Source: Pseudomonas sp. DTU_2021_1001937_2_SI_NGA_ILE_001 (lineage in GTDB: Bacteria; Pseudomonadota; Gammaproteobacteria; Pseudomonadales; Pseudomonadaceae). Taken from it: a stretch of DNA of 64,000 bases. The notes beneath the pieces are model-generated. The model searched no databases. It saw only the letters and a program-made list of their open reading frames with translations, and was not told the origin of the DNA. The position numbers were made by a program, and so were the translations under genes. Below are positions 1 through 64,000 of this stretch, piece by piece (positions within the stretch are counted from its first letter, which is position 1; the number at the start of each line of letters is the position of its first letter). Where the stretch lies: assembly GCF_032463525.1 (NCBI RefSeq), contig NZ_CP135971.1, positions 4,154,001-4,218,000 of the forward strand, given 5' to 3'.

Positions 1-450
1 GGCCACGCCTTCGGGCGTCACACTGGCGAAGAAGTGGAAGATCAGCGGAAACACCAGGAAGTAGGCGAAGGCCATGCCGGTGTAGAACAGGATGATGCTG
101 GAGATCAGCAGCGGTACGGCGATGCGCTTCTCGTGCTTGTACAGCCCCGGCGCGATGAAGCCCCACACCTGATGGAGGATGATCGGCATCGCGGCGAACA
201 GTGCGACCATCATGGTCAGCTTGAACGGGGTCAGGAACGGCGAAGCCACATCGGTGGCGATCATCGTCGCGCCTTCTGGCAGGTAGGCGCGCAGCGGTGC
301 CGACACCAGGGTGTAGATCTTCTGGGCGAAGTAGAACAGGCAGGCGAAGATCAGAAACACGGCCGCGACACAGCGCAGCAGGCGGGTGCGTAGTTCGGTG
401 AGGTGCGAGACCAGCGGCATGGGCTGGTCGTGTTCCGGAATGTCGCTCAT
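1..450 (-). CDS. tatC: Sec-independent protein translocase TatC (C-terminus cut by window edge)
   Basis: Polytopic inner-membrane core of the twin-arginine translocase; with TatB it recognises folded substrates bearing RR signal peptides. The first 150 codons are present, starting [21 protein letters not shown]. The HLTELR motif and following hydrophobic helices are characteristic of TatC; the family is about 250-260 residues, so roughly 100 residues lie beyond base 1. The ATG overlaps the tatB stop in an ATGA arrangement, implying translational coupling. Last gene of the tatA-tatB-tatC set downstream of hisI-hisE, the usual Pseudomonas order. Confidence 0.96.
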
Positions 451-899
451 GGGGCTCGCGAAGGCTGTGACGATTCGGTGGACGCCGCCGGGGTCGCCGG
501 GCTGATCGGCGCCTGGGGCTTGGGCTGTTTTTCCAGGGTCAGGCGCGGCCTGGCCGGTGCTTCGGGCTCTGCTGCCGGGGTTTGCGGTTGCAGTTCGACC
601 GGTTGCGGGTTCGGCTCGGCGGCGGCAGCGTCACGGTTCAGCGCCTCTTCCTGGGGCGGGTTGAACAGCTTGCGGGCCTCTTCTTCCAGCGACAGGATGT
701 GCTCGTTGTGCAGTTGCCGACGGATCTCGTCGGCGCCGATCTCGCGTTCGACTTCCTGCTTGATGGCGTTGAAGCTACGACGCAGGCGGCCGATCCACAA
801 CCCGGCGGTGCGTGCAGCCCCCGGCAGGCGCTCGGGACCCAGCACGAGCAGCGCCACGAGGCCGACCAGCAGCAGTTCGGAGAAGCTGATGCCGAACAT
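447..899 (-). CDS. tatB: Twin-arginine translocase subunit TatB
   Basis: 150 residues. An N-terminal membrane helix starting [20 protein letters not shown] is followed by the Gly-Pro hinge (GPERLP), an amphipathic helix, and a Pro/Ala/Glu-rich tail typical of TatB. It forms the substrate receptor with TatC in the inner membrane. It lies 3 bases after tatA and overlaps tatC by 3 bases (447-449 against 448-450), so the three subunits are almost certainly co-translated. The glutamate before the hinge region (FSELL) is the conserved family position. Confidence 0.97.
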
Positions 900-902
900 G
901 GA

Positions 903-1178
903 TCAGACCTGATCCTTGCGCTGCGGCTCCTGAACCCTCTGCGCCTGGGCGTCGATGGTGTGCGGCGGGGTCTGCGGGTTGCCCTGGGGAGCACTTTGCG
1001 CCTGCTGTGGCTGGGCGCTGTCCTGGCCAGGCTGTTTCTCTTCGTCGTTCATGGCCTTGCGGAAGCCCTTGATCGACTCGCCCACGTCGGTGCCGAGGTT
1101 CTTGAGCTTCTTGGTACCGAACACCAGTACCACGACGATCAGGATGACGAGCCAGTGTTTCCAGTCAAAAATACCCAT
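903..1178 (-). CDS. tatA: Twin-arginine translocase subunit TatA
   Basis: 91 residues; forms the oligomeric pore/membrane-weakening component of the Tat system. Sequence begins [20 protein letters not shown], a single short membrane helix followed by the [10 protein letters not shown] hinge and amphipathic helix that define TatA, then a Gln/Pro-rich tail. The start at 1178 is preceded by an AGAGGA ribosome site; the frame is open further upstream but that extension lacks family similarity. First of three tat genes, 34 bases downstream of hisE. Confidence 0.96.
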
Positions 1179-1212
1179 TTCGAGCAATCCTCTTGAAGTT
1201 TCAGACGTCGGC

Positions 1213-1551
1213 TCAGGCCTGGCCCGTGCCGCGTGCAGCCTTTTCCTCGTGGCCGGACAAGCCGAAGCGGCGGTCCAGTTCGTCGAGTACCGCCTGCGGG
1301 TGCTGGCCCAGGGCCGCGAGCATGACCATGCTGTGGAACCACAGGTCGGCGGTTTCATAGATGACATCGCTGCAGTCGCCACTGACGGCGGCATCCTTGG
1401 CGGCGATGATGGTTTCGACCGACTCTTCGCCGACCTTCTCCAGAATCTTGTTCAGCCCCTTGTGGTACAGGCTGGCCACGTAGGAGGTGTCGGCTGCCGC
1501 GCCCTTGCGCGATTCCAGTACTTCCGCCAGGCGGGACAGGGTATCGGTCAT
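1213..1551 (-). CDS. hisE: Phosphoribosyl-ATP pyrophosphatase
   Basis: 112 residues. Hydrolyses PR-ATP to PR-AMP, step 2 of histidine synthesis. The all-alpha MazG-like fold is recognisable from the segment [20 protein letters not shown] and the following [14 protein letters not shown] helix, with the acidic metal-binding residues EE, E and D in place. In Pseudomonas hisE and hisI are separate genes rather than the enterobacterial hisIE fusion. Start ATG at 1551 lies two bases after the hisI stop. Confidence 0.96.
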
Positions 1552-1553
1552 GT

Positions 1554-1946
1554 TCAGTGTCCAGAGTGATAGATGGCGTCCGGGTCCTTGAGCACCGGGT
1601 CGACGGTTTTCCAGTCGCCGTTCTCGAAGACGCGGTAGAAGCAGCTTTCCCGGCCAGTGTGGCAGGCGATGCCGCCCAGTTGCTCGACCATCAGGATGAT
1701 GACGTCGGCGTCGCAGTCCAGGCGCAGCTCGTGGAGCTTCTGCACATGGCCCGATTCCTCGCCCTTGCGCCACAGTTTGCCGCGCGAACGTGACCAGTAG
1801 ATGGCGCGGTTCTCGGCGGCGGTGAGGGCCAGCGATTCGCGGTTCATCCAGGCCATCATCAATACACGGCCGGTCTTGTGGTCCTGCGCGATCGCAGGCA
1901 CCAGGCCATCGCTGTTCCAGTGAATCTCGTCCAGCCAGTCTTTCAT
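1554..1946 (-). CDS. hisI: Phosphoribosyl-AMP cyclohydrolase
   Basis: 130 residues. Opens the adenine ring of PR-AMP, step 3 of histidine synthesis; a zinc and magnesium enzyme. Seen: the conserved WMNRESL block, [10 protein letters not shown], and the metal/zinc cysteines in [20 protein letters not shown] followed by RESCF. Length is normal for the stand-alone protein. Two bases separate it from hisE; a 66-base gap separates it from ubiB upstream. Confidence 0.97.
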
Positions 1947-2012
1947 ATCTACTCCACAGCCGGGCTTGGGGCCCGGCGGATTGAACAGTGTGCCAGCGAC
2001 AGGCGCGGCTGG

Positions 2013-3632
2013 CTATCGGCGCACGATCAGATACAGCCCCGCCACCAGCATGATGCCGGCCGGAACGCCGGTCAGCCCTGGCAGTGCCGTGCCGGCCGCA
2101 CTCAACGCCCAGCTCTGGATCGCGCCACCGGCCAGCAGCGCCGCGCCGAGCAGGCGCAGGGTCCAGCTGTCGCGGCCTTCCTGCCGGGGCGGTGGCGGGT
2201 CCTTGGCATGCGGGTGCGACAGGCGTTCGAGCAGGTCGCGGGTCATGTTGGCGATGTGCGGCAGCTGTTCGACCTGCGACTGCAGGTTGCCCAGCAGCGT
2301 GCGCGGGCTGACCCGTTCGCGCATCCAGCGCTCCAGGAAAGGCTGTGCGGTGGTCCACAGGTCGAGGTCCGGGTACAGCTGGCGGCCCAGGCCCTCGATG
2401 TTCAGCAGGGTCTTCTGCAGCAGCACCAGCTGCGGCTGGACTTCCATGTTGAAGCGCCGGGCCGTCTGGAACAGGCGCATCAGCACCTGGCCGAAGGAAA
2501 TGTCCTTGAGCGGTTTCTCGAAGATCGGCTCGCACACGGTACGGATCGCCGCCTCGAACTCGTTGAGCTTGGTCTCGGCCGGCACCCAGCCCGAGTCGAT
2601 GTGCAGCTGCGCCACCCGACGATAATCGCGCTTGAAGAAGGCAAACAGGTTACGGGCCAGATAATCCTGGTCTTCCGGGGTCAGGCTGCCGACGATGCCG
2701 CAGTCGATGGCGATGTAGCGCGGGCTCCATGGCGTGACGGTGCTGACGAAGATGTTGCCGGGGTGCATGTCGGCATGGAAGAAGCTGTCGCGGAACACCT
2801 GGGTGAAGAAGATCTCCACGCCGCGCTCGGCGAGCAGCTTCATGTCGGTGCGCTGGTCGGCCAGGGTCGCCAGGTCGGTGACCTGCACGCCGTAGATGCG
2901 CTCCATCACCAGCACCTTGGGGCGGCACCAGTCCCAGTAGACCTGCGGCACGTAGAGCAGGTCGGAGCCTTCGAAGTTGCGCCGCAGCTGGCTGGCGTTG
3001 GCCGCCTCGCGCAGCAGGTCGAGTTCGTCGTAGATGGTCTTTTCGTAGTCGTCGACCACCTGCACCGGATGCAGCAGGCGCGCGTCGGCAGACACGCGCT
3101 CGGCGATGCGCGCCAGCAGGAACAGCCAGGCCATATCCTGGCTGATCACCGGGCGCAGGCCCGGGCGTACCACCTTGACCACCACTTCCTCGCCGCTCTT
3201 GAGGCGCGCGGCATGCACCTGGGCCACCGAGGCCGAGGCCAGCGGCTCGACATCGAAGCGGCTGAACACTTCGCTGACCTTCGCGCCAAGCTGGGCCTCG
3301 ATCAGTTGCACGGACAGTTTCGGGTCGAAGGGCGGCACGCGGTCCTGCAGCAGCATCAGCTCGTCGGCGATGTCTTCGGGCAGCAGGTCGCGGCGCGTGG
3401 AGAGCAACTGGCCGAACTTGATGAAGATCGGTCCCAGGTCCTGCAGGGCCAGGCGCAGGCGTGCGCCCCGGCTCAGCGCCGAAGCCTTGCGCGGCAGCCA
3501 GCGCCACGGCAGCAGGAAGCGTGTAGCCAGTAGCCACCAGGGCAGTGGCAGGGCGTACAGCAGGTCATCGAGGCGGTAGCGGATTACGACACGCTGGATG
3601 CGGAACAGGCGGCGGACGGCAAGCAACTTCAT
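2013..3632 (-). CDS. ubiB: Ubiquinone biosynthesis atypical kinase/ATPase UbiB
   Basis: 539 residues, ADCK/ABC1 family. Needed for aerobic ubiquinone synthesis, probably by extracting or handling membrane-bound precursors for the soluble Ubi complex. Seen: the family KxGQ motif (KFGQ, residues 72-75), the alanine-rich nucleotide loop in [13 protein letters not shown], the catalytic-loop equivalent HADMHPGN, the DCG metal motif, and two hydrophobic segments at the extreme C-terminus that anchor it to the inner membrane. It overlaps ubiJ by 4 bases, giving the order ubiE-ubiJ-ubiB seen in most gammaproteobacteria. Confidence 0.97.
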
Positions 3633-4258
3633 GCGTTATCGCTATCGCTGGGGTTTGTGGGGCGAGCGAGACGGGCCACGCGGGCTTCCAGGCGTTCCAG
3701 ATCCAGCTTGATGCGGTCCAGTTCGCTGAAATGCGCTTCGGCCTCATGCCGACCCACCAGGGTGCGGGATTCTTCGCTCAGGTAATCGGCCAGATTCTGC
3801 CCCAGGCTGCCCAGGGCATCGCGGGTCCAGCTGGCCCGGCTGCGCAGGTGGCTGCCCAGCAACTGGCCAGCCACCGGGCCCAGCCAACGTGAGAGTTCAT
3901 ATTCCCAGTCCAGTTCCAGGTCCTGGAGAATCCCGGCCAGTTCCAGCAGTACGCCACTGTCGCCGTCGAGCACTACATCGGGGCCGTGCAGCACGGCGGT
4001 CTTGTCGCGGCTCAGGGCCAGGCGCAGCAAACTGGAGGCCGGCGCACGCAGGGTGCAGTCGGCCGGCGCGGCCCAGTCGGCGGCAAGCATCAGCCCTTCG
4101 TCACCGGGCAGGATGAACAGCCTGAATGTCGGGTCGCGGCTTTCCACGGCGATCACCGAACCCGCCAGCGCACCAAGGCGCGGCAGGGCGGTGGCGTCGA
4201 GACGCAGCACGCGGTTGATGCCGTGCTCGGTGCTGGCCAGCAAGCCTCGCAGCAGCAT
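3629..4258 (-). CDS. ubiJ: Ubiquinone biosynthesis accessory factor UbiJ (SCP2 domain)
   Basis: 209 residues, SCP2-type lipid-binding protein that presents hydrophobic intermediates to the ubiquinone synthesis complex. Seen: an N-terminal SCP2-like alpha/beta region (about residues 15-110) and a C-terminal charged helical segment (about 165-200) that probably forms a coiled coil. The assignment rests on weak sequence identity typical of UbiJ plus its position between ubiE (1-base overlap, TGATG) and ubiB (4-base overlap). Confidence 0.93.
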
Positions 4259-5028
4259 CAGGGCTTGATGCCCCGGTGCAGCGCGACGATACCGGAGGTC
4301 ATGTTGTGGTAGGTAACCCGGTCGAAACCGGCCTGGACCATCATGGACTTGAGGGTCTCCTGGTCAGGGTGCATGCGGATCGACTCGGCCAGGTAGCGGT
4401 AGCTTTCGGCGTCGTTGGTGACCAGCTTGCCCATCATCGGCATGAAGGCGAAGGAATAGGCGTCATAGGCCTTGGACATCAGCTTGTTGGTCGGCTTGGA
4501 GAACTCCAGTACCAGCAGGCGGCCACCCGGCTTGAGCACGCGCAGCATCGAGCGCAGGGCGTCTTCCTTGTGGGTCACGTTGCGCAGGCCGAAGGCGATG
4601 GTCACGCAGTCGAAGTGGTTGTCGGGGAAGGGCAGCTTCTCGGCGTCGGCCTGGACGAACTCGATGTTGCCCGACACGCCCTTGTCGAGCAGGCGGTCAC
4701 GACCGACCTTGAGCATCGAGGCGTTGATGTCGGCCAGTACCACCTGGCCGGTCGGGCCGACCAGTTGCGAGAACTTGCGCGCCAGGTCACCGGTGCCACC
4801 GGCGATGTCCAGCACGCGGTTGCCCGGGCGTACACCGGACAGCTCGATGGTGAAGCGCTTCCACAGCCGGTGCATGCCACCGGAGAGAAGGTCGTTCATC
4901 AGGTCGTAGCGGGCGGCCACGGAGTGGAAAACCTCAGCGACTTTCTCCGCCTTCTGGCTTTCCGGCACGTTCTGGTAACCGAAGTGGGTGGTGGGTTCGG
5001 CATCGCTGCCTTTGCGCTGATCGTTCAT
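4258..5028 (-). CDS. ubiE: Ubiquinone/menaquinone C-methyltransferase UbiE
   Basis: 256 residues, class I SAM-dependent methyltransferase that methylates the benzoquinol ring (ubiquinone) and, in quinone-diverse bacteria, demethylmenaquinol. Seen: N-terminal signature [23 protein letters not shown] motif [13 protein letters not shown] (about residues 72-83), and the family block [20 protein letters not shown]. First gene of the ubiE-ubiJ-ubiB operon. A 131-base region separates it from the divergent PHA-associated gene and must carry promoters for both. Confidence 0.97.
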
Positions 5029-5159
5029 ATCGCCTCACCGGAATGGAATGCGGCCATTCTAATCATCGGTGCGGGCTTTGTCTTGACGAGCCGCATGCCA
5101 GGCGGTCGCCGGCTGCTATAGTGGCGCGACGATTGGTCACCCTGACGAGGAACACCGGC

Positions 5160-5438
5160 ATGTCGAAGATCACCGTGGAACGCGCTCATCACCTGGGCCG
5201 CGACAAGGCCCGAGCGCGGGCCGAGCAACTGGTCCAGAAGCTGACCAGCAAGTATGGACTGGAGCATGACTGGGAAGGCGATACCGTGCAGCTCAGCGGC
5301 AAGGGCGCCAAGGGCCGCCTGGAAGTGGGCGACGACCTGGTGCGTATCGTGCTGGAGCTGAGTTTCTTCCTGTCGCCGATGAGCGGCGCGATCCAGAGCG
5401 AGATCGAGCGGGTGCTGGACCGCGAGCTGGCGGCCTGA
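5160..5438 (+). CDS. Putative polyhydroxyalkanoic acid system protein (small, PHA_gran_rgn type)
   Basis: 92 residues, no signal peptide or membrane helix. It resembles the small proteins encoded beside PHA genes (TIGR02610/PF09650-like): N-terminal ITVERAHHLGRDKARARAEQL, a short beta-rich core (WEGDTVQLSGKGAKGRLEV), and a C-terminal helix ending in the RVLDREL block. Molecular function is not established. ATG at 5160 follows GACGAGGAACACC, with GAGGAA as ribosome site. It is divergent from ubiE and co-directional with phaI; a degenerate REP pair lies between it and phaI, so co-transcription is uncertain. A TATAGT box at about 5119 could be part of its promoter, but no good -35 element was found. 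Confidence 0.85.
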   Translation: MSKITVERAHHLGRDKARARAEQLVQKLTSKYGLEHDWEGDTVQLSGKGAKGRLEVGDDLVRIVLELSFFLSPMSGAIQSEIERVLDRELAA

Positions 5439-5465
5439 AGGCCGATTGCAGGCGTTGTGGCTGTA

Positions 5466-5507
5466 AGCGGCTTCAGCCGCGACAGCTTCCCGCTGACGCC
5501 GGTCCTG
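5466..5507. repeat. Degenerate REP pair
   Basis: The palindromic core AGCGGCTTCAGCCGCGA (5466-5482) faces a diverged second unit (5488-5507). It is the same family as the intact pairs at 40337-40395 and 41630-41792. It lies in the 179-base gap between the small PHA-associated gene and phaI; the remainder of that gap should hold the phaI promoter and PhaD operator, which could not be placed with confidence. Confidence 0.65.
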
Positions 5508-5617
5508 CCAGCGCTCTGCTGCCCGTCTCTAGGGTGTGCTTTCTAATTTTTCCGCCTACCGTGGTCCTCATCTTTCCGAAGGATGTTCTCTTCAACCTTT
5601 CCAGCGTGAGGTGAACC

Positions 5618-6091
5618 ATGGTCAAAGCAAACCTGAAGAAAAAGATCGAAGACGAAGCCGAAGGCACCTTCACCGAGGTGCGGCGCTATGCCCGCAAGAT
5701 CTGGCTGGCGGGCCTCGGGGCCTACACCAAGGTCAATCATGAGGGCTCCGAGTATGTGAAGGAGCTGATCCGCACCGGCGAGCGTGCCGAGAAGGATGCC
5801 AAGAAGGCCGTCGACGAGACCCTCGATGCCGCCAACAGCGAGATCGACTCGCTCAAGGGCGAGGTGTCGGGTGTGAAGGGACGCATCGAAGCTCAGCTGG
5901 ATCGCATCGAGGGCGCCTTCGATCGACGTGTGGCACGAGGCCTGAATCGCATCGGCATTCCCTCCCGCCATGACGTCGAGACACTCTCTGCTAAGCTCGA
6001 TGAACTGACGGCATTGCTCGAACGCGTCGGACCCAAGAAGCTCGAACGCCATGAGCCCAAGCAGCTCGAGCGGGTCGAGTCTGATCAATGA
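5618..6091 (+). CDS. phaI: Phasin PhaI (polyhydroxyalkanoate granule-associated protein)
   Basis: 157 residues. Small phasin coating mcl-PHA granules. Seen: the phasin core YARKIWLAGLGAYTKV (about residues 24-39), a long charged amphipathic helix with heptad-like spacing, and the block RIGIPSRHDVETLSAKLDEL near the C-terminus. All three are shared with the N-terminal half of PhaF next door, so the two genes look like paralogues. The C-terminal tail (KKLERHEPKQLERVE) is slightly longer than in the P. putida protein as remembered. The stop TGA lies 11 bases before the phaF ATG, so the two form an operon. Confidence 0.96.
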   Translation: MVKANLKKKIEDEAEGTFTEVRRYARKIWLAGLGAYTKVNHEGSEYVKELIRTGERAEKDAKKAVDETLDAANSEIDSLKGEVSGVKGRIEAQLDRIEGAFDRRVARGLNRIGIPSRHDVETLSAKLDELTALLERVGPKKLERHEPKQLERVESDQ

Positions 6092-6102
6092 AGGAGAGCG
6101 GG

Positions 6103-6876
6103 ATGGCTGGCAAGAAAAAAACCGAGAAAGAAGGCAGCTCCTGGATCGGCGAGATCGAGAAGTACTCGCGACAGATCTGGCTGGCTGGTTTGGGTGCTTA
6201 CTCCAAGATCAGCAATGACGGCAGCAAGCTGTTCGAAACGCTGGTGAAGGATGGCGAAAAGGCCGAGAAGGAAAGCAAGGCCGAAGTCGAACAGAAACTC
6301 GAGAATGCCAAGGGCAGCGTACGCGCCGGCAAGTCCCGGGTCGGTGATGTCAAGGACATGGCCGTTGGCAAGTGGAACGAGCTGGAAGGTGCGTTCGACA
6401 AGCGCCTGAACAGCGCCATCTCGCGTCTCGGTGTGCCCAGCCGCCATGAAGTGCAGAGCCTGCACGACAAGGTCGACCAGCTGACCCGGCAGATCGAGCA
6501 ACTGACCGGTGCCAAGGCCCGCCCGGTGTCCGACAAGGCCGCACCGCGCAGTGTCGCCAAGCCGCTGGTCAAGGCCGCCGCCAAAGGCGTGGCCAAGACC
6601 GCCGACAAGGCTGCCGAGAAAACCGCAGCGGCCAAGCCCGCCGTGAAGAAAGCCGCCGCCAAGCCGGTCGAGGCAGCCAGCAAAGCGGCTGCCAGCACCG
6701 CGAGCAAGGCCAAGTCGACCGCCGCCAAGGCCTCGACGGCGAAGAAACCGGCGGCGCGCAAGGCGCCTGCCAAGCCTGCGGCGAAGGCCGATGCACAGGA
6801 CAACAAGGCCGCCAGCACTCCTGCGGCGCCACCGGCACCTGCCACAGGTTCTTCGGCCCCGGCCAGCCAGTCCTGA
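6103..6876 (+). CDS. phaF: PhaF: bifunctional phasin with histone H1-like tail
   Basis: 257 residues. The N-terminal half (about 1-140) is a phasin domain with YSRQIWLAGLGAYSKI and RLGVPSRHEVQSLHDKVDQL, binding the granule surface. Residues about 147-246 are a low-complexity Ala/Lys/Pro tail made of AAKP- and AAKK-type repeats, like histone H1 and AlgP. In P. putida this tail binds DNA and helps distribute granules at cell division (established for PhaF). The start at 6103 is fixed by AAGGAGAG at 6091-6098; an in-frame ATG at 6088 would overlap the phaI stop and lacks a site. The repeat-rich 3' end is prone to length variation. Confidence 0.96.
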   Translation: MAGKKKTEKEGSSWIGEIEKYSRQIWLAGLGAYSKISNDGSKLFETLVKDGEKAEKESKAEVEQKLENAKGSVRAGKSRVGDVKDMAVGKWNELEGAFDKRLNSAISRLGVPSRHEVQSLHDKVDQLTRQIEQLTGAKARPVSDKAAPRSVAKPLVKAAAKGVAKTADKAAEKTAAAKPAVKKAAAKPVEAASKAAASTASKAKSTAAKASTAKKPAARKAPAKPAAKADAQDNKAASTPAAPPAPATGSSAPASQS

Positions 6877-6882
6877 GTCATG

Positions 6883-6915
6883 TGGCCCCGACCTGCCTTT
6901 CGCAGGTCGGGGCCA
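6883..6915. terminator. Shared bidirectional hairpin terminator between phaF and phaD
   Basis: The arms GGCCCCGACCTG (6884-6895) and CAGGTCGGGGCC (6903-6914) are perfectly complementary, with one further C-G pair closing a 5-base loop. It sits exactly in the 45-base gap between the convergent phaIF and phaC1ZC2D operons. There is no long T-tract on either side, so termination efficiency is inferred from stem strength and position. Confidence 0.75.
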
Positions 6916-6921
6916 TGCGGG

Positions 6922-7536
6922 TCAGCGCTCCAGGTAGTGCATGGCCAGCCGCTCCACGCTCTGTCGTGACCCCGCAACCAGATGCGGGGCGACCAGCATC
7001 ATGATCTGGTAGACCACCACCCGTACTTCTCCGTCACGCCCCAGAATCCGCTGGTAATCCAGGGAAAACAGCACTGTCAGGGTGATCTGCTCCACTAGGT
7101 TGCCGAGTGCCTGGGTATCACTGACCAGCTGTCCTTCGGATTTCAGCCGCGCCAGCAGCGACGCCAGGGTGCGTTTCAGGGCGTTGAGCAGGTTGCGGAT
7201 TCCACGCGCCAGCTTCGGCAGGCGCCCGGCCAGGTTGGACAGGTCCTGGAACAGGAAGCGGTAGTGGGCCAGCCGTTCGATGATCAGGTGCAGAAACAGC
7301 CAGTAATCCTCGGCGTTCAGGCGAGCATCGGCCGGCGGGTCGAGCAGCGGCGCCAGCTCGGCCTGGAAACGCTCGAACAGGCCAAGTACCAGCGGCTCCT
7401 TGCCGTGGAAGTGGTAATACAGGTTGCCGGGGCTGATCCCCAGTTCGTTGGCGATTTCCAGTGTCGAGACATTCGGTTCGCCGTTGCGGTTGAACAGCGC
7501 CAAGGCGCATTCGAGTATGCGGTCGCGGGTTTTCAT
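6922..7536 (-). CDS. phaD: TetR-family regulator PhaD
   Basis: 204 residues. N-terminal TetR helix-turn-helix with NVSTLEIANELGISPGNLYY (about residues 22-41), then an all-helical ligand-binding domain. In P. putida PhaD activates the phaC1 and phaI promoters in response to an acyl-CoA-like ligand (established for the family). The start at 7536 gives the characteristic MKTRDRILECAL N-terminus; the frame is open upstream but overlaps phaC2 out of family. Last gene of phaC1-phaZ-phaC2-phaD, 47 bases after phaC2. Confidence 0.95.
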   Translation of the reverse strand: MKTRDRILECALALFNRNGEPNVSTLEIANELGISPGNLYYHFHGKEPLVLGLFERFQAELAPLLDPPADARLNAEDYWLFLHLIIERLAHYRFLFQDLSNLAGRLPKLARGIRNLLNALKRTLASLLARLKSEGQLVSDTQALGNLVEQITLTVLFSLDYQRILGRDGEVRVVVYQIMMLVAPHLVAGSRQSVERLAMHYLER

Positions 7537-7583
7537 CCGGTCTACTTGTTCGGGTCGTTTTTCTGGCCGGGACGGCTTCTGCT

Positions 7584-9269
7584 TCAGCGCACATGCACAT
7601 AGGTACCGGGCGCGGCTTCCATCGGGGGATAGCGGTCGCTGCCCAGGGTCATGCTGGTTTCGCGTTGGGTGCCCGAACGCTCCTGGACCCAGGCCAGCCA
7701 GGTCGGCCACCAGCTACCGTCATGATGCTGGGCGTCGTAGTACCAGGCGCGTGGGTCACCGCTGAGGCTGCTGCCCTCGATGAAGCTGGACTTGGGATTG
7801 CCCGGCGGGTTGAGGATGCTCTGCACATGGCCGCTGGTCGACAGCAGGAAGCGCCGGTCGCCGCCCAGCAGCAGCGTGGAGCGGTACACCGCATCCCAGG
7901 GCGTGATGTGGTCGTTGATACCGGCCACGCTGAAACTGTCGACCGTGACCTTTTGCAGGTCGATGGGCGTTCCGCACACTTCCAGGCCGCCGGGGTGGTT
8001 GAGCGGGTTGTGCTTGAAGAAGTCCAGCAGGTCGCCGTGCAAAGCAGCCGGTAGGCGCGTGGTGTCGTTGTTCCAGTACAGAATGTCGAAGGGCGGCGGT
8101 GTCTTGCCCAGCAGGTAGTTGTTGATCCAGTAGGTCCAGATCAGGTCGTTGGGGCGCATCCAGGCGAACACCCGGCTCATTTCGCTGCCATCCAGTACGC
8201 CGCGCTGGTAGGAGCGCCGCTTGGCCGCCTCCAGGGCTTCTTCGTCGATGAACAGCGTAGCCGGGCTGTCGATCTGGCTGTCGAGCAGGCTCACCATGTA
8301 GGTGGCGCTCGCCACCCGGCGCATCTGCCGCTTGGCCTGCAGGTGACCTTGCAGCGCAGCGATGGTCAGGCCGCCGGCGCAGGCGCCGACCAGGTTGACC
8401 TCGCGGGCGCCGGTAATGGCCCGGCATACGTTCAGCGCCTCCTCGGTGGCCTCCACATAGCTGGACAGGCCCCATTCCCGGTGCCGCACGTCGGGGTTGC
8501 GCCAACTGATCGCGAACGTCTGCAGGCCATTCTTCAGCGCGTACTGCACGAAGCTGTTGGTCGGGCTGAGGTCGAAGACATAGAACTTGTTGATCTGCGG
8601 CGGCACGATCAGCAGCGGGCGGGCGTACTGCTTTTCGCTCATCGGCTTGTACTGGATCAGCTCCAGCAGTTCATTGCGAAACACTACCGCACCGGTGGTG
8701 GTGGCCAGGGTCCGGCCGATCTCGAAGGCATCCTTGGTGGTCTGGCTGGGCAAGCCGTTGTTGTGCAGCAGGTCGTTGGCCATGTGGCTCAGGCCCTTGA
8801 GCACACTGCTGCCACCGGTGTTGAACAGCTCCTTGACCGCCAGCGGGTTGAGCAGGGTGTTGGAGGGCGACAGGGCATCGTTGATCAGGCTGAACAGAAA
8901 ATGCGCACGGGCCCGGTCGTCGCTGTGCAGGTCGCTGTCGTCGATCCAGTGCCGGACCTGCTGCTGCCAGCTCAGGTAGGCCTGCAGGCCGCGGCGGTAG
9001 AAGGGGTTGAGGCTCCAGGTCGGGTCACTGAAGCGGCTGTCCTTGGGGTTGTGGGCGTGCGGGGTGTCACCCAGCAGCATGATTCGCCCCAACTGGTTGC
9101 CCAGGGCTACGGCGTGGCGCGCGCTGCGCCACGGGTGCCGCCAGCCCTGCGCTGCCACGCTGCGCAGGGTGGACAGCAGGTCCCTGCCGCGCATGCCGGT
9201 AATCGCGCTTTGTGCATTGATGTAGGTTGCCGGAGTGCTCTCGGCAATCTTCGCTGGTTTTTCTCGCAT
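7584..9269 (-). CDS. phaC2: Class II (medium-chain-length) PHA synthase 2
   Basis: 561 residues. Polymerises (R)-3-hydroxyacyl-CoA (C6-C14) on the granule. The catalytic triad is readable: Cys297 in the lipase-like box GACAGG, Asp453 in INDHITPWD and His481 in SGHVQ. The family signatures PPQINKFYVFDLSP and WNNDTTRLPAA are intact. It is a paralogue of phaC1 on the other side of phaZ, as in all mcl-PHA pseudomonads. A 135-base spacer with a GC-rich, imperfectly palindromic stretch separates phaZ and phaC2; no promoter was identified in it. Confidence 0.97.
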   Translation of the reverse strand: MREKPAKIAESTPATYINAQSAITGMRGRDLLSTLRSVAAQGWRHPWRSARHAVALGNQLGRIMLLGDTPHAHNPKDSRFSDPTWSLNPFYRRGLQAYLSWQQQVRHWIDDSDLHSDDRARAHFLFSLINDALSPSNTLLNPLAVKELFNTGGSSVLKGLSHMANDLLHNNGLPSQTTKDAFEIGRTLATTTGAVVFRNELLELIQYKPMSEKQYARPLLIVPPQINKFYVFDLSPTNSFVQYALKNGLQTFAISWRNPDVRHREWGLSSYVEATEEALNVCRAITGAREVNLVGACAGGLTIAALQGHLQAKRQMRRVASATYMVSLLDSQIDSPATLFIDEEALEAAKRRSYQRGVLDGSEMSRVFAWMRPNDLIWTYWINNYLLGKTPPPFDILYWNNDTTRLPAALHGDLLDFFKHNPLNHPGGLEVCGTPIDLQKVTVDSFSVAGINDHITPWDAVYRSTLLLGGDRRFLLSTSGHVQSILNPPGNPKSSFIEGSSLSGDPRAWYYDAQHHDGSWWPTWLAWVQERSGTQRETSMTLGSDRYPPMEAAPGTYVHVR

Positions 9270-9404
9270 GAGGGCAACACTCCTTCGTCAAGCCTTCAGT
9301 GGATGGGCGGCGCGCGCATGCGGCGCCGGCCTGTGCCGGTCGACGGTCCTGTCAGGGCACACGGCGGGTAAGACGGGTCTGGCGGCGCGCGCGTCGCCGC
9401 TGGC

Positions 9405-10259
9405 TCAGTGCGTGTCGGGTGTGGGGTGCGGATGCATGACCGCACGCTGACGTTCCTGCTGCAGAAAACTCATGATGATGGGGGCAACGGCTTCAGCCCG
9501 GGTGATCAGGAACAAATGACCGTCATCAATTATGTGTAGCTGGGCATTGGGTATACGCCAGGCCAGCAGCCGCATATTTACCAGCGGGATCAACGGGTCG
9601 TCGTCGCCGGCCAGTACCAGTGTCGGCTGGCGGATCTTGTGCAGCCAGTGGAAGCTGGTCCAGCCCATGCCGGCGAACAGCTGCCAGTAGTAACCCAGTT
9701 TGCCGGACGAGCGGACCTTGGCTGCGTGGCTGGCTGCCAGGTGCGGATCACGGCGAAACGCCCCGCCGTAGATTTCCGGGGCGATACGGATGACGTGCGA
9801 GGGCTGGATGTAGCGTCGCGGGCTGGCCATCAGCATCAGCACCCGCGGCTTGCCCGGGACCATCACCATGCCCGCCGCAGTGGCCGCCAGCACCAGTTTC
9901 TTGCAGCGCTCCGGGTAGTCGTGGGCGAACTGCTGGGCCAGCGCGCCGCCCCACGACACGCCGATGGCATTGACCTGCCCGTAGTCGAGGTAGTCGAGCA
10001 TGCGCGCCGCCAGCTTGGCCAGGCCGGGAAAGCGATAGGGGCGGCTGGGTGTCGACGAGCCGCCGACACCCGGCACGTCGAAGGCGATGACTTCCATGTC
10101 CGGGTCCAGCGCCGCGACGAACGGAAAGACCAGCTCCAGGTTGGCGCCGATGCCGTTGAAGATCAGCAAGGGCGTCATATGGCGCTTGCCGGGCCGCACG
10201 GCGGTACGGATCGTATGGCCGTCCAGGTCGATCGAGCGGAATACAAAGGGTTGTGGCAT
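9405..10259 (-). CDS. phaZ: Intracellular mcl-PHA depolymerase
   Basis: 284 residues, alpha/beta hydrolase that mobilises stored PHA from granules. Seen: lipase box GVSWGG with nucleophile Ser102, Asp221 in the AGDDDPLIP segment and His248 in DDGHLFL, matching the catalytic triad positions known for P. putida PhaZ. The start at 10259 (MPQPFVFRSIDLDG) is chosen because it matches the family N-terminus; the frame is open upstream to 10397. It lies between the two synthase genes, allowing simultaneous synthesis and turnover. Confidence 0.97.
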   Translation of the reverse strand: MPQPFVFRSIDLDGHTIRTAVRPGKRHMTPLLIFNGIGANLELVFPFVAALDPDMEVIAFDVPGVGGSSTPSRPYRFPGLAKLAARMLDYLDYGQVNAIGVSWGGALAQQFAHDYPERCKKLVLAATAAGMVMVPGKPRVLMLMASPRRYIQPSHVIRIAPEIYGGAFRRDPHLAASHAAKVRSSGKLGYYWQLFAGMGWTSFHWLHKIRQPTLVLAGDDDPLIPLVNMRLLAWRIPNAQLHIIDDGHLFLITRAEAVAPIIMSFLQQERQRAVMHPHPTPDTH

Positions 10260-10403
10260 GCCGGAGCCCTGTTGGTTAATGCGCTGGAAAGCCGCGCTGC
10301 GCGTTTCCCAGACTGACCGAGGCCTAGCCTCTGGCGTGCGACTGACATTCATGGCGCGAACCGCACGCCGGCGGTGACCCGGCGGCGGCCCTTGCATTCA
10401 AGT

Positions 10404-12083
10404 CTAGCGTTCGTGGACGTATGTGCCCGGCGATGCCTCGCCGGCCGGATAAGCCTTGCTACCCAGGCTGGCCGGGGCTTTCTTCAGCTCGCCGGAGCGT
10501 TCGCCCAGCCATTTCTGCCAGTGCAGCCACCATGAATCGGTGTGCTTGGTGGCATTTTCCTGCCAGGCGACCGGGTCCAGCGGCAGTTCCTCGTTGGTCA
10601 TGTAGCGCGCCTTGGGGTTGCCGGGCGGGTTGAGGATGCTCTGGATGTGTCCGCTGCTGGACAGTACGAACTCGGTCTTGCCGCCGAACAGCCGCGCCGA
10701 GCGGTAGCAGGATTGCCAGGGGGTGATGTGATCGTTGGTACCGGCCAGGCAGAAGATGTCGTTGTCCACCTGTTTGAGGTCGATGGGTGTGCCGCACACT
10801 TCCAGGGCGTTGGGCCGGGTCAGCGGGTTGTTCTTGAACATTTCGATCAGGTCGCCGTGGAAGGCGGCCGGCAGGCGCGTGGTGTCGTTGTTCCAGAACA
10901 GGATGTCGAAGGCTGGCGGTTCGTTGCCCAGCAGGTAGTTGTTGACCCAGTAGTTCCAGATCAGGTCATTGGGGCGCATCCAGGCGAATACCTTGGCCAT
11001 GTCGCGACCTTCCAGCACGCCGGACTGGTAGGAGTGGCGCTTGGCGGCTTCGAGGGTCTGCTCGTCGACGAACAGCGCCACGTCGTTCTCCAGGGTGGTG
11101 TCCAGCACGCTGACCATCAGGGTCATGGCGTTGATCTTGCGGTCGCCCAGTGCCGCGTAGTGGCCCAGCAATGCTGTGCAGGTAATACCGCCCGAACAGG
11201 CCCCCAGCATGTTGATGTCCGGGCTGCCGGTGATGGCGGTGATGACCTCCACGGCTTCCTTCAGCGCCTCGATGTAAGTGGACAGCCCCCACTCGCGCTG
11301 CGCCTTGGTGGGGTTGCGCCAGCTGATGATGAAGGTCTGCACCTTGCTGCTCAGGCAGAAGCGCGCCAGGCTCTTGTCCGGGCTGAGGTCGAACACGTAG
11401 AACTTGTTGATCTGCGGCGGAATGACCAGCAGCGGCCGTTCGTGGGTCTGTTCGGTGATGGGCTTGTACTGGATCAGTTCCAGCACCTCGTTGCGAAACA
11501 CCACGGCGCCTTCGGTGGTGCCGAGGTTCTTGCCCACTTCGAAGGCATCCATGTTGACCTGGCTGGGCATGCCGCCGTTGTGCACCAGGTCCTTGGCCAG
11601 GTGCGACAGGCCGTCGAGCAGGCTCTTGCCGCCGGTCTCGAAGAAGCGCTTGACCGCCGCCGGGTTGGCGGCGGTGTTGGTGGGTGCCATGGCTTCGGTC
11701 ATCAGGTTGACGACGAAGTGCCCGCGGCTGATGTCCAGCGGCGTCATGCTGCTGCCGTCGATCCAGTCGTGCAGCTCCTTGCGCCAGGCCAGGTAGACCC
11801 CCAGGTAGCGGCGGTACAGCGGGTTCTGGCTCCAGGCGGGGTCCTGGAAGCGCCGGTCGTCCGGAGTCGGTTGCAGGCTGGAACGGCCGAGCATCACGTT
11901 TTTCAGTTCCAGGCCCAGGTGGGCGACATGCTTGAGGCTGTGGACCGGCTGCCGCAGTGCCAGGCGCATGACCATGCGCGCGGTGCTCAGCAGGTCCTTG
12001 CGACGCAGGCCCACCACCGGGTTCAGACCCAGCGTGTGTTCAGAAGCCTGACGCGGCAGGTCATCGTTGCTCTTGTTACTCAT
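10404..12083 (-). CDS. phaC1: Class II (medium-chain-length) PHA synthase 1
   Basis: 559 residues. First gene of the phaC1-phaZ-phaC2-phaD operon. Catalytic residues Cys296 (GACSGG box), Asp451 (TNDHITPW) and His479 (SSSGHIQ) fall at exactly the positions described for Pseudomonas PhaC1. The box differs from phaC2 (Ser versus Ala after the Cys), the usual difference between the two paralogues. Start MSNKSNDDLPRQASEHTLGL agrees with the family. The 378-base region upstream is the expected PhaD-controlled promoter. Confidence 0.98.
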   Translation of the reverse strand: MSNKSNDDLPRQASEHTLGLNPVVGLRRKDLLSTARMVMRLALRQPVHSLKHVAHLGLELKNVMLGRSSLQPTPDDRRFQDPAWSQNPLYRRYLGVYLAWRKELHDWIDGSSMTPLDISRGHFVVNLMTEAMAPTNTAANPAAVKRFFETGGKSLLDGLSHLAKDLVHNGGMPSQVNMDAFEVGKNLGTTEGAVVFRNEVLELIQYKPITEQTHERPLLVIPPQINKFYVFDLSPDKSLARFCLSSKVQTFIISWRNPTKAQREWGLSTYIEALKEAVEVITAITGSPDINMLGACSGGITCTALLGHYAALGDRKINAMTLMVSVLDTTLENDVALFVDEQTLEAAKRHSYQSGVLEGRDMAKVFAWMRPNDLIWNYWVNNYLLGNEPPAFDILFWNNDTTRLPAAFHGDLIEMFKNNPLTRPNALEVCGTPIDLKQVDNDIFCLAGTNDHITPWQSCYRSARLFGGKTEFVLSSSGHIQSILNPPGNPKARYMTNEELPLDPVAWQENATKHTDSWWLHWQKWLGERSGELKKAPASLGSKAYPAGEASPGTYVHER

Positions 12084-12461
12084 CTACGACGCTCCGTTGT
12101 CCTGAGACGAGCATCGGCGTGGCTGTGGGGCACAGGCACGAAGCCGATACTGCTGCTCTTGTGACCGATGATGGCTGGTGTGCCGAATGCCGATGGGCAT
12201 GCCGAACGACACGAAGGCGTCTGAACTGCTGCACTCCGTGCCACTGCAGTATTGGCTTCCCTCTTCCCGCTGCGTCGAAACGATGCAGTGAACGTGCCGA
12301 AAATCATGGTTACGCGAGATTGCATGGTGGCGAGCGGCCCATGCGTGGGCCGCTGCGCGGCACATTCAAGCAAAACAAGTTAGAAACCGCTTACTAATAC
12401 GGCAAACGGTGGAAGGAAGGATAGACGCAGATTATGAAAGTGCGTGGTCAGCGCCAGGGGA
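12084..12461. promoter_or_regulatory. phaC1 upstream region with a 9-bp palindrome
   Basis: A 378-base non-coding stretch upstream of phaC1 and downstream of the DUF971 gene. It contains a perfect inverted repeat AGCGGCCCA (12333-12341) / TGGGCCGCT (12346-12354) with a TGCG loop, about 250 bases before the phaC1 start, followed toward the DUF971 gene by an A/T-rich patch (about 12366-12405). It could be a terminator for the upstream gene or an operator. No clear -35/-10 pair was assigned, and the PhaD operator sequence was not matched. Confidence 0.4.
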
Positions 12462-12839
12462 TCAAAGCATCAGCCGGACGGCCTGCTCGTTCGGGTCGCG
12501 GCTCTTGCCGGCGCGGTTCAGTTCCTGCAGGTAGTCGTCCCACAGCTCGGCCTGGCGCTGGCCCAGCTGGTAGAGGTAATCCCAGGTGAACAGACCGCTG
12601 TCGTGGCCATCGTCGAAGGTCAGCTTGAGGGCGTAGTTGCCAGCGGGTTCGACCTTGGTCAGGCCGACCCCCAGCTTGCCGAACTGCAGTACCGGCTTGC
12701 CGTGGCCTTGGACCTCGGCGGAGGGGGAGTGCACACGCAGGAATTCGGCGGGCAGGTCGAATTGCTCGCCGCTGGCGTATTTGAGCGTCAACGTTCTGGA
12801 CGCCTTGTGCAGCTGGATGGCGGTGGGGATCTTGGTCAT
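12462..12839 (-). CDS. DUF971 domain protein (gamma-butyrobetaine hydroxylase-like N-terminal domain)
   Basis: 125 residues, single small domain (PF06155-like). Seen: IQLHKASRTLTLKYASGEQFDLPAEFLRVHSPSAEVQGHG, the usual DUF971 core, and the LKLTFDDGHDSGLFTWDYLYQLG block. The same domain occurs at the N-terminus of gamma-butyrobetaine hydroxylase, and stand-alone versions are linked in the literature to iron-sulphur or Mrp/ApbC contexts; the role here is unknown. It lies downstream of hslVU on the same strand, separated by a strong hairpin, so it is probably a separate transcript. Confidence 0.9.
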   Translation of the reverse strand: MTKIPTAIQLHKASRTLTLKYASGEQFDLPAEFLRVHSPSAEVQGHGKPVLQFGKLGVGLTKVEPAGNYALKLTFDDGHDSGLFTWDYLYQLGQRQAELWDDYLQELNRAGKSRDPNEQAVRLML

Positions 12840-12871
12840 GGCGCCAGCTTAAGCGGGGCAGTCAGAAGCGA

Positions 12872-12908
12872 CAAGCCTCAAGCGGCAGGAAGATCCGCTT
12901 GAGGCTTG
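12872..12908. terminator. Perfect 14-bp hairpin between hslU and the DUF971 gene
   Basis: The arms CAAGCCTCAAGCGG (12872-12885) and CCGCTTGAGGCTTG (12895-12908) are fully complementary around a 9-base loop. It is located 22 bases after the hslU stop, which suits a terminator, but the CAAG..CTTG composition resembles the intergenic repeat at 22874-22940, so it may be a member of a repeat family that serves as a terminator. Confidence 0.6.
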
Positions 12909-12930
12909 AGGCTGGCCATCTGAGGCTGTG

Positions 12931-14268
12931 TCAGAGGATATAGCGCGACAGGTCTTCGTCGTTGGCCAGTTCGCCCAGATGGCTGTTGACGTACTCGGCG
13001 TCGATGGCGATCGGCGCGGCGTCCGGGCTGCTGGCCAGGTCGCCGGCGCTGAACGACAGCTCTTCGAGCAGGCGTTCGAGCAGGGTGTGCAGGCGGCGCG
13101 CACCGATGTTCTCGGTCTTCTCGTTGACCTGCCAGGCGATTTCCGCCAGGCGCTTGATGCCCTCGGGCTTGAACTCGATGTTCAGGCCTTCGGTCTTGAG
13201 CAGCTCGCGATATTGCTCGGTCAGCGAGGCGTGTGGCTCGCTGAGGATGCGCTCGAAGTCCTGTGGCGACAGCGCCTTGAGTTCCACGCGGATCGGCAGA
13301 CGGCCCTGCAGCTCGGGGACCAGGTCGCTCGGCTTGCTCAGATGGAAGGCACCGGAGGCGATGAACAGGATGTGGTCGGTCTTGACCATGCCCAGCTTGG
13401 TGTTCACCGTGCAGCCTTCGATCAGCGGCAGCAGGTCGCGCTGCACGCCCTCGCGGGACACATCGGCACCGCCGACGTTGCCGCGCTTGGCAACCTTGTC
13501 GATCTCGTCGATGAACACGATACCGTGCTGCTCGACCGCTTCGAGGGCCTTGGCCTTGAGTTCGTCGTCGTTGACCAGGCGGCTGGCTTCTTCATCGCGG
13601 ACCATCTTCAGCGCTTCGCGGACCTTGAGCTTGCGGGTCTTGCGGCGGCCCTTGCCCATGTTGGCGAACAGGTTCTGCAGCTGGCTGGTCATTTCTTCCA
13701 TGCCCGGCGGTGCGGAAATGTCGACGCCCACCGACTCGCTGACTTCGATCTCGATTTCCTTGTCGTCCAGCTGGCCTTCGCGCAGGCGCTTGCGGAACAG
13801 CTGGCGGGTGTTGGAATCGCTGGTCGATGCCGCCTCTTCGGCGAAACCGGTGCGTGCCTGGGGCAGCAGAGCGTCGAGAATGCGGTCTTCGGCGGCGTCT
13901 TCGGCGCGGTGGCGAACCTTGATGATCTCCTGCTCGCGCAGCAGCTTCATGGCCGCATCGGCCAGGTCGCGGATGATCGATTCGACGTCACGGCCGACAT
14001 AGCCGACCTCGGTGAACTTGGTCGCCTCGACCTTGATGAACGGCGCGTTGGCCAGTTTGGCCAGGCGACGGGCGATTTCGGTCTTGCCGACGCCAGTCGG
14101 GCCGATCATCAGGATGTTCTTGGGGGTCACTTCGACACGCAGCTCTTCAGGCAGCTGCATGCGCCGCCAGCGGTTGCGCAGGGCAATGGCCACGGCGCGC
14201 TTGGCGTCGTCCTGGCCGATGATGTGGCGGTTGAGTTCGTGGACGATTTCGCGGGGAGTCATGGACAT
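12931..14268 (-). CDS. hslU: ATP-dependent protease ATPase subunit HslU (ClpY)
   Basis: 445 residues, AAA+ unfoldase that feeds HslV. Seen: Walker A GPTGVGKT (residues 56-63), the pore-loop GYVGRD motif (94-99 region), Walker [10 protein letters not shown], the intermediate I-domain, and sensor residues in [16 protein letters not shown]. The C-terminus SRYIL is the conserved tail that inserts into HslV to activate it. Follows hslV by 39 bases on the same strand. Confidence 0.98.
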
Positions 14269-14307
14269 GGTGGTAATGGGTCCTCAGGCGGAGATGGCCG
14301 GCAAGGC

Positions 14308-14838
14308 TCACTCGGCGAGGTCCTGCTCCTCAATGGTGATGTTGTGGTTGGTGAACACGCAAATATCGCCAGCGATGTGCAATGCGGTTTCGGTAATCTC
14401 GCGGGCCGACAGTTCGGTCTTCTGCAGCAGGGCGCGGGCGGCGGCCTGGGCGAAGGCGCCGCCGGAACCCATGGCGATCAGGCCGTCTTCGGGTTCGACC
14501 ACGTCGCCGTTACCGGTGATGATCAGCGAGGCGTCCTTGTTGGCCACCGCCAGCATGGCTTCCAGACGGCTCAGCGAGCGGTCGGTCCGCCAGTCCTTGG
14601 CCAGCTCGACGGCGGCGCGGATCAGGTGGCCCTGGTGTTTTTCCAGCTGGGCTTCGAAGCGTTCGAACAGCGTGAAGGCGTCGGCGGTGGCACCGGCGAA
14701 ACCGGCGATGACCTGACCGTGGTACAGGCGGCGCACTTTCTTGGCGTTGCCTTTCATCACGGTGTTGCCCAGGGAAACCTGGCCGTCACCGGCCATGACG
14801 ACTTTGCCGTGGCGGCGTACTGAAACGATGGTGGTCAA
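14308..14838 (-). CDS. hslV: ATP-dependent protease peptidase subunit HslV (ClpQ), TTG start
   Basis: 176 residues, proteasome beta-like N-terminal threonine peptidase. The mature enzyme must begin TTIVSVRR, with Thr as nucleophile exposed by Met removal. The only start codon placing Thr at position 2 is TTG at 14838-14836, preceded by GGAG nine bases upstream. An in-frame ATG further upstream (14853) would add METFP and bury the nucleophile. Downstream the GDGQVS and [12 protein letters not shown] blocks and [14 protein letters not shown] are family-standard. First gene of hslVU. Confidence 0.96.
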
Positions 14839-14983
14839 GGGGAAAGTCTCCACGCAGCGGGGCGAAAATGCCCAGATGGAAACTGATATGGGGGTGGTGA
14901 CGGTGATTTCAACCGTAGGTCCTTGCTTGCGAATGGCGTGCTATCTGGACCGAGTACACCCGTCACAGCATCAGTGCATTTGA

Positions 14984-15290
14984 GTCACCTTTCCGCCCTG
15001 ACGGCGGGTTACTTTTGGTTTCCAGGTGCCCTGCGCGCCAAAATTAACCAAAAGGCATTGCTCCTGGCTTGGGTCTGCCCTGCGGGCAGACTTCCCTCCT
15101 TCCGGCGCCATTCCAGGGGGCCGGCGCAATGGGCCGTCCCTGGCCCAGTGCGCCTAAGCCGGCTTCCCTGCCGGCTTACCCCCTTCCATGACACCTGCAC
15201 TCGGCCTGCACCGAAGTCGCTTTTGGCGGCGTCTGTAAGTTCTGTGCTTGAAAAGCCAAAGCGACGCCAGATCAGATTGCTCTGATATAA
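14984..15290. repeat. Hairpin-rich Pseudomonas intergenic element upstream of hslV
   Basis: Part of a 548-base gene-free stretch (14839-15386). It contains inverted repeat CTTTTGGTT (15012-15020) / AACCAAAAG (15046-15054), hairpin TCTGCCC (15074-15080) / GGGCAGA (15084-15090), and hairpin AAGCCGGC (15156-15163) / GCCGGCTT (15170-15177). The 'GGGTTACTTTTGG' start and the string of small hairpins resemble a long dispersed repeat often found between Pseudomonas genes (recalled, not searched). Open frames across it do not look like real proteins. The hslVU promoter is presumably in 14839-14980. Confidence 0.5.
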
Positions 15291-15302
15291 AAGATCAGTA
15301 TT

Positions 15303-15324
15303 GCGGCTGAAGCCGGTCCTACAG
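15303..15324. repeat. Single REP half-unit
   Basis: GCGGCTGAAGCCGGTCCTAC plus two bases, the same unit that forms the right arm of the pairs at 40337-40395 and 41630-41792. It lies about 60 bases downstream of the SPOR gene stop. Confidence 0.7.
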
Positions 15325-15386
15325 GCCCAAGCCGCTCCACCGGATTGGAAGCGGCTTGGCCGGACAGTGTCGCCGGTGCCTCAGGT

Positions 15387-16094
15387 TCAGCGGCTCTGGC
15401 TCTGGCGCTGTTGCAGCAGCAGGTTGCTGAAGCCGCCACCGGCCAGCTGCTTCTGCGCGGTGGTCAGCTGGTCGCGGTTGCTGAACGGGCCGACCAGCAC
15501 GCGGTACCAGGTCTCTTCCTTGACCGTGCCGGACTCCACGGTAGCCGCCTGGCCCAGCAGGATGATCTGCGCACGCACCTTCTCGGCATCTGCCTGCTTG
15601 CGGAACGAACCGGCCTGCAGGAAGAACTGCGTCACCGGTGCCGGCTTGGCAGTGGCGACCGGCGGCGCGGGCGGCGGGGTCAGGCCACTGAGCGCGGCCT
15701 GGGCGCGGGCGGTGTCGATCTTCGCCGCCTGTTCAGGGCTGACCGGGGTCATGGGTGCCACCGCAGGCGCTGGCGGAGTCTTCTCCGGCACGGCTTCCTT
15801 GGGCACGATGACTTCCGATTCCGGCAGCAGCGTGTAGAAGTCGTACTTGGGCTTGACCACGGCCGGGCTGGGTGGGGTCTTGTTGGCTTCGGCGATCTTC
15901 GCGGCGGCCTTGGCCTCGGCCTTCTCGCGCTTGATCTCGCTGCCACCGGGTTCCAGTTTCATCAGGAACACGATGAAAGCGCCGACCGTCAGGCCGACGG
16001 CCAGCCATACCCATCCAGGGATCGGCTTCTTCGCAGGTGCTTCGTAACGGCTGGCACCGCGCTTGGGAGGCGCCTTCTTTTTTGCAACGGCCAA
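15387..16094 (-). CDS. SPOR-domain cell-division protein (FtsN-like)
   Basis: 235 residues. A basic cytoplasmic N-terminus (KKKAPPKRGASRYEAPAKK), one membrane helix (about residues 27-46, GWVWLAVGLTVGAFIVFLM), a charged/Pro-Ala linker, and a C-terminal SPOR domain (about 155-230, starting FFLQAGSFRKQADAEKVRAQ) that binds denuded septal peptidoglycan. The architecture and position next to argS fit the FtsN-like protein of pseudomonads. The essential FtsN linker motif cannot be assigned by eye, so the gene symbol is withheld. One base separates it from argS. Confidence 0.9.
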   Translation of the reverse strand: MAVAKKKAPPKRGASRYEAPAKKPIPGWVWLAVGLTVGAFIVFLMKLEPGGSEIKREKAEAKAAAKIAEANKTPPSPAVVKPKYDFYTLLPESEVIVPKEAVPEKTPPAPAVAPMTPVSPEQAAKIDTARAQAALSGLTPPPAPPVATAKPAPVTQFFLQAGSFRKQADAEKVRAQIILLGQAATVESGTVKEETWYRVLVGPFSNRDQLTTAQKQLAGGGFSNLLLQQRQSQSR

Positions 16095-16095
16095 C

Positions 16096-17832
16096 TTACA
16101 TTCGCTCCAGAGTTTCCAGGCCCAGCAGGTCCAGGCCTTGCTTGAGGGTGCGACCGGTCAGGGCCGCCAGGCGCAGGCGGCTCTGTTGTTGTTCCGGATT
16201 CTGTGCACCGAGGATCGGGCAGTTCTCGTAGAAACTGGAGAACAGGCCCGCCAGATCGTAAAGGTAGGCACACAGTACGTGCGGCGTACCTTTGTCGGCA
16301 ACATTGTTGAGGGTTTCGCCGAACTGCGCGAGTTTCGCCGCCAGTTCCTGCTCCTGCGGCGCCTCCAGGACGATACGGCCCTGGCTGGCGTCGAACGGCG
16401 TGCCCAGCTTGCGGAATACTCCGGCCACGCGGGTGTAGGCGTACAGCAGGTAGGGCGCGGTGTTGCCTTCGAAGCTGAGCATCAGGTCGAAGTTGAAGCT
16501 GTAGTCGCTGGTGCGGTGCTTGGACAGGTCGGCGTATTTCACCGCGCTGATACCCACCGCCTTGGCGATGCGGCGCAGCTCGCTCTCTTCCAGGCTCGGG
16601 TTCTTGTCCTTGACCAGTGCGTAGGCGCGCTGTTCGGCTTCGTCGAGCAGGTCGATCAGCTTCACGGTGCCGCCGTCACGGGTCTTGAACGGCCGGCCAT
16701 CGGCGCCGTTCATGGTGCCGAAGCCCATGTGCTCGAGCTGCATGCCGTCATGGGTGAAACCGGCGCGCCGCGCCACTTCGAAGACCTGCTGGAAGTGCAG
16801 GGCCTGGCGCTGGTCGACGAAGTACAGCACGCGGTCGGCGTGCAGCACCTTGCTGCGGTAGCGCACCGCAGCCAGGTCGGTGGTGGCGTACAGGTAGCCG
16901 CCGCCGGCCTTCTGTACGATCACCGGCAGCGGGGTGTCGTCGGCGGTACGGAATTCTTCGAGGAACACGCACTGCGCGCCTTCGCTCTCGACCAGCAGGC
17001 CGGCGCTGCGCAGATCGCTGACCACATTGGCCAGGTCGTCGTTGTAGGCGCTTTCGCCTTTCACGTCGGCTGGGGTCAGGTTGACGTTCAGGCGCTCGTA
17101 GGTCTTCTGGCAATGCGACAGCGAGATGTCGTTGAAGCGTTGCCACAGGGTCAGGCACTCGGCATCGCCGGCCTGCAGCTTGACCACCAGGGCGCGGGCG
17201 CGGTCAGCGAACTCCTCGGACTCGTCGAAGCGCTTCTTGGCCGCACGGTAGAACTCTTCCAGGTCGGACAGCTCGTCACTGGTAGCGGGCTTTTCCTGCA
17301 GGTAGGCCAGCAGCATGCCGAACTGGGTGCCCCAGTCGCCGACGTGGTTCTGGCGGATCACGGTGTCGCCCAGGTAACCCAGAACGTTGGCCACCGCGTC
17401 GCCGATGATGGTCGAGCGCAGGTGGCCGACGTGCATTTCCTTGGCCAGGTTCGGGGCCGAAAGATCGACCACCACGCGCTGTGCCGGGCCGGCCTTGCGT
17501 ACCGACAACCGCTCGTCGGACAACGCGGCGTCCAGGCGCCCGGCCAGGGCCTGGGTGTTCTGGAAGAAGTTCAGGAATCCGGGACCGGCGATCTCCACCT
17601 TGCTCACCTGTTCGTCGGCGGGCAGGGCGGCGACCAGCTTCTCGGCCAGTTCGCGCGGCTTCAGGCCGGCCGGCTTGGCCAGCATCATGGCGATGTTGCT
17701 GGCGAAGTCGCCGTGGGTCTTGTCCCTGGCGTTCTCCACCTGGATCGCCGGCGTCAGCCCGGCTGGCAAGACGCCCTCGCTTTCGAGGCGGGTCAGGGCT
17801 TGTTGGATCAGCTGGCGAATGGTGTCTTTCAT
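16096..17832 (-). CDS. argS: Arginyl-tRNA synthetase
   Basis: 578 residues, class I aminoacyl-tRNA synthetase. Seen: N-terminal Arg-tRNA synthetase additional domain, class I HIGH signature as HVGH (residues 134-137, in [16 protein letters not shown]), and the family block GQNVDxx-equivalent [17 protein letters not shown]. The C-terminal DALR anticodon-binding domain ends [15 protein letters not shown]. Length is normal. It is transcribed into the SPOR gene with one base between them. Confidence 0.98.
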
Positions 17833-17952
17833 GAGGTTCTCTTCAACAACCGCAAGCGCGGCAGCGCCTGGATGCGCGGGTGGAAAAACTGCACATTATC
17901 CGTGGCCCGGGCAAGCTTGCCAACCTTGGCGCATGCCCGCAGTGGGCGCCTA

Positions 17953-20172
17953 TCAATAGAGGTCGACCGGGTCGACGTCCAGCGACCAGCGCACCTGGCG
18001 CCCGCCGGGCATCTGCTCCAGTAGCGGGAGCCAGGCGTGCAACAGCTTGTGCAACGGTGCCCGTGCACTGGATTGCAGCAGCAGTTGCGCACGAAAGCGC
18101 CCGGCGCGGCGCTCCATGGGAGCCGGAACCGGGCCCAGAAGTTCGATGCCGCCGGCATCGAGTGCTGCGATCAACTGCTCGGCCTCGCTGCACGCCTGGT
18201 CGAGAAATTCCTCGGCCTGCCCCGGCTTGTGCGCTTCGGCACGCAGCAGCGCCAGGTGCGAGAACGGCGGCAGGCCGGCGGCGCGGCGCTCGCTCAGGGC
18301 CTGTTCGGCGAAGGCGAAGTAGCCCTGCTCGGTAAGCTGGATCAGCAGCGGGTGCTCGGCCAAATGGGTCTGGATGATCACCTTGCCGGGCTCTTCGGCC
18401 CGTCCGGCCCGCCCGGCAACCTGCACGATCAGCTGCGCCATGCGTTCGCTGGCGCGGAAGTCGCCGGAGAACAGCCCGCCATCGGCGTCGAGGATCGCCA
18501 CCAGGGTCACCCGTGGGAAATGATGCCCCTTGGCGAGCATCTGGGTGCCGACCAGGATGCACGGCTGGCCGCGCTGGATGGTCGCAAACAGCTGGTTCAT
18601 GGCGTCCTTGCGCGAGGTGCTGTCGCGGTCGACGCGCAGCACCGGGTAGTCCGGGAACAGAATCGCCAGGCGTTCCTCGGCGCGCTCGGTGCCGGCGCCG
18701 ATGGGTCGCAGGTCGACCTTCGAGCACGACGGGCACTGGTGCGGCACGCGCTCGACGTGCCCGCAATGGTGGCAGCGCAGTTCGCCGGAACGTTGGTGCA
18801 CGGTCATCCGTGCGTCGCAGCGCGGGCAGCCCGACAGCCAGCCGCAGTCGTGGCACAGCAGCGTCGGGGCGAAGCCGCGGCGATTGAGGAACACCAGCAC
18901 CTGTTGCCCGGCCGCCAGGGTCTGGCCGATGGCTTGCTGCATGGGGCCGGAGATGCCGCTGTCCAGGGGCCGGCTCTTCACGTCCAGGCGCAAAAAGCGC
19001 GGTTGCTGAGCGCCGCCGGCGCGCTGGGTGAGGCGCAGCAGGCCGTAGCGGCCGCTGTGGGCGTTGTGCAGGCTTTCCATCGATGGGGTGGCCGAGCCCA
19101 GCACGATGGGCACGTTTTCCTGGCGTGCGCGTACCACGGCCAGGTCGCGGGCGTGATAGCGCAGGCCTTCCTGCTGTTTATAGGAGCCGTCGTGCTCTTC
19201 GTCGATGATGATCAGCCCGGGGTTCTTCATGGGCGTGAACAGCGCCGAGCGGGTGCCGATGATGATGTCGGCATCGCCATCCCGGGCGGCCAGCCAATGG
19301 TCAAGGCGCTCGCGGTCGTTGACCGCGGAGTGCAGCAGGGCGATGCGCGCATTGAAGCGCTGCTCGAAGCGCGCCAGGGTCTGCGGGCCGAGGTTGATCT
19401 CGGGAATCAGCACCAGTGCCTGCTTGCCGGCCTCCAGGGTCTGGCGGATCAGTTGCAGGTAGACCTCGGTCTTGCCGCTGCCGGTGACGCCGGCCAGCAG
19501 AAAGGCATGGAAGCTGCCGAAACCGGCACGCACCGCCTCGCAGGCGGCGCGCTGCTCGGCATTGAGCGGCAGTTCCGGTTGCGCCAGCCAGTGCTCATGG
19601 CGGGCACTGGGGGCATGGCTGCGTACTTCGACCTCTACCAGCCCCTTGGCCAGCAGCAGGTTGAGGCTGTCGCGGTTGAGTTCTAGGCTGCCGAGCAGTT
19701 GATGGGCCACGCCATGCGGATGTTGGGCCAGGGTCGCCAGGGCTTCGCGCTGCTTGGGCGCGCGGGCGATGCGCGGGTCGTCGAGGCTGGCCCCTGGTGC
19801 GGCCTGCCAGAAGCGCTCCTGACGAGCTTCGGCCGGCTCGCCCTGGCGCAACAGCACCGGCAGCGCCCAGCTCAGCGTGTCCCCGAGGCTGTGCTGGTAG
19901 TACTGAGCGGTCCACAGGCACAGCTTGAACAGCGACGGTGGCAGCGGCGAGTGGCTGTCGAGCAGAGCCGTGGCGGGCTTGAGCTTGTCGGCCGGCACCT
20001 CGCTGTGGTCGGTGATTTCGATCAGCACGCCGATCATCTCCCGGCGGCCGAACGGCACCTTCAGGCGCATGCCCGGTTGCAGCGCGTTGCGCGGCACGCC
20101 AGCCGGGGCGCGGTAGTCGAACAGGCGACGCAGCGGCGAGGGCAGGGCAAGGCGCAGGATGACGTCGGGCAC
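17953..20172 (-). CDS. priA: Primosomal replication restart helicase PriA, GTG start
   Basis: 739 residues. Superfamily 2 helicase that reloads the replisome at stalled forks. Seen: N-terminal 3'-DNA-binding domain, Walker A AGVTGSGKTEVY, Walker B IIIDEEHDGSYKQQEG, and the eight-cysteine double zinc module from CHDCGWLSGCPRC to CPSC inserted in the helicase. The GTG at 20172 (VPDVILRLALPSPLRR) has a GGAAG site 7 bases upstream and matches the family N-terminus; an in-frame ATG at 20232 would add 20 residues of Pro/Ser-rich sequence. Divergent from rpmE. Confidence 0.96.
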   Translation of the reverse strand: MPDVILRLALPSPLRRLFDYRAPAGVPRNALQPGMRLKVPFGRREMIGVLIEITDHSEVPADKLKPATALLDSHSPLPPSLFKLCLWTAQYYQHSLGDTLSWALPVLLRQGEPAEARQERFWQAAPGASLDDPRIARAPKQREALATLAQHPHGVAHQLLGSLELNRDSLNLLLAKGLVEVEVRSHAPSARHEHWLAQPELPLNAEQRAACEAVRAGFGSFHAFLLAGVTGSGKTEVYLQLIRQTLEAGKQALVLIPEINLGPQTLARFEQRFNARIALLHSAVNDRERLDHWLAARDGDADIIIGTRSALFTPMKNPGLIIIDEEHDGSYKQQEGLRYHARDLAVVRARQENVPIVLGSATPSMESLHNAHSGRYGLLRLTQRAGGAQQPRFLRLDVKSRPLDSGISGPMQQAIGQTLAAGQQVLVFLNRRGFAPTLLCHDCGWLSGCPRCDARMTVHQRSGELRCHHCGHVERVPHQCPSCSKVDLRPIGAGTERAEERLAILFPDYPVLRVDRDSTSRKDAMNQLFATIQRGQPCILVGTQMLAKGHHFPRVTLVAILDADGGLFSGDFRASERMAQLIVQVAGRAGRAEEPGKVIIQTHLAEHPLLIQLTEQGYFAFAEQALSERRAAGLPPFSHLALLRAEAHKPGQAEEFLDQACSEAEQLIAALDAGGIELLGPVPAPMERRAGRFRAQLLLQSSARAPLHKLLHAWLPLLEQMPGGRQVRWSLDVDPVDLY

Positions 20173-20240
20173 GCGAGGACTTCCCAGTGGCGGAGAGGGC
20201 GGAGGCGCGATCTTAGCAGACCGTCGGTACAAGGGTTCGT

Positions 20241-20268
20241 TTGCGTAATGGCAATTGTCTGGTAATAT
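20241..20268 (+). promoter_or_regulatory. Candidate sigma70 promoter of rpmE
   Basis: TTGCGT (20241-20246) and TAATAT (20263-20268) with a 16-base spacer, about 70 bases before the rpmE ATG, in the 167-base divergent priA-rpmE gap. Plausible by consensus and position only. Confidence 0.4.
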
Positions 20269-20339
20269 CCCCCGCCTATTTTGCGTGCGGTATCCGACAA
20301 TCGTGTCGGGTGGCGGCCCGCCAGTCCGAGGAAGTAATC

Positions 20340-20561
20340 ATGAAAGCCGATATCCATCCAGTTTACGAAGCGATCGACGCCACCTGCAGCTGCGGCAACG
20401 TCATCAAGACCCGTTCCACCCTGGCCAAGCCTCTGAGCCTGGACGTGTGCAACGAGTGCCACCCGTTCTACACCGGTAAGCAGAAGACTCTGGACGTTGG
20501 TGGTCGTGTTGACCGCTTCAAGTCCCGCTTCGGTGCTTTTGGCGCTGCCAAGGCCAAGTGA
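20340..20561 (+). CDS. rpmE: 50S ribosomal protein L31 (zinc-binding form)
   Basis: 73 residues. Four cysteines at positions 16, 18, 37 and 40 (CSC and CNEC) make this the zinc-containing C+ type of L31, which bridges the ribosomal subunits and can be replaced by a zinc-free paralogue under zinc limitation. Start ATG at 20340 follows GAGGAAGTAATC. An intrinsic terminator follows 44 bases after the stop but within the next reading frame. Confidence 0.97.
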
Positions 20562-20582
20562 TTCGGCTTGTGGAGCTGCCCG

Positions 20583-21380
20583 GTGGGCATCTTCAGATCG
20601 CAAAGAAAGGCGTCCCTCGTGGGCGCCTTTTTTGTTTCCGTGTTCTGGCTGGGCGCCGCCCAGGCATTCTGCCCCGCGCCGGCCGGCCTGCCCGAGGCGC
20701 GGGTACGCCAGGTCATCGATGGCGACACCCTGCGCCTGAGCGACGGCCGCAGTGTCCGGCTGATCGGCATCGACACGCCGGAACTCGCCCGGCGTGGCAA
20801 ACCGGCCCAGCCGCTGGCCGAGGCGGCGAAGCGGCGCCTGCAGGCGCTGGTACGCAGCAATGGCGACCGGGTGCGCCTGCGGGTCGGCCAACAGCCCAAG
20901 GATGGTTACGGGCGTACCCTGGCGCATGTCTATGGTCGGGACGGCAGCAATTTCGAGGCGCAGCTGCTCAGCGAAGGGCTGGGCTTTCGCGTGGTGATCG
21001 CCCCGAATGCCGCTCTGGCCGGTTGCCAGCGCGCCGCTGAGCGCCGCGCGCGGCAAGCGCGTCTGGGATTGTGGCGCCGCTCGCCGGTGCTGGCCGGGCA
21101 GCAGGTCCGGCGCCCCGGCTTTGCGCTGGTCGGCGGTCGGGTCATCGATGTGCGGCGCAATCGTGGCGGTGTCTGGCTGGAGCTGGATTCCGTGATGCTG
21201 CGCGTGGCACCGGACACGCTGCGACTGTTCGACGCAGGCCGGCTGGCGCAGCTCAAAGGCAAGCGCGTCGAAGCGCGTGGCTGGATCGTCGAACGCACCT
21301 CGCGCGGTGGTCTAAAGTCAGGACAGGCACGTTGGCTGATGCCGCTGAAACACCCGCAAATGCTGGATATCCTCGACTGA
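20583..21380 (+). CDS. Secreted thermonuclease-family (SNase-like) protein, GTG start
   Basis: 265 residues. The SNase core is clear: VRQVIDGDTLRL, the arginine and glutamate of VRLIGIDTPEL, and the second arginine of GYGRTLAHVY, equivalent to Arg35, Glu43 and Arg87 of staphylococcal nuclease. A second domain of about 90 residues (OB-like, from RRPGFALVGGRVIDVRRN) follows. Start chosen at GTG 20583 with GGAG 7 bases upstream, giving a proper signal peptide (FRSQRK n-region, hydrophobic core, AQA cleavage site before FCPAP). TTG at 20568 is an alternative. The rpmE terminator (20606-20633) lies inside this coding sequence, so expression depends on readthrough or an internal arrangement. Confidence 0.85.
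   Translation: MGIFRSQRKASLVGAFFVSVFWLGAAQAFCPAPAGLPEARVRQVIDGDTLRLSDGRSVRLIGIDTPELARRGKPAQPLAEAAKRRLQALVRSNGDRVRLRVGQQPKDGYGRTLAHVYGRDGSNFEAQLLSEGLGFRVVIAPNAALAGCQRAAERRARQARLGLWRRSPVLAGQQVRRPGFALVGGRVIDVRRNRGGVWLELDSVMLRVAPDTLRLFDAGRLAQLKGKRVEARGWIVERTSRGGLKSGQARWLMPLKHPQMLDILD
20606..20633 (+). terminator. Rho-independent terminator of rpmE, inside the downstream nuclease gene
   Basis: Arms AAAGGCGTCC (20606-20615) and GGGCGCCTTT (20621-20630) pair over 10 bases with one G-U, loop CTCGT, followed by a run ending in six T (20628-20633). This is a textbook intrinsic terminator, yet it overlaps the codons for the nuclease signal peptide. Confidence 0.8.
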
Positions 21381-21543
21381 GCCGGGCTGATCTTGCCTCA
21401 GTGCGACATTATCTATTGAGTTATTGCAATCCAACCATCCGCCCTCTTGACAGCTGTGACTGGTCAGTCTTGTGAGGATTTCGCATCTTGCGTATCCTCG
21501 GCGGTTCGTCTGTCCCACCGTAGAAAAAGCGGAATCCTATAAA

Positions 21544-22812
21544 ATGTCCGATCTTAAAACCGCTGCGCTTGAATACCACGCCCATCCTCGTCCGGGGAAA
21601 CTCAGCGTGGAACTCACCAAGCCGACTGCTACTGCCCGCGATCTGTCCCTGGCCTATAGCCCTGGTGTTGCCGAGCCTGTACGTGAAATTGGCCGCGACC
21701 CTGAGCTGGCCTACAAGTACACCGGCAAGGGTAACCTGGTAGCGGTCATTTCCGACGGTACCGCGATTCTCGGCCTGGGCGACCTGGGACCGCTGGCCTC
21801 CAAGCCGGTCATGGAAGGCAAAGGGGTTCTGTTCAAGCGTTTCGCCGGTATCGACGTGTTCGATATCGAGGTTGACTCCGAAAGCCCGCAGGCCTTCATC
21901 GACACCGTCAAGCGGATCTCCATCACCTTCGGCGGCATCAACCTGGAAGACATCAAGGCACCCGAGTGCTTCGAGATCGAAAAGGCCCTGATCGAACAGT
22001 GCGACATTCCGGTTTTCCATGATGACCAGCACGGTACTGCCATCGTGACCGCGGCTGGCATGATCAACGCCCTGGAAATCGTCGGCAAGAGCCTGGACAC
22101 CGCGAAGATCGTCTGCCTGGGCGCCGGTGCGGCGGCCATTTCCTGCATGAAGCTGCTGGTGAGCATGGGTGCGAAGATCGAGAACATCTTCATGATCGAC
22201 CGCTCCGGCGTCGTGCACTCCGGCCGCACCGACCTGAACCAGTACAAGGCTGCCTTCGCCCATGCCACCGAGAAGCGCACCCTGAGCGACGCCCTTGACG
22301 GAGCTGACGTGTTCGTCGGCCTGTCCGGTCCGAACCTGCTGAGCCCGGAAGACCTCAAGCGCATGGCCCGCGACCCGATCGTGTTCGCCTGCTCGAACCC
22401 TGACCCGGAAATCAAGCCTGAGCTGGCTCACGAGACCCGCAGTGACGTGATCATGGCCACCGGTCGTTCGGACTACCCGAACCAGGTCAACAACGTACTG
22501 GGCTTCCCGTTCATCTTCCGTGGTGCCCTGGACGTTCGTGCCAAGCGCATCAACGAAGAGATGAAGATCGCGGCGGCCAAGGCCCTGAGCGAGCTGGCCA
22601 AGCTGCCAGTGCCGCAGGAAGTCTGCGACGCCTACGGCGGCATCACCCTGGAATACGGCCGTGAGTACATCATTCCCAAGCCGCTGGACAGCCGTCTGCT
22701 GGGCGTGATCTCCGAAGCCGTGGCCAAGGCTGCCATCGAAAGCGGTGTGGCGACCCTGCCGTATCCGAAGCACTACCCACTGACCAGCGTCGACGAAGTG
22801 TTCAACGGCTGA
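21544..22812 (+). CDS. maeB: Malic enzyme (short form, no phosphotransacetylase domain)
   Basis: 422 residues. Oxidative decarboxylation of malate to pyruvate, probably NADP-dependent. Seen: [14 protein letters not shown], the metal/substrate block [16 protein letters not shown], and the nucleotide-binding [15 protein letters not shown]. It is only about half the size of enterobacterial MaeB because the C-terminal phosphotransacetylase-like domain is absent; there is no sign of truncation, as the frame ends cleanly before a strong terminator. ATG 21544 is chosen by family N-terminus ([19 protein letters not shown]). A perfect TTGACA at 21447-21452 could be its -35, but the -10 (near 21470) is poor. 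Confidence 0.93.
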
Positions 22813-22827
22813 CAGCCGCTTCAAGCT

Positions 22828-22866
22828 CCAACAAAAAACCCTGGCCTTGCCAGGGTTTTTTGTTGG
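22828..22866. terminator. Bidirectional terminator between the malic enzyme gene and mrcA
   Basis: A perfect 17-bp stem (22828-22844 with 22850-22866) around a 5-base loop. The A6 run and T6 run inside the arms give each strand a T-tract after a CCCTGG/CCAGGG core, so it can serve both convergent genes. Confidence 0.92.
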
Positions 22867-22873
22867 AGCGCTA

Positions 22874-22940
22874 CAAGCTGCAAGCTGCAAGTTGAAAGCG
22901 GTGCCGGGGCCGGCTGCTTTTTCTTGAAGCTTGCAGCTTG
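22874..22940. repeat. CAAGCTGCAAGCT inverted repeat
   Basis: CAAGCTGCAAGCT (22874-22886) is repeated as its exact complement AGCTTGCAGCTTG (22928-22940), 41 bases apart. Similar CAAGC/GCTTG tracts occur at 12872-12908 and 38777-38808, suggesting a dispersed intergenic repeat family distinct from the REP units. Confidence 0.6.
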
Positions 22941-22948
22941 CCGCTGCT

Positions 22949-25390
22949 TTAAAAGAGGTCGATCGGCGCCGATTCGTCGGCTGGCAGCGGGCTGCCAGGG
23001 GCGCTGCCGCCCAGTTCGTTGACGCTCGGCGGTGTGTCTTCGCTCTTGAACAGCTCGAAGAACGCGTTGGGCGTGCTCGGCGTGGCAGCACGACCGCTGA
23101 CCGGGTCGACCCGCAGGCTGAGGATGCCATCAGGCTCGGGCTGCTGGTGCGGTGGCTTGTCCTTGAGCGCGGCGCTCATGTAGTCCATCCAGATCGGCAG
23201 TGCCACGGTGCCGCCGAACTCGTGGCGGCCCAGGCTTTCAGGCTGGTCGAAGCCGGTCCACACGGTGGTCACGTAGTCGGCGTTGTAGCCGGAGAACCAG
23301 GCGTCCTTGGACTCGTTGGTGGTACCGGTCTTGCCGGCAATGTCCGGGCGGTTCATCGACAGGGCGCGGCGCGCGGTGCCGCGCTTGATCACATCCTGCA
23401 GCATGCTGTTGAGGATGTAGGTGGTGCGTCCGTCCACCACTCGCTCGGCCACCAGCGGTGCTGGATGGTCGGTGGTGGAGGCGGGTGTCAGGCTGGTCAG
23501 CGGCGGCGTGTCGTGCACCGCGAAGGTCGAGGTGTCTGGTGCGGTCTTGGCCTCGTTGCTCGGTACGGTCGCCGGGTTGGCGGTGAACAGTACCTGGCCG
23601 TCGCGGTTCTCGATGGTCTGGATCAGGTACGGCGTGATCTTGTAGCCGCCGTTGGCGAAGGTGCTCCAGCCCGTGGCGATCTCCATCGGCGTCAGGGTCG
23701 CGGTGCCCAGGGCCAGCGAGAGGTTGCGCGGCAGGTCCTGTTTGGAGAAGCCGAAGCGAGTGATGTAGTCGATGGAGGTGTCGATGCCCAACTGCTGCAG
23801 CAGGCGGATCGAAACCAGGTTACGCGACTTGTACAGGGCCTCACGCAGGCGGATCGGGCCGAGGAAGGTGCCGTTGTCGTTCTTCGGCCGCCAGACCTTG
23901 TCCAGGTACTCGTCGACGAACACGATCGGTGCGTCGTTGACCAGGCTGGAGGCGGTGTAGCCGTTGTCCAGGGCGGCGCTGTACAGGAACGGCTTGAAGC
24001 TCGAACCTGGCTGACGCTTGGCCTGCATGGCGCGGTTGTAGTTGCTCTGTTCGAAGGAGAAGCCGCCGACCAGGGCGCGGATCGCACCGTTGCGTGGATC
24101 CAGCGACACCAGGGCGCTCTGCGCGGCGGGGATCTGGCTGAACTTCAGGCTGCCGTCGTCCTGACGCAGCACGCGGATCAGATCGCCGACCTGGGCCACG
24201 TCAGACGGCTGGCGTGGGTTGGCACCCATGCTGTTGGTGTTCAGGTAAGGGCGTGCCCACTTCATGCTCGCCCAGTCGACCAGCTCTTCTTTCTCGCCGT
24301 TGCGGGTCAGGACGCGCAGGCCGGTCTTGTCGACCTGGGTGACGATGGCCGGCTCCAGGCCGCTGATAGGGCGCTGCTTGGTCAGTTCCTGGGCCCAGGC
24401 CGCGCGGGTCATGCCTGGAAAGCGGCTTTCCGGCCCACGGTAGCCGTGGCGCTGGTCATATTCGATCAGGCCGCGCTGTACTGCCGTGTTGGCGTGCTCC
24501 TGCAGGTCGCTCGGCACCGTGGTGTAGACGCGGAAGCCTTCGGTGTAGGCGTCGCTGCCGTAACGGCCGACCATCTCGGCGCGCGCCATTTCTGCCACAT
24601 AGGGTGCGTACACTTCGGGCGTCGGTACGTGATAGCTGGCGTTCATCGGCTCGCTCAAGGCGGCCTGGTAGTCGCTCTGGCTGATCTTGCCGAGGTGATA
24701 CATGCGCCCCAGGATCCAGTCGCGGCGTTCCTTGGCGCGAGCCGGGTTGGCCAGCGGGTTGAAGCGCGAGGGCGCCTTGGGCAGGCCGGCGATGGTCGCC
24801 ATCTGCGCCAGGCTCACGTCACGGATCGACTTGCCGTAATACACCTGTGCTGCCGCCTCGATACCGTAGGCGCGGTTGCCCAGGTAGATCTTGTTGACGT
24901 ACAGCTCGAGGATCTCATCCTTGGTCAGCTGCCGCTCGATCTGCAGGGCCAGGAGAATCTCGGTGGTCTTGCGCGAGAAGCTGCGTTCGCTGGTCAGGAA
25001 GAAGTTCTTCGCCACCTGCATGGTGATGGTGCTGCCGCCGGTCTGGATATGGCCGCTCTTGACCAGTTGGCCAGCGGCGCGCACCAGGCTGGTGGGGTCG
25101 ACGCCATAGTGGTTCTCGAAGTTGTCGTCTTCGGCGGCCAGCAGGGCATTGATGAAATTGGGGGGAATGTCGGCGAAGCGCACGGGGGTGCGGCGCATTT
25201 CGCCAAACTCTGCTATCAGTTTGCCGTCGCTGCTGTAGACCCGCAGGGGGATCTGCAGTTGGATGCTGCGCAGGGCCTCGACCGATGGCAGGGTAGGGCT
25301 CAGGTAAAGAAAGGCTCCGCTCAGGCCAAGCAGCAGTGCACAGAACACCGCGACCAGGGACCACCAGAAAAACTTCAGCAGGCGTATCAA
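22949..25390 (-). CDS. mrcA: Penicillin-binding protein 1A (bifunctional peptidoglycan synthase)
   Basis: 813 residues, class A PBP (ponA in older Pseudomonas usage). One N-terminal membrane helix (about 9-30); glycosyltransferase 51 domain with AAEDDNFENHYGVDP and GGSTITMQVAKN; an OB-like/ODD region; and a transpeptidase domain with the active-site serine in PGSSFKP, then SRN and KTGTTNE motifs. The C-terminal tail is Pro/Ser-rich. It is divergent from pilM, a genus-conserved arrangement. The 204-base gap (25391-25594) must carry both promoters; none was assigned. Confidence 0.97.
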   Translation of the reverse strand: MIRLLKFFWWSLVAVFCALLLGLSGAFLYLSPTLPSVEALRSIQLQIPLRVYSSDGKLIAEFGEMRRTPVRFADIPPNFINALLAAEDDNFENHYGVDPTSLVRAAGQLVKSGHIQTGGSTITMQVAKNFFLTSERSFSRKTTEILLALQIERQLTKDEILELYVNKIYLGNRAYGIEAAAQVYYGKSIRDVSLAQMATIAGLPKAPSRFNPLANPARAKERRDWILGRMYHLGKISQSDYQAALSEPMNASYHVPTPEVYAPYVAEMARAEMVGRYGSDAYTEGFRVYTTVPSDLQEHANTAVQRGLIEYDQRHGYRGPESRFPGMTRAAWAQELTKQRPISGLEPAIVTQVDKTGLRVLTRNGEKEELVDWASMKWARPYLNTNSMGANPRQPSDVAQVGDLIRVLRQDDGSLKFSQIPAAQSALVSLDPRNGAIRALVGGFSFEQSNYNRAMQAKRQPGSSFKPFLYSAALDNGYTASSLVNDAPIVFVDEYLDKVWRPKNDNGTFLGPIRLREALYKSRNLVSIRLLQQLGIDTSIDYITRFGFSKQDLPRNLSLALGTATLTPMEIATGWSTFANGGYKITPYLIQTIENRDGQVLFTANPATVPSNEAKTAPDTSTFAVHDTPPLTSLTPASTTDHPAPLVAERVVDGRTTYILNSMLQDVIKRGTARRALSMNRPDIAGKTGTTNESKDAWFSGYNADYVTTVWTGFDQPESLGRHEFGGTVALPIWMDYMSAALKDKPPHQQPEPDGILSLRVDPVSGRAATPSTPNAFFELFKSEDTPPSVNELGGSAPGSPLPADESAPIDLF

Positions 25391-25423
25391 GGCTTTTGGG
25401 TTTCCAGAAAAAAGAATGGGTGA

Positions 25424-26658
<1,235 letters not shown>

Positions 26659-26659
<1 letters not shown>

Positions 26660-27219
26660 TGGCCCGGATCAACCTCCTGCCCTGGCGGGAACAGCTGCGC
26701 GAAGAGCGCAAGAAGCGCTTCATCACCGCGCTGGTCGGTGTGCTGGTAATCGCCGTGGCCATCGTGCTGCTGGTCGACCAGACCCTCAGTCGCGCCATCG
26801 ACGCGCAGAATGCCCGCAACGCCTATCTGCAGGGCCAATTGACGCAGCTCGATGCGCGCATCAAGGAAATCAGTGAACTCAAGAGTCGCCGCAAGCAGCT
26901 GCTGGAGCGCATGAAGATCATTCAGGACCTGCAAGGCAACCGGCCGATCATCGGCCGGGTGTTCGACCAGCTGGTGCGTACCTTGCCGGACGGCGTGTAT
27001 TTCACCGATGTGAAAATGAACGGCAATCTGATCGCCATCAACGGTGTCGCCGACTCCAACAATCGGGTTTCCGACCTGATGCGCAACCTGGACGCTTCCG
27101 ACTGGCTCGAGACGCCGGTGCTCATCGAGGTGAAGGCCAACGCCACGGACCAGACCAATGTCTTCCAGCTGACCGTGCGCCAGACCCAGCCGGCCGACGC
27201 AGAAGGAGCCAAGCCGTGA
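26659..27219 (+). CDS. pilN: Type IV pilus alignment protein PilN
   Basis: 186 residues, bitopic inner-membrane protein. The cytoplasmic N-terminal peptide MARINLLPWREQLREERKKR carries the conserved INLLPWR motif bound by PilM; one membrane helix (about 22-44) precedes a periplasmic coiled-coil/ferredoxin-like domain that dimerises with PilO. The start overlaps the pilM stop by one base (TGATG). Confidence 0.97.
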
Positions 27220-27839
27220 GTATTTCCGAATGGCTGGAAGGCCTGCGCAAGATCGATCTCAACGAGCTGGACATGAACAACGTCGGCAGCTGGCCGGCGG
27301 CAGTCAAGGTCATTGCCTGTGCCCTGGCCATGCTGCTGGTTCTGGCGCTGGGCTATTTTTTCTATATCCAGGACCTGGAGGCGCGACTCGACGGCGCGCG
27401 GACCAACGAAGGGCTGCTCAAGGACCAGTTCACCACCAAGGCCTTCCAGGCGGCGAACCTCGAGCCCTACAAGAAGCAGATGGTGGAAATGGAAAACACC
27501 TTCGGTGCGCTGCTGCGGCAATTGCCCAGCGACACCGAGGTACCGGGGTTGCTCGAAGACATTACCCGTACCGGTCTGGGCAGTGGCCTGGAATTCGAGG
27601 AAATCAAGCTGCTGCCTGAAGCCGCCCAGCAGTTCTACATCGAGTTGCCGATCCAGATCACCGTAGTGGGTGGCTATCATGACCTGGCCACTTTCGTCAG
27701 CGGCGTGGCCAGCCTGCCGCGGATCGTCACGCTGCACGATTTCGAGATCAAGCCCGTCGATGCCAAGAACCCGAACAGGCTGCGCATGAACATCCTGGCC
27801 AAGACCTACCGTTACAACGATCAGGGGCTGAACAAATGA
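27216..27839 (+). CDS. pilO: Type IV pilus alignment protein PilO, GTG start
   Basis: 207 residues. Cytoplasmic N-terminus, one membrane helix (about residues 29-50), coiled coil and periplasmic domain; partners PilN and the lipoprotein PilP to link the inner-membrane platform with the PilQ secretin. The GTG start overlaps the pilN stop by 4 bases (GTGA). The block FGALLRQLPSDTEVPGLLEDITRTG is the family core. Confidence 0.96.
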   Translation: MSISEWLEGLRKIDLNELDMNNVGSWPAAVKVIACALAMLLVLALGYFFYIQDLEARLDGARTNEGLLKDQFTTKAFQAANLEPYKKQMVEMENTFGALLRQLPSDTEVPGLLEDITRTGLGSGLEFEEIKLLPEAAQQFYIELPIQITVVGGYHDLATFVSGVASLPRIVTLHDFEIKPVDAKNPNRLRMNILAKTYRYNDQGLNK

Positions 27840-28363
27840 GGGCGGTGCGTCTGTTGTGTGCCTGCCTGGCATTGCTGGGCCTGACGGGGTGCGGCGGCAA
27901 TGACGATGTCGGCGACCTGGCGGCGTTCGTGACCGAGGCCCGTGAACGACCTACCGGCGCCATCGAGCCGCTGCCCAAGTTCCGCCCCTACGAAGCGTTT
28001 ACCTACAACGCGGCAAGCCTGCGCAGCCCGTTCATGCCGCCAATGAAGATCGATGCGCTGAGCCGGCAGAAGGGCTCGAGGCTGGTCAAGCCCGACGAGG
28101 CACGGGTCAAGCAATTCCTCGAAGGCTTCAACATCGAGACCTTCGAAATGGTCGGAACCATCGGCAACGATTCGGGTACATTTGCGCTGCTCAAGGGAGC
28201 GGGCGGGGTGCACAGGGTCAAGGTGGGCGATTACCTGGGGCGTAACGACGGTCGGATCGTATCGGTGAGCGATACGCAGATCGATGTCATCGAAATTGTT
28301 CCAGATGGAGAGGGGGGCTGGCTGGAAAGGCCGCGCACCATTTCCCTCAAGGAGCGCTCATGA
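27836..28363 (+). CDS. pilP: Type IV pilus lipoprotein PilP
   Basis: 175 residues. Lipoprotein signal peptide with lipobox LTGC (Cys at about residue 18), a flexible linker, then a small beta domain (MVGTIGNDSGTFALLKGAGGVHRVKVGDYLGRNDG) that docks on the PilQ N0/N1 region. Overlaps pilO by 4 bases (ATGA) and pilQ by 4 bases. Confidence 0.96.
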   Translation: MRAVRLLCACLALLGLTGCGGNDDVGDLAAFVTEARERPTGAIEPLPKFRPYEAFTYNAASLRSPFMPPMKIDALSRQKGSRLVKPDEARVKQFLEGFNIETFEMVGTIGNDSGTFALLKGAGGVHRVKVGDYLGRNDGRIVSVSDTQIDVIEIVPDGEGGWLERPRTISLKERS

Positions 28364-30588
28364 AGTGGGCAGTACCAAGCATGCAGAACACCGTACGACG
28401 GAAATTGAACATGACCCGGATTCTTTCGACCCTCGTCGTATCGCTTTGGATGGCGATGCTGGCACCCTGGCTTCAGGCTGCCAGCCTCAAGACCCTGGAC
28501 GTCGCCACGCTGCCGGGTGACCGTATCGAGCTGAAGCTATCGTTCGACTCCCCCGTACCTGCCCCGCGTGGCTACACCACCGAGCAGCCGGCGCGTATCG
28601 CCCTCGACCTGCCCGGCGTGAATACCCAGCTGGCCAATCGCAGTCGTGACCTGGGCAGTGGCAATGCCCGCAGCGTGGTCGTGGTGCAGGCCAAGGATCG
28701 CACCCGGGTCATCGTCAACCTCACCACCCTGGCGCCGTACAGCACCCGGGTCGAAGGCAACAACCTGTTCGTGGTGATCGGCCAGGGCGCTGCCGCCGCG
28801 CAGGCCTCGCAACCTACCACGGCAGCACCTGTCGCCACTGCACCTGCCGCGACACGCAACACCCCGCGTGCCGCCCAGCCGTCAGCCGCTCCGGCTGCCC
28901 CGCGCATCAGCGTCCCGGCGGGAGCCAAGGCGGTGCGCAACCTGGACTTCCAGCGCGGTGAGCTGGGTGAAGGCAATGTACTCATCGACCTCAGCAGCGC
29001 AGCCATCGCACCGGACATTCAGGAGCGCAATGGCAAGATCTTCGTCGAGTTCGCCAAGACCCAGCTGCCCGACCCGCTGCGCGTACGCCTGGATGTGAAG
29101 GACTTCGCCACCCCAGTGCAGTTCGTCACTGCCACCACCTCCGGTGACAAGACCAGCATCAGCATCGAGCCTTCCGGTCCCTATGACTACTCCGCCTACC
29201 AGACCGACAACCGCCTGACCATCAGCGTGCGGCCCCTGACCAATCAGGACCTGGAGCGGCGCGCGGCCGACAAGCCGGTGTACACCGGCGAGAAACTGTC
29301 GCTGAACTTCCAGGACATCGACGTGCGCTCGGTGCTGCAACTGATCGCCGACTTCACCAACCTCAACCTGGTCGCCAGCGACACGGTGCAGGGCGGTATC
29401 ACCCTGCGCCTGCAGAATGTGCCGTGGGACCAGGCGCTGGACCTGGTGCTCAAGACCAAGGGTCTGGACAAGCGCAAGATCGGTAACGTGCTGCTGGTGG
29501 CGCCGGCTGACGAAATCGCCGCCCGTGAGCGCCAGGAACTCGAATCGCAGAAGCAGATCGCCGAACTGGCGCCGCTGCGTCGTGAACTGCTGCAGGTCAA
29601 CTACGCCAAGGCCGCGGACATCGCCAAGCTGTTCCAGTCGGTGACCAGCGCCGAGGCCCAGGCCGAAGAGCGCGGCTCCATCACCGTGGACGAGCGCACC
29701 AACAACATCATTGCCTACCAGACCCAGGAACGTCTGGACGAGCTGCGCCGCATCGTCGCGCAACTGGACATTCCGGTTCGTCAGGTGATGATCGAGGCGC
29801 GCATCGTCGAGGCCAACGTCGATTACGACAAGGCGCTGGGGGTGCGTTGGGGCGGCAGCCGGACCAGTGGCAATTGGACGACCTACGGTCTGGACGACAA
29901 TCTCACTTCGAGCAGTACCAGTGGTGGCAGCTCCACGATCAACGACGGCGGATCCACCGGGACCGGCACCAGTTCGACCACCTCGACCCGCAATATCCCC
30001 TTCGTCGACCTTGGTGCACCCAGCGCGACGTCTGGTTTTGGCATCGGCTTCGTCACCAACAACACCCTGATCGACCTCGAACTCAGTGCCATGGAAAAGA
30101 CCGGCAACGGCGAGATCGTCTCGCAGCCCAAGGTGGTGACCAGCGACAAGGAAACCGCCAAGATCCTCAAGGGCACCGAGATTCCGTACCAGGAGTCCAG
30201 CTCCAGCGGTGCGACCACGGTCAGCTTCAAGGAAGCCTCGCTGTCGCTGGAGGTGACTCCGCAGATCACTCCGGACAACCGCATCATCATGGAGGTGAAG
30301 GTCACCAAGGACGAGCCTGACTACCTCAACGCGGTGCTCGGCGTACCGCCGATCAAGAAGAACGAGGTCAATGCCAAGGTGCTGATTTCCGATGGCGAGA
30401 CCATCGTGATCGGCGGGGTGTTCTCCAATACGCAAAGTAAAGTTGTAGAAAAAGTGCCATTTCTTGGCGATGTGCCGTATGTTGGCCGCCTTTTCAGGCG
30501 TGACGTGGTGTCCGATTCCAAATCCGAGCTGTTGGTCTTCCTGACACCGCGCATCATGAACAACCAGGCGATTGCTGTAGGTCGTTGA
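28360..30588 (+). CDS. pilQ: Type IV pilus outer-membrane secretin PilQ
   Basis: 742 residues. Forms the outer-membrane channel for the pilus. Order: signal peptide (the translated start is ATG 28360, overlapping pilP; internal ATGs at 28381 and 28411 would give shorter leaders), two AMIN domains (about 45-300) separated by an Ala/Pro/Thr-rich linker, STN/N0-N1 region ([22 protein letters not shown]), and a C-terminal secretin domain with [16 protein letters not shown] Ser/Thr/Gly-rich stretch at about residues 514-546 interrupts the secretin core after the VRWGG block. Last gene of the pil operon; aroK begins 4 bases later. Confidence 0.97.
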
Positions 30589-30592
30589 TTCT

Positions 30593-31111
30593 GTGCGAAA
30601 TCTAATACTTGTGGGGCCGATGGGGGCTGGCAAAAGCACCATCGGTCGATTGCTGGCCAAAGAACTGCGACTTCCATTCAAGGACTCCGACAAGGAAATC
30701 GAGCAGCGCACCGGTGCCAACATCCCGTGGATCTTCGACCGTGAGGGCGAGGCGGGATTTCGTGAGCGTGAGCAGGCGATGATCGCCGAGCTTTGTGCTT
30801 CCGACGGGCTGGTGCTGGCCACCGGCGGTGGCGCGGTGATGCGCGAGGAAAACCGCAAGGCCCTGCATGCCGGCGGGCGCGTGGTCTACCTGCATGCCTC
30901 GGTCGACCAGCAGGTCAGCCGCACGGCTCGCGACCGCAACCGCCCCCTGTTGCGCACCGCCGACCCGGCCAAAGTGCTGGGCGACCTGCTGGCGATGCGC
31001 GACCCGCTGTACCGGGAGATCGCCGATGTGGTGATCGAAACCGACGAACGGCCGCCCAGGATGGTGGTCATGGAGATACTGGCCCGCCTGGCGGAGCTTC
31101 CGCCCCGTTAA
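30593..31111 (+). CDS. aroK: Shikimate kinase, GTG start
   Basis: 172 residues. Phosphorylates shikimate, step 5 of the chorismate pathway. Seen: P-loop GPMGAGKS (residues 8-15), shikimate-binding DSD and FRERE blocks, GGGAV, and the lid arginines in DRNRPLL. The GTG start is 4 bases after pilQ. The pil-aroK-aroB linkage is usual in gammaproteobacteria. Confidence 0.97.
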
Positions 31112-31228
31112 AGCGCAGACGAAAATGCGCTATTCTCGGCGACCATAAAATTCAGGCCGCAGGCGGCGACGGGCCGTCTGCCGCTGCGGTGCGCGAAAGC
31201 GCCCAATCGGTAATCACTGTGGGGATAC

Positions 31229-32332
31229 ATGCAGACTCTTAAGGTCGATCTTGGTGAGCGTAGTTATCCGATTCATATTGGCGAAGGTCTGCTGGATCGT
31301 CCGGAGCTGCTGACGCCGCACATCGTCGGGCGCCAGGTGGCCATCGTCACCAATACCACGGTCGCTCCGCTCTACCTCGAACGCCTGACCGCCACGCTGG
31401 CCGGCTACAACGTCCTGCCTGTGGTGCTGCCGGACGGCGAGGCATTCAAGAACTGGGAAACCCTGCAGCTCATATTCGATGGTCTGCTGGCGGCCCGCCA
31501 CGACCGGCGTACCACGGTCATCGCCCTGGGTGGCGGGGTGATCGGCGACATGGCCGGTTTCGCGGCGGCCTGCTACCAGCGTGGGGTGAATTTCATCCAG
31601 ATCCCGACCACCCTGCTGTCGCAGGTCGACTCCTCGGTAGGCGGCAAGACCGGCATCAACCATCCGCTGGGCAAGAACATGGTCGGGGCGTTCTACCAGC
31701 CGGCCGTGGTGCTCATCGACACCCTTTCGCTGCGCAGCCTGCCCGAGCGTGAGCTGTCTGCCGGGCTGGCCGAGGTCATCAAGTACGGGCTGATCTGCGA
31801 CGAACCCTTCCTGACCTGGCTCGAAGAACACATGGACGCCCTGCGCGGCCTCGATCCGCAGGCGCTGACCCTCGCCATCGAGCGCTCCTGCGCGGCCAAG
31901 GCCCGGGTGGTGGGCGCCGACGAGCGCGAGTCGGGGGTGCGCGCCACGCTCAACCTGGGGCATACCTTCGGCCACGCCATCGAAACCGAGATGGGCTATG
32001 GTGTCTGGCTGCACGGTGAGGCGGTCGCGGCCGGTACCGTGATGGCCCTGGAAATGTCGGCACGGCTGGGCTGGATCAGCAGCGCCGACCGCGACCGCGG
32101 CATTCGTTTGCTGCAGCGCGCCGGCCTGCCGGTGGTGCCGCCCGAGCAAATGGACGAGGCGTGCTTCATGGCCCACATGTCCGTCGACAAGAAAGTTCTC
32201 GATGGCCGTCTGCGCCTGGTGCTGCTGCGCCGTATTGGCGAAGCGGTAGTGACCGACGATTATCCGCAAGAAGTACTCAAGGCCACCCTGGTTGCGGACT
32301 ACCCCGCCCTGGTGGATCAGCTTAGAGGTTAA
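31229..32332 (+). CDS. aroB: 3-Dehydroquinate synthase
   Basis: 367 residues. Converts DAHP to 3-dehydroquinate using NAD and a divalent metal. Seen: [19 protein letters not shown] (NAD-binding), [21 protein letters not shown], and the zinc ligands in [20 protein letters not shown] and [10 protein letters not shown] 117-base gap from aroK holds a GC-rich imperfect hairpin. The TAA stop overlaps a possible upstream ATG of the next gene. Confidence 0.98.
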
Positions 32333-32343
32333 TGGAAAGCCCG

Positions 32344-33972
32344 ATGACTAGTTTGCATGCAGACGAGGCCTTTCTCGGCCACTACCAGTTGAGCCATGAC
32401 CCCTTCGGGGCGCGTGTGCCTGGCTTCAAGTTCTTCCCCGCGCAACGCAAGCCGGTGCTGGGCCAGTTGCATCATCTGGCGCGCTACAGCCAGTTGCTGC
32501 TGGCGGTGACCGGCCCGCAGGGCAGCGGCAAGACGCTGTTGCGCCAGGCGCTGGTAGCCAGCACCAACAAGCAATCGGTCCAGAGCGTCGTGGTTTCCGC
32601 GCGTGCGGCTGGCGAAGCGGCCGGTGTATTGCAACAGGTCGCCGAATCGCTGAGCGTGCCTCAGGCAGAGATCAAGCCGATCCTCGACCAGGTGGTGCAG
32701 CTGGCCCTCACCGGACAGGAGGTCTACATCCTGGTCGACGACGCGGAACAACTCGGCGACTCGGCGCTCGAAGTCCTGCTGGAACTGGCCGAAGGCGTGC
32801 CGGAAGGGCGTCCACATGTGTTCCTGTTCGGTGAGGCGTCGCTGATCGACCGTCTGGACGAGATCTGCGGCCAGATGCAGGGCGAAGTCGAAGGCGAACG
32901 TTTCCACGTCATCGAGCTGCAGCCCTACAACGAAGAAGAAACCCGTGAATATCTGGCACAGCGCCTGGATGGCGCGGGGCAAGGCATTGCCCTGCTGACG
33001 GCGGAGCAGATCGCCGATATTCACGAACAGTCCGAAGGCTGGCCTGGGAACATCAACCAGGTGGCCCGCGACTCAATGATCGAAGCGATGATCGCAAGCC
33101 GTTCTGCGGTCAAGCGTCCTAGCGTGGGGTTCAAGATGCCGAAGAAACACGTACTGGCCCTTGGGGCCGTGGTCGTAGCGGCGGTGGCCGCGGCCGTGCT
33201 GATTCCGGGAGGCGACAAGGGCAAGGCGCCCAACGCTCCGGCCACGGCGCAGGCACAGCTGCCGCTCGGGCAAGGAGCGCCTGCCAACCAGCAATCCAAC
33301 AATGGCGGCCCGGCCATCGAGTTCGCTGGCAACTCGCAGCCGATGCCGCTGCCGCTGGCTGGCAACTCGCAGCCTGTGATGCGCGGCCCGCTGGCAGAAG
33401 CTGCCGGCGGTAGCAGCGATGTCGACGAAGACAGCGTGCCGTCGACTTCGCCGGCGCATCCGCCAACCGTCAACACCAGCACGCCACCGGCCGGTCAGGC
33501 TGCCGACGTGCCACGGTCGTCGATTCCGGCGCCGACGCAGGCCGCTCCGGTCCAGGCGCCGGCAGCCAAGCCTGCTCCGGCGCCACAGACCCAGGTCGCC
33601 ACCGCCAAGCCGGCGCCTGCCGCGCCCGCCAAACCGGTTGAAAAGCCGGTCGAGAAGCCGGTGGCGGCGGCCAAGCCGGCTGCCGGTGGTAACTGGTACA
33701 GCAGCCAGGCACCCGGTCATTACGTGGTGCAGATCCTCGGCACCAGTTCTGAAGCGGCGGCCCAGGCCTATGTGGCCGAGCAGGGTGGCGAATACCGCTA
33801 CTTCAAGAAAACCCTGCAGGGTAAGCCGCTGTACGTGGTGACCTACGGCAACTTCAACGACCGCAACGCCGCCCTGGCTGCGATCAAAAACTTGCCAGCC
33901 AAGGTCCAGGCTGGTAAACCTTGGCCTCGGACAGTGGCCAGCATCCAGCAAGAGCTGGCAGCCACACGCTGA
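32344..33972 (+). CDS. DamX-like AAA ATPase/SPOR-domain membrane protein
   Basis: 542 residues. The N-terminal half is an ExeA/GspA-like AAA domain (GPQGSGKTLLRQAL P-loop; ILVDDAEQL Walker B). A membrane helix follows (about 267-287, HVLALGAVVVAAVAAAVLI), then a 150-residue Pro/Ala/Gln linker with the repeated GNSQPMPLPLAGNSQP, and a C-terminal SPOR domain (about 449-540, from NWYSSQAPGHYVVQILG). SPOR predicts septal recruitment; DamX occupies the same aroB-linked slot in enterobacteria. Start chosen at 32344 with GGAAAG upstream; an ATG at 32332 overlapping the aroB stop is possible but too close to its GAGG. Confidence 0.92.
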   Translation: MTSLHADEAFLGHYQLSHDPFGARVPGFKFFPAQRKPVLGQLHHLARYSQLLLAVTGPQGSGKTLLRQALVASTNKQSVQSVVVSARAAGEAAGVLQQVAESLSVPQAEIKPILDQVVQLALTGQEVYILVDDAEQLGDSALEVLLELAEGVPEGRPHVFLFGEASLIDRLDEICGQMQGEVEGERFHVIELQPYNEEETREYLAQRLDGAGQGIALLTAEQIADIHEQSEGWPGNINQVARDSMIEAMIASRSAVKRPSVGFKMPKKHVLALGAVVVAAVAAAVLIPGGDKGKAPNAPATAQAQLPLGQGAPANQQSNNGGPAIEFAGNSQPMPLPLAGNSQPVMRGPLAEAAGGSSDVDEDSVPSTSPAHPPTVNTSTPPAGQAADVPRSSIPAPTQAAPVQAPAAKPAPAPQTQVATAKPAPAAPAKPVEKPVEKPVAAAKPAAGGNWYSSQAPGHYVVQILGTSSEAAAQAYVAEQGGEYRYFKKTLQGKPLYVVTYGNFNDRNAALAAIKNLPAKVQAGKPWPRTVASIQQELAATR

Positions 33973-33985
33973 ATCCTGCGGATTG

Positions 33986-34008
33986 AAGCGGTCCCCCAGG
34001 GACCGCTT
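33986..34008 (+). terminator. Candidate terminator after the DamX-like gene
   Basis: Arms AAGCGGTCCC (33986-33995) and GGGACCGCTT (33999-34008) form a perfect 10-bp stem with a 3-base loop, 14 bases after the stop. No T-tract follows, so efficiency is uncertain. The rest of the 356-base gap to gltB is leader and promoter. Confidence 0.55.
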
Positions 34009-34193
34009 ATCTGAAAGATCCGACCCCTCCTTCGCCAGCCGCATCGCTTTCTTGGTGGTGCGCCTTGCGGTGTCTGCGCCGCAAATCCTGCCTCTCAGCC
34101 TGATCCATCGCTCAAATCACAGCGGTTTATCATTTTTTTACGCTTTAAACCTTCATAAATGCGACATGCATTTTCAGTAATAAGTCATAAAAT

Positions 34194-34222
34194 TTGTGAG
34201 CCTTGGCACTGCTGTGTACAAT
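34194..34222 (+). promoter_or_regulatory. Candidate sigma70 promoter of gltB
   Basis: TTGTGA (34194-34199) and TACAAT (34217-34222) separated by 17 bases, in an A/T-rich zone. A start near 34229 would give a leader of about 100 bases before gltB. The A/T-rich stretch 34128-34195 just upstream could be an UP element or regulator site. Confidence 0.55.
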
Positions 34223-34328
34223 GGCCTCCGTTTTGCCTTTCCAAAGCCGGCGCACGTTCGGCGTGAAAGGTGGTGGTTGAATCGAAGAATTTGCCTCCAA
34301 TGCGAGGCAGCCTGGTGAGAAAGTGTCT

Positions 34329-38774
<4,446 letters not shown>

Positions 38775-38848
38775 CGCAGCTGCAAGCGGCAAGCGACAAG
38801 CCGCAAGTTAAATGCAGTGCGAAGCTCGCCTGCTCACCGTGATTTTCT

Positions 38849-40314
<1,466 letters not shown>

Positions 40315-40336
40315 GCTTGCGCAAGCGCAGGCTCCG

Positions 40337-40395
40337 GTAGGAGCGGCTTCAGCCGCGAAAGGCGTCTCGCGATTCCCGGCTGAAGCCGGTCCTAC
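40337..40395. repeat. Intact REP inverted pair (BIME-like)
   Basis: GTAGGAGCGGCTTCAGCCGC (40337-40356) faces CCGGCTGAAGCCGGTCCTAC (40376-40395). Each unit is itself palindromic, with the GTAGGA/TCCTAC tails on the outside. It is the cleanest copy of the main REP family in this window, 22 bases after gltD. Confidence 0.85.
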
Positions 40396-40415
40396 AGTGC
40401 TGATGCACGTCAATG

Positions 40416-40444
40416 AGAAAGGGCCTTCGGGCCCTTTCTGTTTT
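40416..40444 (+). terminator. Rho-independent terminator of gltD
   Basis: The 10-bp stem AGAAAGGGCC / GGCCCTTTCT (40416-40425, 40430-40439) is closed by a UUCG tetraloop and followed by GTTTTC. A strong intrinsic terminator ending the gltBD transcript and isolating hemE. Confidence 0.9.
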
Positions 40445-40519
40445 CTGCGGCAAGCCTGTCGCTTGTATCTGTTCTTCCCGCTCTGAGAAAATGCGCGCAC
40501 ATTTTTTGCGGAAGCTGCC

Positions 40520-41584
40520 ATGACTGCCTTGAAGAACGACCGTTTCCTGCGTGCCCTGCTCAAGCAACCGGTGGACGTGACGCCTGTCTGGATGATGCGC
40601 CAGGCCGGTCGCTACCTCCCGGAATACCGCGCCAGCCGGGCCAAGGCCGGTGACTTCATGAGCCTGTGCATGAACCCGCAGCTGGCGTGCGAAGTCACCC
40701 TGCAGCCGCTGGAGCGCTACCCGCTGGACGCGGCGATCCTGTTCTCCGACATCCTCACCATCCCCGACGCCATGGGCCAGGGCCTGTACTTCGAGACCGG
40801 CGAAGGCCCGCGCTTCAAGAAGACCGTCAGCAGCCTGGCCGACATCGAGGCCCTGCCGATTCCCGATCCGCAAAAGGACCTGGGCTACGTGATGGACGCG
40901 GTCAGCACCATTCGCCGCGAACTCAATGGCCGGGTACCGTTGATCGGTTTTTCTGGCAGCCCCTGGACCCTGGCCACCTATATGGTCGAGGGCGGTTCGT
41001 CCAAGGACTTCCGCAAGTCCAAGGCAATGCTCTACGACAATCCGCAGGCCATGCATCTGCTGCTCGACAAGCTGGCGCAGTCGGTCACCGCCTACCTCAA
41101 CGGGCAGATCCGTGCCGGTGCCCAGGCGGTGCAGATCTTCGACAGCTGGGGCGGCAGCCTTTCGGCGGCGGCCTACCAGGAGTTCTCCCTGGCCTACATG
41201 CGCAAAATCGTCTCCGGGCTGATCCGCGAGCACGATGGTCGCCAAGTGCCGGTGATCCTGTTCACCAAGGGCGGCGGCCTGTGGCTGGAAAGCCTGGCCG
41301 ACTCCGGTGCCGAGGCCTTGGGGCTGGACTGGACCTGCGACATCGGCCAGGCCCGTGCGCGGGTCGGTGACAAGGTGGCATTGCAGGGCAACATGGACCC
41401 CAGCGTGCTTTACGCCCGCCCCGAGGCGATCCGCCAGGAAGTGGCGCGTATCCTGGCCAGCTACGGCCACGGCAGCGGCCATGTGTTCAACCTCGGCCAT
41501 GGCATTACCCCGGAAGTCGACCCGGCCAATGCCGGTGCCTTCATCGAAGCGGTCCACGAGTTCTCGGCGCAGTACCACGGCTGA
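40520..41584 (+). CDS. hemE: Uroporphyrinogen decarboxylase
   Basis: 354 residues. Decarboxylates uroporphyrinogen III to coproporphyrinogen III in heme synthesis. Signatures: [16 protein letters not shown] (substrate-binding Arg residues), [15 protein letters not shown] with the catalytic Asp, and [13 protein letters not shown]. Length is standard. Own transcription unit between the gltD terminator and REP units. Confidence 0.98.
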
Positions 41585-41629
41585 TCGCTATCCCCTCGCA
41601 TTGGCCGCAATACGGGTCAGTCAGGCCGG

Positions 41630-41792
41630 GTAGGAGCGGCTTCAGCCGCGAAGCGACCGCCTGTTCACAGCAGATGAAGTGAATTTTCTGGCGCTTTCGC
41701 GGCTAAAGGCGCTACCACCGGGCCACATGCCGCTTAAGCGAGCAGTATTGGCTTTGGCCGCGCAACAGCTTCCCGGCTGAAGCCGGTCCTAC
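41630..41792. repeat. Cluster of three REP units
   Basis: A left unit (GTAGGAGCGGCTTCAGCCGC from 41630), a diverged middle unit (TTCGCGGCTAAAGGCGCTAC, 41696-41715), and a right unit (CCGGCTGAAGCCGGTCCTAC, 41773-41792) fill most of the 233-base gap between hemE and the convergent MFS gene. Nothing else is visible in the gap. Confidence 0.8.
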
Positions 41793-41817
41793 AGGGCAAT
41801 ATTCGAGCATTAGCGGC

Positions 41818-43083
41818 TCAGTCACCGCCGGGCAGCGGTGCGAGCCTGGCCAGGCGCAGCGCCACCACCAGAGCCAGCACCAACAACACGCCGATGAACA
41901 GACCAATGCCGTTCCAGCCCGCGTAGTGCCAGAATACCCCGCCACCGGTGCCGGCCACGCTGGAGCCTGCGTAGTAGCAGAACAGATACAGCGACGAGGC
42001 CTGGCCACGGGCGCGGCTGGCGCGACGGCCGACCCAGCTGCTGGCCACGGTATGTGCGCCGAAGAAGCCGAAGGTGAAGATCAGCACCCCGGCGACCACC
42101 ACCGGCAGCGGCTCGAACAGGGTCATGCCCAGGCCGGCGAGCATCAGCACGATCACCGCCCACAGCACGCGGCGGCGGCTCAGGCGGTCAGCCAGCGAGC
42201 CGACCTTCGCCGAACTGTAGATCCCCGACAGGTAGACCACCGAGAACACCCCGACCAGGGCCTGGCTCAGGTGATACGGCGCTTCGAGAAAACGGTAGGC
42301 GATGTAGTTGAACAGGGTGACGAAGGCGCCCATCAGCAGGAACGCGGTGAGAAACAGCAGGGGCAGGCCGCGGTCGCGGAACTGCACCACGAAGCCCTCC
42401 AGCAGGCTGCGCGGGTGCAGCGAGCGCGGCTTGAAGTGCTGCGACTCGGGCAGGATGCGCCAGAACACCGCCGCGCAGACCAGCGCCAGGCCGCCGATCA
42501 CCAGCAACGCCACATGCCAGTTCACGTAATCGATCAGCACCCCGGTGATCAAGCGCCCGGACATGCCGCCGACTGCACTGCCAGCGATGTACAGGCCCAT
42601 GGCCAGGCCCAGGTGGGTGGGGTGGATCTCTTCGCTCAGGTAGGTCATCGCCACCGCCGCCAGGCCGCTCAGCGACAGGCCCACCAGGGCGCGGGTCACC
42701 AGCATGGTCTGCCAGTCGGGCATCAGCGCGCTGGCCAGCGTGGCCAAGGCGGCGCAGAACAGCGCCAGCACCATCACCGACTTGCGCCCGATACGGTCGG
42801 AAATCGGCCCGGTGATCAGCAGGCCGATGGCAAGCATCGCGGTCGACACCGACAACACCAGGCTGCTCTGCGCGGCGCTGATGGCAAACTCCTGCGACAG
42901 CAGCGGCATCATCGGCTGCACGCAGTACAACAGGGCGAACGTGGCGAAGCCGCCGGCGAACAGCGCCAGCACGGTGCGCTTGAACAGCGGCGTGTTTTTC
43001 TCGATGTAGCGGGCTTGCGCGGGCCGCTCGGGGCTGGTGGTGGACGGGGCGTCATGGACGAGCACTGGGGTGTCGGGCTTCAC
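41818..43083 (-). CDS. MFS efflux transporter (YnfM-like), GTG start
   Basis: 421 residues, 12 predicted membrane helices, drug:H+ antiporter-like major facilitator. Seen: the helix 2-3 loop signature GPISDRIGRKSVMVLAL and the second-half counterpart SLADRLSRRRVLWAV. Substrate unknown. Start chosen at GTG 43083 with GAGG 7 bases upstream, leaving a soluble N-terminal stretch of about 35 residues; an ATG at 43152 would add a Cys/His-rich segment covering the palindrome in the divergent promoter. Paired head-to-head with a LysR regulator, the same layout as E. coli ynfM/ynfL. Confidence 0.85.
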   Translation of the reverse strand: MKPDTPVLVHDAPSTTSPERPAQARYIEKNTPLFKRTVLALFAGGFATFALLYCVQPMMPLLSQEFAISAAQSSLVLSVSTAMLAIGLLITGPISDRIGRKSVMVLALFCAALATLASALMPDWQTMLVTRALVGLSLSGLAAVAMTYLSEEIHPTHLGLAMGLYIAGSAVGGMSGRLITGVLIDYVNWHVALLVIGGLALVCAAVFWRILPESQHFKPRSLHPRSLLEGFVVQFRDRGLPLLFLTAFLLMGAFVTLFNYIAYRFLEAPYHLSQALVGVFSVVYLSGIYSSAKVGSLADRLSRRRVLWAVIVLMLAGLGMTLFEPLPVVVAGVLIFTFGFFGAHTVASSWVGRRASRARGQASSLYLFCYYAGSSVAGTGGGVFWHYAGWNGIGLFIGVLLVLALVVALRLARLAPLPGGD

Positions 43084-43127
43084 GGCAGAACCTCGGTGGG
43101 GCGGGCAGCAGGCATGCGAAAAAGCAT

Positions 43128-43139
43128 ATAGCGCGCTAT
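43128..43139. promoter_or_regulatory. Palindrome in the MFS/LysR divergent promoter
   Basis: ATAGCGCGCTAT is a perfect 12-base palindrome in an A/T-rich 117-base gap between the two divergent genes. LysR regulators commonly autoregulate and control the divergent gene from such a site, so it is a candidate operator; the strict T-N11-A spacing was not matched. Confidence 0.4.
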
Positions 43140-43200
43140 TTATGCAATCCAATATATTGTTCGACCCGTTTGATAGGTTTTACGAATCATTGAGGTGGGT

Positions 43201-44097
43201 ATGGAGCTGCGTCATCTGCGCTATTTCATCGCGGTCGCCGAAGAGCTGCACTTCGGCCGTGCGGCCGAGGCGCTGGGCATCTCCCAGCCGCCGCTGAGCC
43301 AGCAGATCCAGGCCCTGGAACAGGAACTGGGCGCCCGGCTGTTCGAGCGCACCAACCGCCGTGTGGCGCTCAGCGAGGCCGGTCGGCTGTTCCTCGACGA
43401 GGCCCGGCTGGTGCTGGCCCAGGTCGACAAGGCCGCCGACGTGGCGCGGCGTGCGCAATTGGGTGAGCTGGGCGAGCTGAAGATCGGCTTCACCGCGTCG
43501 GCACCCTTCACCTCGAGCATTCCCAAGGCGATCTTTGCCTTTCGTCAGAGCTACCCTGCGGTGCACCTGGCCCTGCAGGAAATGACCAGCCAGGACGTGG
43601 TCGAGCGCCTGCAGGAGGGCAGCATGCAAGTGGGCATCATGCGCCCGCTGCCGCTGCCGGACACGCTGGTCGCGCAAGAGCTGTTGCACGAGCCGTTGGT
43701 GGCGATCATGCGCTCGGACCACCCGCTGGCGAGCGGCAGCGAAGCCGGGCTGCACATGGCGGCACTGGCCGCCGAGCCGTTCGTGTTCTTCCCGCGCAGC
43801 TACGGCAGCGGGCTGTACGCGCAGATCCTCGGGCTGGCCCGTGCAGCCGGGTTCAGCCCGTTGATTACCCAGGAAGCCGGGGAGGTGATGACCATCATCG
43901 GTCTGGTGGCAGCCGGGCTGGGGGTGACAGTGCTGCCGGCCTCCTATCAGCGCCTGCGCATCGACGGCGTGGTGTACCGCACCCTGCTCGACGAGGGCGC
44001 CACCAGCGCCATCTGGCTGGTGCAGCGCCGTGATGAGACCTCACCCATGGCCAAGGCCTTCTACGACCTGGTGACCACCACTCTCACTACCGGCTAG
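43201..44097 (+). CDS. LysR-family transcriptional regulator
   Basis: 298 residues. N-terminal winged helix (MELRHLRYFIAVAEELHFGRAAEALGISQPPLSQQIQALE region) and a C-terminal periplasmic-binding-protein-like effector domain (about 90-295). ATG 43201 with GAGG 5 bases upstream is preferred to GTG 43195. Probably regulates the divergent MFS exporter. It is separated from the converging APE cluster by 58 bases containing a REP half-unit, and there is no evidence that it regulates that cluster. Confidence 0.93.
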   Translation: MELRHLRYFIAVAEELHFGRAAEALGISQPPLSQQIQALEQELGARLFERTNRRVALSEAGRLFLDEARLVLAQVDKAADVARRAQLGELGELKIGFTASAPFTSSIPKAIFAFRQSYPAVHLALQEMTSQDVVERLQEGSMQVGIMRPLPLPDTLVAQELLHEPLVAIMRSDHPLASGSEAGLHMAALAAEPFVFFPRSYGSGLYAQILGLARAAGFSPLITQEAGEVMTIIGLVAAGLGVTVLPASYQRLRIDGVVYRTLLDEGATSAIWLVQRRDETSPMAKAFYDLVTTTLTTG

Positions 44098-44121
44098 CCA
44101 CGCCTGGCGTCGCGCAAAGCT

Positions 44122-44144
44122 TCCCGGCTGAAGCTGCTCCCACC
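44122..44144. repeat. Single diverged REP half-unit
   Basis: TCCCGGCTGAAGCTGCTCCC plus three bases, related to the right-arm REP unit, between the converging LysR gene and the last APE gene. Confidence 0.6.
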
Positions 44145-44155
44145 AGGTCGGGGGA

Positions 44156-45382
44156 TCAAGGCCAGCGGCGGAAGATCAGCGAGGTGTTGACGCCGCCGAA
44201 GGCGAAGTTGTTGTTCATCACGTACTCGTTGCTCATGGCCCGCGGGGCGTCCTTGAGGTAGTCCAGCTCGCCGCACTGCGGGTCGATGTGCTCCAGGTTC
44301 AGGGTGTGGATGTAATGGTCGCGCTTGAGCATCTCGATACTGAACCACGACTCCAGCGCGCCACACGCGCCCAGGGTGTGGCCGAGGAAGCTCTTCTGCG
44401 AGCTGATCGGCATGCGTGGGCCGAACAGCTCGCAGGTGGCCAGGGTCTCGGCGATGTCGCCCTGCTCGGTGGCGGTGCCGTGGCCGTTGACGTAGCCGAT
44501 CGCGCCAGGCGCCAGCGCGGCGTCCTGCAGCGCCAGCTCCATGGCGCGGCGCATGGTCACCTGTTCCGGGCGGGTGCTGTGCGCGCCGTCGGCATTACTG
44601 CCGAAACCGACGATCTCGGCATGGATGCGCGCACCGCGTGCCAAGGCGTGTTGCAGTTCTTCGAGCACCAGCATGCCGGCGCCTTCGCCGATCACCAGGC
44701 CATCACGCCCGGTGTCGTAGGGGCGCGGGCTGCTTTGCGGCGCGTCGTTCTTCAGGCTGGTGGCGTACAGCGCATCGAACACCATGGCCTCGGTGGGGCA
44801 CAGTTCTTCGGCGCCACCGGCGAGCATCATCGGCAGGCGGCCGAACTTGATCGCCTCGTAGGCGTAGCCGATGCCCTGGCTGCCGCTGGTGCAGGCGCTG
44901 GAAGTGGGGATCAGCCGCCCGGTGAGACCGAAGAAGATGCTGATGTTCGCCGCCGTGGTGTGCGGCATCATGCGCACGTATGAATTGGCGTTCAGGCCAT
45001 CGGCCACCGAGTTGAGCAGCATGTTGCCGAACGCCTTGATCTCTTCGGTACTGCCGGTGGACGAGCCGCAGGCGGTGCCCATGCGCCCGTCGCGGATCAG
45101 CGGGTCGTCGAGCAGCCCGGCGTCGCGCAGCGCCTGTTCCGAGGCCGCCACCGCCAGGCGCGACACCCGGCCCATGCTGCGCAGTTGCTTGCGGGTCCAG
45201 TGCGCCGGCACCTCGAAATCGTCCACCGGCCCGGCCAGGCGCGTGTTCAGTTCGCTGAAGCGATCCCACTCCGCCATGTAGCGAATGCCGCTGCGGTTGG
45301 CGGCGAAGTTCGCCGCGATACGCTCCCAGTCGCTGCCCAGTGAGGTGATGCCGGCCATGCCGGTCACGACAACGCGCTTCAT
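44156..45382 (-). CDS. apeR: APE beta-ketoacyl-ACP synthase (ApeR-type, FabF-like)
   Basis: 408 residues. Condensing enzyme with an intact Cys-His-His set: Cys164 (SSACTSGSQGIG), His301 (NGHGTATEQGD) and His335 (SFLGHTLGACG), plus the Lys of SSQKS. In Xenorhabdus the ApeR homodimer takes part in APE chain building (family knowledge). ATG 45382 overlaps the ketoreductase stop by one base (TGATG) and has GGAGG about 9 bases upstream; GTG 45388 and TTG 45385 are poorer. Last gene of the cluster. Confidence 0.93.
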   Translation of the reverse strand: MKRVVVTGMAGITSLGSDWERIAANFAANRSGIRYMAEWDRFSELNTRLAGPVDDFEVPAHWTRKQLRSMGRVSRLAVAASEQALRDAGLLDDPLIRDGRMGTACGSSTGSTEEIKAFGNMLLNSVADGLNANSYVRMMPHTTAANISIFFGLTGRLIPTSSACTSGSQGIGYAYEAIKFGRLPMMLAGGAEELCPTEAMVFDALYATSLKNDAPQSSPRPYDTGRDGLVIGEGAGMLVLEELQHALARGARIHAEIVGFGSNADGAHSTRPEQVTMRRAMELALQDAALAPGAIGYVNGHGTATEQGDIAETLATCELFGPRMPISSQKSFLGHTLGACGALESWFSIEMLKRDHYIHTLNLEHIDPQCGELDYLKDAPRAMSNEYVMNNNFAFGGVNTSLIFRRWP

Positions 45383-46110
45383 CAACACAACCCTCCATTG
45401 ACCGCCAGCACCTGGCGGGTGATGTAGGCCGCCTCGGCGGACATCAGGAAATTCACCGCGCCAGCGACTTCTTCCGGGGTGCCCATGCGCTGCGCCGGGA
45501 TCATCTTCATCAGCTCTTCCACCGGCACGTTCTCGTCGAGCATCGCCGTGTCGATCAGCCCGGGGGCCACGCAGTTGACGGTGATCCTGCGCTTGGCCAG
45601 TTCCACCGCCAGGGCCTTGGCCGCACCGATCAGGCCGGCCTTGGAGGCGCTGTAATTGACCTGGCCACGGTTGCCGATCAGCCCGGACACCGAGGTGATG
45701 CAGACGATCCGCCCAGGTGCGCGGCGGCGGATCATCGGCATGCTCAGCGGGTGCAGCACGTTGTAGAAGCCATCGAGGTTGGTGCGGAGCACCTGGTCCC
45801 AGTCGTCGTCACCCAGCGCCGGGAAGGCACCGTCACGGGTCAGCCCGGCATTGAGCACCACGCCGTAGTAGGCACCATGGGCCTCGACGTCCTGCTCCAG
45901 GATGGCCTTGCACGCCGCACGGTCGGACACATCGAACTGCAGCACACGGGCCTGGCGGCCCAGTGCCTGGATCTCGGCCTGCACCGCCTCGGCCTCGCGT
46001 CGGCCGCTGCGGCAGTGCAGTACCAGGTCGTAGCCGGACTGTGCCAGGCGCAGCGCGATGGCCCGGCCGATGCCGCGGCTGGACCCGGTGACCAGGATGG
46101 ATTCAGTCAT
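45382..46110 (-). CDS. apeQ: APE 3-oxoacyl-ACP reductase (ApeQ-type, FabG-like SDR)
   Basis: 242 residues, short-chain dehydrogenase/reductase. NADPH-binding TGSSRGIG (residues 8-15), NAG at 87-89, catalytic Ser140 in CITSVSG, Tyr153 and Lys157 in YSASK. Reduces the 3-keto group in each polyene elongation round. It overlaps the upstream dehydratase by 8 bases and the downstream ketosynthase by 1. Confidence 0.95.
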   Translation of the reverse strand: MTESILVTGSSRGIGRAIALRLAQSGYDLVLHCRSGRREAEAVQAEIQALGRQARVLQFDVSDRAACKAILEQDVEAHGAYYGVVLNAGLTRDGAFPALGDDDWDQVLRTNLDGFYNVLHPLSMPMIRRRAPGRIVCITSVSGLIGNRGQVNYSASKAGLIGAAKALAVELAKRRITVNCVAPGLIDTAMLDENVPVEELMKMIPAQRMGTPEEVAGAVNFLMSAEAAYITRQVLAVNGGLC

Positions 46111-46561
46111 GCGTGGGCTCCTTGGCCAGGTATTGGGCGGTGTTGGGCGGGCAATAGACGTTGAGACGGGCGAAGGCCTGGATGCCGGGGCCGCTCAGGG
46201 TGCATTCGAACACGCCCATGCCGCTCTCGTCTTGCAGTGAACGCTGGGCGTGGATGTGCAGCTCGCTGCCGGCAGGGAAATGCTCGGCATTGCATTCGAA
46301 GCGGCGGGTGCCCAGCAGAAAGCCCAGGCGTACCGGTTCGCCGCGCTGGCGCGCCTGGCAGCCGGCGAAGGCCGCCACGCTCTGCGCCATCAGCTCGATG
46401 CCGACCCAGGCCGGCAGGCTGCCGTCGGGGGCGTTGAACAGGCCACCGGGGCGAACGCTCAGGCGGGTCTGGATACTGTCGTCGTCGAAGGCCAGCACCT
46501 GATCGATGAGGATCATGTCAGCAGCGTGCGGCACCAGTCCGGCGACCGGCCAGTCGGTCAT
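46103..46561 (-). CDS. apeP: APE 3-hydroxyacyl-ACP dehydratase (ApeP-type, hotdog fold)
   Basis: 152 residues, single hotdog domain. The putative catalytic His12 (VPHAADMILID) and Glu56 (WVGIELMAQSVAAF) match the FabZ-like arrangement. Family work shows ApeP pairs with ApeI to dehydrate the growing polyenoyl-ACP; here the ApeI-like domain is fused to the ligase (see 56740-58443). Overlaps apeO by 4 bases and apeQ by 8. Confidence 0.92.
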   Translation of the reverse strand: MTDWPVAGLVPHAADMILIDQVLAFDDDSIQTRLSVRPGGLFNAPDGSLPAWVGIELMAQSVAAFAGCQARQRGEPVRLGFLLGTRRFECNAEHFPAGSELHIHAQRSLQDESGMGVFECTLSGPGIQAFARLNVYCPPNTAQYLAKEPTHD

Positions 46562-47751
46562 GGCGCGTCTCCGATAATCAGGCTGATGTTGTTGCCCCCG
46601 AAGGCGAACGAGTTGCTCATCAGGTAGCGGGGCGTGTCACCGGGCAGGCGGCTGTGCGCGCCGGTCCAGCTCAGCGCCGGTAATTGCGGGTCGGCCTGGC
46701 CGTCCCAGACGTGCGGCGGCAGGGCGCGGCGGGTATTGTCCGGCGTCAGGCACAGCCAGCAGAACGCCGCTTCCAGTGCCCCGGCGGCGCCCAGGGTGTG
46801 GCCGCTCATGGCTTTGCTCGACGAGCAGGGCACGCCTTGGGGAAACAGCGCCTGCACGGCCAGGCTTTCCATGGCGTCGTTGTGCAGGGTGGCGGTGCCA
46901 TGCAGGTTCAGGTAGGCGATCTGGCTGGCCTGCAGGCCGGCGCTGTGCAGCGCGCGCTGCATCGATTCGCGAGCGCCACGGCCACTGGGCTCCGGCGCCG
47001 AAATGTGGTGGGCGTCGCTGCTGGCTCCGGCTCCGAGCAAGGCGATGCCCGGTGTATCGCCCGCCTCGCGGGTCATCAGAAACAGTGCCGCCGCCTCGCC
47101 GATGTTGATGCCATCACGATTGCGCGAGAACGGGTTGCAGCGTTGCCGCGACACCGCTTCCAGAGCGGTGAAACCGTTGAGGGTGAGCTGGCACAGGCTG
47201 TCCACGCCACCGCACAGCACCGCGTCGCACAGGCCCAGGTCCAGAGCACGGCGGGCGCTGAGCAAGGCCCGGGCGCTGGAGGTGCAGGCCGTGGAAATCA
47301 CATACGCCGGGCCGCTGAGCTGCAGCCACTCGGCGAGGAAATGCGCCGGGGCGCCAAGCTCCTGCTGCTGATAGTCGTAGTGTTCGGGAAAGCTCCGGTC
47401 GCGCAGCCAGGTGCCCAGGCTGCGGCTGGCCTCATCGATACCCGAGGTGCTGGTGCCGAGAATCACGCCGATGCGCGAGGCGCCGTAGCGGGCAATGGCG
47501 GCGCGAATCGATGCTTCGATCTGCAACGCGGCAGCCAGCAGCAGCTGGTTGTTGCGGCTGTGCATACCGAGGTGGCCGGGTATCGCCGGCAGCTCGCCAC
47601 GCACCGCACCCACCGGCAGCTCGATACCGGGCACCCAGCCTGCCTCGTGGCGCATGCCGCTGCTGTCCCCGGCAAACAGCGCGCGCGCCACGCTGTGTCG
47701 GTCATTGCCCAGCGCGCAGACCAGGCCCAGGTCATTGAGGTAGGCGGTCAT
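46558..47751 (-). CDS. apeO: APE beta-ketoacyl-ACP synthase (ApeO-type)
   Basis: 397 residues. Second condensing enzyme, with Cys156 (ISTACTSSARAL), His284 (NLHGTATLHND) and His318 (MSGHTLGAAG), so it is catalytically complete. In characterised systems ApeO acts as the KS partner of the chain-length-factor-like ApeC. Start ATG 47751 overlaps the lipoprotein gene in an ATGA. The frame is open upstream but lacks homology there. Confidence 0.93.
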   Translation of the reverse strand: MTAYLNDLGLVCALGNDRHSVARALFAGDSSGMRHEAGWVPGIELPVGAVRGELPAIPGHLGMHSRNNQLLLAAALQIEASIRAAIARYGASRIGVILGTSTSGIDEASRSLGTWLRDRSFPEHYDYQQQELGAPAHFLAEWLQLSGPAYVISTACTSSARALLSARRALDLGLCDAVLCGGVDSLCQLTLNGFTALEAVSRQRCNPFSRNRDGINIGEAAALFLMTREAGDTPGIALLGAGASSDAHHISAPEPSGRGARESMQRALHSAGLQASQIAYLNLHGTATLHNDAMESLAVQALFPQGVPCSSSKAMSGHTLGAAGALEAAFCWLCLTPDNTRRALPPHVWDGQADPQLPALSWTGAHSRLPGDTPRYLMSNSFAFGGNNISLIIGDAP

Positions 47752-48233
47752 GGGCGGTTTCCTTGGTCGAGCGGGCTGATGCGGTAGTGCAGGCCCCCGG
47801 GCAATTGCAGTTCCAGGCGTGGGGCGGCGCGGTAGTCGACGACCCAGCGCGTGCCCAGCTGGCGCAGCATGCCTTGTTGGCGCGCTTCGGGGTAGCGTCT
47901 TGCCAGCTCCGCTTCCGGAGTCAAGGCAAACAGCAGCGCGGCAAACAGCTCGCGGGCCTGCGGGTTGGGCGGCAGCAGGCCATCGGCCTGCCATTGGCCG
48001 TCGACCAGGCGCTGGCGGGCCTGGGGAATGCCCAAGGGGTCCATCATCGACCAGCGCAGCGCGCTGTCTTCGCGTTGCACGATCAGCAGCGCGTCCTCGC
48101 GCTGGCCGGCCTGCTCGCGTTCGACATGCCACTGGCTTGGCAGCGCCAGTGTCGGCAAACCCACCGGCAGCGGCGCCTGCGCCGCACAAGCGGCCAGCAG
48201 CACAGTGAACAGCAGGGCGAACAGGCGCTTCAT
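47748..48233 (-). CDS. DUF3261 lipoprotein (ApeN-type)
   Basis: 161 residues. Lipoprotein signal peptide MKRLFALLFTVLLAACAAQ with lipobox LAAC (Cys16). The mature part resembles DUF3261 proteins, which occur almost only in APE-type clusters; it is likely an outer-membrane partner in moving or anchoring the pigment, perhaps working with the LolA-like protein. Overlaps apeO and the methyltransferase gene by 4 bases each. Confidence 0.85.
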   Translation of the reverse strand: MKRLFALLFTVLLAACAAQAPLPVGLPTLALPSQWHVEREQAGQREDALLIVQREDSALRWSMMDPLGIPQARQRLVDGQWQADGLLPPNPQARELFAALLFALTPEAELARRYPEARQQGMLRQLGTRWVVDYRAAPRLELQLPGGLHYRISPLDQGNRP

Positions 48234-48964
48234 GAGGCGCTACCCGCCAGCGGCTTGCGCGCCACCACGTTGACCAGGGTTTCCTCGCGCTGGCCGAACG
48301 GCTTGGGCTTGCGCAATTTCAACAGCTCCAGCAGGCCGAAGTCGCTGGAACGGCTCCACCACAGGTAGGGGTAGGAGACATTGCCCGCGCCGAACTCGAA
48401 GCCCTGGCCGCGCAGCATGTCCAGGTACTGGGCGGCGCTCTTTTGCACGTGCATGGGGTGGCGGAACAACCAGCGGATCACCCAGGTGTCGATGTAGGCC
48501 TCGGTGGATTCGGCGAACAGCAGGTAGCCGCCAGGCTTGAGCACCCGGTAGAACTCGGCCAGGGCCTGCTCCTGCTCCACCAGGTGGTGGAAGGTCTGGT
48601 GGCAGAACAGCAGGTCGACGCTGGCGTCGGGCAGCGGCAGGCTGGCGCAGTCGCTGCCGATCAGCTCGACATCCAGACCCAGCCGCGCGGCCTCGCTGGC
48701 GCTCTGTTCGAGGCTGTGCGGGTCGGCATCCACGCCGATGATGCGCGTGGGCTGGAACACCCGCTGCAAGTGCAGGAACGACTTGCCCTGGCCGCAGCCG
48801 GCGTCCAGCAGCACCGCCTCGCCGGGCGGTGGCGCGTCGAACAGCCCGCGCAGGTCCTCGATCGCCACCCGCAGCACCCAGTACTGCCAGGTGTAGCTGC
48901 GCAGGAACCACAGGCCGAAGCGGGTCTCTTCGACGTAGCTGTCGCTCAGGTACGGACCGCTCAT
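48230..48964 (-). CDS. SAM-dependent methyltransferase of the APE cluster
   Basis: 244 residues, class I methyltransferase. Motif I VLLDAGCGQGKSFLHL (about residues 51-66), acidic end of beta2 GVDADPHSLEQ, then the VDLLFCHQTFHHLVEQEQAL and VLKPGGYLLFAEST blocks. Target not determined; aryl ring C-methylation or O-methylation is known in aryl polyenes. ATGA-type overlaps on both sides. Confidence 0.88.
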   Translation of the reverse strand: MSGPYLSDSYVEETRFGLWFLRSYTWQYWVLRVAIEDLRGLFDAPPPGEAVLLDAGCGQGKSFLHLQRVFQPTRIIGVDADPHSLEQSASEAARLGLDVELIGSDCASLPLPDASVDLLFCHQTFHHLVEQEQALAEFYRVLKPGGYLLFAESTEAYIDTWVIRWLFRHPMHVQKSAAQYLDMLRGQGFEFGAGNVSYPYLWWSRSSDFGLLELLKLRKPKPFGQREETLVNVVARKPLAGSAS

Positions 48965-50208
48965 GAGGCCTGGCTCGCACAGACTTCAGCGAGCATGCGC
49001 AGGCGCCGCTTGGGCTCGCTGACGAAGGGGTTGTTCAGGTCCCAGGCGTAGCCGGCGAGGATCGAGCTGATCATTGCGCGGATATCGGCCTGGCCGCCTT
49101 CGAAGAAGATCACGTCCTGGAAGCTGCCGTCGTACCAGCCCTCCACGTAGGCGCGGAAGGTGTCCACACCGCGCTTGAGCGGCACGGCAAAATCCTGTTC
49201 CCAGTCCACCGCCTCGCCGCGCAGCTGGCGGTCCAGCAGGTGGGCAGCCATGCTCGCCGAACGCATGGCGATGGTCACCCCGGAGGAAAACACCGGGTCG
49301 AGGAATTCCGCGGCGTTGCCCAGCAGCGCGAAGCCGGGGCCGTGCAGGCGCTTGACGTTGGCCGCGTAGCCGCCGATGGTCCGCGCCGGGGTGTCCCACA
49401 CGGCGTGCTTCAGGGTGTCGCGCAGGCGCGGGGTCTCGTCGATGAAGGCGCGCAGGCAGGCGTCCAGGTCCTGGGGCTGCTCGGCAAAGCGTTCGGCACT
49501 GGCCACCACGCCCAGGGAGCAGCGGCCGTTGCTGAAGGGAATGGTCCAGAACCACACGTCACGGTGCTCGGGGTGCACGCTGACGAGGATCTTGTTGCGG
49601 TCGAAGGCCGGGTCGTCGATGTGGTCCTCGACATGCGTGAACACCGCCTGGCGCAGCGGAAAGCCCGACGGTGCTTCGAGGTCGAGCAGGCGCGGGAGCA
49701 CGCGGCCGTAGCCGCTGGCGTCGAGTACGAAGCCGGCCTGCAGGGAGTACTGGCTGCCGTCCTCACGGCGTACTTCCAACAGCCCCTGGCCACTGCTGAA
49801 GTCGGCGCCGAGCAGTTCTTCCTGGTAGCGGATCTCCACGCCCTGCAGCGCCGCCTGGTCGGCCAGCAACTGGTCGAAGTCGGCACGCTGCACTTGGAAG
49901 GTGCTGGGCTTGCCGGGGGTGAAGGTGTTGCCGAAGTCGAAGTCGGAATAGCGCTCGCGCCAGGCGAAGGCTGCGCCATTCTTGTACTGGAAGCCCGCCG
50001 CCTGCACGGCGTCGAGCATGCCGGCTTCCTCGACGAAGTCCAGGCAGTGCGCCAGCAGGCTCTCGCCGATGGAGAAGCGCGGGAAGCGCTGGCGTTCGAG
50101 GATCAGCACGTCGTGGCCCTTGCGCTTGAGCAGCGCGGCGGCGATGGCGCCGGCCGGCCCGGCGCCGATGATCACCACCGGGCGATATTCCATATCAGTG
50201 CTTGGCAC
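48961..50208 (-). CDS. FAD-dependent oxidoreductase with flavin-halogenase signatures
   Basis: 415 residues. FAD Rossmann motif GAGPAGAIAAALLKRKG (15-31), then the GES segment, Lys76 in the YKNGAAFAW block at the place of the halogenase catalytic lysine, WFWTIP (219-224) matching WxWxIP, and FLDPVFSSGVTIA. These are features of the tryptophan-halogenase/geranylgeranyl-reductase group; xanthomonadin clusters carry a relative and their product is brominated. Some members are not halogenases, so the activity is uncertain. GTG at 50208 with AAGGAG 5 bases upstream is chosen; ATG at 50193 is the alternative. Overlaps the MMPL gene by 14 bases. Confidence 0.85.
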   Translation of the reverse strand: MPSTDMEYRPVVIIGAGPAGAIAAALLKRKGHDVLILERQRFPRFSIGESLLAHCLDFVEEAGMLDAVQAAGFQYKNGAAFAWRERYSDFDFGNTFTPGKPSTFQVQRADFDQLLADQAALQGVEIRYQEELLGADFSSGQGLLEVRREDGSQYSLQAGFVLDASGYGRVLPRLLDLEAPSGFPLRQAVFTHVEDHIDDPAFDRNKILVSVHPEHRDVWFWTIPFSNGRCSLGVVASAERFAEQPQDLDACLRAFIDETPRLRDTLKHAVWDTPARTIGGYAANVKRLHGPGFALLGNAAEFLDPVFSSGVTIAMRSASMAAHLLDRQLRGEAVDWEQDFAVPLKRGVDTFRAYVEGWYDGSFQDVIFFEGGQADIRAMISSILAGYAWDLNNPFVSEPKRRLRMLAEVCASQAS

Positions 50209-52564
50209 AGTGACTCCTTACCGGTCGGTCGGTTGCCTTGTCGATTGAGTGGGGGCTGGCGGCACTGGCCCAGGGTGCCAGCAGGAAGCTGAACACCAGG
50301 CCCAGGCTCACCGCCAGGCCGAAGTTGCTGATCGCCGGTGTCTGCGACAGCGCCAGCAGGCCGAACGACAGCCAGGTGGTGAGGGCCGCCAGCAGGGTGC
50401 CGAGCAGGCTCACTGCGGCGCCACCGACCTGCTCGCGCATGAGGATCGCGTAGTCGACGCTGATCGCGGTGACCAGCAGCAGGCCGAACAGGCTGAATAG
50501 CGTCAGCGGCTGACCCAGCCAGCCGAGGCTGGCCAGACTGCACAGCGCGGCGAGCAGCGGCAGGGCGACGATGCGCACGGCCCCGCCGAGGCCGAACGGG
50601 GCGATCAGCAGGGCGACGATCAGCACGCAGGACAGCAGCTTGAGTTCGGCAGCGCTGACCTGGGTCTGGGCGAATACGCCATTGAGGGCGCCCAGGCGGT
50701 CCACCAACTGCACGCCGGGCAGGTCCTTGGCCTGGGCCAGCAGCACCTGTGGATCGCCCAGGCCTTGCAGGCTGACGATGGCGGCCACGCCGTCGCCATC
50801 ACGACCCAGCCACAAGGGGCGCCAGGCTTCGCTGAGCGGCCCGGCCAGGGCCTGCTCGATACCTTGCAGCGGCAGCGCCTGCAGCTGCTGCAGCTCGGCG
50901 TGCAGCGCGGCGTCGCTGACCCCCAGGGCGAGCAGCGGCTGCCAGTATTCCGGCAAGCGAGCCAGGGCCGTGCGGGTAGCCTGCTGGTCGGCGGTCGAAG
51001 CGAGCAACTGGCCGAGGGCCATATAGCCGCGCAGCTGGCCGTTGCCGACCTGTGTGTCGAGGCGTTGGGTGAGGGCGCGCTGGCGTTCCAGCAACTGCTG
51101 TTCGTCTTGGGCGCGGATGAGGAAGAACTGGCTGGTCGGCTGGTAGCCGGTGATTCGCGCGATGGCCCGGGCTTCGTCAGTCAGGGCGGCGGGGGCGGAA
51201 ATCCACTGGCGGATATCGTTGCGGGTGCTCAACTGCCACAGGCCCGCCGCACAGAACGCCGCCAGCAGCGCCAGCAGCATGGGCGTACCGACTCGGCGCA
51301 GCAGGGCCTGACGTGCGTCGAGCAGGCGTTGGGCGAGATCCAGTGGCCACTGCGCCGGGCGCAGTTCGACCCGCGCCAGCAGCGCCGGCAGCAGGCACAC
51401 GGCGGTGAGGTAGGCGCCCAGCAGACCGGCGGCGGAGAAGGCGGCGATCTGGGTCAGTGCCGGGAACGGCGTCCAGGCCAGGGCCAGGTAGCCGATGCAG
51501 CTGGTGATCAGGCTCAGGGTCAGGCCCGGCAGGGTCACACGCAACGCCGGCCAGGCCCGCCAGGGCTTGAGGCTCCAGCTCTTGGACAGGTAGTGCAGCG
51601 GGTAGTCCACGGCCACGCCGATCAGGCTGGAGCCCAGCACCAGAGTCATGACGTGCAGGGTGCCGAACAGCGCCACGCAGGCCACCGCGCCGAACAGCAT
51701 GCCCACCAGCACCGGCACGAAGGCCAGCAGCACGCGCCAGCGGCGGAACGCCAACAGCAGCAGCAGGAGAATGCCGAGGGTGGCGCCACCACCGACCCAG
51801 GTGATTTCCTGGCGTGCCTGCTGCTGGCCGGCGGCGGCGTACAGCAGGCCGCTGGCCGCCAGCAGTTGGCCGTGGGCCTGGGTGACCTGGTTGCGCGCTT
51901 CGGCCACCTGCGCGGCGACCCGCGTCGGCAGCTGCAGGTCGAAGGCATCGCCAGCAGTGCGCACGCGCAGCAGCACCCATTGCTGGCCGTCGGCCTCGGC
52001 GACCAGCGCACCACTGGCGAGGTCCGGCTGTACCGCGCCGGTGCGCGGCAGGCCGTTCTGGATGCGCCCGGTCAGCCCCAGCCAGTCGTCCTGGCCGGGC
52101 ACCAGGCTGAAGCTGGCGAAGGGGTCGAACAGGCTCTGCACGCGCTGTTCGATGAAGCGCTGCGGTTGTTCGATCAGCAACTGGCGGTCTGCTGCCGGGA
52201 GCATCGCCAGGCGGCCCTGCAGCAGTTGCGTGCGGATCGCCGGCAGGTCGGCGGCGAGGTTCCACTGGACCTTCTCGAACAAGCCGCTGGCCTGCCATTG
52301 CGCAGCCAGCTCACGGGTCAGGTCGATGGCACGCTGGCGTTCGGCATGCCCGACCAGCACCAGCATTTCCCGGTTCAGCGGTTCCTGCATGCGCTGCTCG
52401 GCGCGCAGCTCCAGCGGATCGGGACGGCTGCCCGGCACCAGATCCATGAGGTTGGCCGACAGCGGCGCGCCCTGCCGCCACTGCCAGCCGGCCACGGCCA
52501 GCACCGCCAGCAAAATCAGCAGGAACAGGCGCGGCAGGCGCCGCTCAGGATTGGAAATCTTCAC
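50195..52564 (-). CDS. MMPL/RND-family exporter of the APE cluster (ApeM-type)
   Basis: 789 residues. Two repeated RND modules: a membrane helix (about 10-30) and a large periplasmic domain, five helices from VGGGATLGILLLLLLAF, then a second periplasmic domain and another five-helix block (SCVLIVALLIAPFGLGG). The acidic residue pairs of proton-driven RND pumps appear in GVAVDYPLHYLSKS and AISVDYAILMREQ. Likely moves the polyene lipid across the inner membrane or extracts it from that membrane. Overlaps the LolA-like gene by 20 bases. Confidence 0.92.
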   Translation of the reverse strand: MKISNPERRLPRLFLLILLAVLAVAGWQWRQGAPLSANLMDLVPGSRPDPLELRAEQRMQEPLNREMLVLVGHAERQRAIDLTRELAAQWQASGLFEKVQWNLAADLPAIRTQLLQGRLAMLPAADRQLLIEQPQRFIEQRVQSLFDPFASFSLVPGQDDWLGLTGRIQNGLPRTGAVQPDLASGALVAEADGQQWVLLRVRTAGDAFDLQLPTRVAAQVAEARNQVTQAHGQLLAASGLLYAAAGQQQARQEITWVGGGATLGILLLLLLAFRRWRVLLAFVPVLVGMLFGAVACVALFGTLHVMTLVLGSSLIGVAVDYPLHYLSKSWSLKPWRAWPALRVTLPGLTLSLITSCIGYLALAWTPFPALTQIAAFSAAGLLGAYLTAVCLLPALLARVELRPAQWPLDLAQRLLDARQALLRRVGTPMLLALLAAFCAAGLWQLSTRNDIRQWISAPAALTDEARAIARITGYQPTSQFFLIRAQDEQQLLERQRALTQRLDTQVGNGQLRGYMALGQLLASTADQQATRTALARLPEYWQPLLALGVSDAALHAELQQLQALPLQGIEQALAGPLSEAWRPLWLGRDGDGVAAIVSLQGLGDPQVLLAQAKDLPGVQLVDRLGALNGVFAQTQVSAAELKLLSCVLIVALLIAPFGLGGAVRIVALPLLAALCSLASLGWLGQPLTLFSLFGLLLVTAISVDYAILMREQVGGAAVSLLGTLLAALTTWLSFGLLALSQTPAISNFGLAVSLGLVFSFLLAPWASAASPHSIDKATDRPVRSHCAKH

Positions 52565-53138
52565 GCTGCGCGTCGCTCAGGGCTGGAAGGGCGTGGCTGT
52601 CGAGCATCTTCAGCACGGTGCGGTCGCCCTGGGTTTCGTGCAGTTCGATCTGCCGCACCAGCTCACCGCCTTCGATGTCGATCTGCTTGAAAACCTGCTG
52701 CAGCAGCATCGAGCGCGGCACCAGCACCAGTTTCCAGGCCTGCGCGTCGCCGCTCAGTTGCAGTTCGAAGTCGCGCTGCAGGCCGCTGCTGTCGCCTTGC
52801 AGCACGGCCAGGAACAGGCGGTTCTGCTCGGTGCCGGCCGCCTTGCCGGGCAGTTTCTGCCAGCCCTGGGCGTCGCGGCGGGCGATACCGTCGGCGGTAA
52901 TGCGATAGTCCTGCTTCAGCGGCGCTTCGAGCAGCCACAGCAGGCCGAACTGCCGTGCCAGCACGAAGTGCCCGGTGCTGGTCAGCGGCTGCGGCAGGGC
53001 GCGCAGGTGCTTTTCCTGGATGAAGCGACCCTCGATGGCCGACGGTCGCGACAATTGTTCGCTCAGTTGTTGCAGGTCGAAGGCCAGGGCCTGCGCCGAC
53101 AGGCACAGCAGGACCAGGGCGGTGAACAGGCGCTTCAT
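52545..53138 (-). CDS. LolA-like outer-membrane carrier protein (ApeL-type)
   Basis: 197 residues. Cleavable signal peptide (MKRLFTALVLLCLSAQALA). The mature beta-rich LolA/LolB-like fold is suggested by SAIEGRFIQEKHLRAL and FVLARQFGLLWLLEAP, the latter resembling the LolA segment before its hydrophobic cavity. Probably ferries the lipidic pigment through the periplasm, rather than lipoproteins. Overlaps the thioesterase gene by 4 bases. Confidence 0.87.
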   Translation of the reverse strand: MKRLFTALVLLCLSAQALAFDLQQLSEQLSRPSAIEGRFIQEKHLRALPQPLTSTGHFVLARQFGLLWLLEAPLKQDYRITADGIARRDAQGWQKLPGKAAGTEQNRLFLAVLQGDSSGLQRDFELQLSGDAQAWKLVLVPRSMLLQQVFKQIDIEGGELVRQIELHETQGDRTVLKMLDSHALPALSDAQREDFQS

Positions 53139-53560
53139 GACAGAGCCCTCTGCACGGCGTCGACGAAGACTTTCGGCGAGGCCAGCTGCATCTCGCGGCT
53201 GGCACTTTCCACCGCGACCTGCACGGTGCTGGCGCGGGTCAGGCGTTCACCGGTGGCGGCGTCGCTGATCAGGTAGTTGATCTTCAGGCGGTTCTCCCAC
53301 TCGACCAGGCTGGCGCGCACGATCAGCTTCTGGCCGAACACCGCCGGGCGCACGTAGCGCAGTTGCAGGTCGATCACTGGCCAGCCGTAGCCGGACGCGC
53401 GCATCTGCATGTAGTTGTGGCCGATGTGGTCGAGCAGCGCGCAGCGCGCCACTTCCAGGTATTTCACGTAATGGCCGTGCCAGACGATGTCCATCATGTC
53501 CACGTCGAAGAACGGCACCAGCACTTCGGTTTCGATGTCGATCAGGCCCTTACCGCGCAT
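53135..53560 (-). CDS. apeK: 4HBT-type acyl thioesterase (ApeK-type)
   Basis: 141 residues, single hotdog thioesterase. The putative catalytic segment VDMMDIVWHGHYVKYLEVAR fits the 4-hydroxybenzoyl-CoA thioesterase pattern with Asp and the GH(Y/V) loop. It may release the finished chain or clear stalled ACPs. The start at 53560 (MRGKGLIDIETEVLVPFFDVD) lies 11 bases inside the end of the ammonia-lyase gene; the frame is open upstream without homology. Confidence 0.9.
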   Translation of the reverse strand: MRGKGLIDIETEVLVPFFDVDMMDIVWHGHYVKYLEVARCALLDHIGHNYMQMRASGYGWPVIDLQLRYVRPAVFGQKLIVRASLVEWENRLKINYLISDAATGERLTRASTVQVAVESASREMQLASPKVFVDAVQRALS

Positions 53561-55097
53561 ACAGCCTCCAGTGGCGTTCGCCGATCCGTTGCAGGCACAG
53601 GCGCAGCTCGCCCTCCAGGCCACGGTCGTCGATGACCGGCGCGAACTCCGCCGCCAGTTGTTCGCGCATGGCCGCCAGCGGTGCCGGCAGTGGCCGGGCC
53701 TCGGGCGCGCGGCTGCGCAGCCACAGGCCCTGGTTGGCGGCCAGCAGGGTGGCGGCAGCGACCTGTTCGGTGAGTTCCAGCACGCGCAGGGCATCACGCG
53801 CGGCGATGGTGCCCATGCTTACCTTGTCCTGGTTGTGGCATTCGGTGGAGCGTGAGAACACGCTGGCTGGCATGGTCTGCTTGAGGGCTTCGGCGGTCCA
53901 GGCGCTGGCGCCGATCTGCACGGCCTTGAAGCCGTGGTTGAGCATCGCCCGCTCGGCGCTGGCCCCGGAGAGGTTGCTGGGCAGGCCGTGGTTGTAGCGC
54001 ACGTCGACCAGCAGCGCCAGCTGGCGGTCGAGCAGGTCGGCGACGTTGGCCACCAGGGTCTTGAGGCTGTCCATGGCAAAAGCGATGTGCCCGCCGTAGA
54101 AGTGCCCGCCGTGCAGCACCCGCTCGGCGTCGCCGTCGATGATCGGGTTGTCGTTGGCGCTGTTCAGTTCGGTTTCGATGAACGAACGCAGCCAGCCCAG
54201 GCTGTCGGCCAGCACGCCCAGTACGTGGGGCGCGCAGCGCAACGAATAGCGGTCCTGCAGGCGGTGCAGCGGCGCGGTCGGTGCCTCGATGGCTAGGTCC
54301 TGGCGCAGCCAGGCGGCGACCTGGCTCTGCCCCGGATGCGGCTTGGCGGCGAACAGGCGCTCGTCGAAGTGCTCGGGGTTGCCTTGCAGCGCCACCACGT
54401 TCATCGCGGTGATGCGCGTGGCCAGTTGCAGCAGGTAGTCGGCGCGGGCGAAGGCCAGGCAGGCCAGGCCGGTCATCACGGCGGTGCCGTTCATCAGCGC
54501 CAGGGCTTCCTTGGGGCGCAGCACCAGCGGTTGCCAGCCCAGCTCGCGGTGTACGTCCGAAGCGTTGCGGCGCTGGCCACGGAACAGCACCTCGCGCTCG
54601 CCGGACAGTGTCGCGGCCACGTATGACAGCGGCGTCAGGTCGCCACTGGCGCCCACCGAGCCTTCCTCGGGAATCAGCGGCAGCACGTCATGGCTGAGAA
54701 ACGCCTGCAGGCGCTCCAGCAACTCGATGCGTACCCCGGATACGCCGTGACACAGCGACTGCAAGCGCGCCGCCAGCACGGCGCGGGTGGCGCGCGCGTC
54801 GAGCAGGCTGCCCAGTCCGCAGCCATGAAAGGTGTACAGGTGGCGCGGCAGGGCTTCGACATGCTCCAGCGGCACCGCGACCACGCAGGAGTCGCCATAA
54901 CCGGTGGTCACGCCGTAGATCACGCCTTCCTTGTCCAGCAGCGAGTCGAGGAAGCGCGCGCCACGGGCGATGCGCTCGCGATACTCGGCGTCGTCCTGCA
55001 GCGCCACGGGGGCCTGGCGGTCGGCGACGGCCAGCACCTGCTCGATGCTTAGCGGGTGGGCGCCGAAACTCACGGGGTCATGAACTTGAGGATTCAT
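53550..55097 (-). CDS. Aromatic amino acid/histidine ammonia-lyase family protein
   Basis: 515 residues, MIO-dependent lyase. The autocatalytic MIO triad is Ala150-Ser151-Gly152 (EGSVGASGDLTPLSY); catalytic Tyr61 lies in the GVTTGYG loop. The selectivity pair is Phe90-His91 (HLYTFHGCG); His at the second position occurs in histidine and tyrosine lyases rather than in Phe-selective enzymes. In an APE context it probably makes 4-coumarate from tyrosine as starter, but histidine cannot be excluded. Overlaps the acyltransferase gene by 20 bases. Confidence 0.9.
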   Translation of the reverse strand: MNPQVHDPVSFGAHPLSIEQVLAVADRQAPVALQDDAEYRERIARGARFLDSLLDKEGVIYGVTTGYGDSCVVAVPLEHVEALPRHLYTFHGCGLGSLLDARATRAVLAARLQSLCHGVSGVRIELLERLQAFLSHDVLPLIPEEGSVGASGDLTPLSYVAATLSGEREVLFRGQRRNASDVHRELGWQPLVLRPKEALALMNGTAVMTGLACLAFARADYLLQLATRITAMNVVALQGNPEHFDERLFAAKPHPGQSQVAAWLRQDLAIEAPTAPLHRLQDRYSLRCAPHVLGVLADSLGWLRSFIETELNSANDNPIIDGDAERVLHGGHFYGGHIAFAMDSLKTLVANVADLLDRQLALLVDVRYNHGLPSNLSGASAERAMLNHGFKAVQIGASAWTAEALKQTMPASVFSRSTECHNQDKVSMGTIAARDALRVLELTEQVAAATLLAANQGLWLRSRAPEARPLPAPLAAMREQLAAEFAPVIDDRGLEGELRLCLQRIGERHWRLYAR

Positions 55098-56016
55098 CGG
55101 GCTTCCAGAAAGGGTAGAAGTTGAACCACTGCTGCGGTGCCTGCAGGCAGTAATGGGCCAGGCGTTCGGCGTAGCGGGCGGCCCAGTGGGCGATCACCTC
55201 GGCGCGGTCGCTGCGTTTCCATTGCACGGCGTCGGTGAACGGTTCGAGGATCATCCGGTAGCCCTGGGCATCCTTGAGGCAGAAGAACAGGTTGACCGGG
55301 CACTTGAGCAGCCCGGCCAGCAGCCAGGGGCCTTGCGGGAAGGCCGCTGGCTGGCCGAGGAAGTCGACCTGCACGATGCGCCCGCCATGCAGCGGCACGC
55401 GGTCGCCGGCGATGGCCAGCCACTCGCCGTTGTCCAGGCGCTGGCTCAGTTGCAGCATGATCGCCGGGTCCAGCTCGCTGACCTGCACCAGGCGCAGGTG
55501 GGTGGCTCCCGCCTCACCGAGCAGGCGGTTGAAACGCTCGGCGTGCTTGGTGTGCACCAGGACGTTCATGGTCACTTTCTCGCCCAGCTCGGCCAGCGCC
55601 CGGCACACCTCCAGGTTGCCCAGGTGTGCGCCGACCAGCATCTGCCCACGCTGGCCGCGCATCTGCCGGCGCAGCCCGGCCGGGTCGTCCAGGCGGATCT
55701 GCTCGACGTCCAGCTTGCCGTTCCACACGTCGAGCTTGTCGAGCAACGAGTCGGCGAAGGCCATGAACTGGCGAAACACCCGCCCGGTGCTGGGGCGCAG
55801 GCCTGGCTGGCCGCTCCAGCGCGCCAGGTTGCGGTGAAATTCGGCGATGCTGCGCCGTGCGGTGCGGCCGAACACGAAGAAATACAGCACGATGCCGTAC
55901 AGCATCGGCGTGAGCAGGCGCCGACCGAGCAGGCGCACCGCCCAGGCGGTGAGCTTCATCAGTGCAAAACTGCCGCGCTCTTCGCGGTCGGCCCAGTGCC
56001 GAGGGTCGTGGCTCAT
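55078..56016 (-). CDS. LpxL/HtrB-family lipid acyltransferase of the APE cluster
   Basis: 312 residues. Bacterial lipid A acyltransferase family; HX4E catalytic motif as His131-LGNL-Glu136 (VGAHLGNLEV), and a hydrophobic N-terminal helix (about 34-52). It probably attaches an acyl chain to the glycolipid anchor or esterifies the polyene. It follows the glycosyltransferase with an ATGA overlap; in related clusters glycosyltransferase and acyltransferase domains may be one protein, so this could be a split version. Confidence 0.88.
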   Translation of the reverse strand: MSHDPRHWADREERGSFALMKLTAWAVRLLGRRLLTPMLYGIVLYFFVFGRTARRSIAEFHRNLARWSGQPGLRPSTGRVFRQFMAFADSLLDKLDVWNGKLDVEQIRLDDPAGLRRQMRGQRGQMLVGAHLGNLEVCRALAELGEKVTMNVLVHTKHAERFNRLLGEAGATHLRLVQVSELDPAIMLQLSQRLDNGEWLAIAGDRVPLHGGRIVQVDFLGQPAAFPQGPWLLAGLLKCPVNLFFCLKDAQGYRMILEPFTDAVQWKRSDRAEVIAHWAARYAERLAHYCLQAPQQWFNFYPFWKPDESSSS

Positions 56017-56747
56017 GGACGCACCTTGCGCCACAGCAGCACTGGCAGGCGCAGCAACATGCCGAAGAACAGCTTGGCGTGCATCTTGGAAATCAGCGCA
56101 TTGTCGTGGAACAGGCGAAAGTGCGAGCGGCCGTCGGCGGGGTAATGGACGCGGATCGGCAGCCAGAGCATCGGCTGGCCGCGCCAGAACAGGCGCACCA
56201 GGATCTCGGTGTCGAAGTCCATGCGGCGGCCCAGGTGCACCGCATCGATCAGGCGCAGCACCGGCTTGAGCGGGTAGATCCGGAAGCCGCACATCGAGTC
56301 GCGGATCTGCAGCGACAGGGTGTTGATCCACACCCACACGTGGGTCAGGTAGCGCGCATACAGGCGCCCCTTGGGCACGCTGGCGTCGTACTGCGGGTAG
56401 CCGCATACCAGCGCCTCGGGGTGCTGGTGCGACAGCTGCAGGAAGCGCGCGAGGTCGCTCAGGTCGTGCTGGCCGTCGGCGTCCACCTGCAAGGCATGGC
56501 TGTAGCCGCGCTGCGCCGCTTCCTGGAAACCGGCCATTACCGCACCGCCCTTGCCCTGATTGACCGGCAGGCGGATCAGGTGCACGCCGTCGCGCTGCGC
56601 CAGCGCCTGCAGCACCTGGGCGCAGGCCGGGCCGCTGCCGTCGTCGACCAGTACGCAGGGCAGGCCGGCCAGGCGCAGTGCATCGACCACGTGGGTGACC
56701 GCGTGTTCATGGTCGAACACCGGGATCACGGCGCAGGGGTTATGCAT
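56013..56747 (-). CDS. Family 2 glycosyltransferase of the APE cluster
   Basis: 244 residues. GT-A fold: N-terminal CAVIPVFDHEHAV, LVDDGSGPA, and the metal-binding DADGQHD motif, with a hydrophobic C-terminal patch (KLFFGMLLRLPVLLW). Resembles dolichyl-phosphate mannose synthase-like enzymes acting on lipid carriers. Likely builds a sugar link in the membrane anchor. Start 56747 overlaps the ligase gene by 8 bases. Confidence 0.9.
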   Translation of the reverse strand: MHNPCAVIPVFDHEHAVTHVVDALRLAGLPCVLVDDGSGPACAQVLQALAQRDGVHLIRLPVNQGKGGAVMAGFQEAAQRGYSHALQVDADGQHDLSDLARFLQLSHQHPEALVCGYPQYDASVPKGRLYARYLTHVWVWINTLSLQIRDSMCGFRIYPLKPVLRLIDAVHLGRRMDFDTEILVRLFWRGQPMLWLPIRVHYPADGRSHFRLFHDNALISKMHAKLFFGMLLRLPVLLWRKVRP

Positions 56748-58443
56748 GCTCGGGCTCCGTGGCGATCGGCCCGTCCAGCAGGATGCGGCCACTGGAGCAG
56801 GGCTGCTGGTCCAGGTTGTGATAGGCGAAGTGCAGCTTGTTGCGGGTGCTGTCGAAGCGCAGGGTCAGGCTCAATTGGTCGCCGGGGCGTACCAGTTGCT
56901 GGAACTTGATCACTTCCATGCCGGCGAAGCGCGGGGGCAGGTTCAGCAGGCGCTGGCCCAGTTGCACGGCCCAGTCCAGCTGCACCACGCCGGGCAGCAC
57001 CGGGGAGCGCGGAAAGTGCCCGGTGAAGAAGGCCAGGTCGGGGGGGACCCGCAGGTCGAGGTGCAGGCCGTCGTCGCTGCGGTGTTGTGCCAGCAGTTCC
57101 GGCTCTTTGCCCCGTGGCGCGGCCAGCAGCTCATCGATACGTGCCTGGGGCAGCTTGCCTTGGGCATTGAGCGGCAACTGGCCCAGCAGCCGCCAGCGGC
57201 GCGGCAGCGCCAGGGCTTCGCAGTGGCCACGCAGGTGCTCGCGCAGCGTTTCGGTCAGGGCTCGGCGACCGCCCTCGCGCAAGGCCTGCAGGCCCGCCGC
57301 GCTGAGTACCGCCAGCACGCCGAGGTAGGCACGGCGTTCGCGCACCACGCCCAGACGCGCCTCGCTGACCCAGGCATGGCTGGCCAATGCCTGCTCCAGT
57401 GCCGGCAGGGCGATGCGTTTCTCTTCCAGTTTGACGATACGGTCGAGGCGGCCGAGCAGTTCGAAGCGCCCATCGGCCTCGAAGCGAACCGCGTCGGCCG
57501 TCTGCTCGACGTGCCCGACGGGCAGGTACGGCGAGCGCACCTGCAGGGCGCCCTGATCATCGCCGCTCAGCTGCACGCCGTCGAAGGCCTGCCACAGCGG
57601 CTGGCCCTGGCGCCAGGCGATGCCGCCAGTTTCCGAACTGCCGAGAATCTCGCAGGGCCATTGGCCCAGGCGCTGCTGCAGGCTTTGCGCGGCGTCGCCG
57701 GGCAGTGCACCGCCGGAAGAAAACACCCGGCGCACCGCGCTCAGGGCCGGCCAGTCGAGGTTGTCGCCCATGCGCTTGAGCAGCGCCGGGCTGGCCACCC
57801 AGGCGAAGCGCGGGTACTGGCGGCTGACGCGCTGCAGGTCTTCGGGAAACGGCACTGGCAGGCGCACCCACTGACGCCCGGCGCACAGTGGCCACATCAC
57901 GCGGAACAGCAGGCCATAGATGTGCTGGGCGGCGACGCTGCCGATCATGCAGGCATCGCCCAACTGAGCGCCCCACAGGCGTTCCAGGCCGCGCACTTCG
58001 TTGTCCAGCTGGCGCAGGCGTTTGTCGATGCGCTTGGGCTCGCCGCTGGAACCTGAGGTGCACAGGCTCAGCTGGCAGGCGTCGAGGTCCAGGGCGGCTG
58101 GCGCCAACGGCGCGCTGGTGCACAGTTCGGCCAGGCTGGCGTCGCCGGCGTGGGGGCTGAGCCAAAGGTCGACCTGTGGCGTCCAGCGCTCGCGGGTCTG
58201 CGCCTGCAGGTCGGCAGGCAGCAAGACGCTGGCCCCGGCACGCCAGGCGGCGAACAGCGCGACCACCAGCTCCCCGGCGTCTTCCAGGTGCACGGCCAGG
58301 CGCCGCACCCCGCGTTGTTGCAGGGCGGCCGCGGCGCACAGTGCCTGGTGGCGGAACTGCGCAAGGGTCATGTCCGGCGCCTGGCACAGCAGGCGCTCGG
58401 GCTGCTCGTCGAGCAGCAGGTGTTCAAGGTTCGACCAGTTCAT
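56740..58443 (-). CDS. Aryl-acid AMP-ligase fused to a hotdog dehydratase domain (ApeH-ApeI fusion)
   Basis: 567 residues. The N-terminal ANL adenylation domain has P-loop [13 protein letters not shown] (about 126-138), a [12 protein letters not shown]5 region and catalytic A10 lysine 430 (NAQGKLPQ). Residues about 455-560 form a FabA/FabZ-like hotdog with the catalytic-type histidine 476 in [20 protein letters not shown]. In E. coli and Xenorhabdus these are separate proteins, ApeH (activates 4-hydroxybenzoate) and ApeI (dehydratase). Here one frame covers both with no stop between. ATG 58443 was chosen; GTG 58461 would overlap the upstream gene by 8 bases. Confidence 0.9.
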
Positions 58444-58453
58444 CGCATTCACT

Positions 58454-58999
58454 TCAAGCACCGCCTCGGACCCGGCGGCGGACCATCCATTCGCCTGCGA
58501 ACAGCAGGCCCATCAAGACGTAGGACAGCAATCCGGTCCACAGCGCCCACCAGTGCAGCGGCGCCCACAGGGTCAGCGCGGCCGTGGTCAGGCCGTTGAA
58601 CAGAAAGAACCCGCACCACACCCAGGTCACCTGCCGCGTGTAGCGCACCCCCGACTCGGGCATGTCCGGCTCGCGCAGCCGCGCCAGGCGTTCGACCAGC
58701 GGCGGCCCCTGAATGAGGCTGCTGCCGAACAGGCCGAGCATGAAGACGCTGATCAGCACCGGGTACCAGCGCAGCAGCACGGGGCTGTCGAGCAGCGCCA
58801 GCAGCAGGCAGAAGCCCAGGGCGACCGCCGCCATGGCCAGGGTGCCGGGGCGGCGCTCGCCGCTGAGCAGCCGCGCCAGCCACAGGCCGCCCAGCAGCAG
58901 GGCGAACTGCCAGGGGGCGAAGTGCTCGATACCCAGGTAGACCACGATGGGGTAGAGCACACCGGCCAGCACCAGCAGCAGGCCCGCCAGCCGCTTCAT
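58454..58999 (-). CDS. COG4648-type membrane protein of the APE cluster
   Basis: 181 residues, about six hydrophobic helices with short loops. It belongs to the small membrane protein family typical of APE clusters (COG4648). Function not established; proposed to work in the membrane assembly or export of the pigment. Overlaps the second ACP gene by 4 bases. Confidence 0.85.
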   Translation of the reverse strand: MKRLAGLLLVLAGVLYPIVVYLGIEHFAPWQFALLLGGLWLARLLSGERRPGTLAMAAVALGFCLLLALLDSPVLLRWYPVLISVFMLGLFGSSLIQGPPLVERLARLREPDMPESGVRYTRQVTWVWCGFFLFNGLTTAALTLWAPLHWWALWTGLLSYVLMGLLFAGEWMVRRRVRGGA

Positions 59000-59250
59000 G
59001 CGGCGGGGCTGACCATGCGGTAGACCGCTTCGACCACGTCGTTGACCGTACGCACCGACTTGAATTCCTCGGCGGCGATCTTTTTTCCGGTCTTGCGCTT
59101 GATGTGGTCGATCAGGTCCACGGCATCGATGCTGTCGATTTCCAGGTCCTGGTAGAGGTTGGCCTCCAGGGTCACACGCTCGGGCTCGATCTCGAACAGC
59201 TCTACCAGCGCGGTGCGCAGGGTTTCGAAGATGTCGTCACGGGTTTGCAT
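58996..59250 (-). CDS. apeF: Acyl carrier protein (ApeF-type)
   Basis: 84 residues. Four-helix ACP with phosphopantetheine Ser40 in DLEIDSIDAVDLI. It probably carries the extending malonyl/polyenoyl chain, distinct from the starter-carrying ACP. ATG 59250 has GAGGA 6 bases upstream; TTG 59256 is less likely. Nine bases after the first ACP gene. No cluster-encoded phosphopantetheinyl transferase is present, so a housekeeping one must act. Confidence 0.92.
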   Translation of the reverse strand: MQTRDDIFETLRTALVELFEIEPERVTLEANLYQDLEIDSIDAVDLIDHIKRKTGKKIAAEEFKSVRTVNDVVEAVYRMVSPAA

Positions 59251-59259
59251 GATCAATCC

Positions 59260-59520
59260 TCAGGCCGATTGCCGGGCGCTGACGAAGGCCGCGAGGCTGT
59301 CGACGCTGGTGAAGTGCGAGCGGGTGTCCTTGGCTTCGGCGTCGATCTTGATGCCGTAGCGCTTCTGGATGGCCAGGCCCAGTTCCAGGGCGTCCACCGA
59401 GTCCAGGCCGAGGCCTTCGCCGAACAGGATCTGGTCGTCGCCGATGTCCTGGGTGGTGATGTCTTCGAGGCCCAGGGCATCGATGATCAGTTGCTTGATG
59501 TCACGGTGCAGATCGCTCAT
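59260..59520 (-). CDS. apeE: Acyl carrier protein (ApeE-type)
   Basis: 86 residues. Phosphopantetheine Ser41 in GLGLDSVDALELG. Family knowledge assigns the first ACP (ApeE) to receive the aryl starter from the ligase. The start at 59520 (MSDLHRDIKQLIIDALG) overlaps the acyltransferase gene by 20 bases; the frame is open upstream but not homologous. Confidence 0.92.
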   Translation of the reverse strand: MSDLHRDIKQLIIDALGLEDITTQDIGDDQILFGEGLGLDSVDALELGLAIQKRYGIKIDAEAKDTRSHFTSVDSLAAFVSARQSA

Positions 59521-60307
59521 CTGGGGCGAGCTCCTTGATGAAATAGTCGTGCAGGTAATCGTTGAGCTTGCGTGAGGCCAGCGGTGGCGGGCCCATCTCG
59601 TTGAAACGCTGCGGATCGATATCGGTACCGACACGCAGGCTGAAGTGCACGCGGCGTTGCGGTATGCGGTACCAGGGTTCGGCTTTGGTCAGGGTGGTGG
59701 GGTGGACCACGATGGTCACCGGGGTGATGACCTGCGCCCCGCGCAGGGCGATGGCGGCGGCGCCGCGGTGGAAGGCTGGCGGCTGACCCGGCGTGGTGCG
59801 CGTGCCCTCGGGGAAGATCACCAGGGTCTGTCCGGCCTGCAGGCTGCCGACCGCCAGGTCGAGCATGTCGATGCTGCCGTCGTTGCTGACGTAACCGGCG
59901 CGGCGCACCGGCCCGCGGGTGCAGGGGTTGTCCCAGAGGCTGCGCTTGACCACGCAGTTGGCGTCGCGCACCAGGCCGATGAGGAACACCACGTCGATCA
60001 GCGATGGGTGGTTGGCGATGATCATCTGCCCTGGCCGGCCGAGCTTTTCGGCACCCTGCACCTCGTAGGTGAGTACGCGCAGGCGCGCCATGATGCGGAT
60101 GAAGCGCCAGAACAGCAGGCTGATGGTGTAACGCGCGCGGCGCTGATGGCTGGCGGCGTCACCGGGCAGACAGGCCAGCACCGGAAACACCAGCACGCGC
60201 AGGCACAGGCCGCCCAGACCGAACAGGGCGAAGCTGGCAGCGGTGGCCAGCAGGCGCCAGTAATAGGCATCGCGGTGCTTGCTCAGTGATTGCGTTGCCA
60301 GGTCCAT
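59501..60307 (-). CDS. PlsC-family 1-acyl-glycerophosphate-type acyltransferase (ApeD-like)
   Basis: 268 residues. Membrane-associated N-terminus (about 18-45), HX4D motif NHPSLID (His100, Asp105), and FPEGTR substrate motif near 170. Lysophospholipid acyltransferase family; together with the LpxL-like enzyme it suggests that the pigment is joined to a glycerolipid-like anchor. Start 60307 has GGAAGAAG upstream and lies 25 bases inside the end of the preceding gene, the longest overlap in the cluster. Confidence 0.88.
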   Translation of the reverse strand: MDLATQSLSKHRDAYYWRLLATAASFALFGLGGLCLRVLVFPVLACLPGDAASHQRRARYTISLLFWRFIRIMARLRVLTYEVQGAEKLGRPGQMIIANHPSLIDVVFLIGLVRDANCVVKRSLWDNPCTRGPVRRAGYVSNDGSIDMLDLAVGSLQAGQTLVIFPEGTRTTPGQPPAFHRGAAAIALRGAQVITPVTIVVHPTTLTKAEPWYRIPQRRVHFSLRVGTDIDPQRFNEMGPPPLASRKLNDYLHDYFIKELAPDERSAP

Positions 60308-61002
60308 AAACGCTTCTTCCACGGATGTTGGCAGGCAGGCTGATCGGCATGCAGGGTCTGGAGCAGACTCAGGGCGTGTGGCCAGCGCGAAGGCTGCGCA
60401 TCGGCCCCGGCGCTGTCCAGGGACAGGCTCCAGGTGTCGCCGGGGGTCAGCAGCAGCCCCACGGCATAAGGAAAGGGCACGTCGTCGATCCACTGGGCGT
60501 AGGCTTCGGGCGGTCGCTCTTCGGTGATGATCAGCAGCACCGCGGCAGCGCCCTCGGCGAGCAGCGTGGCGGCCTCGAAAACCCCGTGCTCCAGGCCATC
60601 GCCAGCGGCGGCCAAGGCCGTCATCTCGCAGGTGGAGCCGCGCATGATCGACCACAGGCCGATCACCGCGTTATGCACCGACAGGCTGAACTGGGTCGGC
60701 GACAGCGGCTCGCCGGCGGCCAGGTCGCGCAGGATCTCGAAGGTGCGTGGGGTTTCGCCATGGCGCGAGACGAACACCAGGGGCAGCTGCTCATGGTCTT
60801 GCGCCAATGGCCAGCCGACGGCGAACGCCATGCGTGCCATGCGCCCAAGGCGACGGCGCTGCATGGCCGGCAGGAAGGATACGTCCGGGGATTCGTCGTG
60901 ATCGGGCAGCGGGCGGGGCGCCAGGCTCCACTGCTGCCAGTCTTCGACGCTGGCCAGGCCAGGCGCCCAGGCACGCCATTGTGCGATGTTGAACGTGATC
61001 AA
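60283..61002 (-). CDS. apeC: Half-size ketosynthase-like protein (ApeC-type chain-length factor candidate), TTG start
   Basis: 239 residues, matching only the N-terminal half of ketosynthases (PF13723-like): RMARMAFAVG, SPTQFSLSVHNAVIGLWSIMRG and the following AALAAGDGLEHG-like stretch where a nucleophile elbow would fall. No Cys lies in a recognisable (A)C(A/S)xG context, so it should be catalytically inactive; ApeC in Xenorhabdus pairs with ApeO as chain-length factor. No in-frame ATG precedes MITFNIAQWRAW; TTG 61002 with GGGAA 5 bases upstream is the probable start. First gene of the operon. Confidence 0.82.
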   Translation of the reverse strand: MITFNIAQWRAWAPGLASVEDWQQWSLAPRPLPDHDESPDVSFLPAMQRRRLGRMARMAFAVGWPLAQDHEQLPLVFVSRHGETPRTFEILRDLAAGEPLSPTQFSLSVHNAVIGLWSIMRGSTCEMTALAAAGDGLEHGVFEAATLLAEGAAAVLLIITEERPPEAYAQWIDDVPFPYAVGLLLTPGDTWSLSLDSAGADAQPSRWPHALSLLQTLHADQPACQHPWKKRLWTWQRNH

Positions 61003-61034
61003 AGTTTATTCCCGCCCCTGCGGACTGCTTCTTT

Positions 61035-61056
61035 TCGTCCCGGTGACACGGGACGA
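61035..61056 (-). promoter_or_regulatory. Leader hairpin of the APE operon
   Basis: Arms TCGTCCCG (61035-61042) and CGGGACGA (61049-61056) with loop GTGACA, between the predicted promoter and the first APE gene. A possible mRNA-level control element or regulator half-sites. Confidence 0.4.
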
Positions 61057-61092
61057 CACCGACCTTGGCGTGACTATTGACCGAGTGCGCGC

Positions 61093-61121
61093 ATTATCCA
61101 GATGGGGGTCCGGAGTAGCAA
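61093..61121 (-). promoter_or_regulatory. Candidate sigma70 promoter of the APE operon
   Basis: On the minus strand: TTGCTA (61121-61116), a 17-base spacer and GATAAT (61098-61093), about 90 bases before the TTG start. The 322-base intergenic region up to parA also holds ACACA-TTATC-TGTGT (61130-61144 region), a small inverted repeat that may be an operator. No promoter for parA was assigned. Confidence 0.5.
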
Positions 61122-61324
61122 ATTTGTTACACATTATCTGTGTGCCGCATCGCTATTTCCGACTGAAGGCAAGCCTGACGGGTGCCTGCATGCGGGTTTT
61201 GATGAAGCAAATGCCCTGAGCTGGTACGCCCGTACCCGGTTGTCATCTAGATTGCCTGGACTCGCATGATGCTCAGGTCCACACTGACCCGTTTCCAATT
61301 TTTGCCAATTCGGGAGGGCGAACG

Positions 61325-62104
61325 ATGCGCCGTGTGGTGTTCAATCAGAAAGGGGGTGTCGGCAAGTCCAGCATCGCCTGCAACCTGGCGGCTGTCAGCG
61401 CCAGCGAAGGCTATCGGACGCTGCTGATCGATCTCGATGCCCAGGCCAACTCGACCCACTACCTCACCGGCCTGACCGGCGATGACATTCCCATGGGCAT
61501 TGCCGAGTTCTTCAGGCAGACCCTGGCGTCCGGCCCGTTCACGCGCAAGAACCAGGTGGATATCTACGAAACGCCCTACGACAACCTGCATGTGATCACT
61601 GCCACGGCAGAGCTGGCCGAGCTGCAGCCCAAGCTGGAGGCCAAGCACAAGATCAACAAGCTGCGCAAATTGCTCGAAACACTGGATGAAGACTACGAGC
61701 GCATCTATATCGATACCCCGCCAGCCCTGAACTTCTATGCGGTTTCGGCGCTGATCGCCGCCGACAAGGTGCTGATTCCTTTCGACTGCGACAGTTTTTC
61801 GCGCCAGGCGCTGTATGGGCTGATCAAGGAACTCGAAGAGTTGAAGGAGGACCACAACGAGGCGCTGGAACTCGAAGGCATCATCGTCAACCAGTTCCAG
61901 CCTCGCGCCAGCCTGCCCCAGCAGATACTCGACGAGTTGCTGGGCGAAGGCCTGCCGGTGTTGCCGGTGTATCTCAATGCCTCGGTGAAGATGCGCGAAT
62001 CCCATCAGGTGGCTCAGCCCCTGATCCATATGGACCCGCGCCATAAGCTGACACAGCAGTTCGTTGAATTGCATCACCACCTGGAAAGCCAGTCCCGGTA
62101 TTGA
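61325..62104 (+). CDS. Orphan ParA/MinD-family ATPase
   Basis: 259 residues, deviant Walker A KGGVGKSS (residues 9-16), [12 protein letters not shown] (A'/switch I), and [11 protein letters not shown] (Walker B). No ParB gene or parS-like repeat is nearby, so it is not the chromosome partition ParA. Similar stand-alone ParA proteins are conserved in pseudomonads; they may position cellular cargo. The GGGAGGG site lies 8 bases before the ATG. Convergent with the PAAR gene, 21 bases apart. Confidence 0.93.
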
Positions 62105-62125
62105 ATCGCGTCGCGAGGGGATTGT

Positions 62126-62527
62126 TCAGGATGTCGTCATGGTACGCATGACGCGCTGAGGGTAGCAGCCTTCCTTGATTTCCCGGGTCAGGCGCTCGGC
62201 CTGGGCACGGGCGTTCTCGGCCATGTCGGCGGGAATGTCGATGGTGGCTTCCATGTCGGCCTTGAACTGCTGTTGCGAAGCCTTGACGCTATTGCTGCCA
62301 GCCTTGCAGCCGCAGGATATACGGTGACCGTGGGTGGCTACGGCGACCTGCCCGTCGACCCAGGTGGGGTTGCCCTGGGCGATGTAGCCGACTTCACGGC
62401 ACGCCGGGCACCAGACCGGGTCGCCCATGCGGGCAATGCGAAACAGGTCGATGGCCTCGCTGGCGGACCCTGCCAGCACGAAACCGCCGCTTGTGGTGGG
62501 GTCGCCTTCCCTGACTACGAATGGCAT
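62126..62527 (-). CDS. PAAR-domain protein (orphan type VI secretion spike tip)
   Basis: 133 residues. PAAR domain about residues 1-80: FVVREGDPTTSGGFVLAGS, RIARMGDPVWCPAC, NPTWVDGQVAVATHGHRISCGC. His and Cys residues suit a metal-bound cone that caps VgrG. The remaining 50 residues (from NSVKASQQQFKADM) are helical and charged, without a recognisable toxin. No VgrG, Hcp, effector or immunity gene is adjacent in the window, so the partner T6SS must be elsewhere. Confidence 0.85.
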   Translation of the reverse strand: MPFVVREGDPTTSGGFVLAGSASEAIDLFRIARMGDPVWCPACREVGYIAQGNPTWVDGQVAVATHGHRISCGCKAGSNSVKASQQQFKADMEATIDIPADMAENARAQAERLTREIKEGCYPQRVMRTMTTS

Positions 62528-62662
62528 GGCGTGGTTTCCTTCTGTAAGAGTGGGAGACCGATGCTAGGGCCTGGGCCGGGTTTCGTAGAGTGGGGGCAGG
62601 TGGTTAAAGACCGTTCCTACAGCAGAATCAGCGGCGGCTTGCGCTGCGGGGTACAGACATCG

Positions 62663-62826
62663 GTAGGAGCGGTGTTGCCGCGAAAAAAAGTCCCGGCTCC
62701 AGCCAATATTGGTCAGTCAGGCGCACTCTGGCTTTTGTTGGAGCGAGCTTGCTCGCGAAGAGGCCGGGAAAGTCACTGCATCTGCGCTGAACATGAGGCA
62801 GCCTTCGCGAGCAAGCTCGCTCCCAC
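62663..62826. repeat. Two REP families in the PAAR-selO spacer
   Basis: A diverged unit of the main REP family (GTAGGAGCGGTGTTGCCGCG from 62663, with TCCCGGCTCCAGCC at 62691-62704) is followed by a clean inverted pair of a second family: TTGGAGCGAGCTTGCTCGCG (62738-62757) and CGCGAGCAAGCTCGCTCCCA (62806-62825). These fill most of the 361-base gap; no gene or promoter was identified in it. Confidence 0.8.
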
Positions 62827-62888
62827 GGCTGAACTGACGCTTAGTGCATCTGAAGCCAGTCCAACAGGTCAGAAATACCGGCGGTGGG

Positions 62889-64000
<1,112 letters not shown>

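Follow-up and report, generated by a model that had tools for sequence, protein, structure and literature searches.

By published description, the nearest characterized relative of the aryl polyene (APE) clusters of Pseudomonas is the APE Vf cluster of Vibrio fischeri (MIBiG BGC0000837), which includes an ammonia lyase (PMC5851621, PMC8719888). Two other pigment families provide points of comparison. Flexirubin clusters begin with a tyrosine or phenylalanine ammonia lyase (PMC3992019), and the xanthomonadins, described as aryl polyenes made by a type II polyketide synthase, involve a halogenase gene in Xanthomonas (PMC3691225) and start from hydroxybenzoate supplied by a XanB2-type chorismate enzyme (PMC3949708). 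The Pseudomonas APE cluster family itself is already known, and it formed the largest gene-cluster family in a survey of Pseudomonas type strains (PMC8942027).

The window, a 64,000-nucleotide stretch of the chromosome of Pseudomonas sp. DTU_2021_1001937_2_SI_NGA_ILE_001, carries a compact, intact APE operon on the minus strand, running from 61002 to 44156 and delimited by Pfam and NCBIfam scans together with reading frames. A sequence-only reading had proposed that a Pseudomonas chromosome here carries a complete pigment cluster of the APE type, and the domain scans and frames agree. Its contiguous run of overlapping genes also stands, with neighbors overlapping or closely spaced, but the operon contains 19 genes rather than 18. 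They are listed here in operon order, followed by the two flanking genes.

60283..61002, minus strand: ApeC-type chain-length factor (Ketoacyl-synt_2), first gene of the operon; PF13723, 263 bits; start TTG as listed
59501..60307, minus strand: ApeD-type lysophospholipid acyltransferase; PF01553; ATG start by inspection
59260..59520, minus strand: acyl carrier protein (ACP) 1, ApeE-like, attachment site DSVDAL; PF00550
58996..59250, minus strand: ACP 2, ApeF-like, attachment site DSIDAV; PF00550, NF003757 above cut-off
58454..58999, minus strand: ApeG-like membrane protein; 47% identity to the E. coli CFT073 cluster, no Pfam family
56740..58443, minus strand: acyl-ACP ligase (ApeH-like) fused to an ApeI-like dehydratase; PF00501, PF22818
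56013..56747, minus strand: family 2 glycosyltransferase (GT2), equivalent to the first half of E. coli ApeJ; PF00535
55078..56016, minus strand: LpxL-type acyltransferase, equivalent to the second half of E. coli ApeJ, overlapping the GT2 stop; PF03279
53550..55097, minus strand: MIO-type aromatic amino acid ammonia lyase; PF00221, 535 bits; ASG, FH switch, NQD motif
53135..53560, minus strand: ApeK-like hotdog thioesterase; PF13279
52545..53138, minus strand: ApeL-like LolA-family chaperone; PF19574, NF053544 below cut-off
50195..52564, minus strand: ApeM-like MMPL/RND exporter; PF03176
48961..50193, minus strand: halogenase-like flavoenzyme, K71 and WFWTIP; PF04820, NF033113 below cut-off; PDB 3nix (370 bits), 3e1t, CmlS 3i3l
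48230..48964, minus strand: SAM-dependent methyltransferase; PF08241
47748..48233, minus strand: ApeN-like DUF3261 protein; PF11659, E 0.006, below cut-off; conserved position
46558..47751, minus strand: ApeO-type ketosynthase; PF02801/PF00109, NF006618 above cut-off
46103..46561, minus strand: ApeP-type dehydratase; PF22817, 85 bits
45382..46110, minus strand: ApeQ-type FabG2 ketoreductase; NF004200 and TIGR01831 above cut-off
44156..45388, minus strand: ApeR-type ketosynthase, last gene; NF006587 above cut-off
43195..44097, plus strand: LysR regulator, flank outside the operon; PF00126, PF03466
61325..62104, plus strand: ParA-family ATPase, flank outside the operon; PF13614

Membership in the APE family is indicated by the joint presence of ketosynthase and ApeC-type chain-length factor, by ApeI-like and ApeP-like dehydratases and a FabG2-like reductase (Pfam/NCBIfam), and by dedicated ACPs, an aryl-ACP ligase, lipid-anchoring acyltransferases, and LolA/MMPL export genes (Pfam). 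No enoyl reductase was found in the cluster. The sole label of that kind is the Pfam name of PF13561 on ApeQ, which we discounted because ApeQ passes the FabG and FabG2 cut-offs. Active-site patterns are present in the ketosynthases, ACPs, ketoreductase, ligase, ApeI- and ApeP-type dehydratases, GT2, LpxL-type acyltransferase, methyltransferase, and lyase; a pattern search of the ApeD acyltransferase returned nothing, yet PF01553 matches it. No internal stop interrupts any of the 19 frames. The glycosyltransferase/acyltransferase set that the sequence-only reading had called split consists of two separate genes. A frameshifted or broken fused gene was considered and rejected: the longest frames overlap by about 400 bases, but with the likely true starts the GT2 gene ends at 56013 and the LpxL-type gene starts at 56016, so that stop and start share only 4 bases.

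By tblastn, 15 of the 19 proteins match the APE cluster of E. coli CFT073 (apeA-R), which shares the chain-length factor, ketosynthases, ketoreductase, dehydratases, ACPs, ligase, thioesterase, glycosyltransferase/acyltransferase functions, LolA-like and MMPL proteins, and DUF3261, in nearly the same order. The lyase, flavoenzyme, methyltransferase, and DUF3261 protein gave no tblastn match there, and the E. coli cluster has its own gene annotated as DUF3261. Unlike the window, the annotated E. coli stretch lacks both ammonia lyase and flavoenzyme, carries a different methyltransferase at its opposite end, combines glycosyltransferase and acyltransferase in one gene, and encodes the ligase and small dehydratase separately. 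The clusters of Stutzerimonas, Atopomonas, and Achromobacter/Bordetella, located via the flavoenzyme, have much the same order and carry that enzyme, but no methyltransferase of this family was seen in Stutzerimonas and Atopomonas, and neither methyltransferase nor lyase lies within the stretches read from Achromobacter and Bordetella. Likeness to flexirubin clusters extends to matches, all below cut-off, with flexirubin lyase, LolA2, and FlxB models, and relatives of the flavoenzyme, sought in genome contigs starting from the Methylotuvimicrobium copy (L077), occur in Bacteroidota. No dialkylresorcinol (DarA/DarB) genes were recognized among the 19 genes or their immediate flanks, which argues against a flexirubin cluster. 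In contrast to xanthomonadin biosynthesis, inspection of the cluster revealed no XanB2-type gene.

The same layout is widespread in Pseudomonas. Of 298 genomes sampled from the genus, 237 have the ApeP family, against none of 14 control genomes, and of the ApeP-positive congeneric loci, 60 were examined. All 19 genes occur in the same order in 52 of these, the methyltransferase alone is absent from 6, the ammonia lyase alone from 1 (L036), and the remaining locus holds only a remnant cluster. Neither the lyase nor the halogenase-like flavoenzyme is confined to Pseudomonas, as they recur, together or singly, in the APE clusters of further genera. The proposal that this locus has an unusual gene complement does not survive the comparison across the genus. 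Because its layout is shared with many other Pseudomonas species, the window cluster is, with little doubt on these genomic comparisons, an ordinary APE operon of the genus-standard kind, most likely inherited vertically.

Conservation extends to the genes around the operon. The MFS, LysR, and ParA genes that had been named as flanks were identified correctly (Pfam), and the standard position of the operon is between LysR and ParA, LysR being present in 7 of the 8 flank sets and ParA in all 8 (one set being a remnant). Genomes lacking the cluster retain the outer neighbors: of 61 such genomes 20 were checked, and in every one the genes bracketing the site, hemE and ParA, still lie next to each other on one contig and the same strand, 0.1 to 16 kb apart. 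Pieces of the operon have been left behind, a DUF3261 gene at the cluster-lacking site of L117 and ApeP-Q-R in L071, and an APE gene stranded at an emptied site indicates cluster loss. Published analysis, as given in PMC8942027 (section 15), finds that Pseudomonas gene-cluster families, APEs included, largely follow species phylogeny.

Some observations nevertheless favor lateral acquisition of a variant cluster at a flexible locus, yielding a product that differs from the other APEs of Pseudomonas. The GC content of the cluster is 68.3% versus 65.2% for the window, and the adjoining hemE-MFS interval takes other cargo, about 12 kb in 4 of the 20 cluster-lacking genomes (the single insert scanned by Pfam carries type II secretion genes). 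Neither LysR nor ParA lies within the 20-kb stretch at 23 of the 60 loci; longer flanks for 3 of those 23 revealed both neighbors in 2 and ParA only in G202. Set against the identical gene order, the flank sets, the hemE-ParA pairing, the remnants, and the phylogenetic pattern, such an origin is very improbable. A lateral island was rejected in view of the conserved neighbors and the remnants, and the "insertion at a flexible locus" suggested earlier finds no support; the likelier history is vertical inheritance of a standard operon, with cluster-lacking genomes representing an emptied site between the same outer neighbors.

Residues of the ammonia lyase bear on the starter unit. Motif 2 contains Gln (HNQDKVSMG) in all 58 aligned sequences, the window's included, and histidine ammonia lyases follow a rule of Glu at this motif (PMC3992019), so a histidine ammonia lyase (hut) reading was rejected. 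The switch residues are Phe and then His. His at the first position, the mark of tyrosine ammonia lyases, occurs in 0 of the 58, all of which have Phe. This rule is not decisive, because FlxA, also atypical at that position, is described as active on both Tyr and Phe (PMC3992019). The Gln motif is that of Phe/Tyr lyases, and a cinnamate or coumarate starter is a testable prediction from it. As the L036 locus has no lyase, at least one congener would start otherwise or obtain its starter from elsewhere.

A lysine and a WxWxIP motif are marks of flavin-dependent halogenases. The flavoenzyme has both along with the FAD motif. All 59 congeneric copies share Lys71 and WxWxIP, as do all 11 copies taken from other genomes in the class. 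Among 80 named copies, all have WxWxIP, and the Lys was recognized by pattern in 77 and by visual inspection in the remaining 3. Its closest solved relative, PDB 3nix, has no assigned function, and its other best solved relatives (3e1t, CmlS 3i3l) are halogenases. The enzyme may halogenate the aryl ring, making Pseudomonas APEs halogenated like xanthomonadins and some flexirubins. In favor of this, brominated xanthomonadin clusters contain halogenase genes (PMC3691225) and flexirubins differ in ring chlorination (PMC3992019); against it stand 3nix and the case of Azoarcus arcA, which is called a halogenase although the account in PMC3949708 describes no halogenated arcuflavin. We regard halogenation as possible but would not yet call it probable. 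Below-cut-off scores to the models for QhpG monooxygenase and geranylgeranyl reductase suggest instead that the flavoenzyme works on the pigment as a hydroxylase or another kind of oxidoreductase, a plausible role that falls only somewhat short of probable and must contend with the invariance of the halogenase marks.

Drawing on work in E. coli, Xenorhabdus, and flexirubin producers, we infer enzyme activities, product, and role as follows. The phenotypes of deletions in E. coli and in vitro experiments on Xenorhabdus, both described in PMC8253772, support the APE reading. The lyase would deaminate Phe or Tyr to cinnamate or coumarate, which the ligase would load onto ACP. The ketosynthase/chain-length factor, ketoreductase, and two dehydratase activities would then add malonyl units, each reduced and dehydrated, with double bonds left in place to give an aryl polyene acid. 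Decoration of the ring may fall to the methyltransferase and flavoenzyme, the acyltransferases and glycosyltransferase would join the aryl polyene to lipid, and the MMPL, LolA-like, and DUF3261 proteins would transport the pigment to the outer membrane, where it could quench reactive oxygen. The expected product is a yellow aryl polyene pigment located in the membrane, and the testable prediction is a phenylpropanoid-started, possibly halogenated APE.

The earlier suggestion that the product is not yet described is plausible, as the literature found treats Pseudomonas APEs only at the level of genome mining. We found no solved structure of a Pseudomonas APE in the open-licence literature as far as these sources reach (PMC3691225, PMC8942027, PMC8704066, PMC8253772, PMC3949708, PMC8719888, PMC5851621, PMC10469690, PMC3992019, and PMC10165715 included), and what this very widespread Pseudomonas gene-cluster family produces is apparently unsolved.

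The APE cluster belongs to the common equipment of Pseudomonas and does not qualify as a new variant. Its lyase and halogenase-like enzyme nonetheless lead to concrete, easily tested predictions about the product. A speculative extension, which we consider unlikely, is that the APE found across Pseudomonas forms a subclass whose chemistry has yet to be described. It would be begun on cinnamate or coumarate supplied by a dedicated lyase and would be both methylated and halogenated, the latter through a flavin halogenase dedicated to the task. If that were true, most pseudomonads would have an organohalogen pigment in their outer membrane.

The region next to the LysR gene resolved in Pfam and NCBIfam scans into 19 tightly spaced genes with the domains of aryl polyene (APE) clusters, one more than the 18 counted in the sequence-only reading, whose list of gene functions agrees with the domain content.

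44156-61002, minus strand: the APE pigment (ape) operon
48961-50193, minus strand: gene for a halogenase-like flavoprotein (the flavoenzyme)
53550-55097, minus strand: MIO-type ammonia lyase gene
61003-61324: divergent intergenic region ahead of the operon
61121-61093, minus strand: weak sigma-70-like match in that intergenic region (one found, 0.3 expected)
62126-62527: gene for a small PAAR-motif protein, between ParA and SelO

None of the 19 reading frames contains an internal stop, and a pattern search found active-site patterns in most of the enzymes; the window's ApeD acyltransferase gave no match to the pattern used here. The description of a "split" glycosyltransferase/acyltransferase set holds in that a glycosyltransferase and an LpxL-type acyltransferase are encoded by separate genes; these overlap by 4 bases. 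In contrast, E. coli CFT073 has a single 1677-base gene annotated as a glycosyltransferase, and the E. coli gene at that place has been named glycosyltransferase/acyltransferase ApeJ (PMC8253772).

Within the genus, such operons are frequent. The ApeP dehydratase family (PF22817) matched 237 of 298 sampled congeneric genomes, always above the family cut-off, and none of 14 control genomes. Among 20-kb stretches from 60 of the positive genomes, picked non-randomly for long contigs and better-scoring listed matches, 52 carry the full 19-gene set in window order. The gene complement had been called unusual, a view not borne out by these identical sets, which make it the standard of the genus. Six loci (L039, L042, L045, L054, L056, and L073) lack only the methyltransferase, their flavoenzyme and DUF3261 matches falling fewer than 100 bases apart; in L036 the lyase alone is missing, with a 68-base gap at its place; and L071 is a remnant with only ApeP, ApeQ, and ApeR left. 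In 13 of the 60 loci the ApeC match spans under 80% of the query, a stop falls within the exporter or ligase-fusion match in several, and L016 and L061 each have several shortened gene matches, all of these being alignment counts that lump divergence, assembly faults, and true defects.

Published surveys also record APE clusters. The largest gene-cluster family of Pseudomonas type strains comprises 58 APE clusters, in a study that reports no MIBiG entry for the biggest cluster networks (PMC8942027), and another survey records APE clusters in 23 of 37 species (PMC8704066). A Pseudomonas pan-genome study uses the ammonia lyase as a characteristic APE cluster gene (PMC8719888), a connection to V. 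fischeri through this gene has been pointed out (PMC5851621), and for marine Pseudomonadaceae cluster variants have been drawn and their chemical characterisation asked for (PMC10165715). The window cluster is a common, already known cluster, correctly read from the sequence.

In the case of the flavoenzyme, the closest solved relative (3nix, 370 bits) is named only as a flavoprotein/dehydrogenase, and the next ones are halogenases, CmlS and PltA among them. An FAD motif, a lysine, and WxWxIP are marks of halogenases; all three occur in 59 of 59 congeneric copies, where the lysine, at position 71, aligns to a lysine of CmlS. Halogenase genes have been reported both from xanthomonadin-type clusters (PMC3691225) and from Azoarcus (PMC3949708), and the putative halogenase gene of the window cluster is therefore no new element.

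The window lyase is an MIO enzyme with the motif GASGDL, and no NCBIfam model passed at cut-off. Two further motifs have been discussed for such enzymes, a switch and a motif 2 in which glutamine denotes Phe/Tyr lyases (PMC3992019). All 58 aligned sequences, from the window and from 57 of the 58 lyase-bearing congeneric loci, have glutamine in motif 2 and a Phe-His switch. Of eight lyases from other genomes in the class, seven share the Phe-His switch and one has Tyr-His. The flexirubin lyase FlxA has a likewise atypical switch, accepting Tyr and Phe and refusing His (PMC3992019). We take the predicted substrate to be Phe or Tyr, with neither preferred.

At class level, 36 of 274 sampled genomes match the ApeP family, the window genome counted, 28 of them above cut-off. 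Regions were fetched from 20 of the 35 others, and because each was at most 20 kb, presence counts are lower bounds: at profile scores above 200 bits, at least 8 hold the lyase, at least 11 the flavoenzyme, and at least 4 both, and the methyltransferase family was seen in none of these 20 regions. When named genomes were scanned with the L077 (Methylotuvimicrobium) flavoenzyme, 104 relatives came up; among the best 80, 76 have at least one KS, KR, DH, or exporter match in the same stretch, 25 the lyase, and 9 the methyltransferase (8 titled Pseudomonas, 1 Porticoccus). This distribution suggests an operon of Stutzerimonas/Achromobacter type, of which the Pseudomonas version includes the methyltransferase as well. 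APE-type lyases of 60-65% identity also occur on large replicons filed as plasmids in Burkholderia, Caballeronia, Pseudoalteromonas, and Acinetobacter, in several cases adjoining a thioesterase gene.

The window order is gltB-gltD-hemE, MFS, LysR, the operon, ParA, the PAAR protein, and SelO. Across eight flank sets, the remnant G091 among them, ParA is present in eight and LysR, MFS, and SelO in seven each; G202 shows neither MFS nor LysR, and SelO was unseen within the stretch fetched for G094. A relative of the PAAR protein adjoins ParA in four of the eight. Inside the 60 congeneric stretches of 20 kb, LysR appears in 25, ParA in 24, either in 37, and neither in 23; three of this last group also belong to the flank sets, where two show both neighbours and G202 ParA only. 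Of the 61 genomes that lack the cluster, 20 were checked; in every one of them hemE shares its contig and strand with the best ParA match, at a distance of 0.1 to 16 kb compared with about 20 kb in the window. Ten such sites were read: eight keep both LysR and ParA, less than 250 bases apart in six and separated by 1.4 kb in L115 and 0.8 kb in L117; L121 is without LysR and L122 without MFS and LysR. The L117 gap still holds the ape DUF3261 gene (123 bits to a profile built here; no Pfam family), and L071 keeps the last three genes of the operon, remnants at the usual site that we read as signs of loss. An insertion at a flexible locus had been proposed; the flanks and the hemE-ParA pairing speak against it and, with the emptied sites and remnants, indicate that the cluster has one usual home and is lost occasionally. 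This agrees with Pseudomonas gene-cluster families, examined APEs included, mostly tracking species phylogeny (PMC8942027), and with the vertical inheritance suggested for APE clusters of plant-associated bacteria (PMC10469690). Separately, in four of the 20 cluster-lacking genomes (L113-L116) about 12 kb separates hemE from MFS; in L114 this DNA includes type II secretion genes together with an LPMO, and the interval is therefore variable in content.

The exceptions to the 19-gene set offer experiments already made by nature: the six operons lacking the methyltransferase are a natural test of its contribution to the pigment, and the lyase-less operon of L036 is one of the starter's source.
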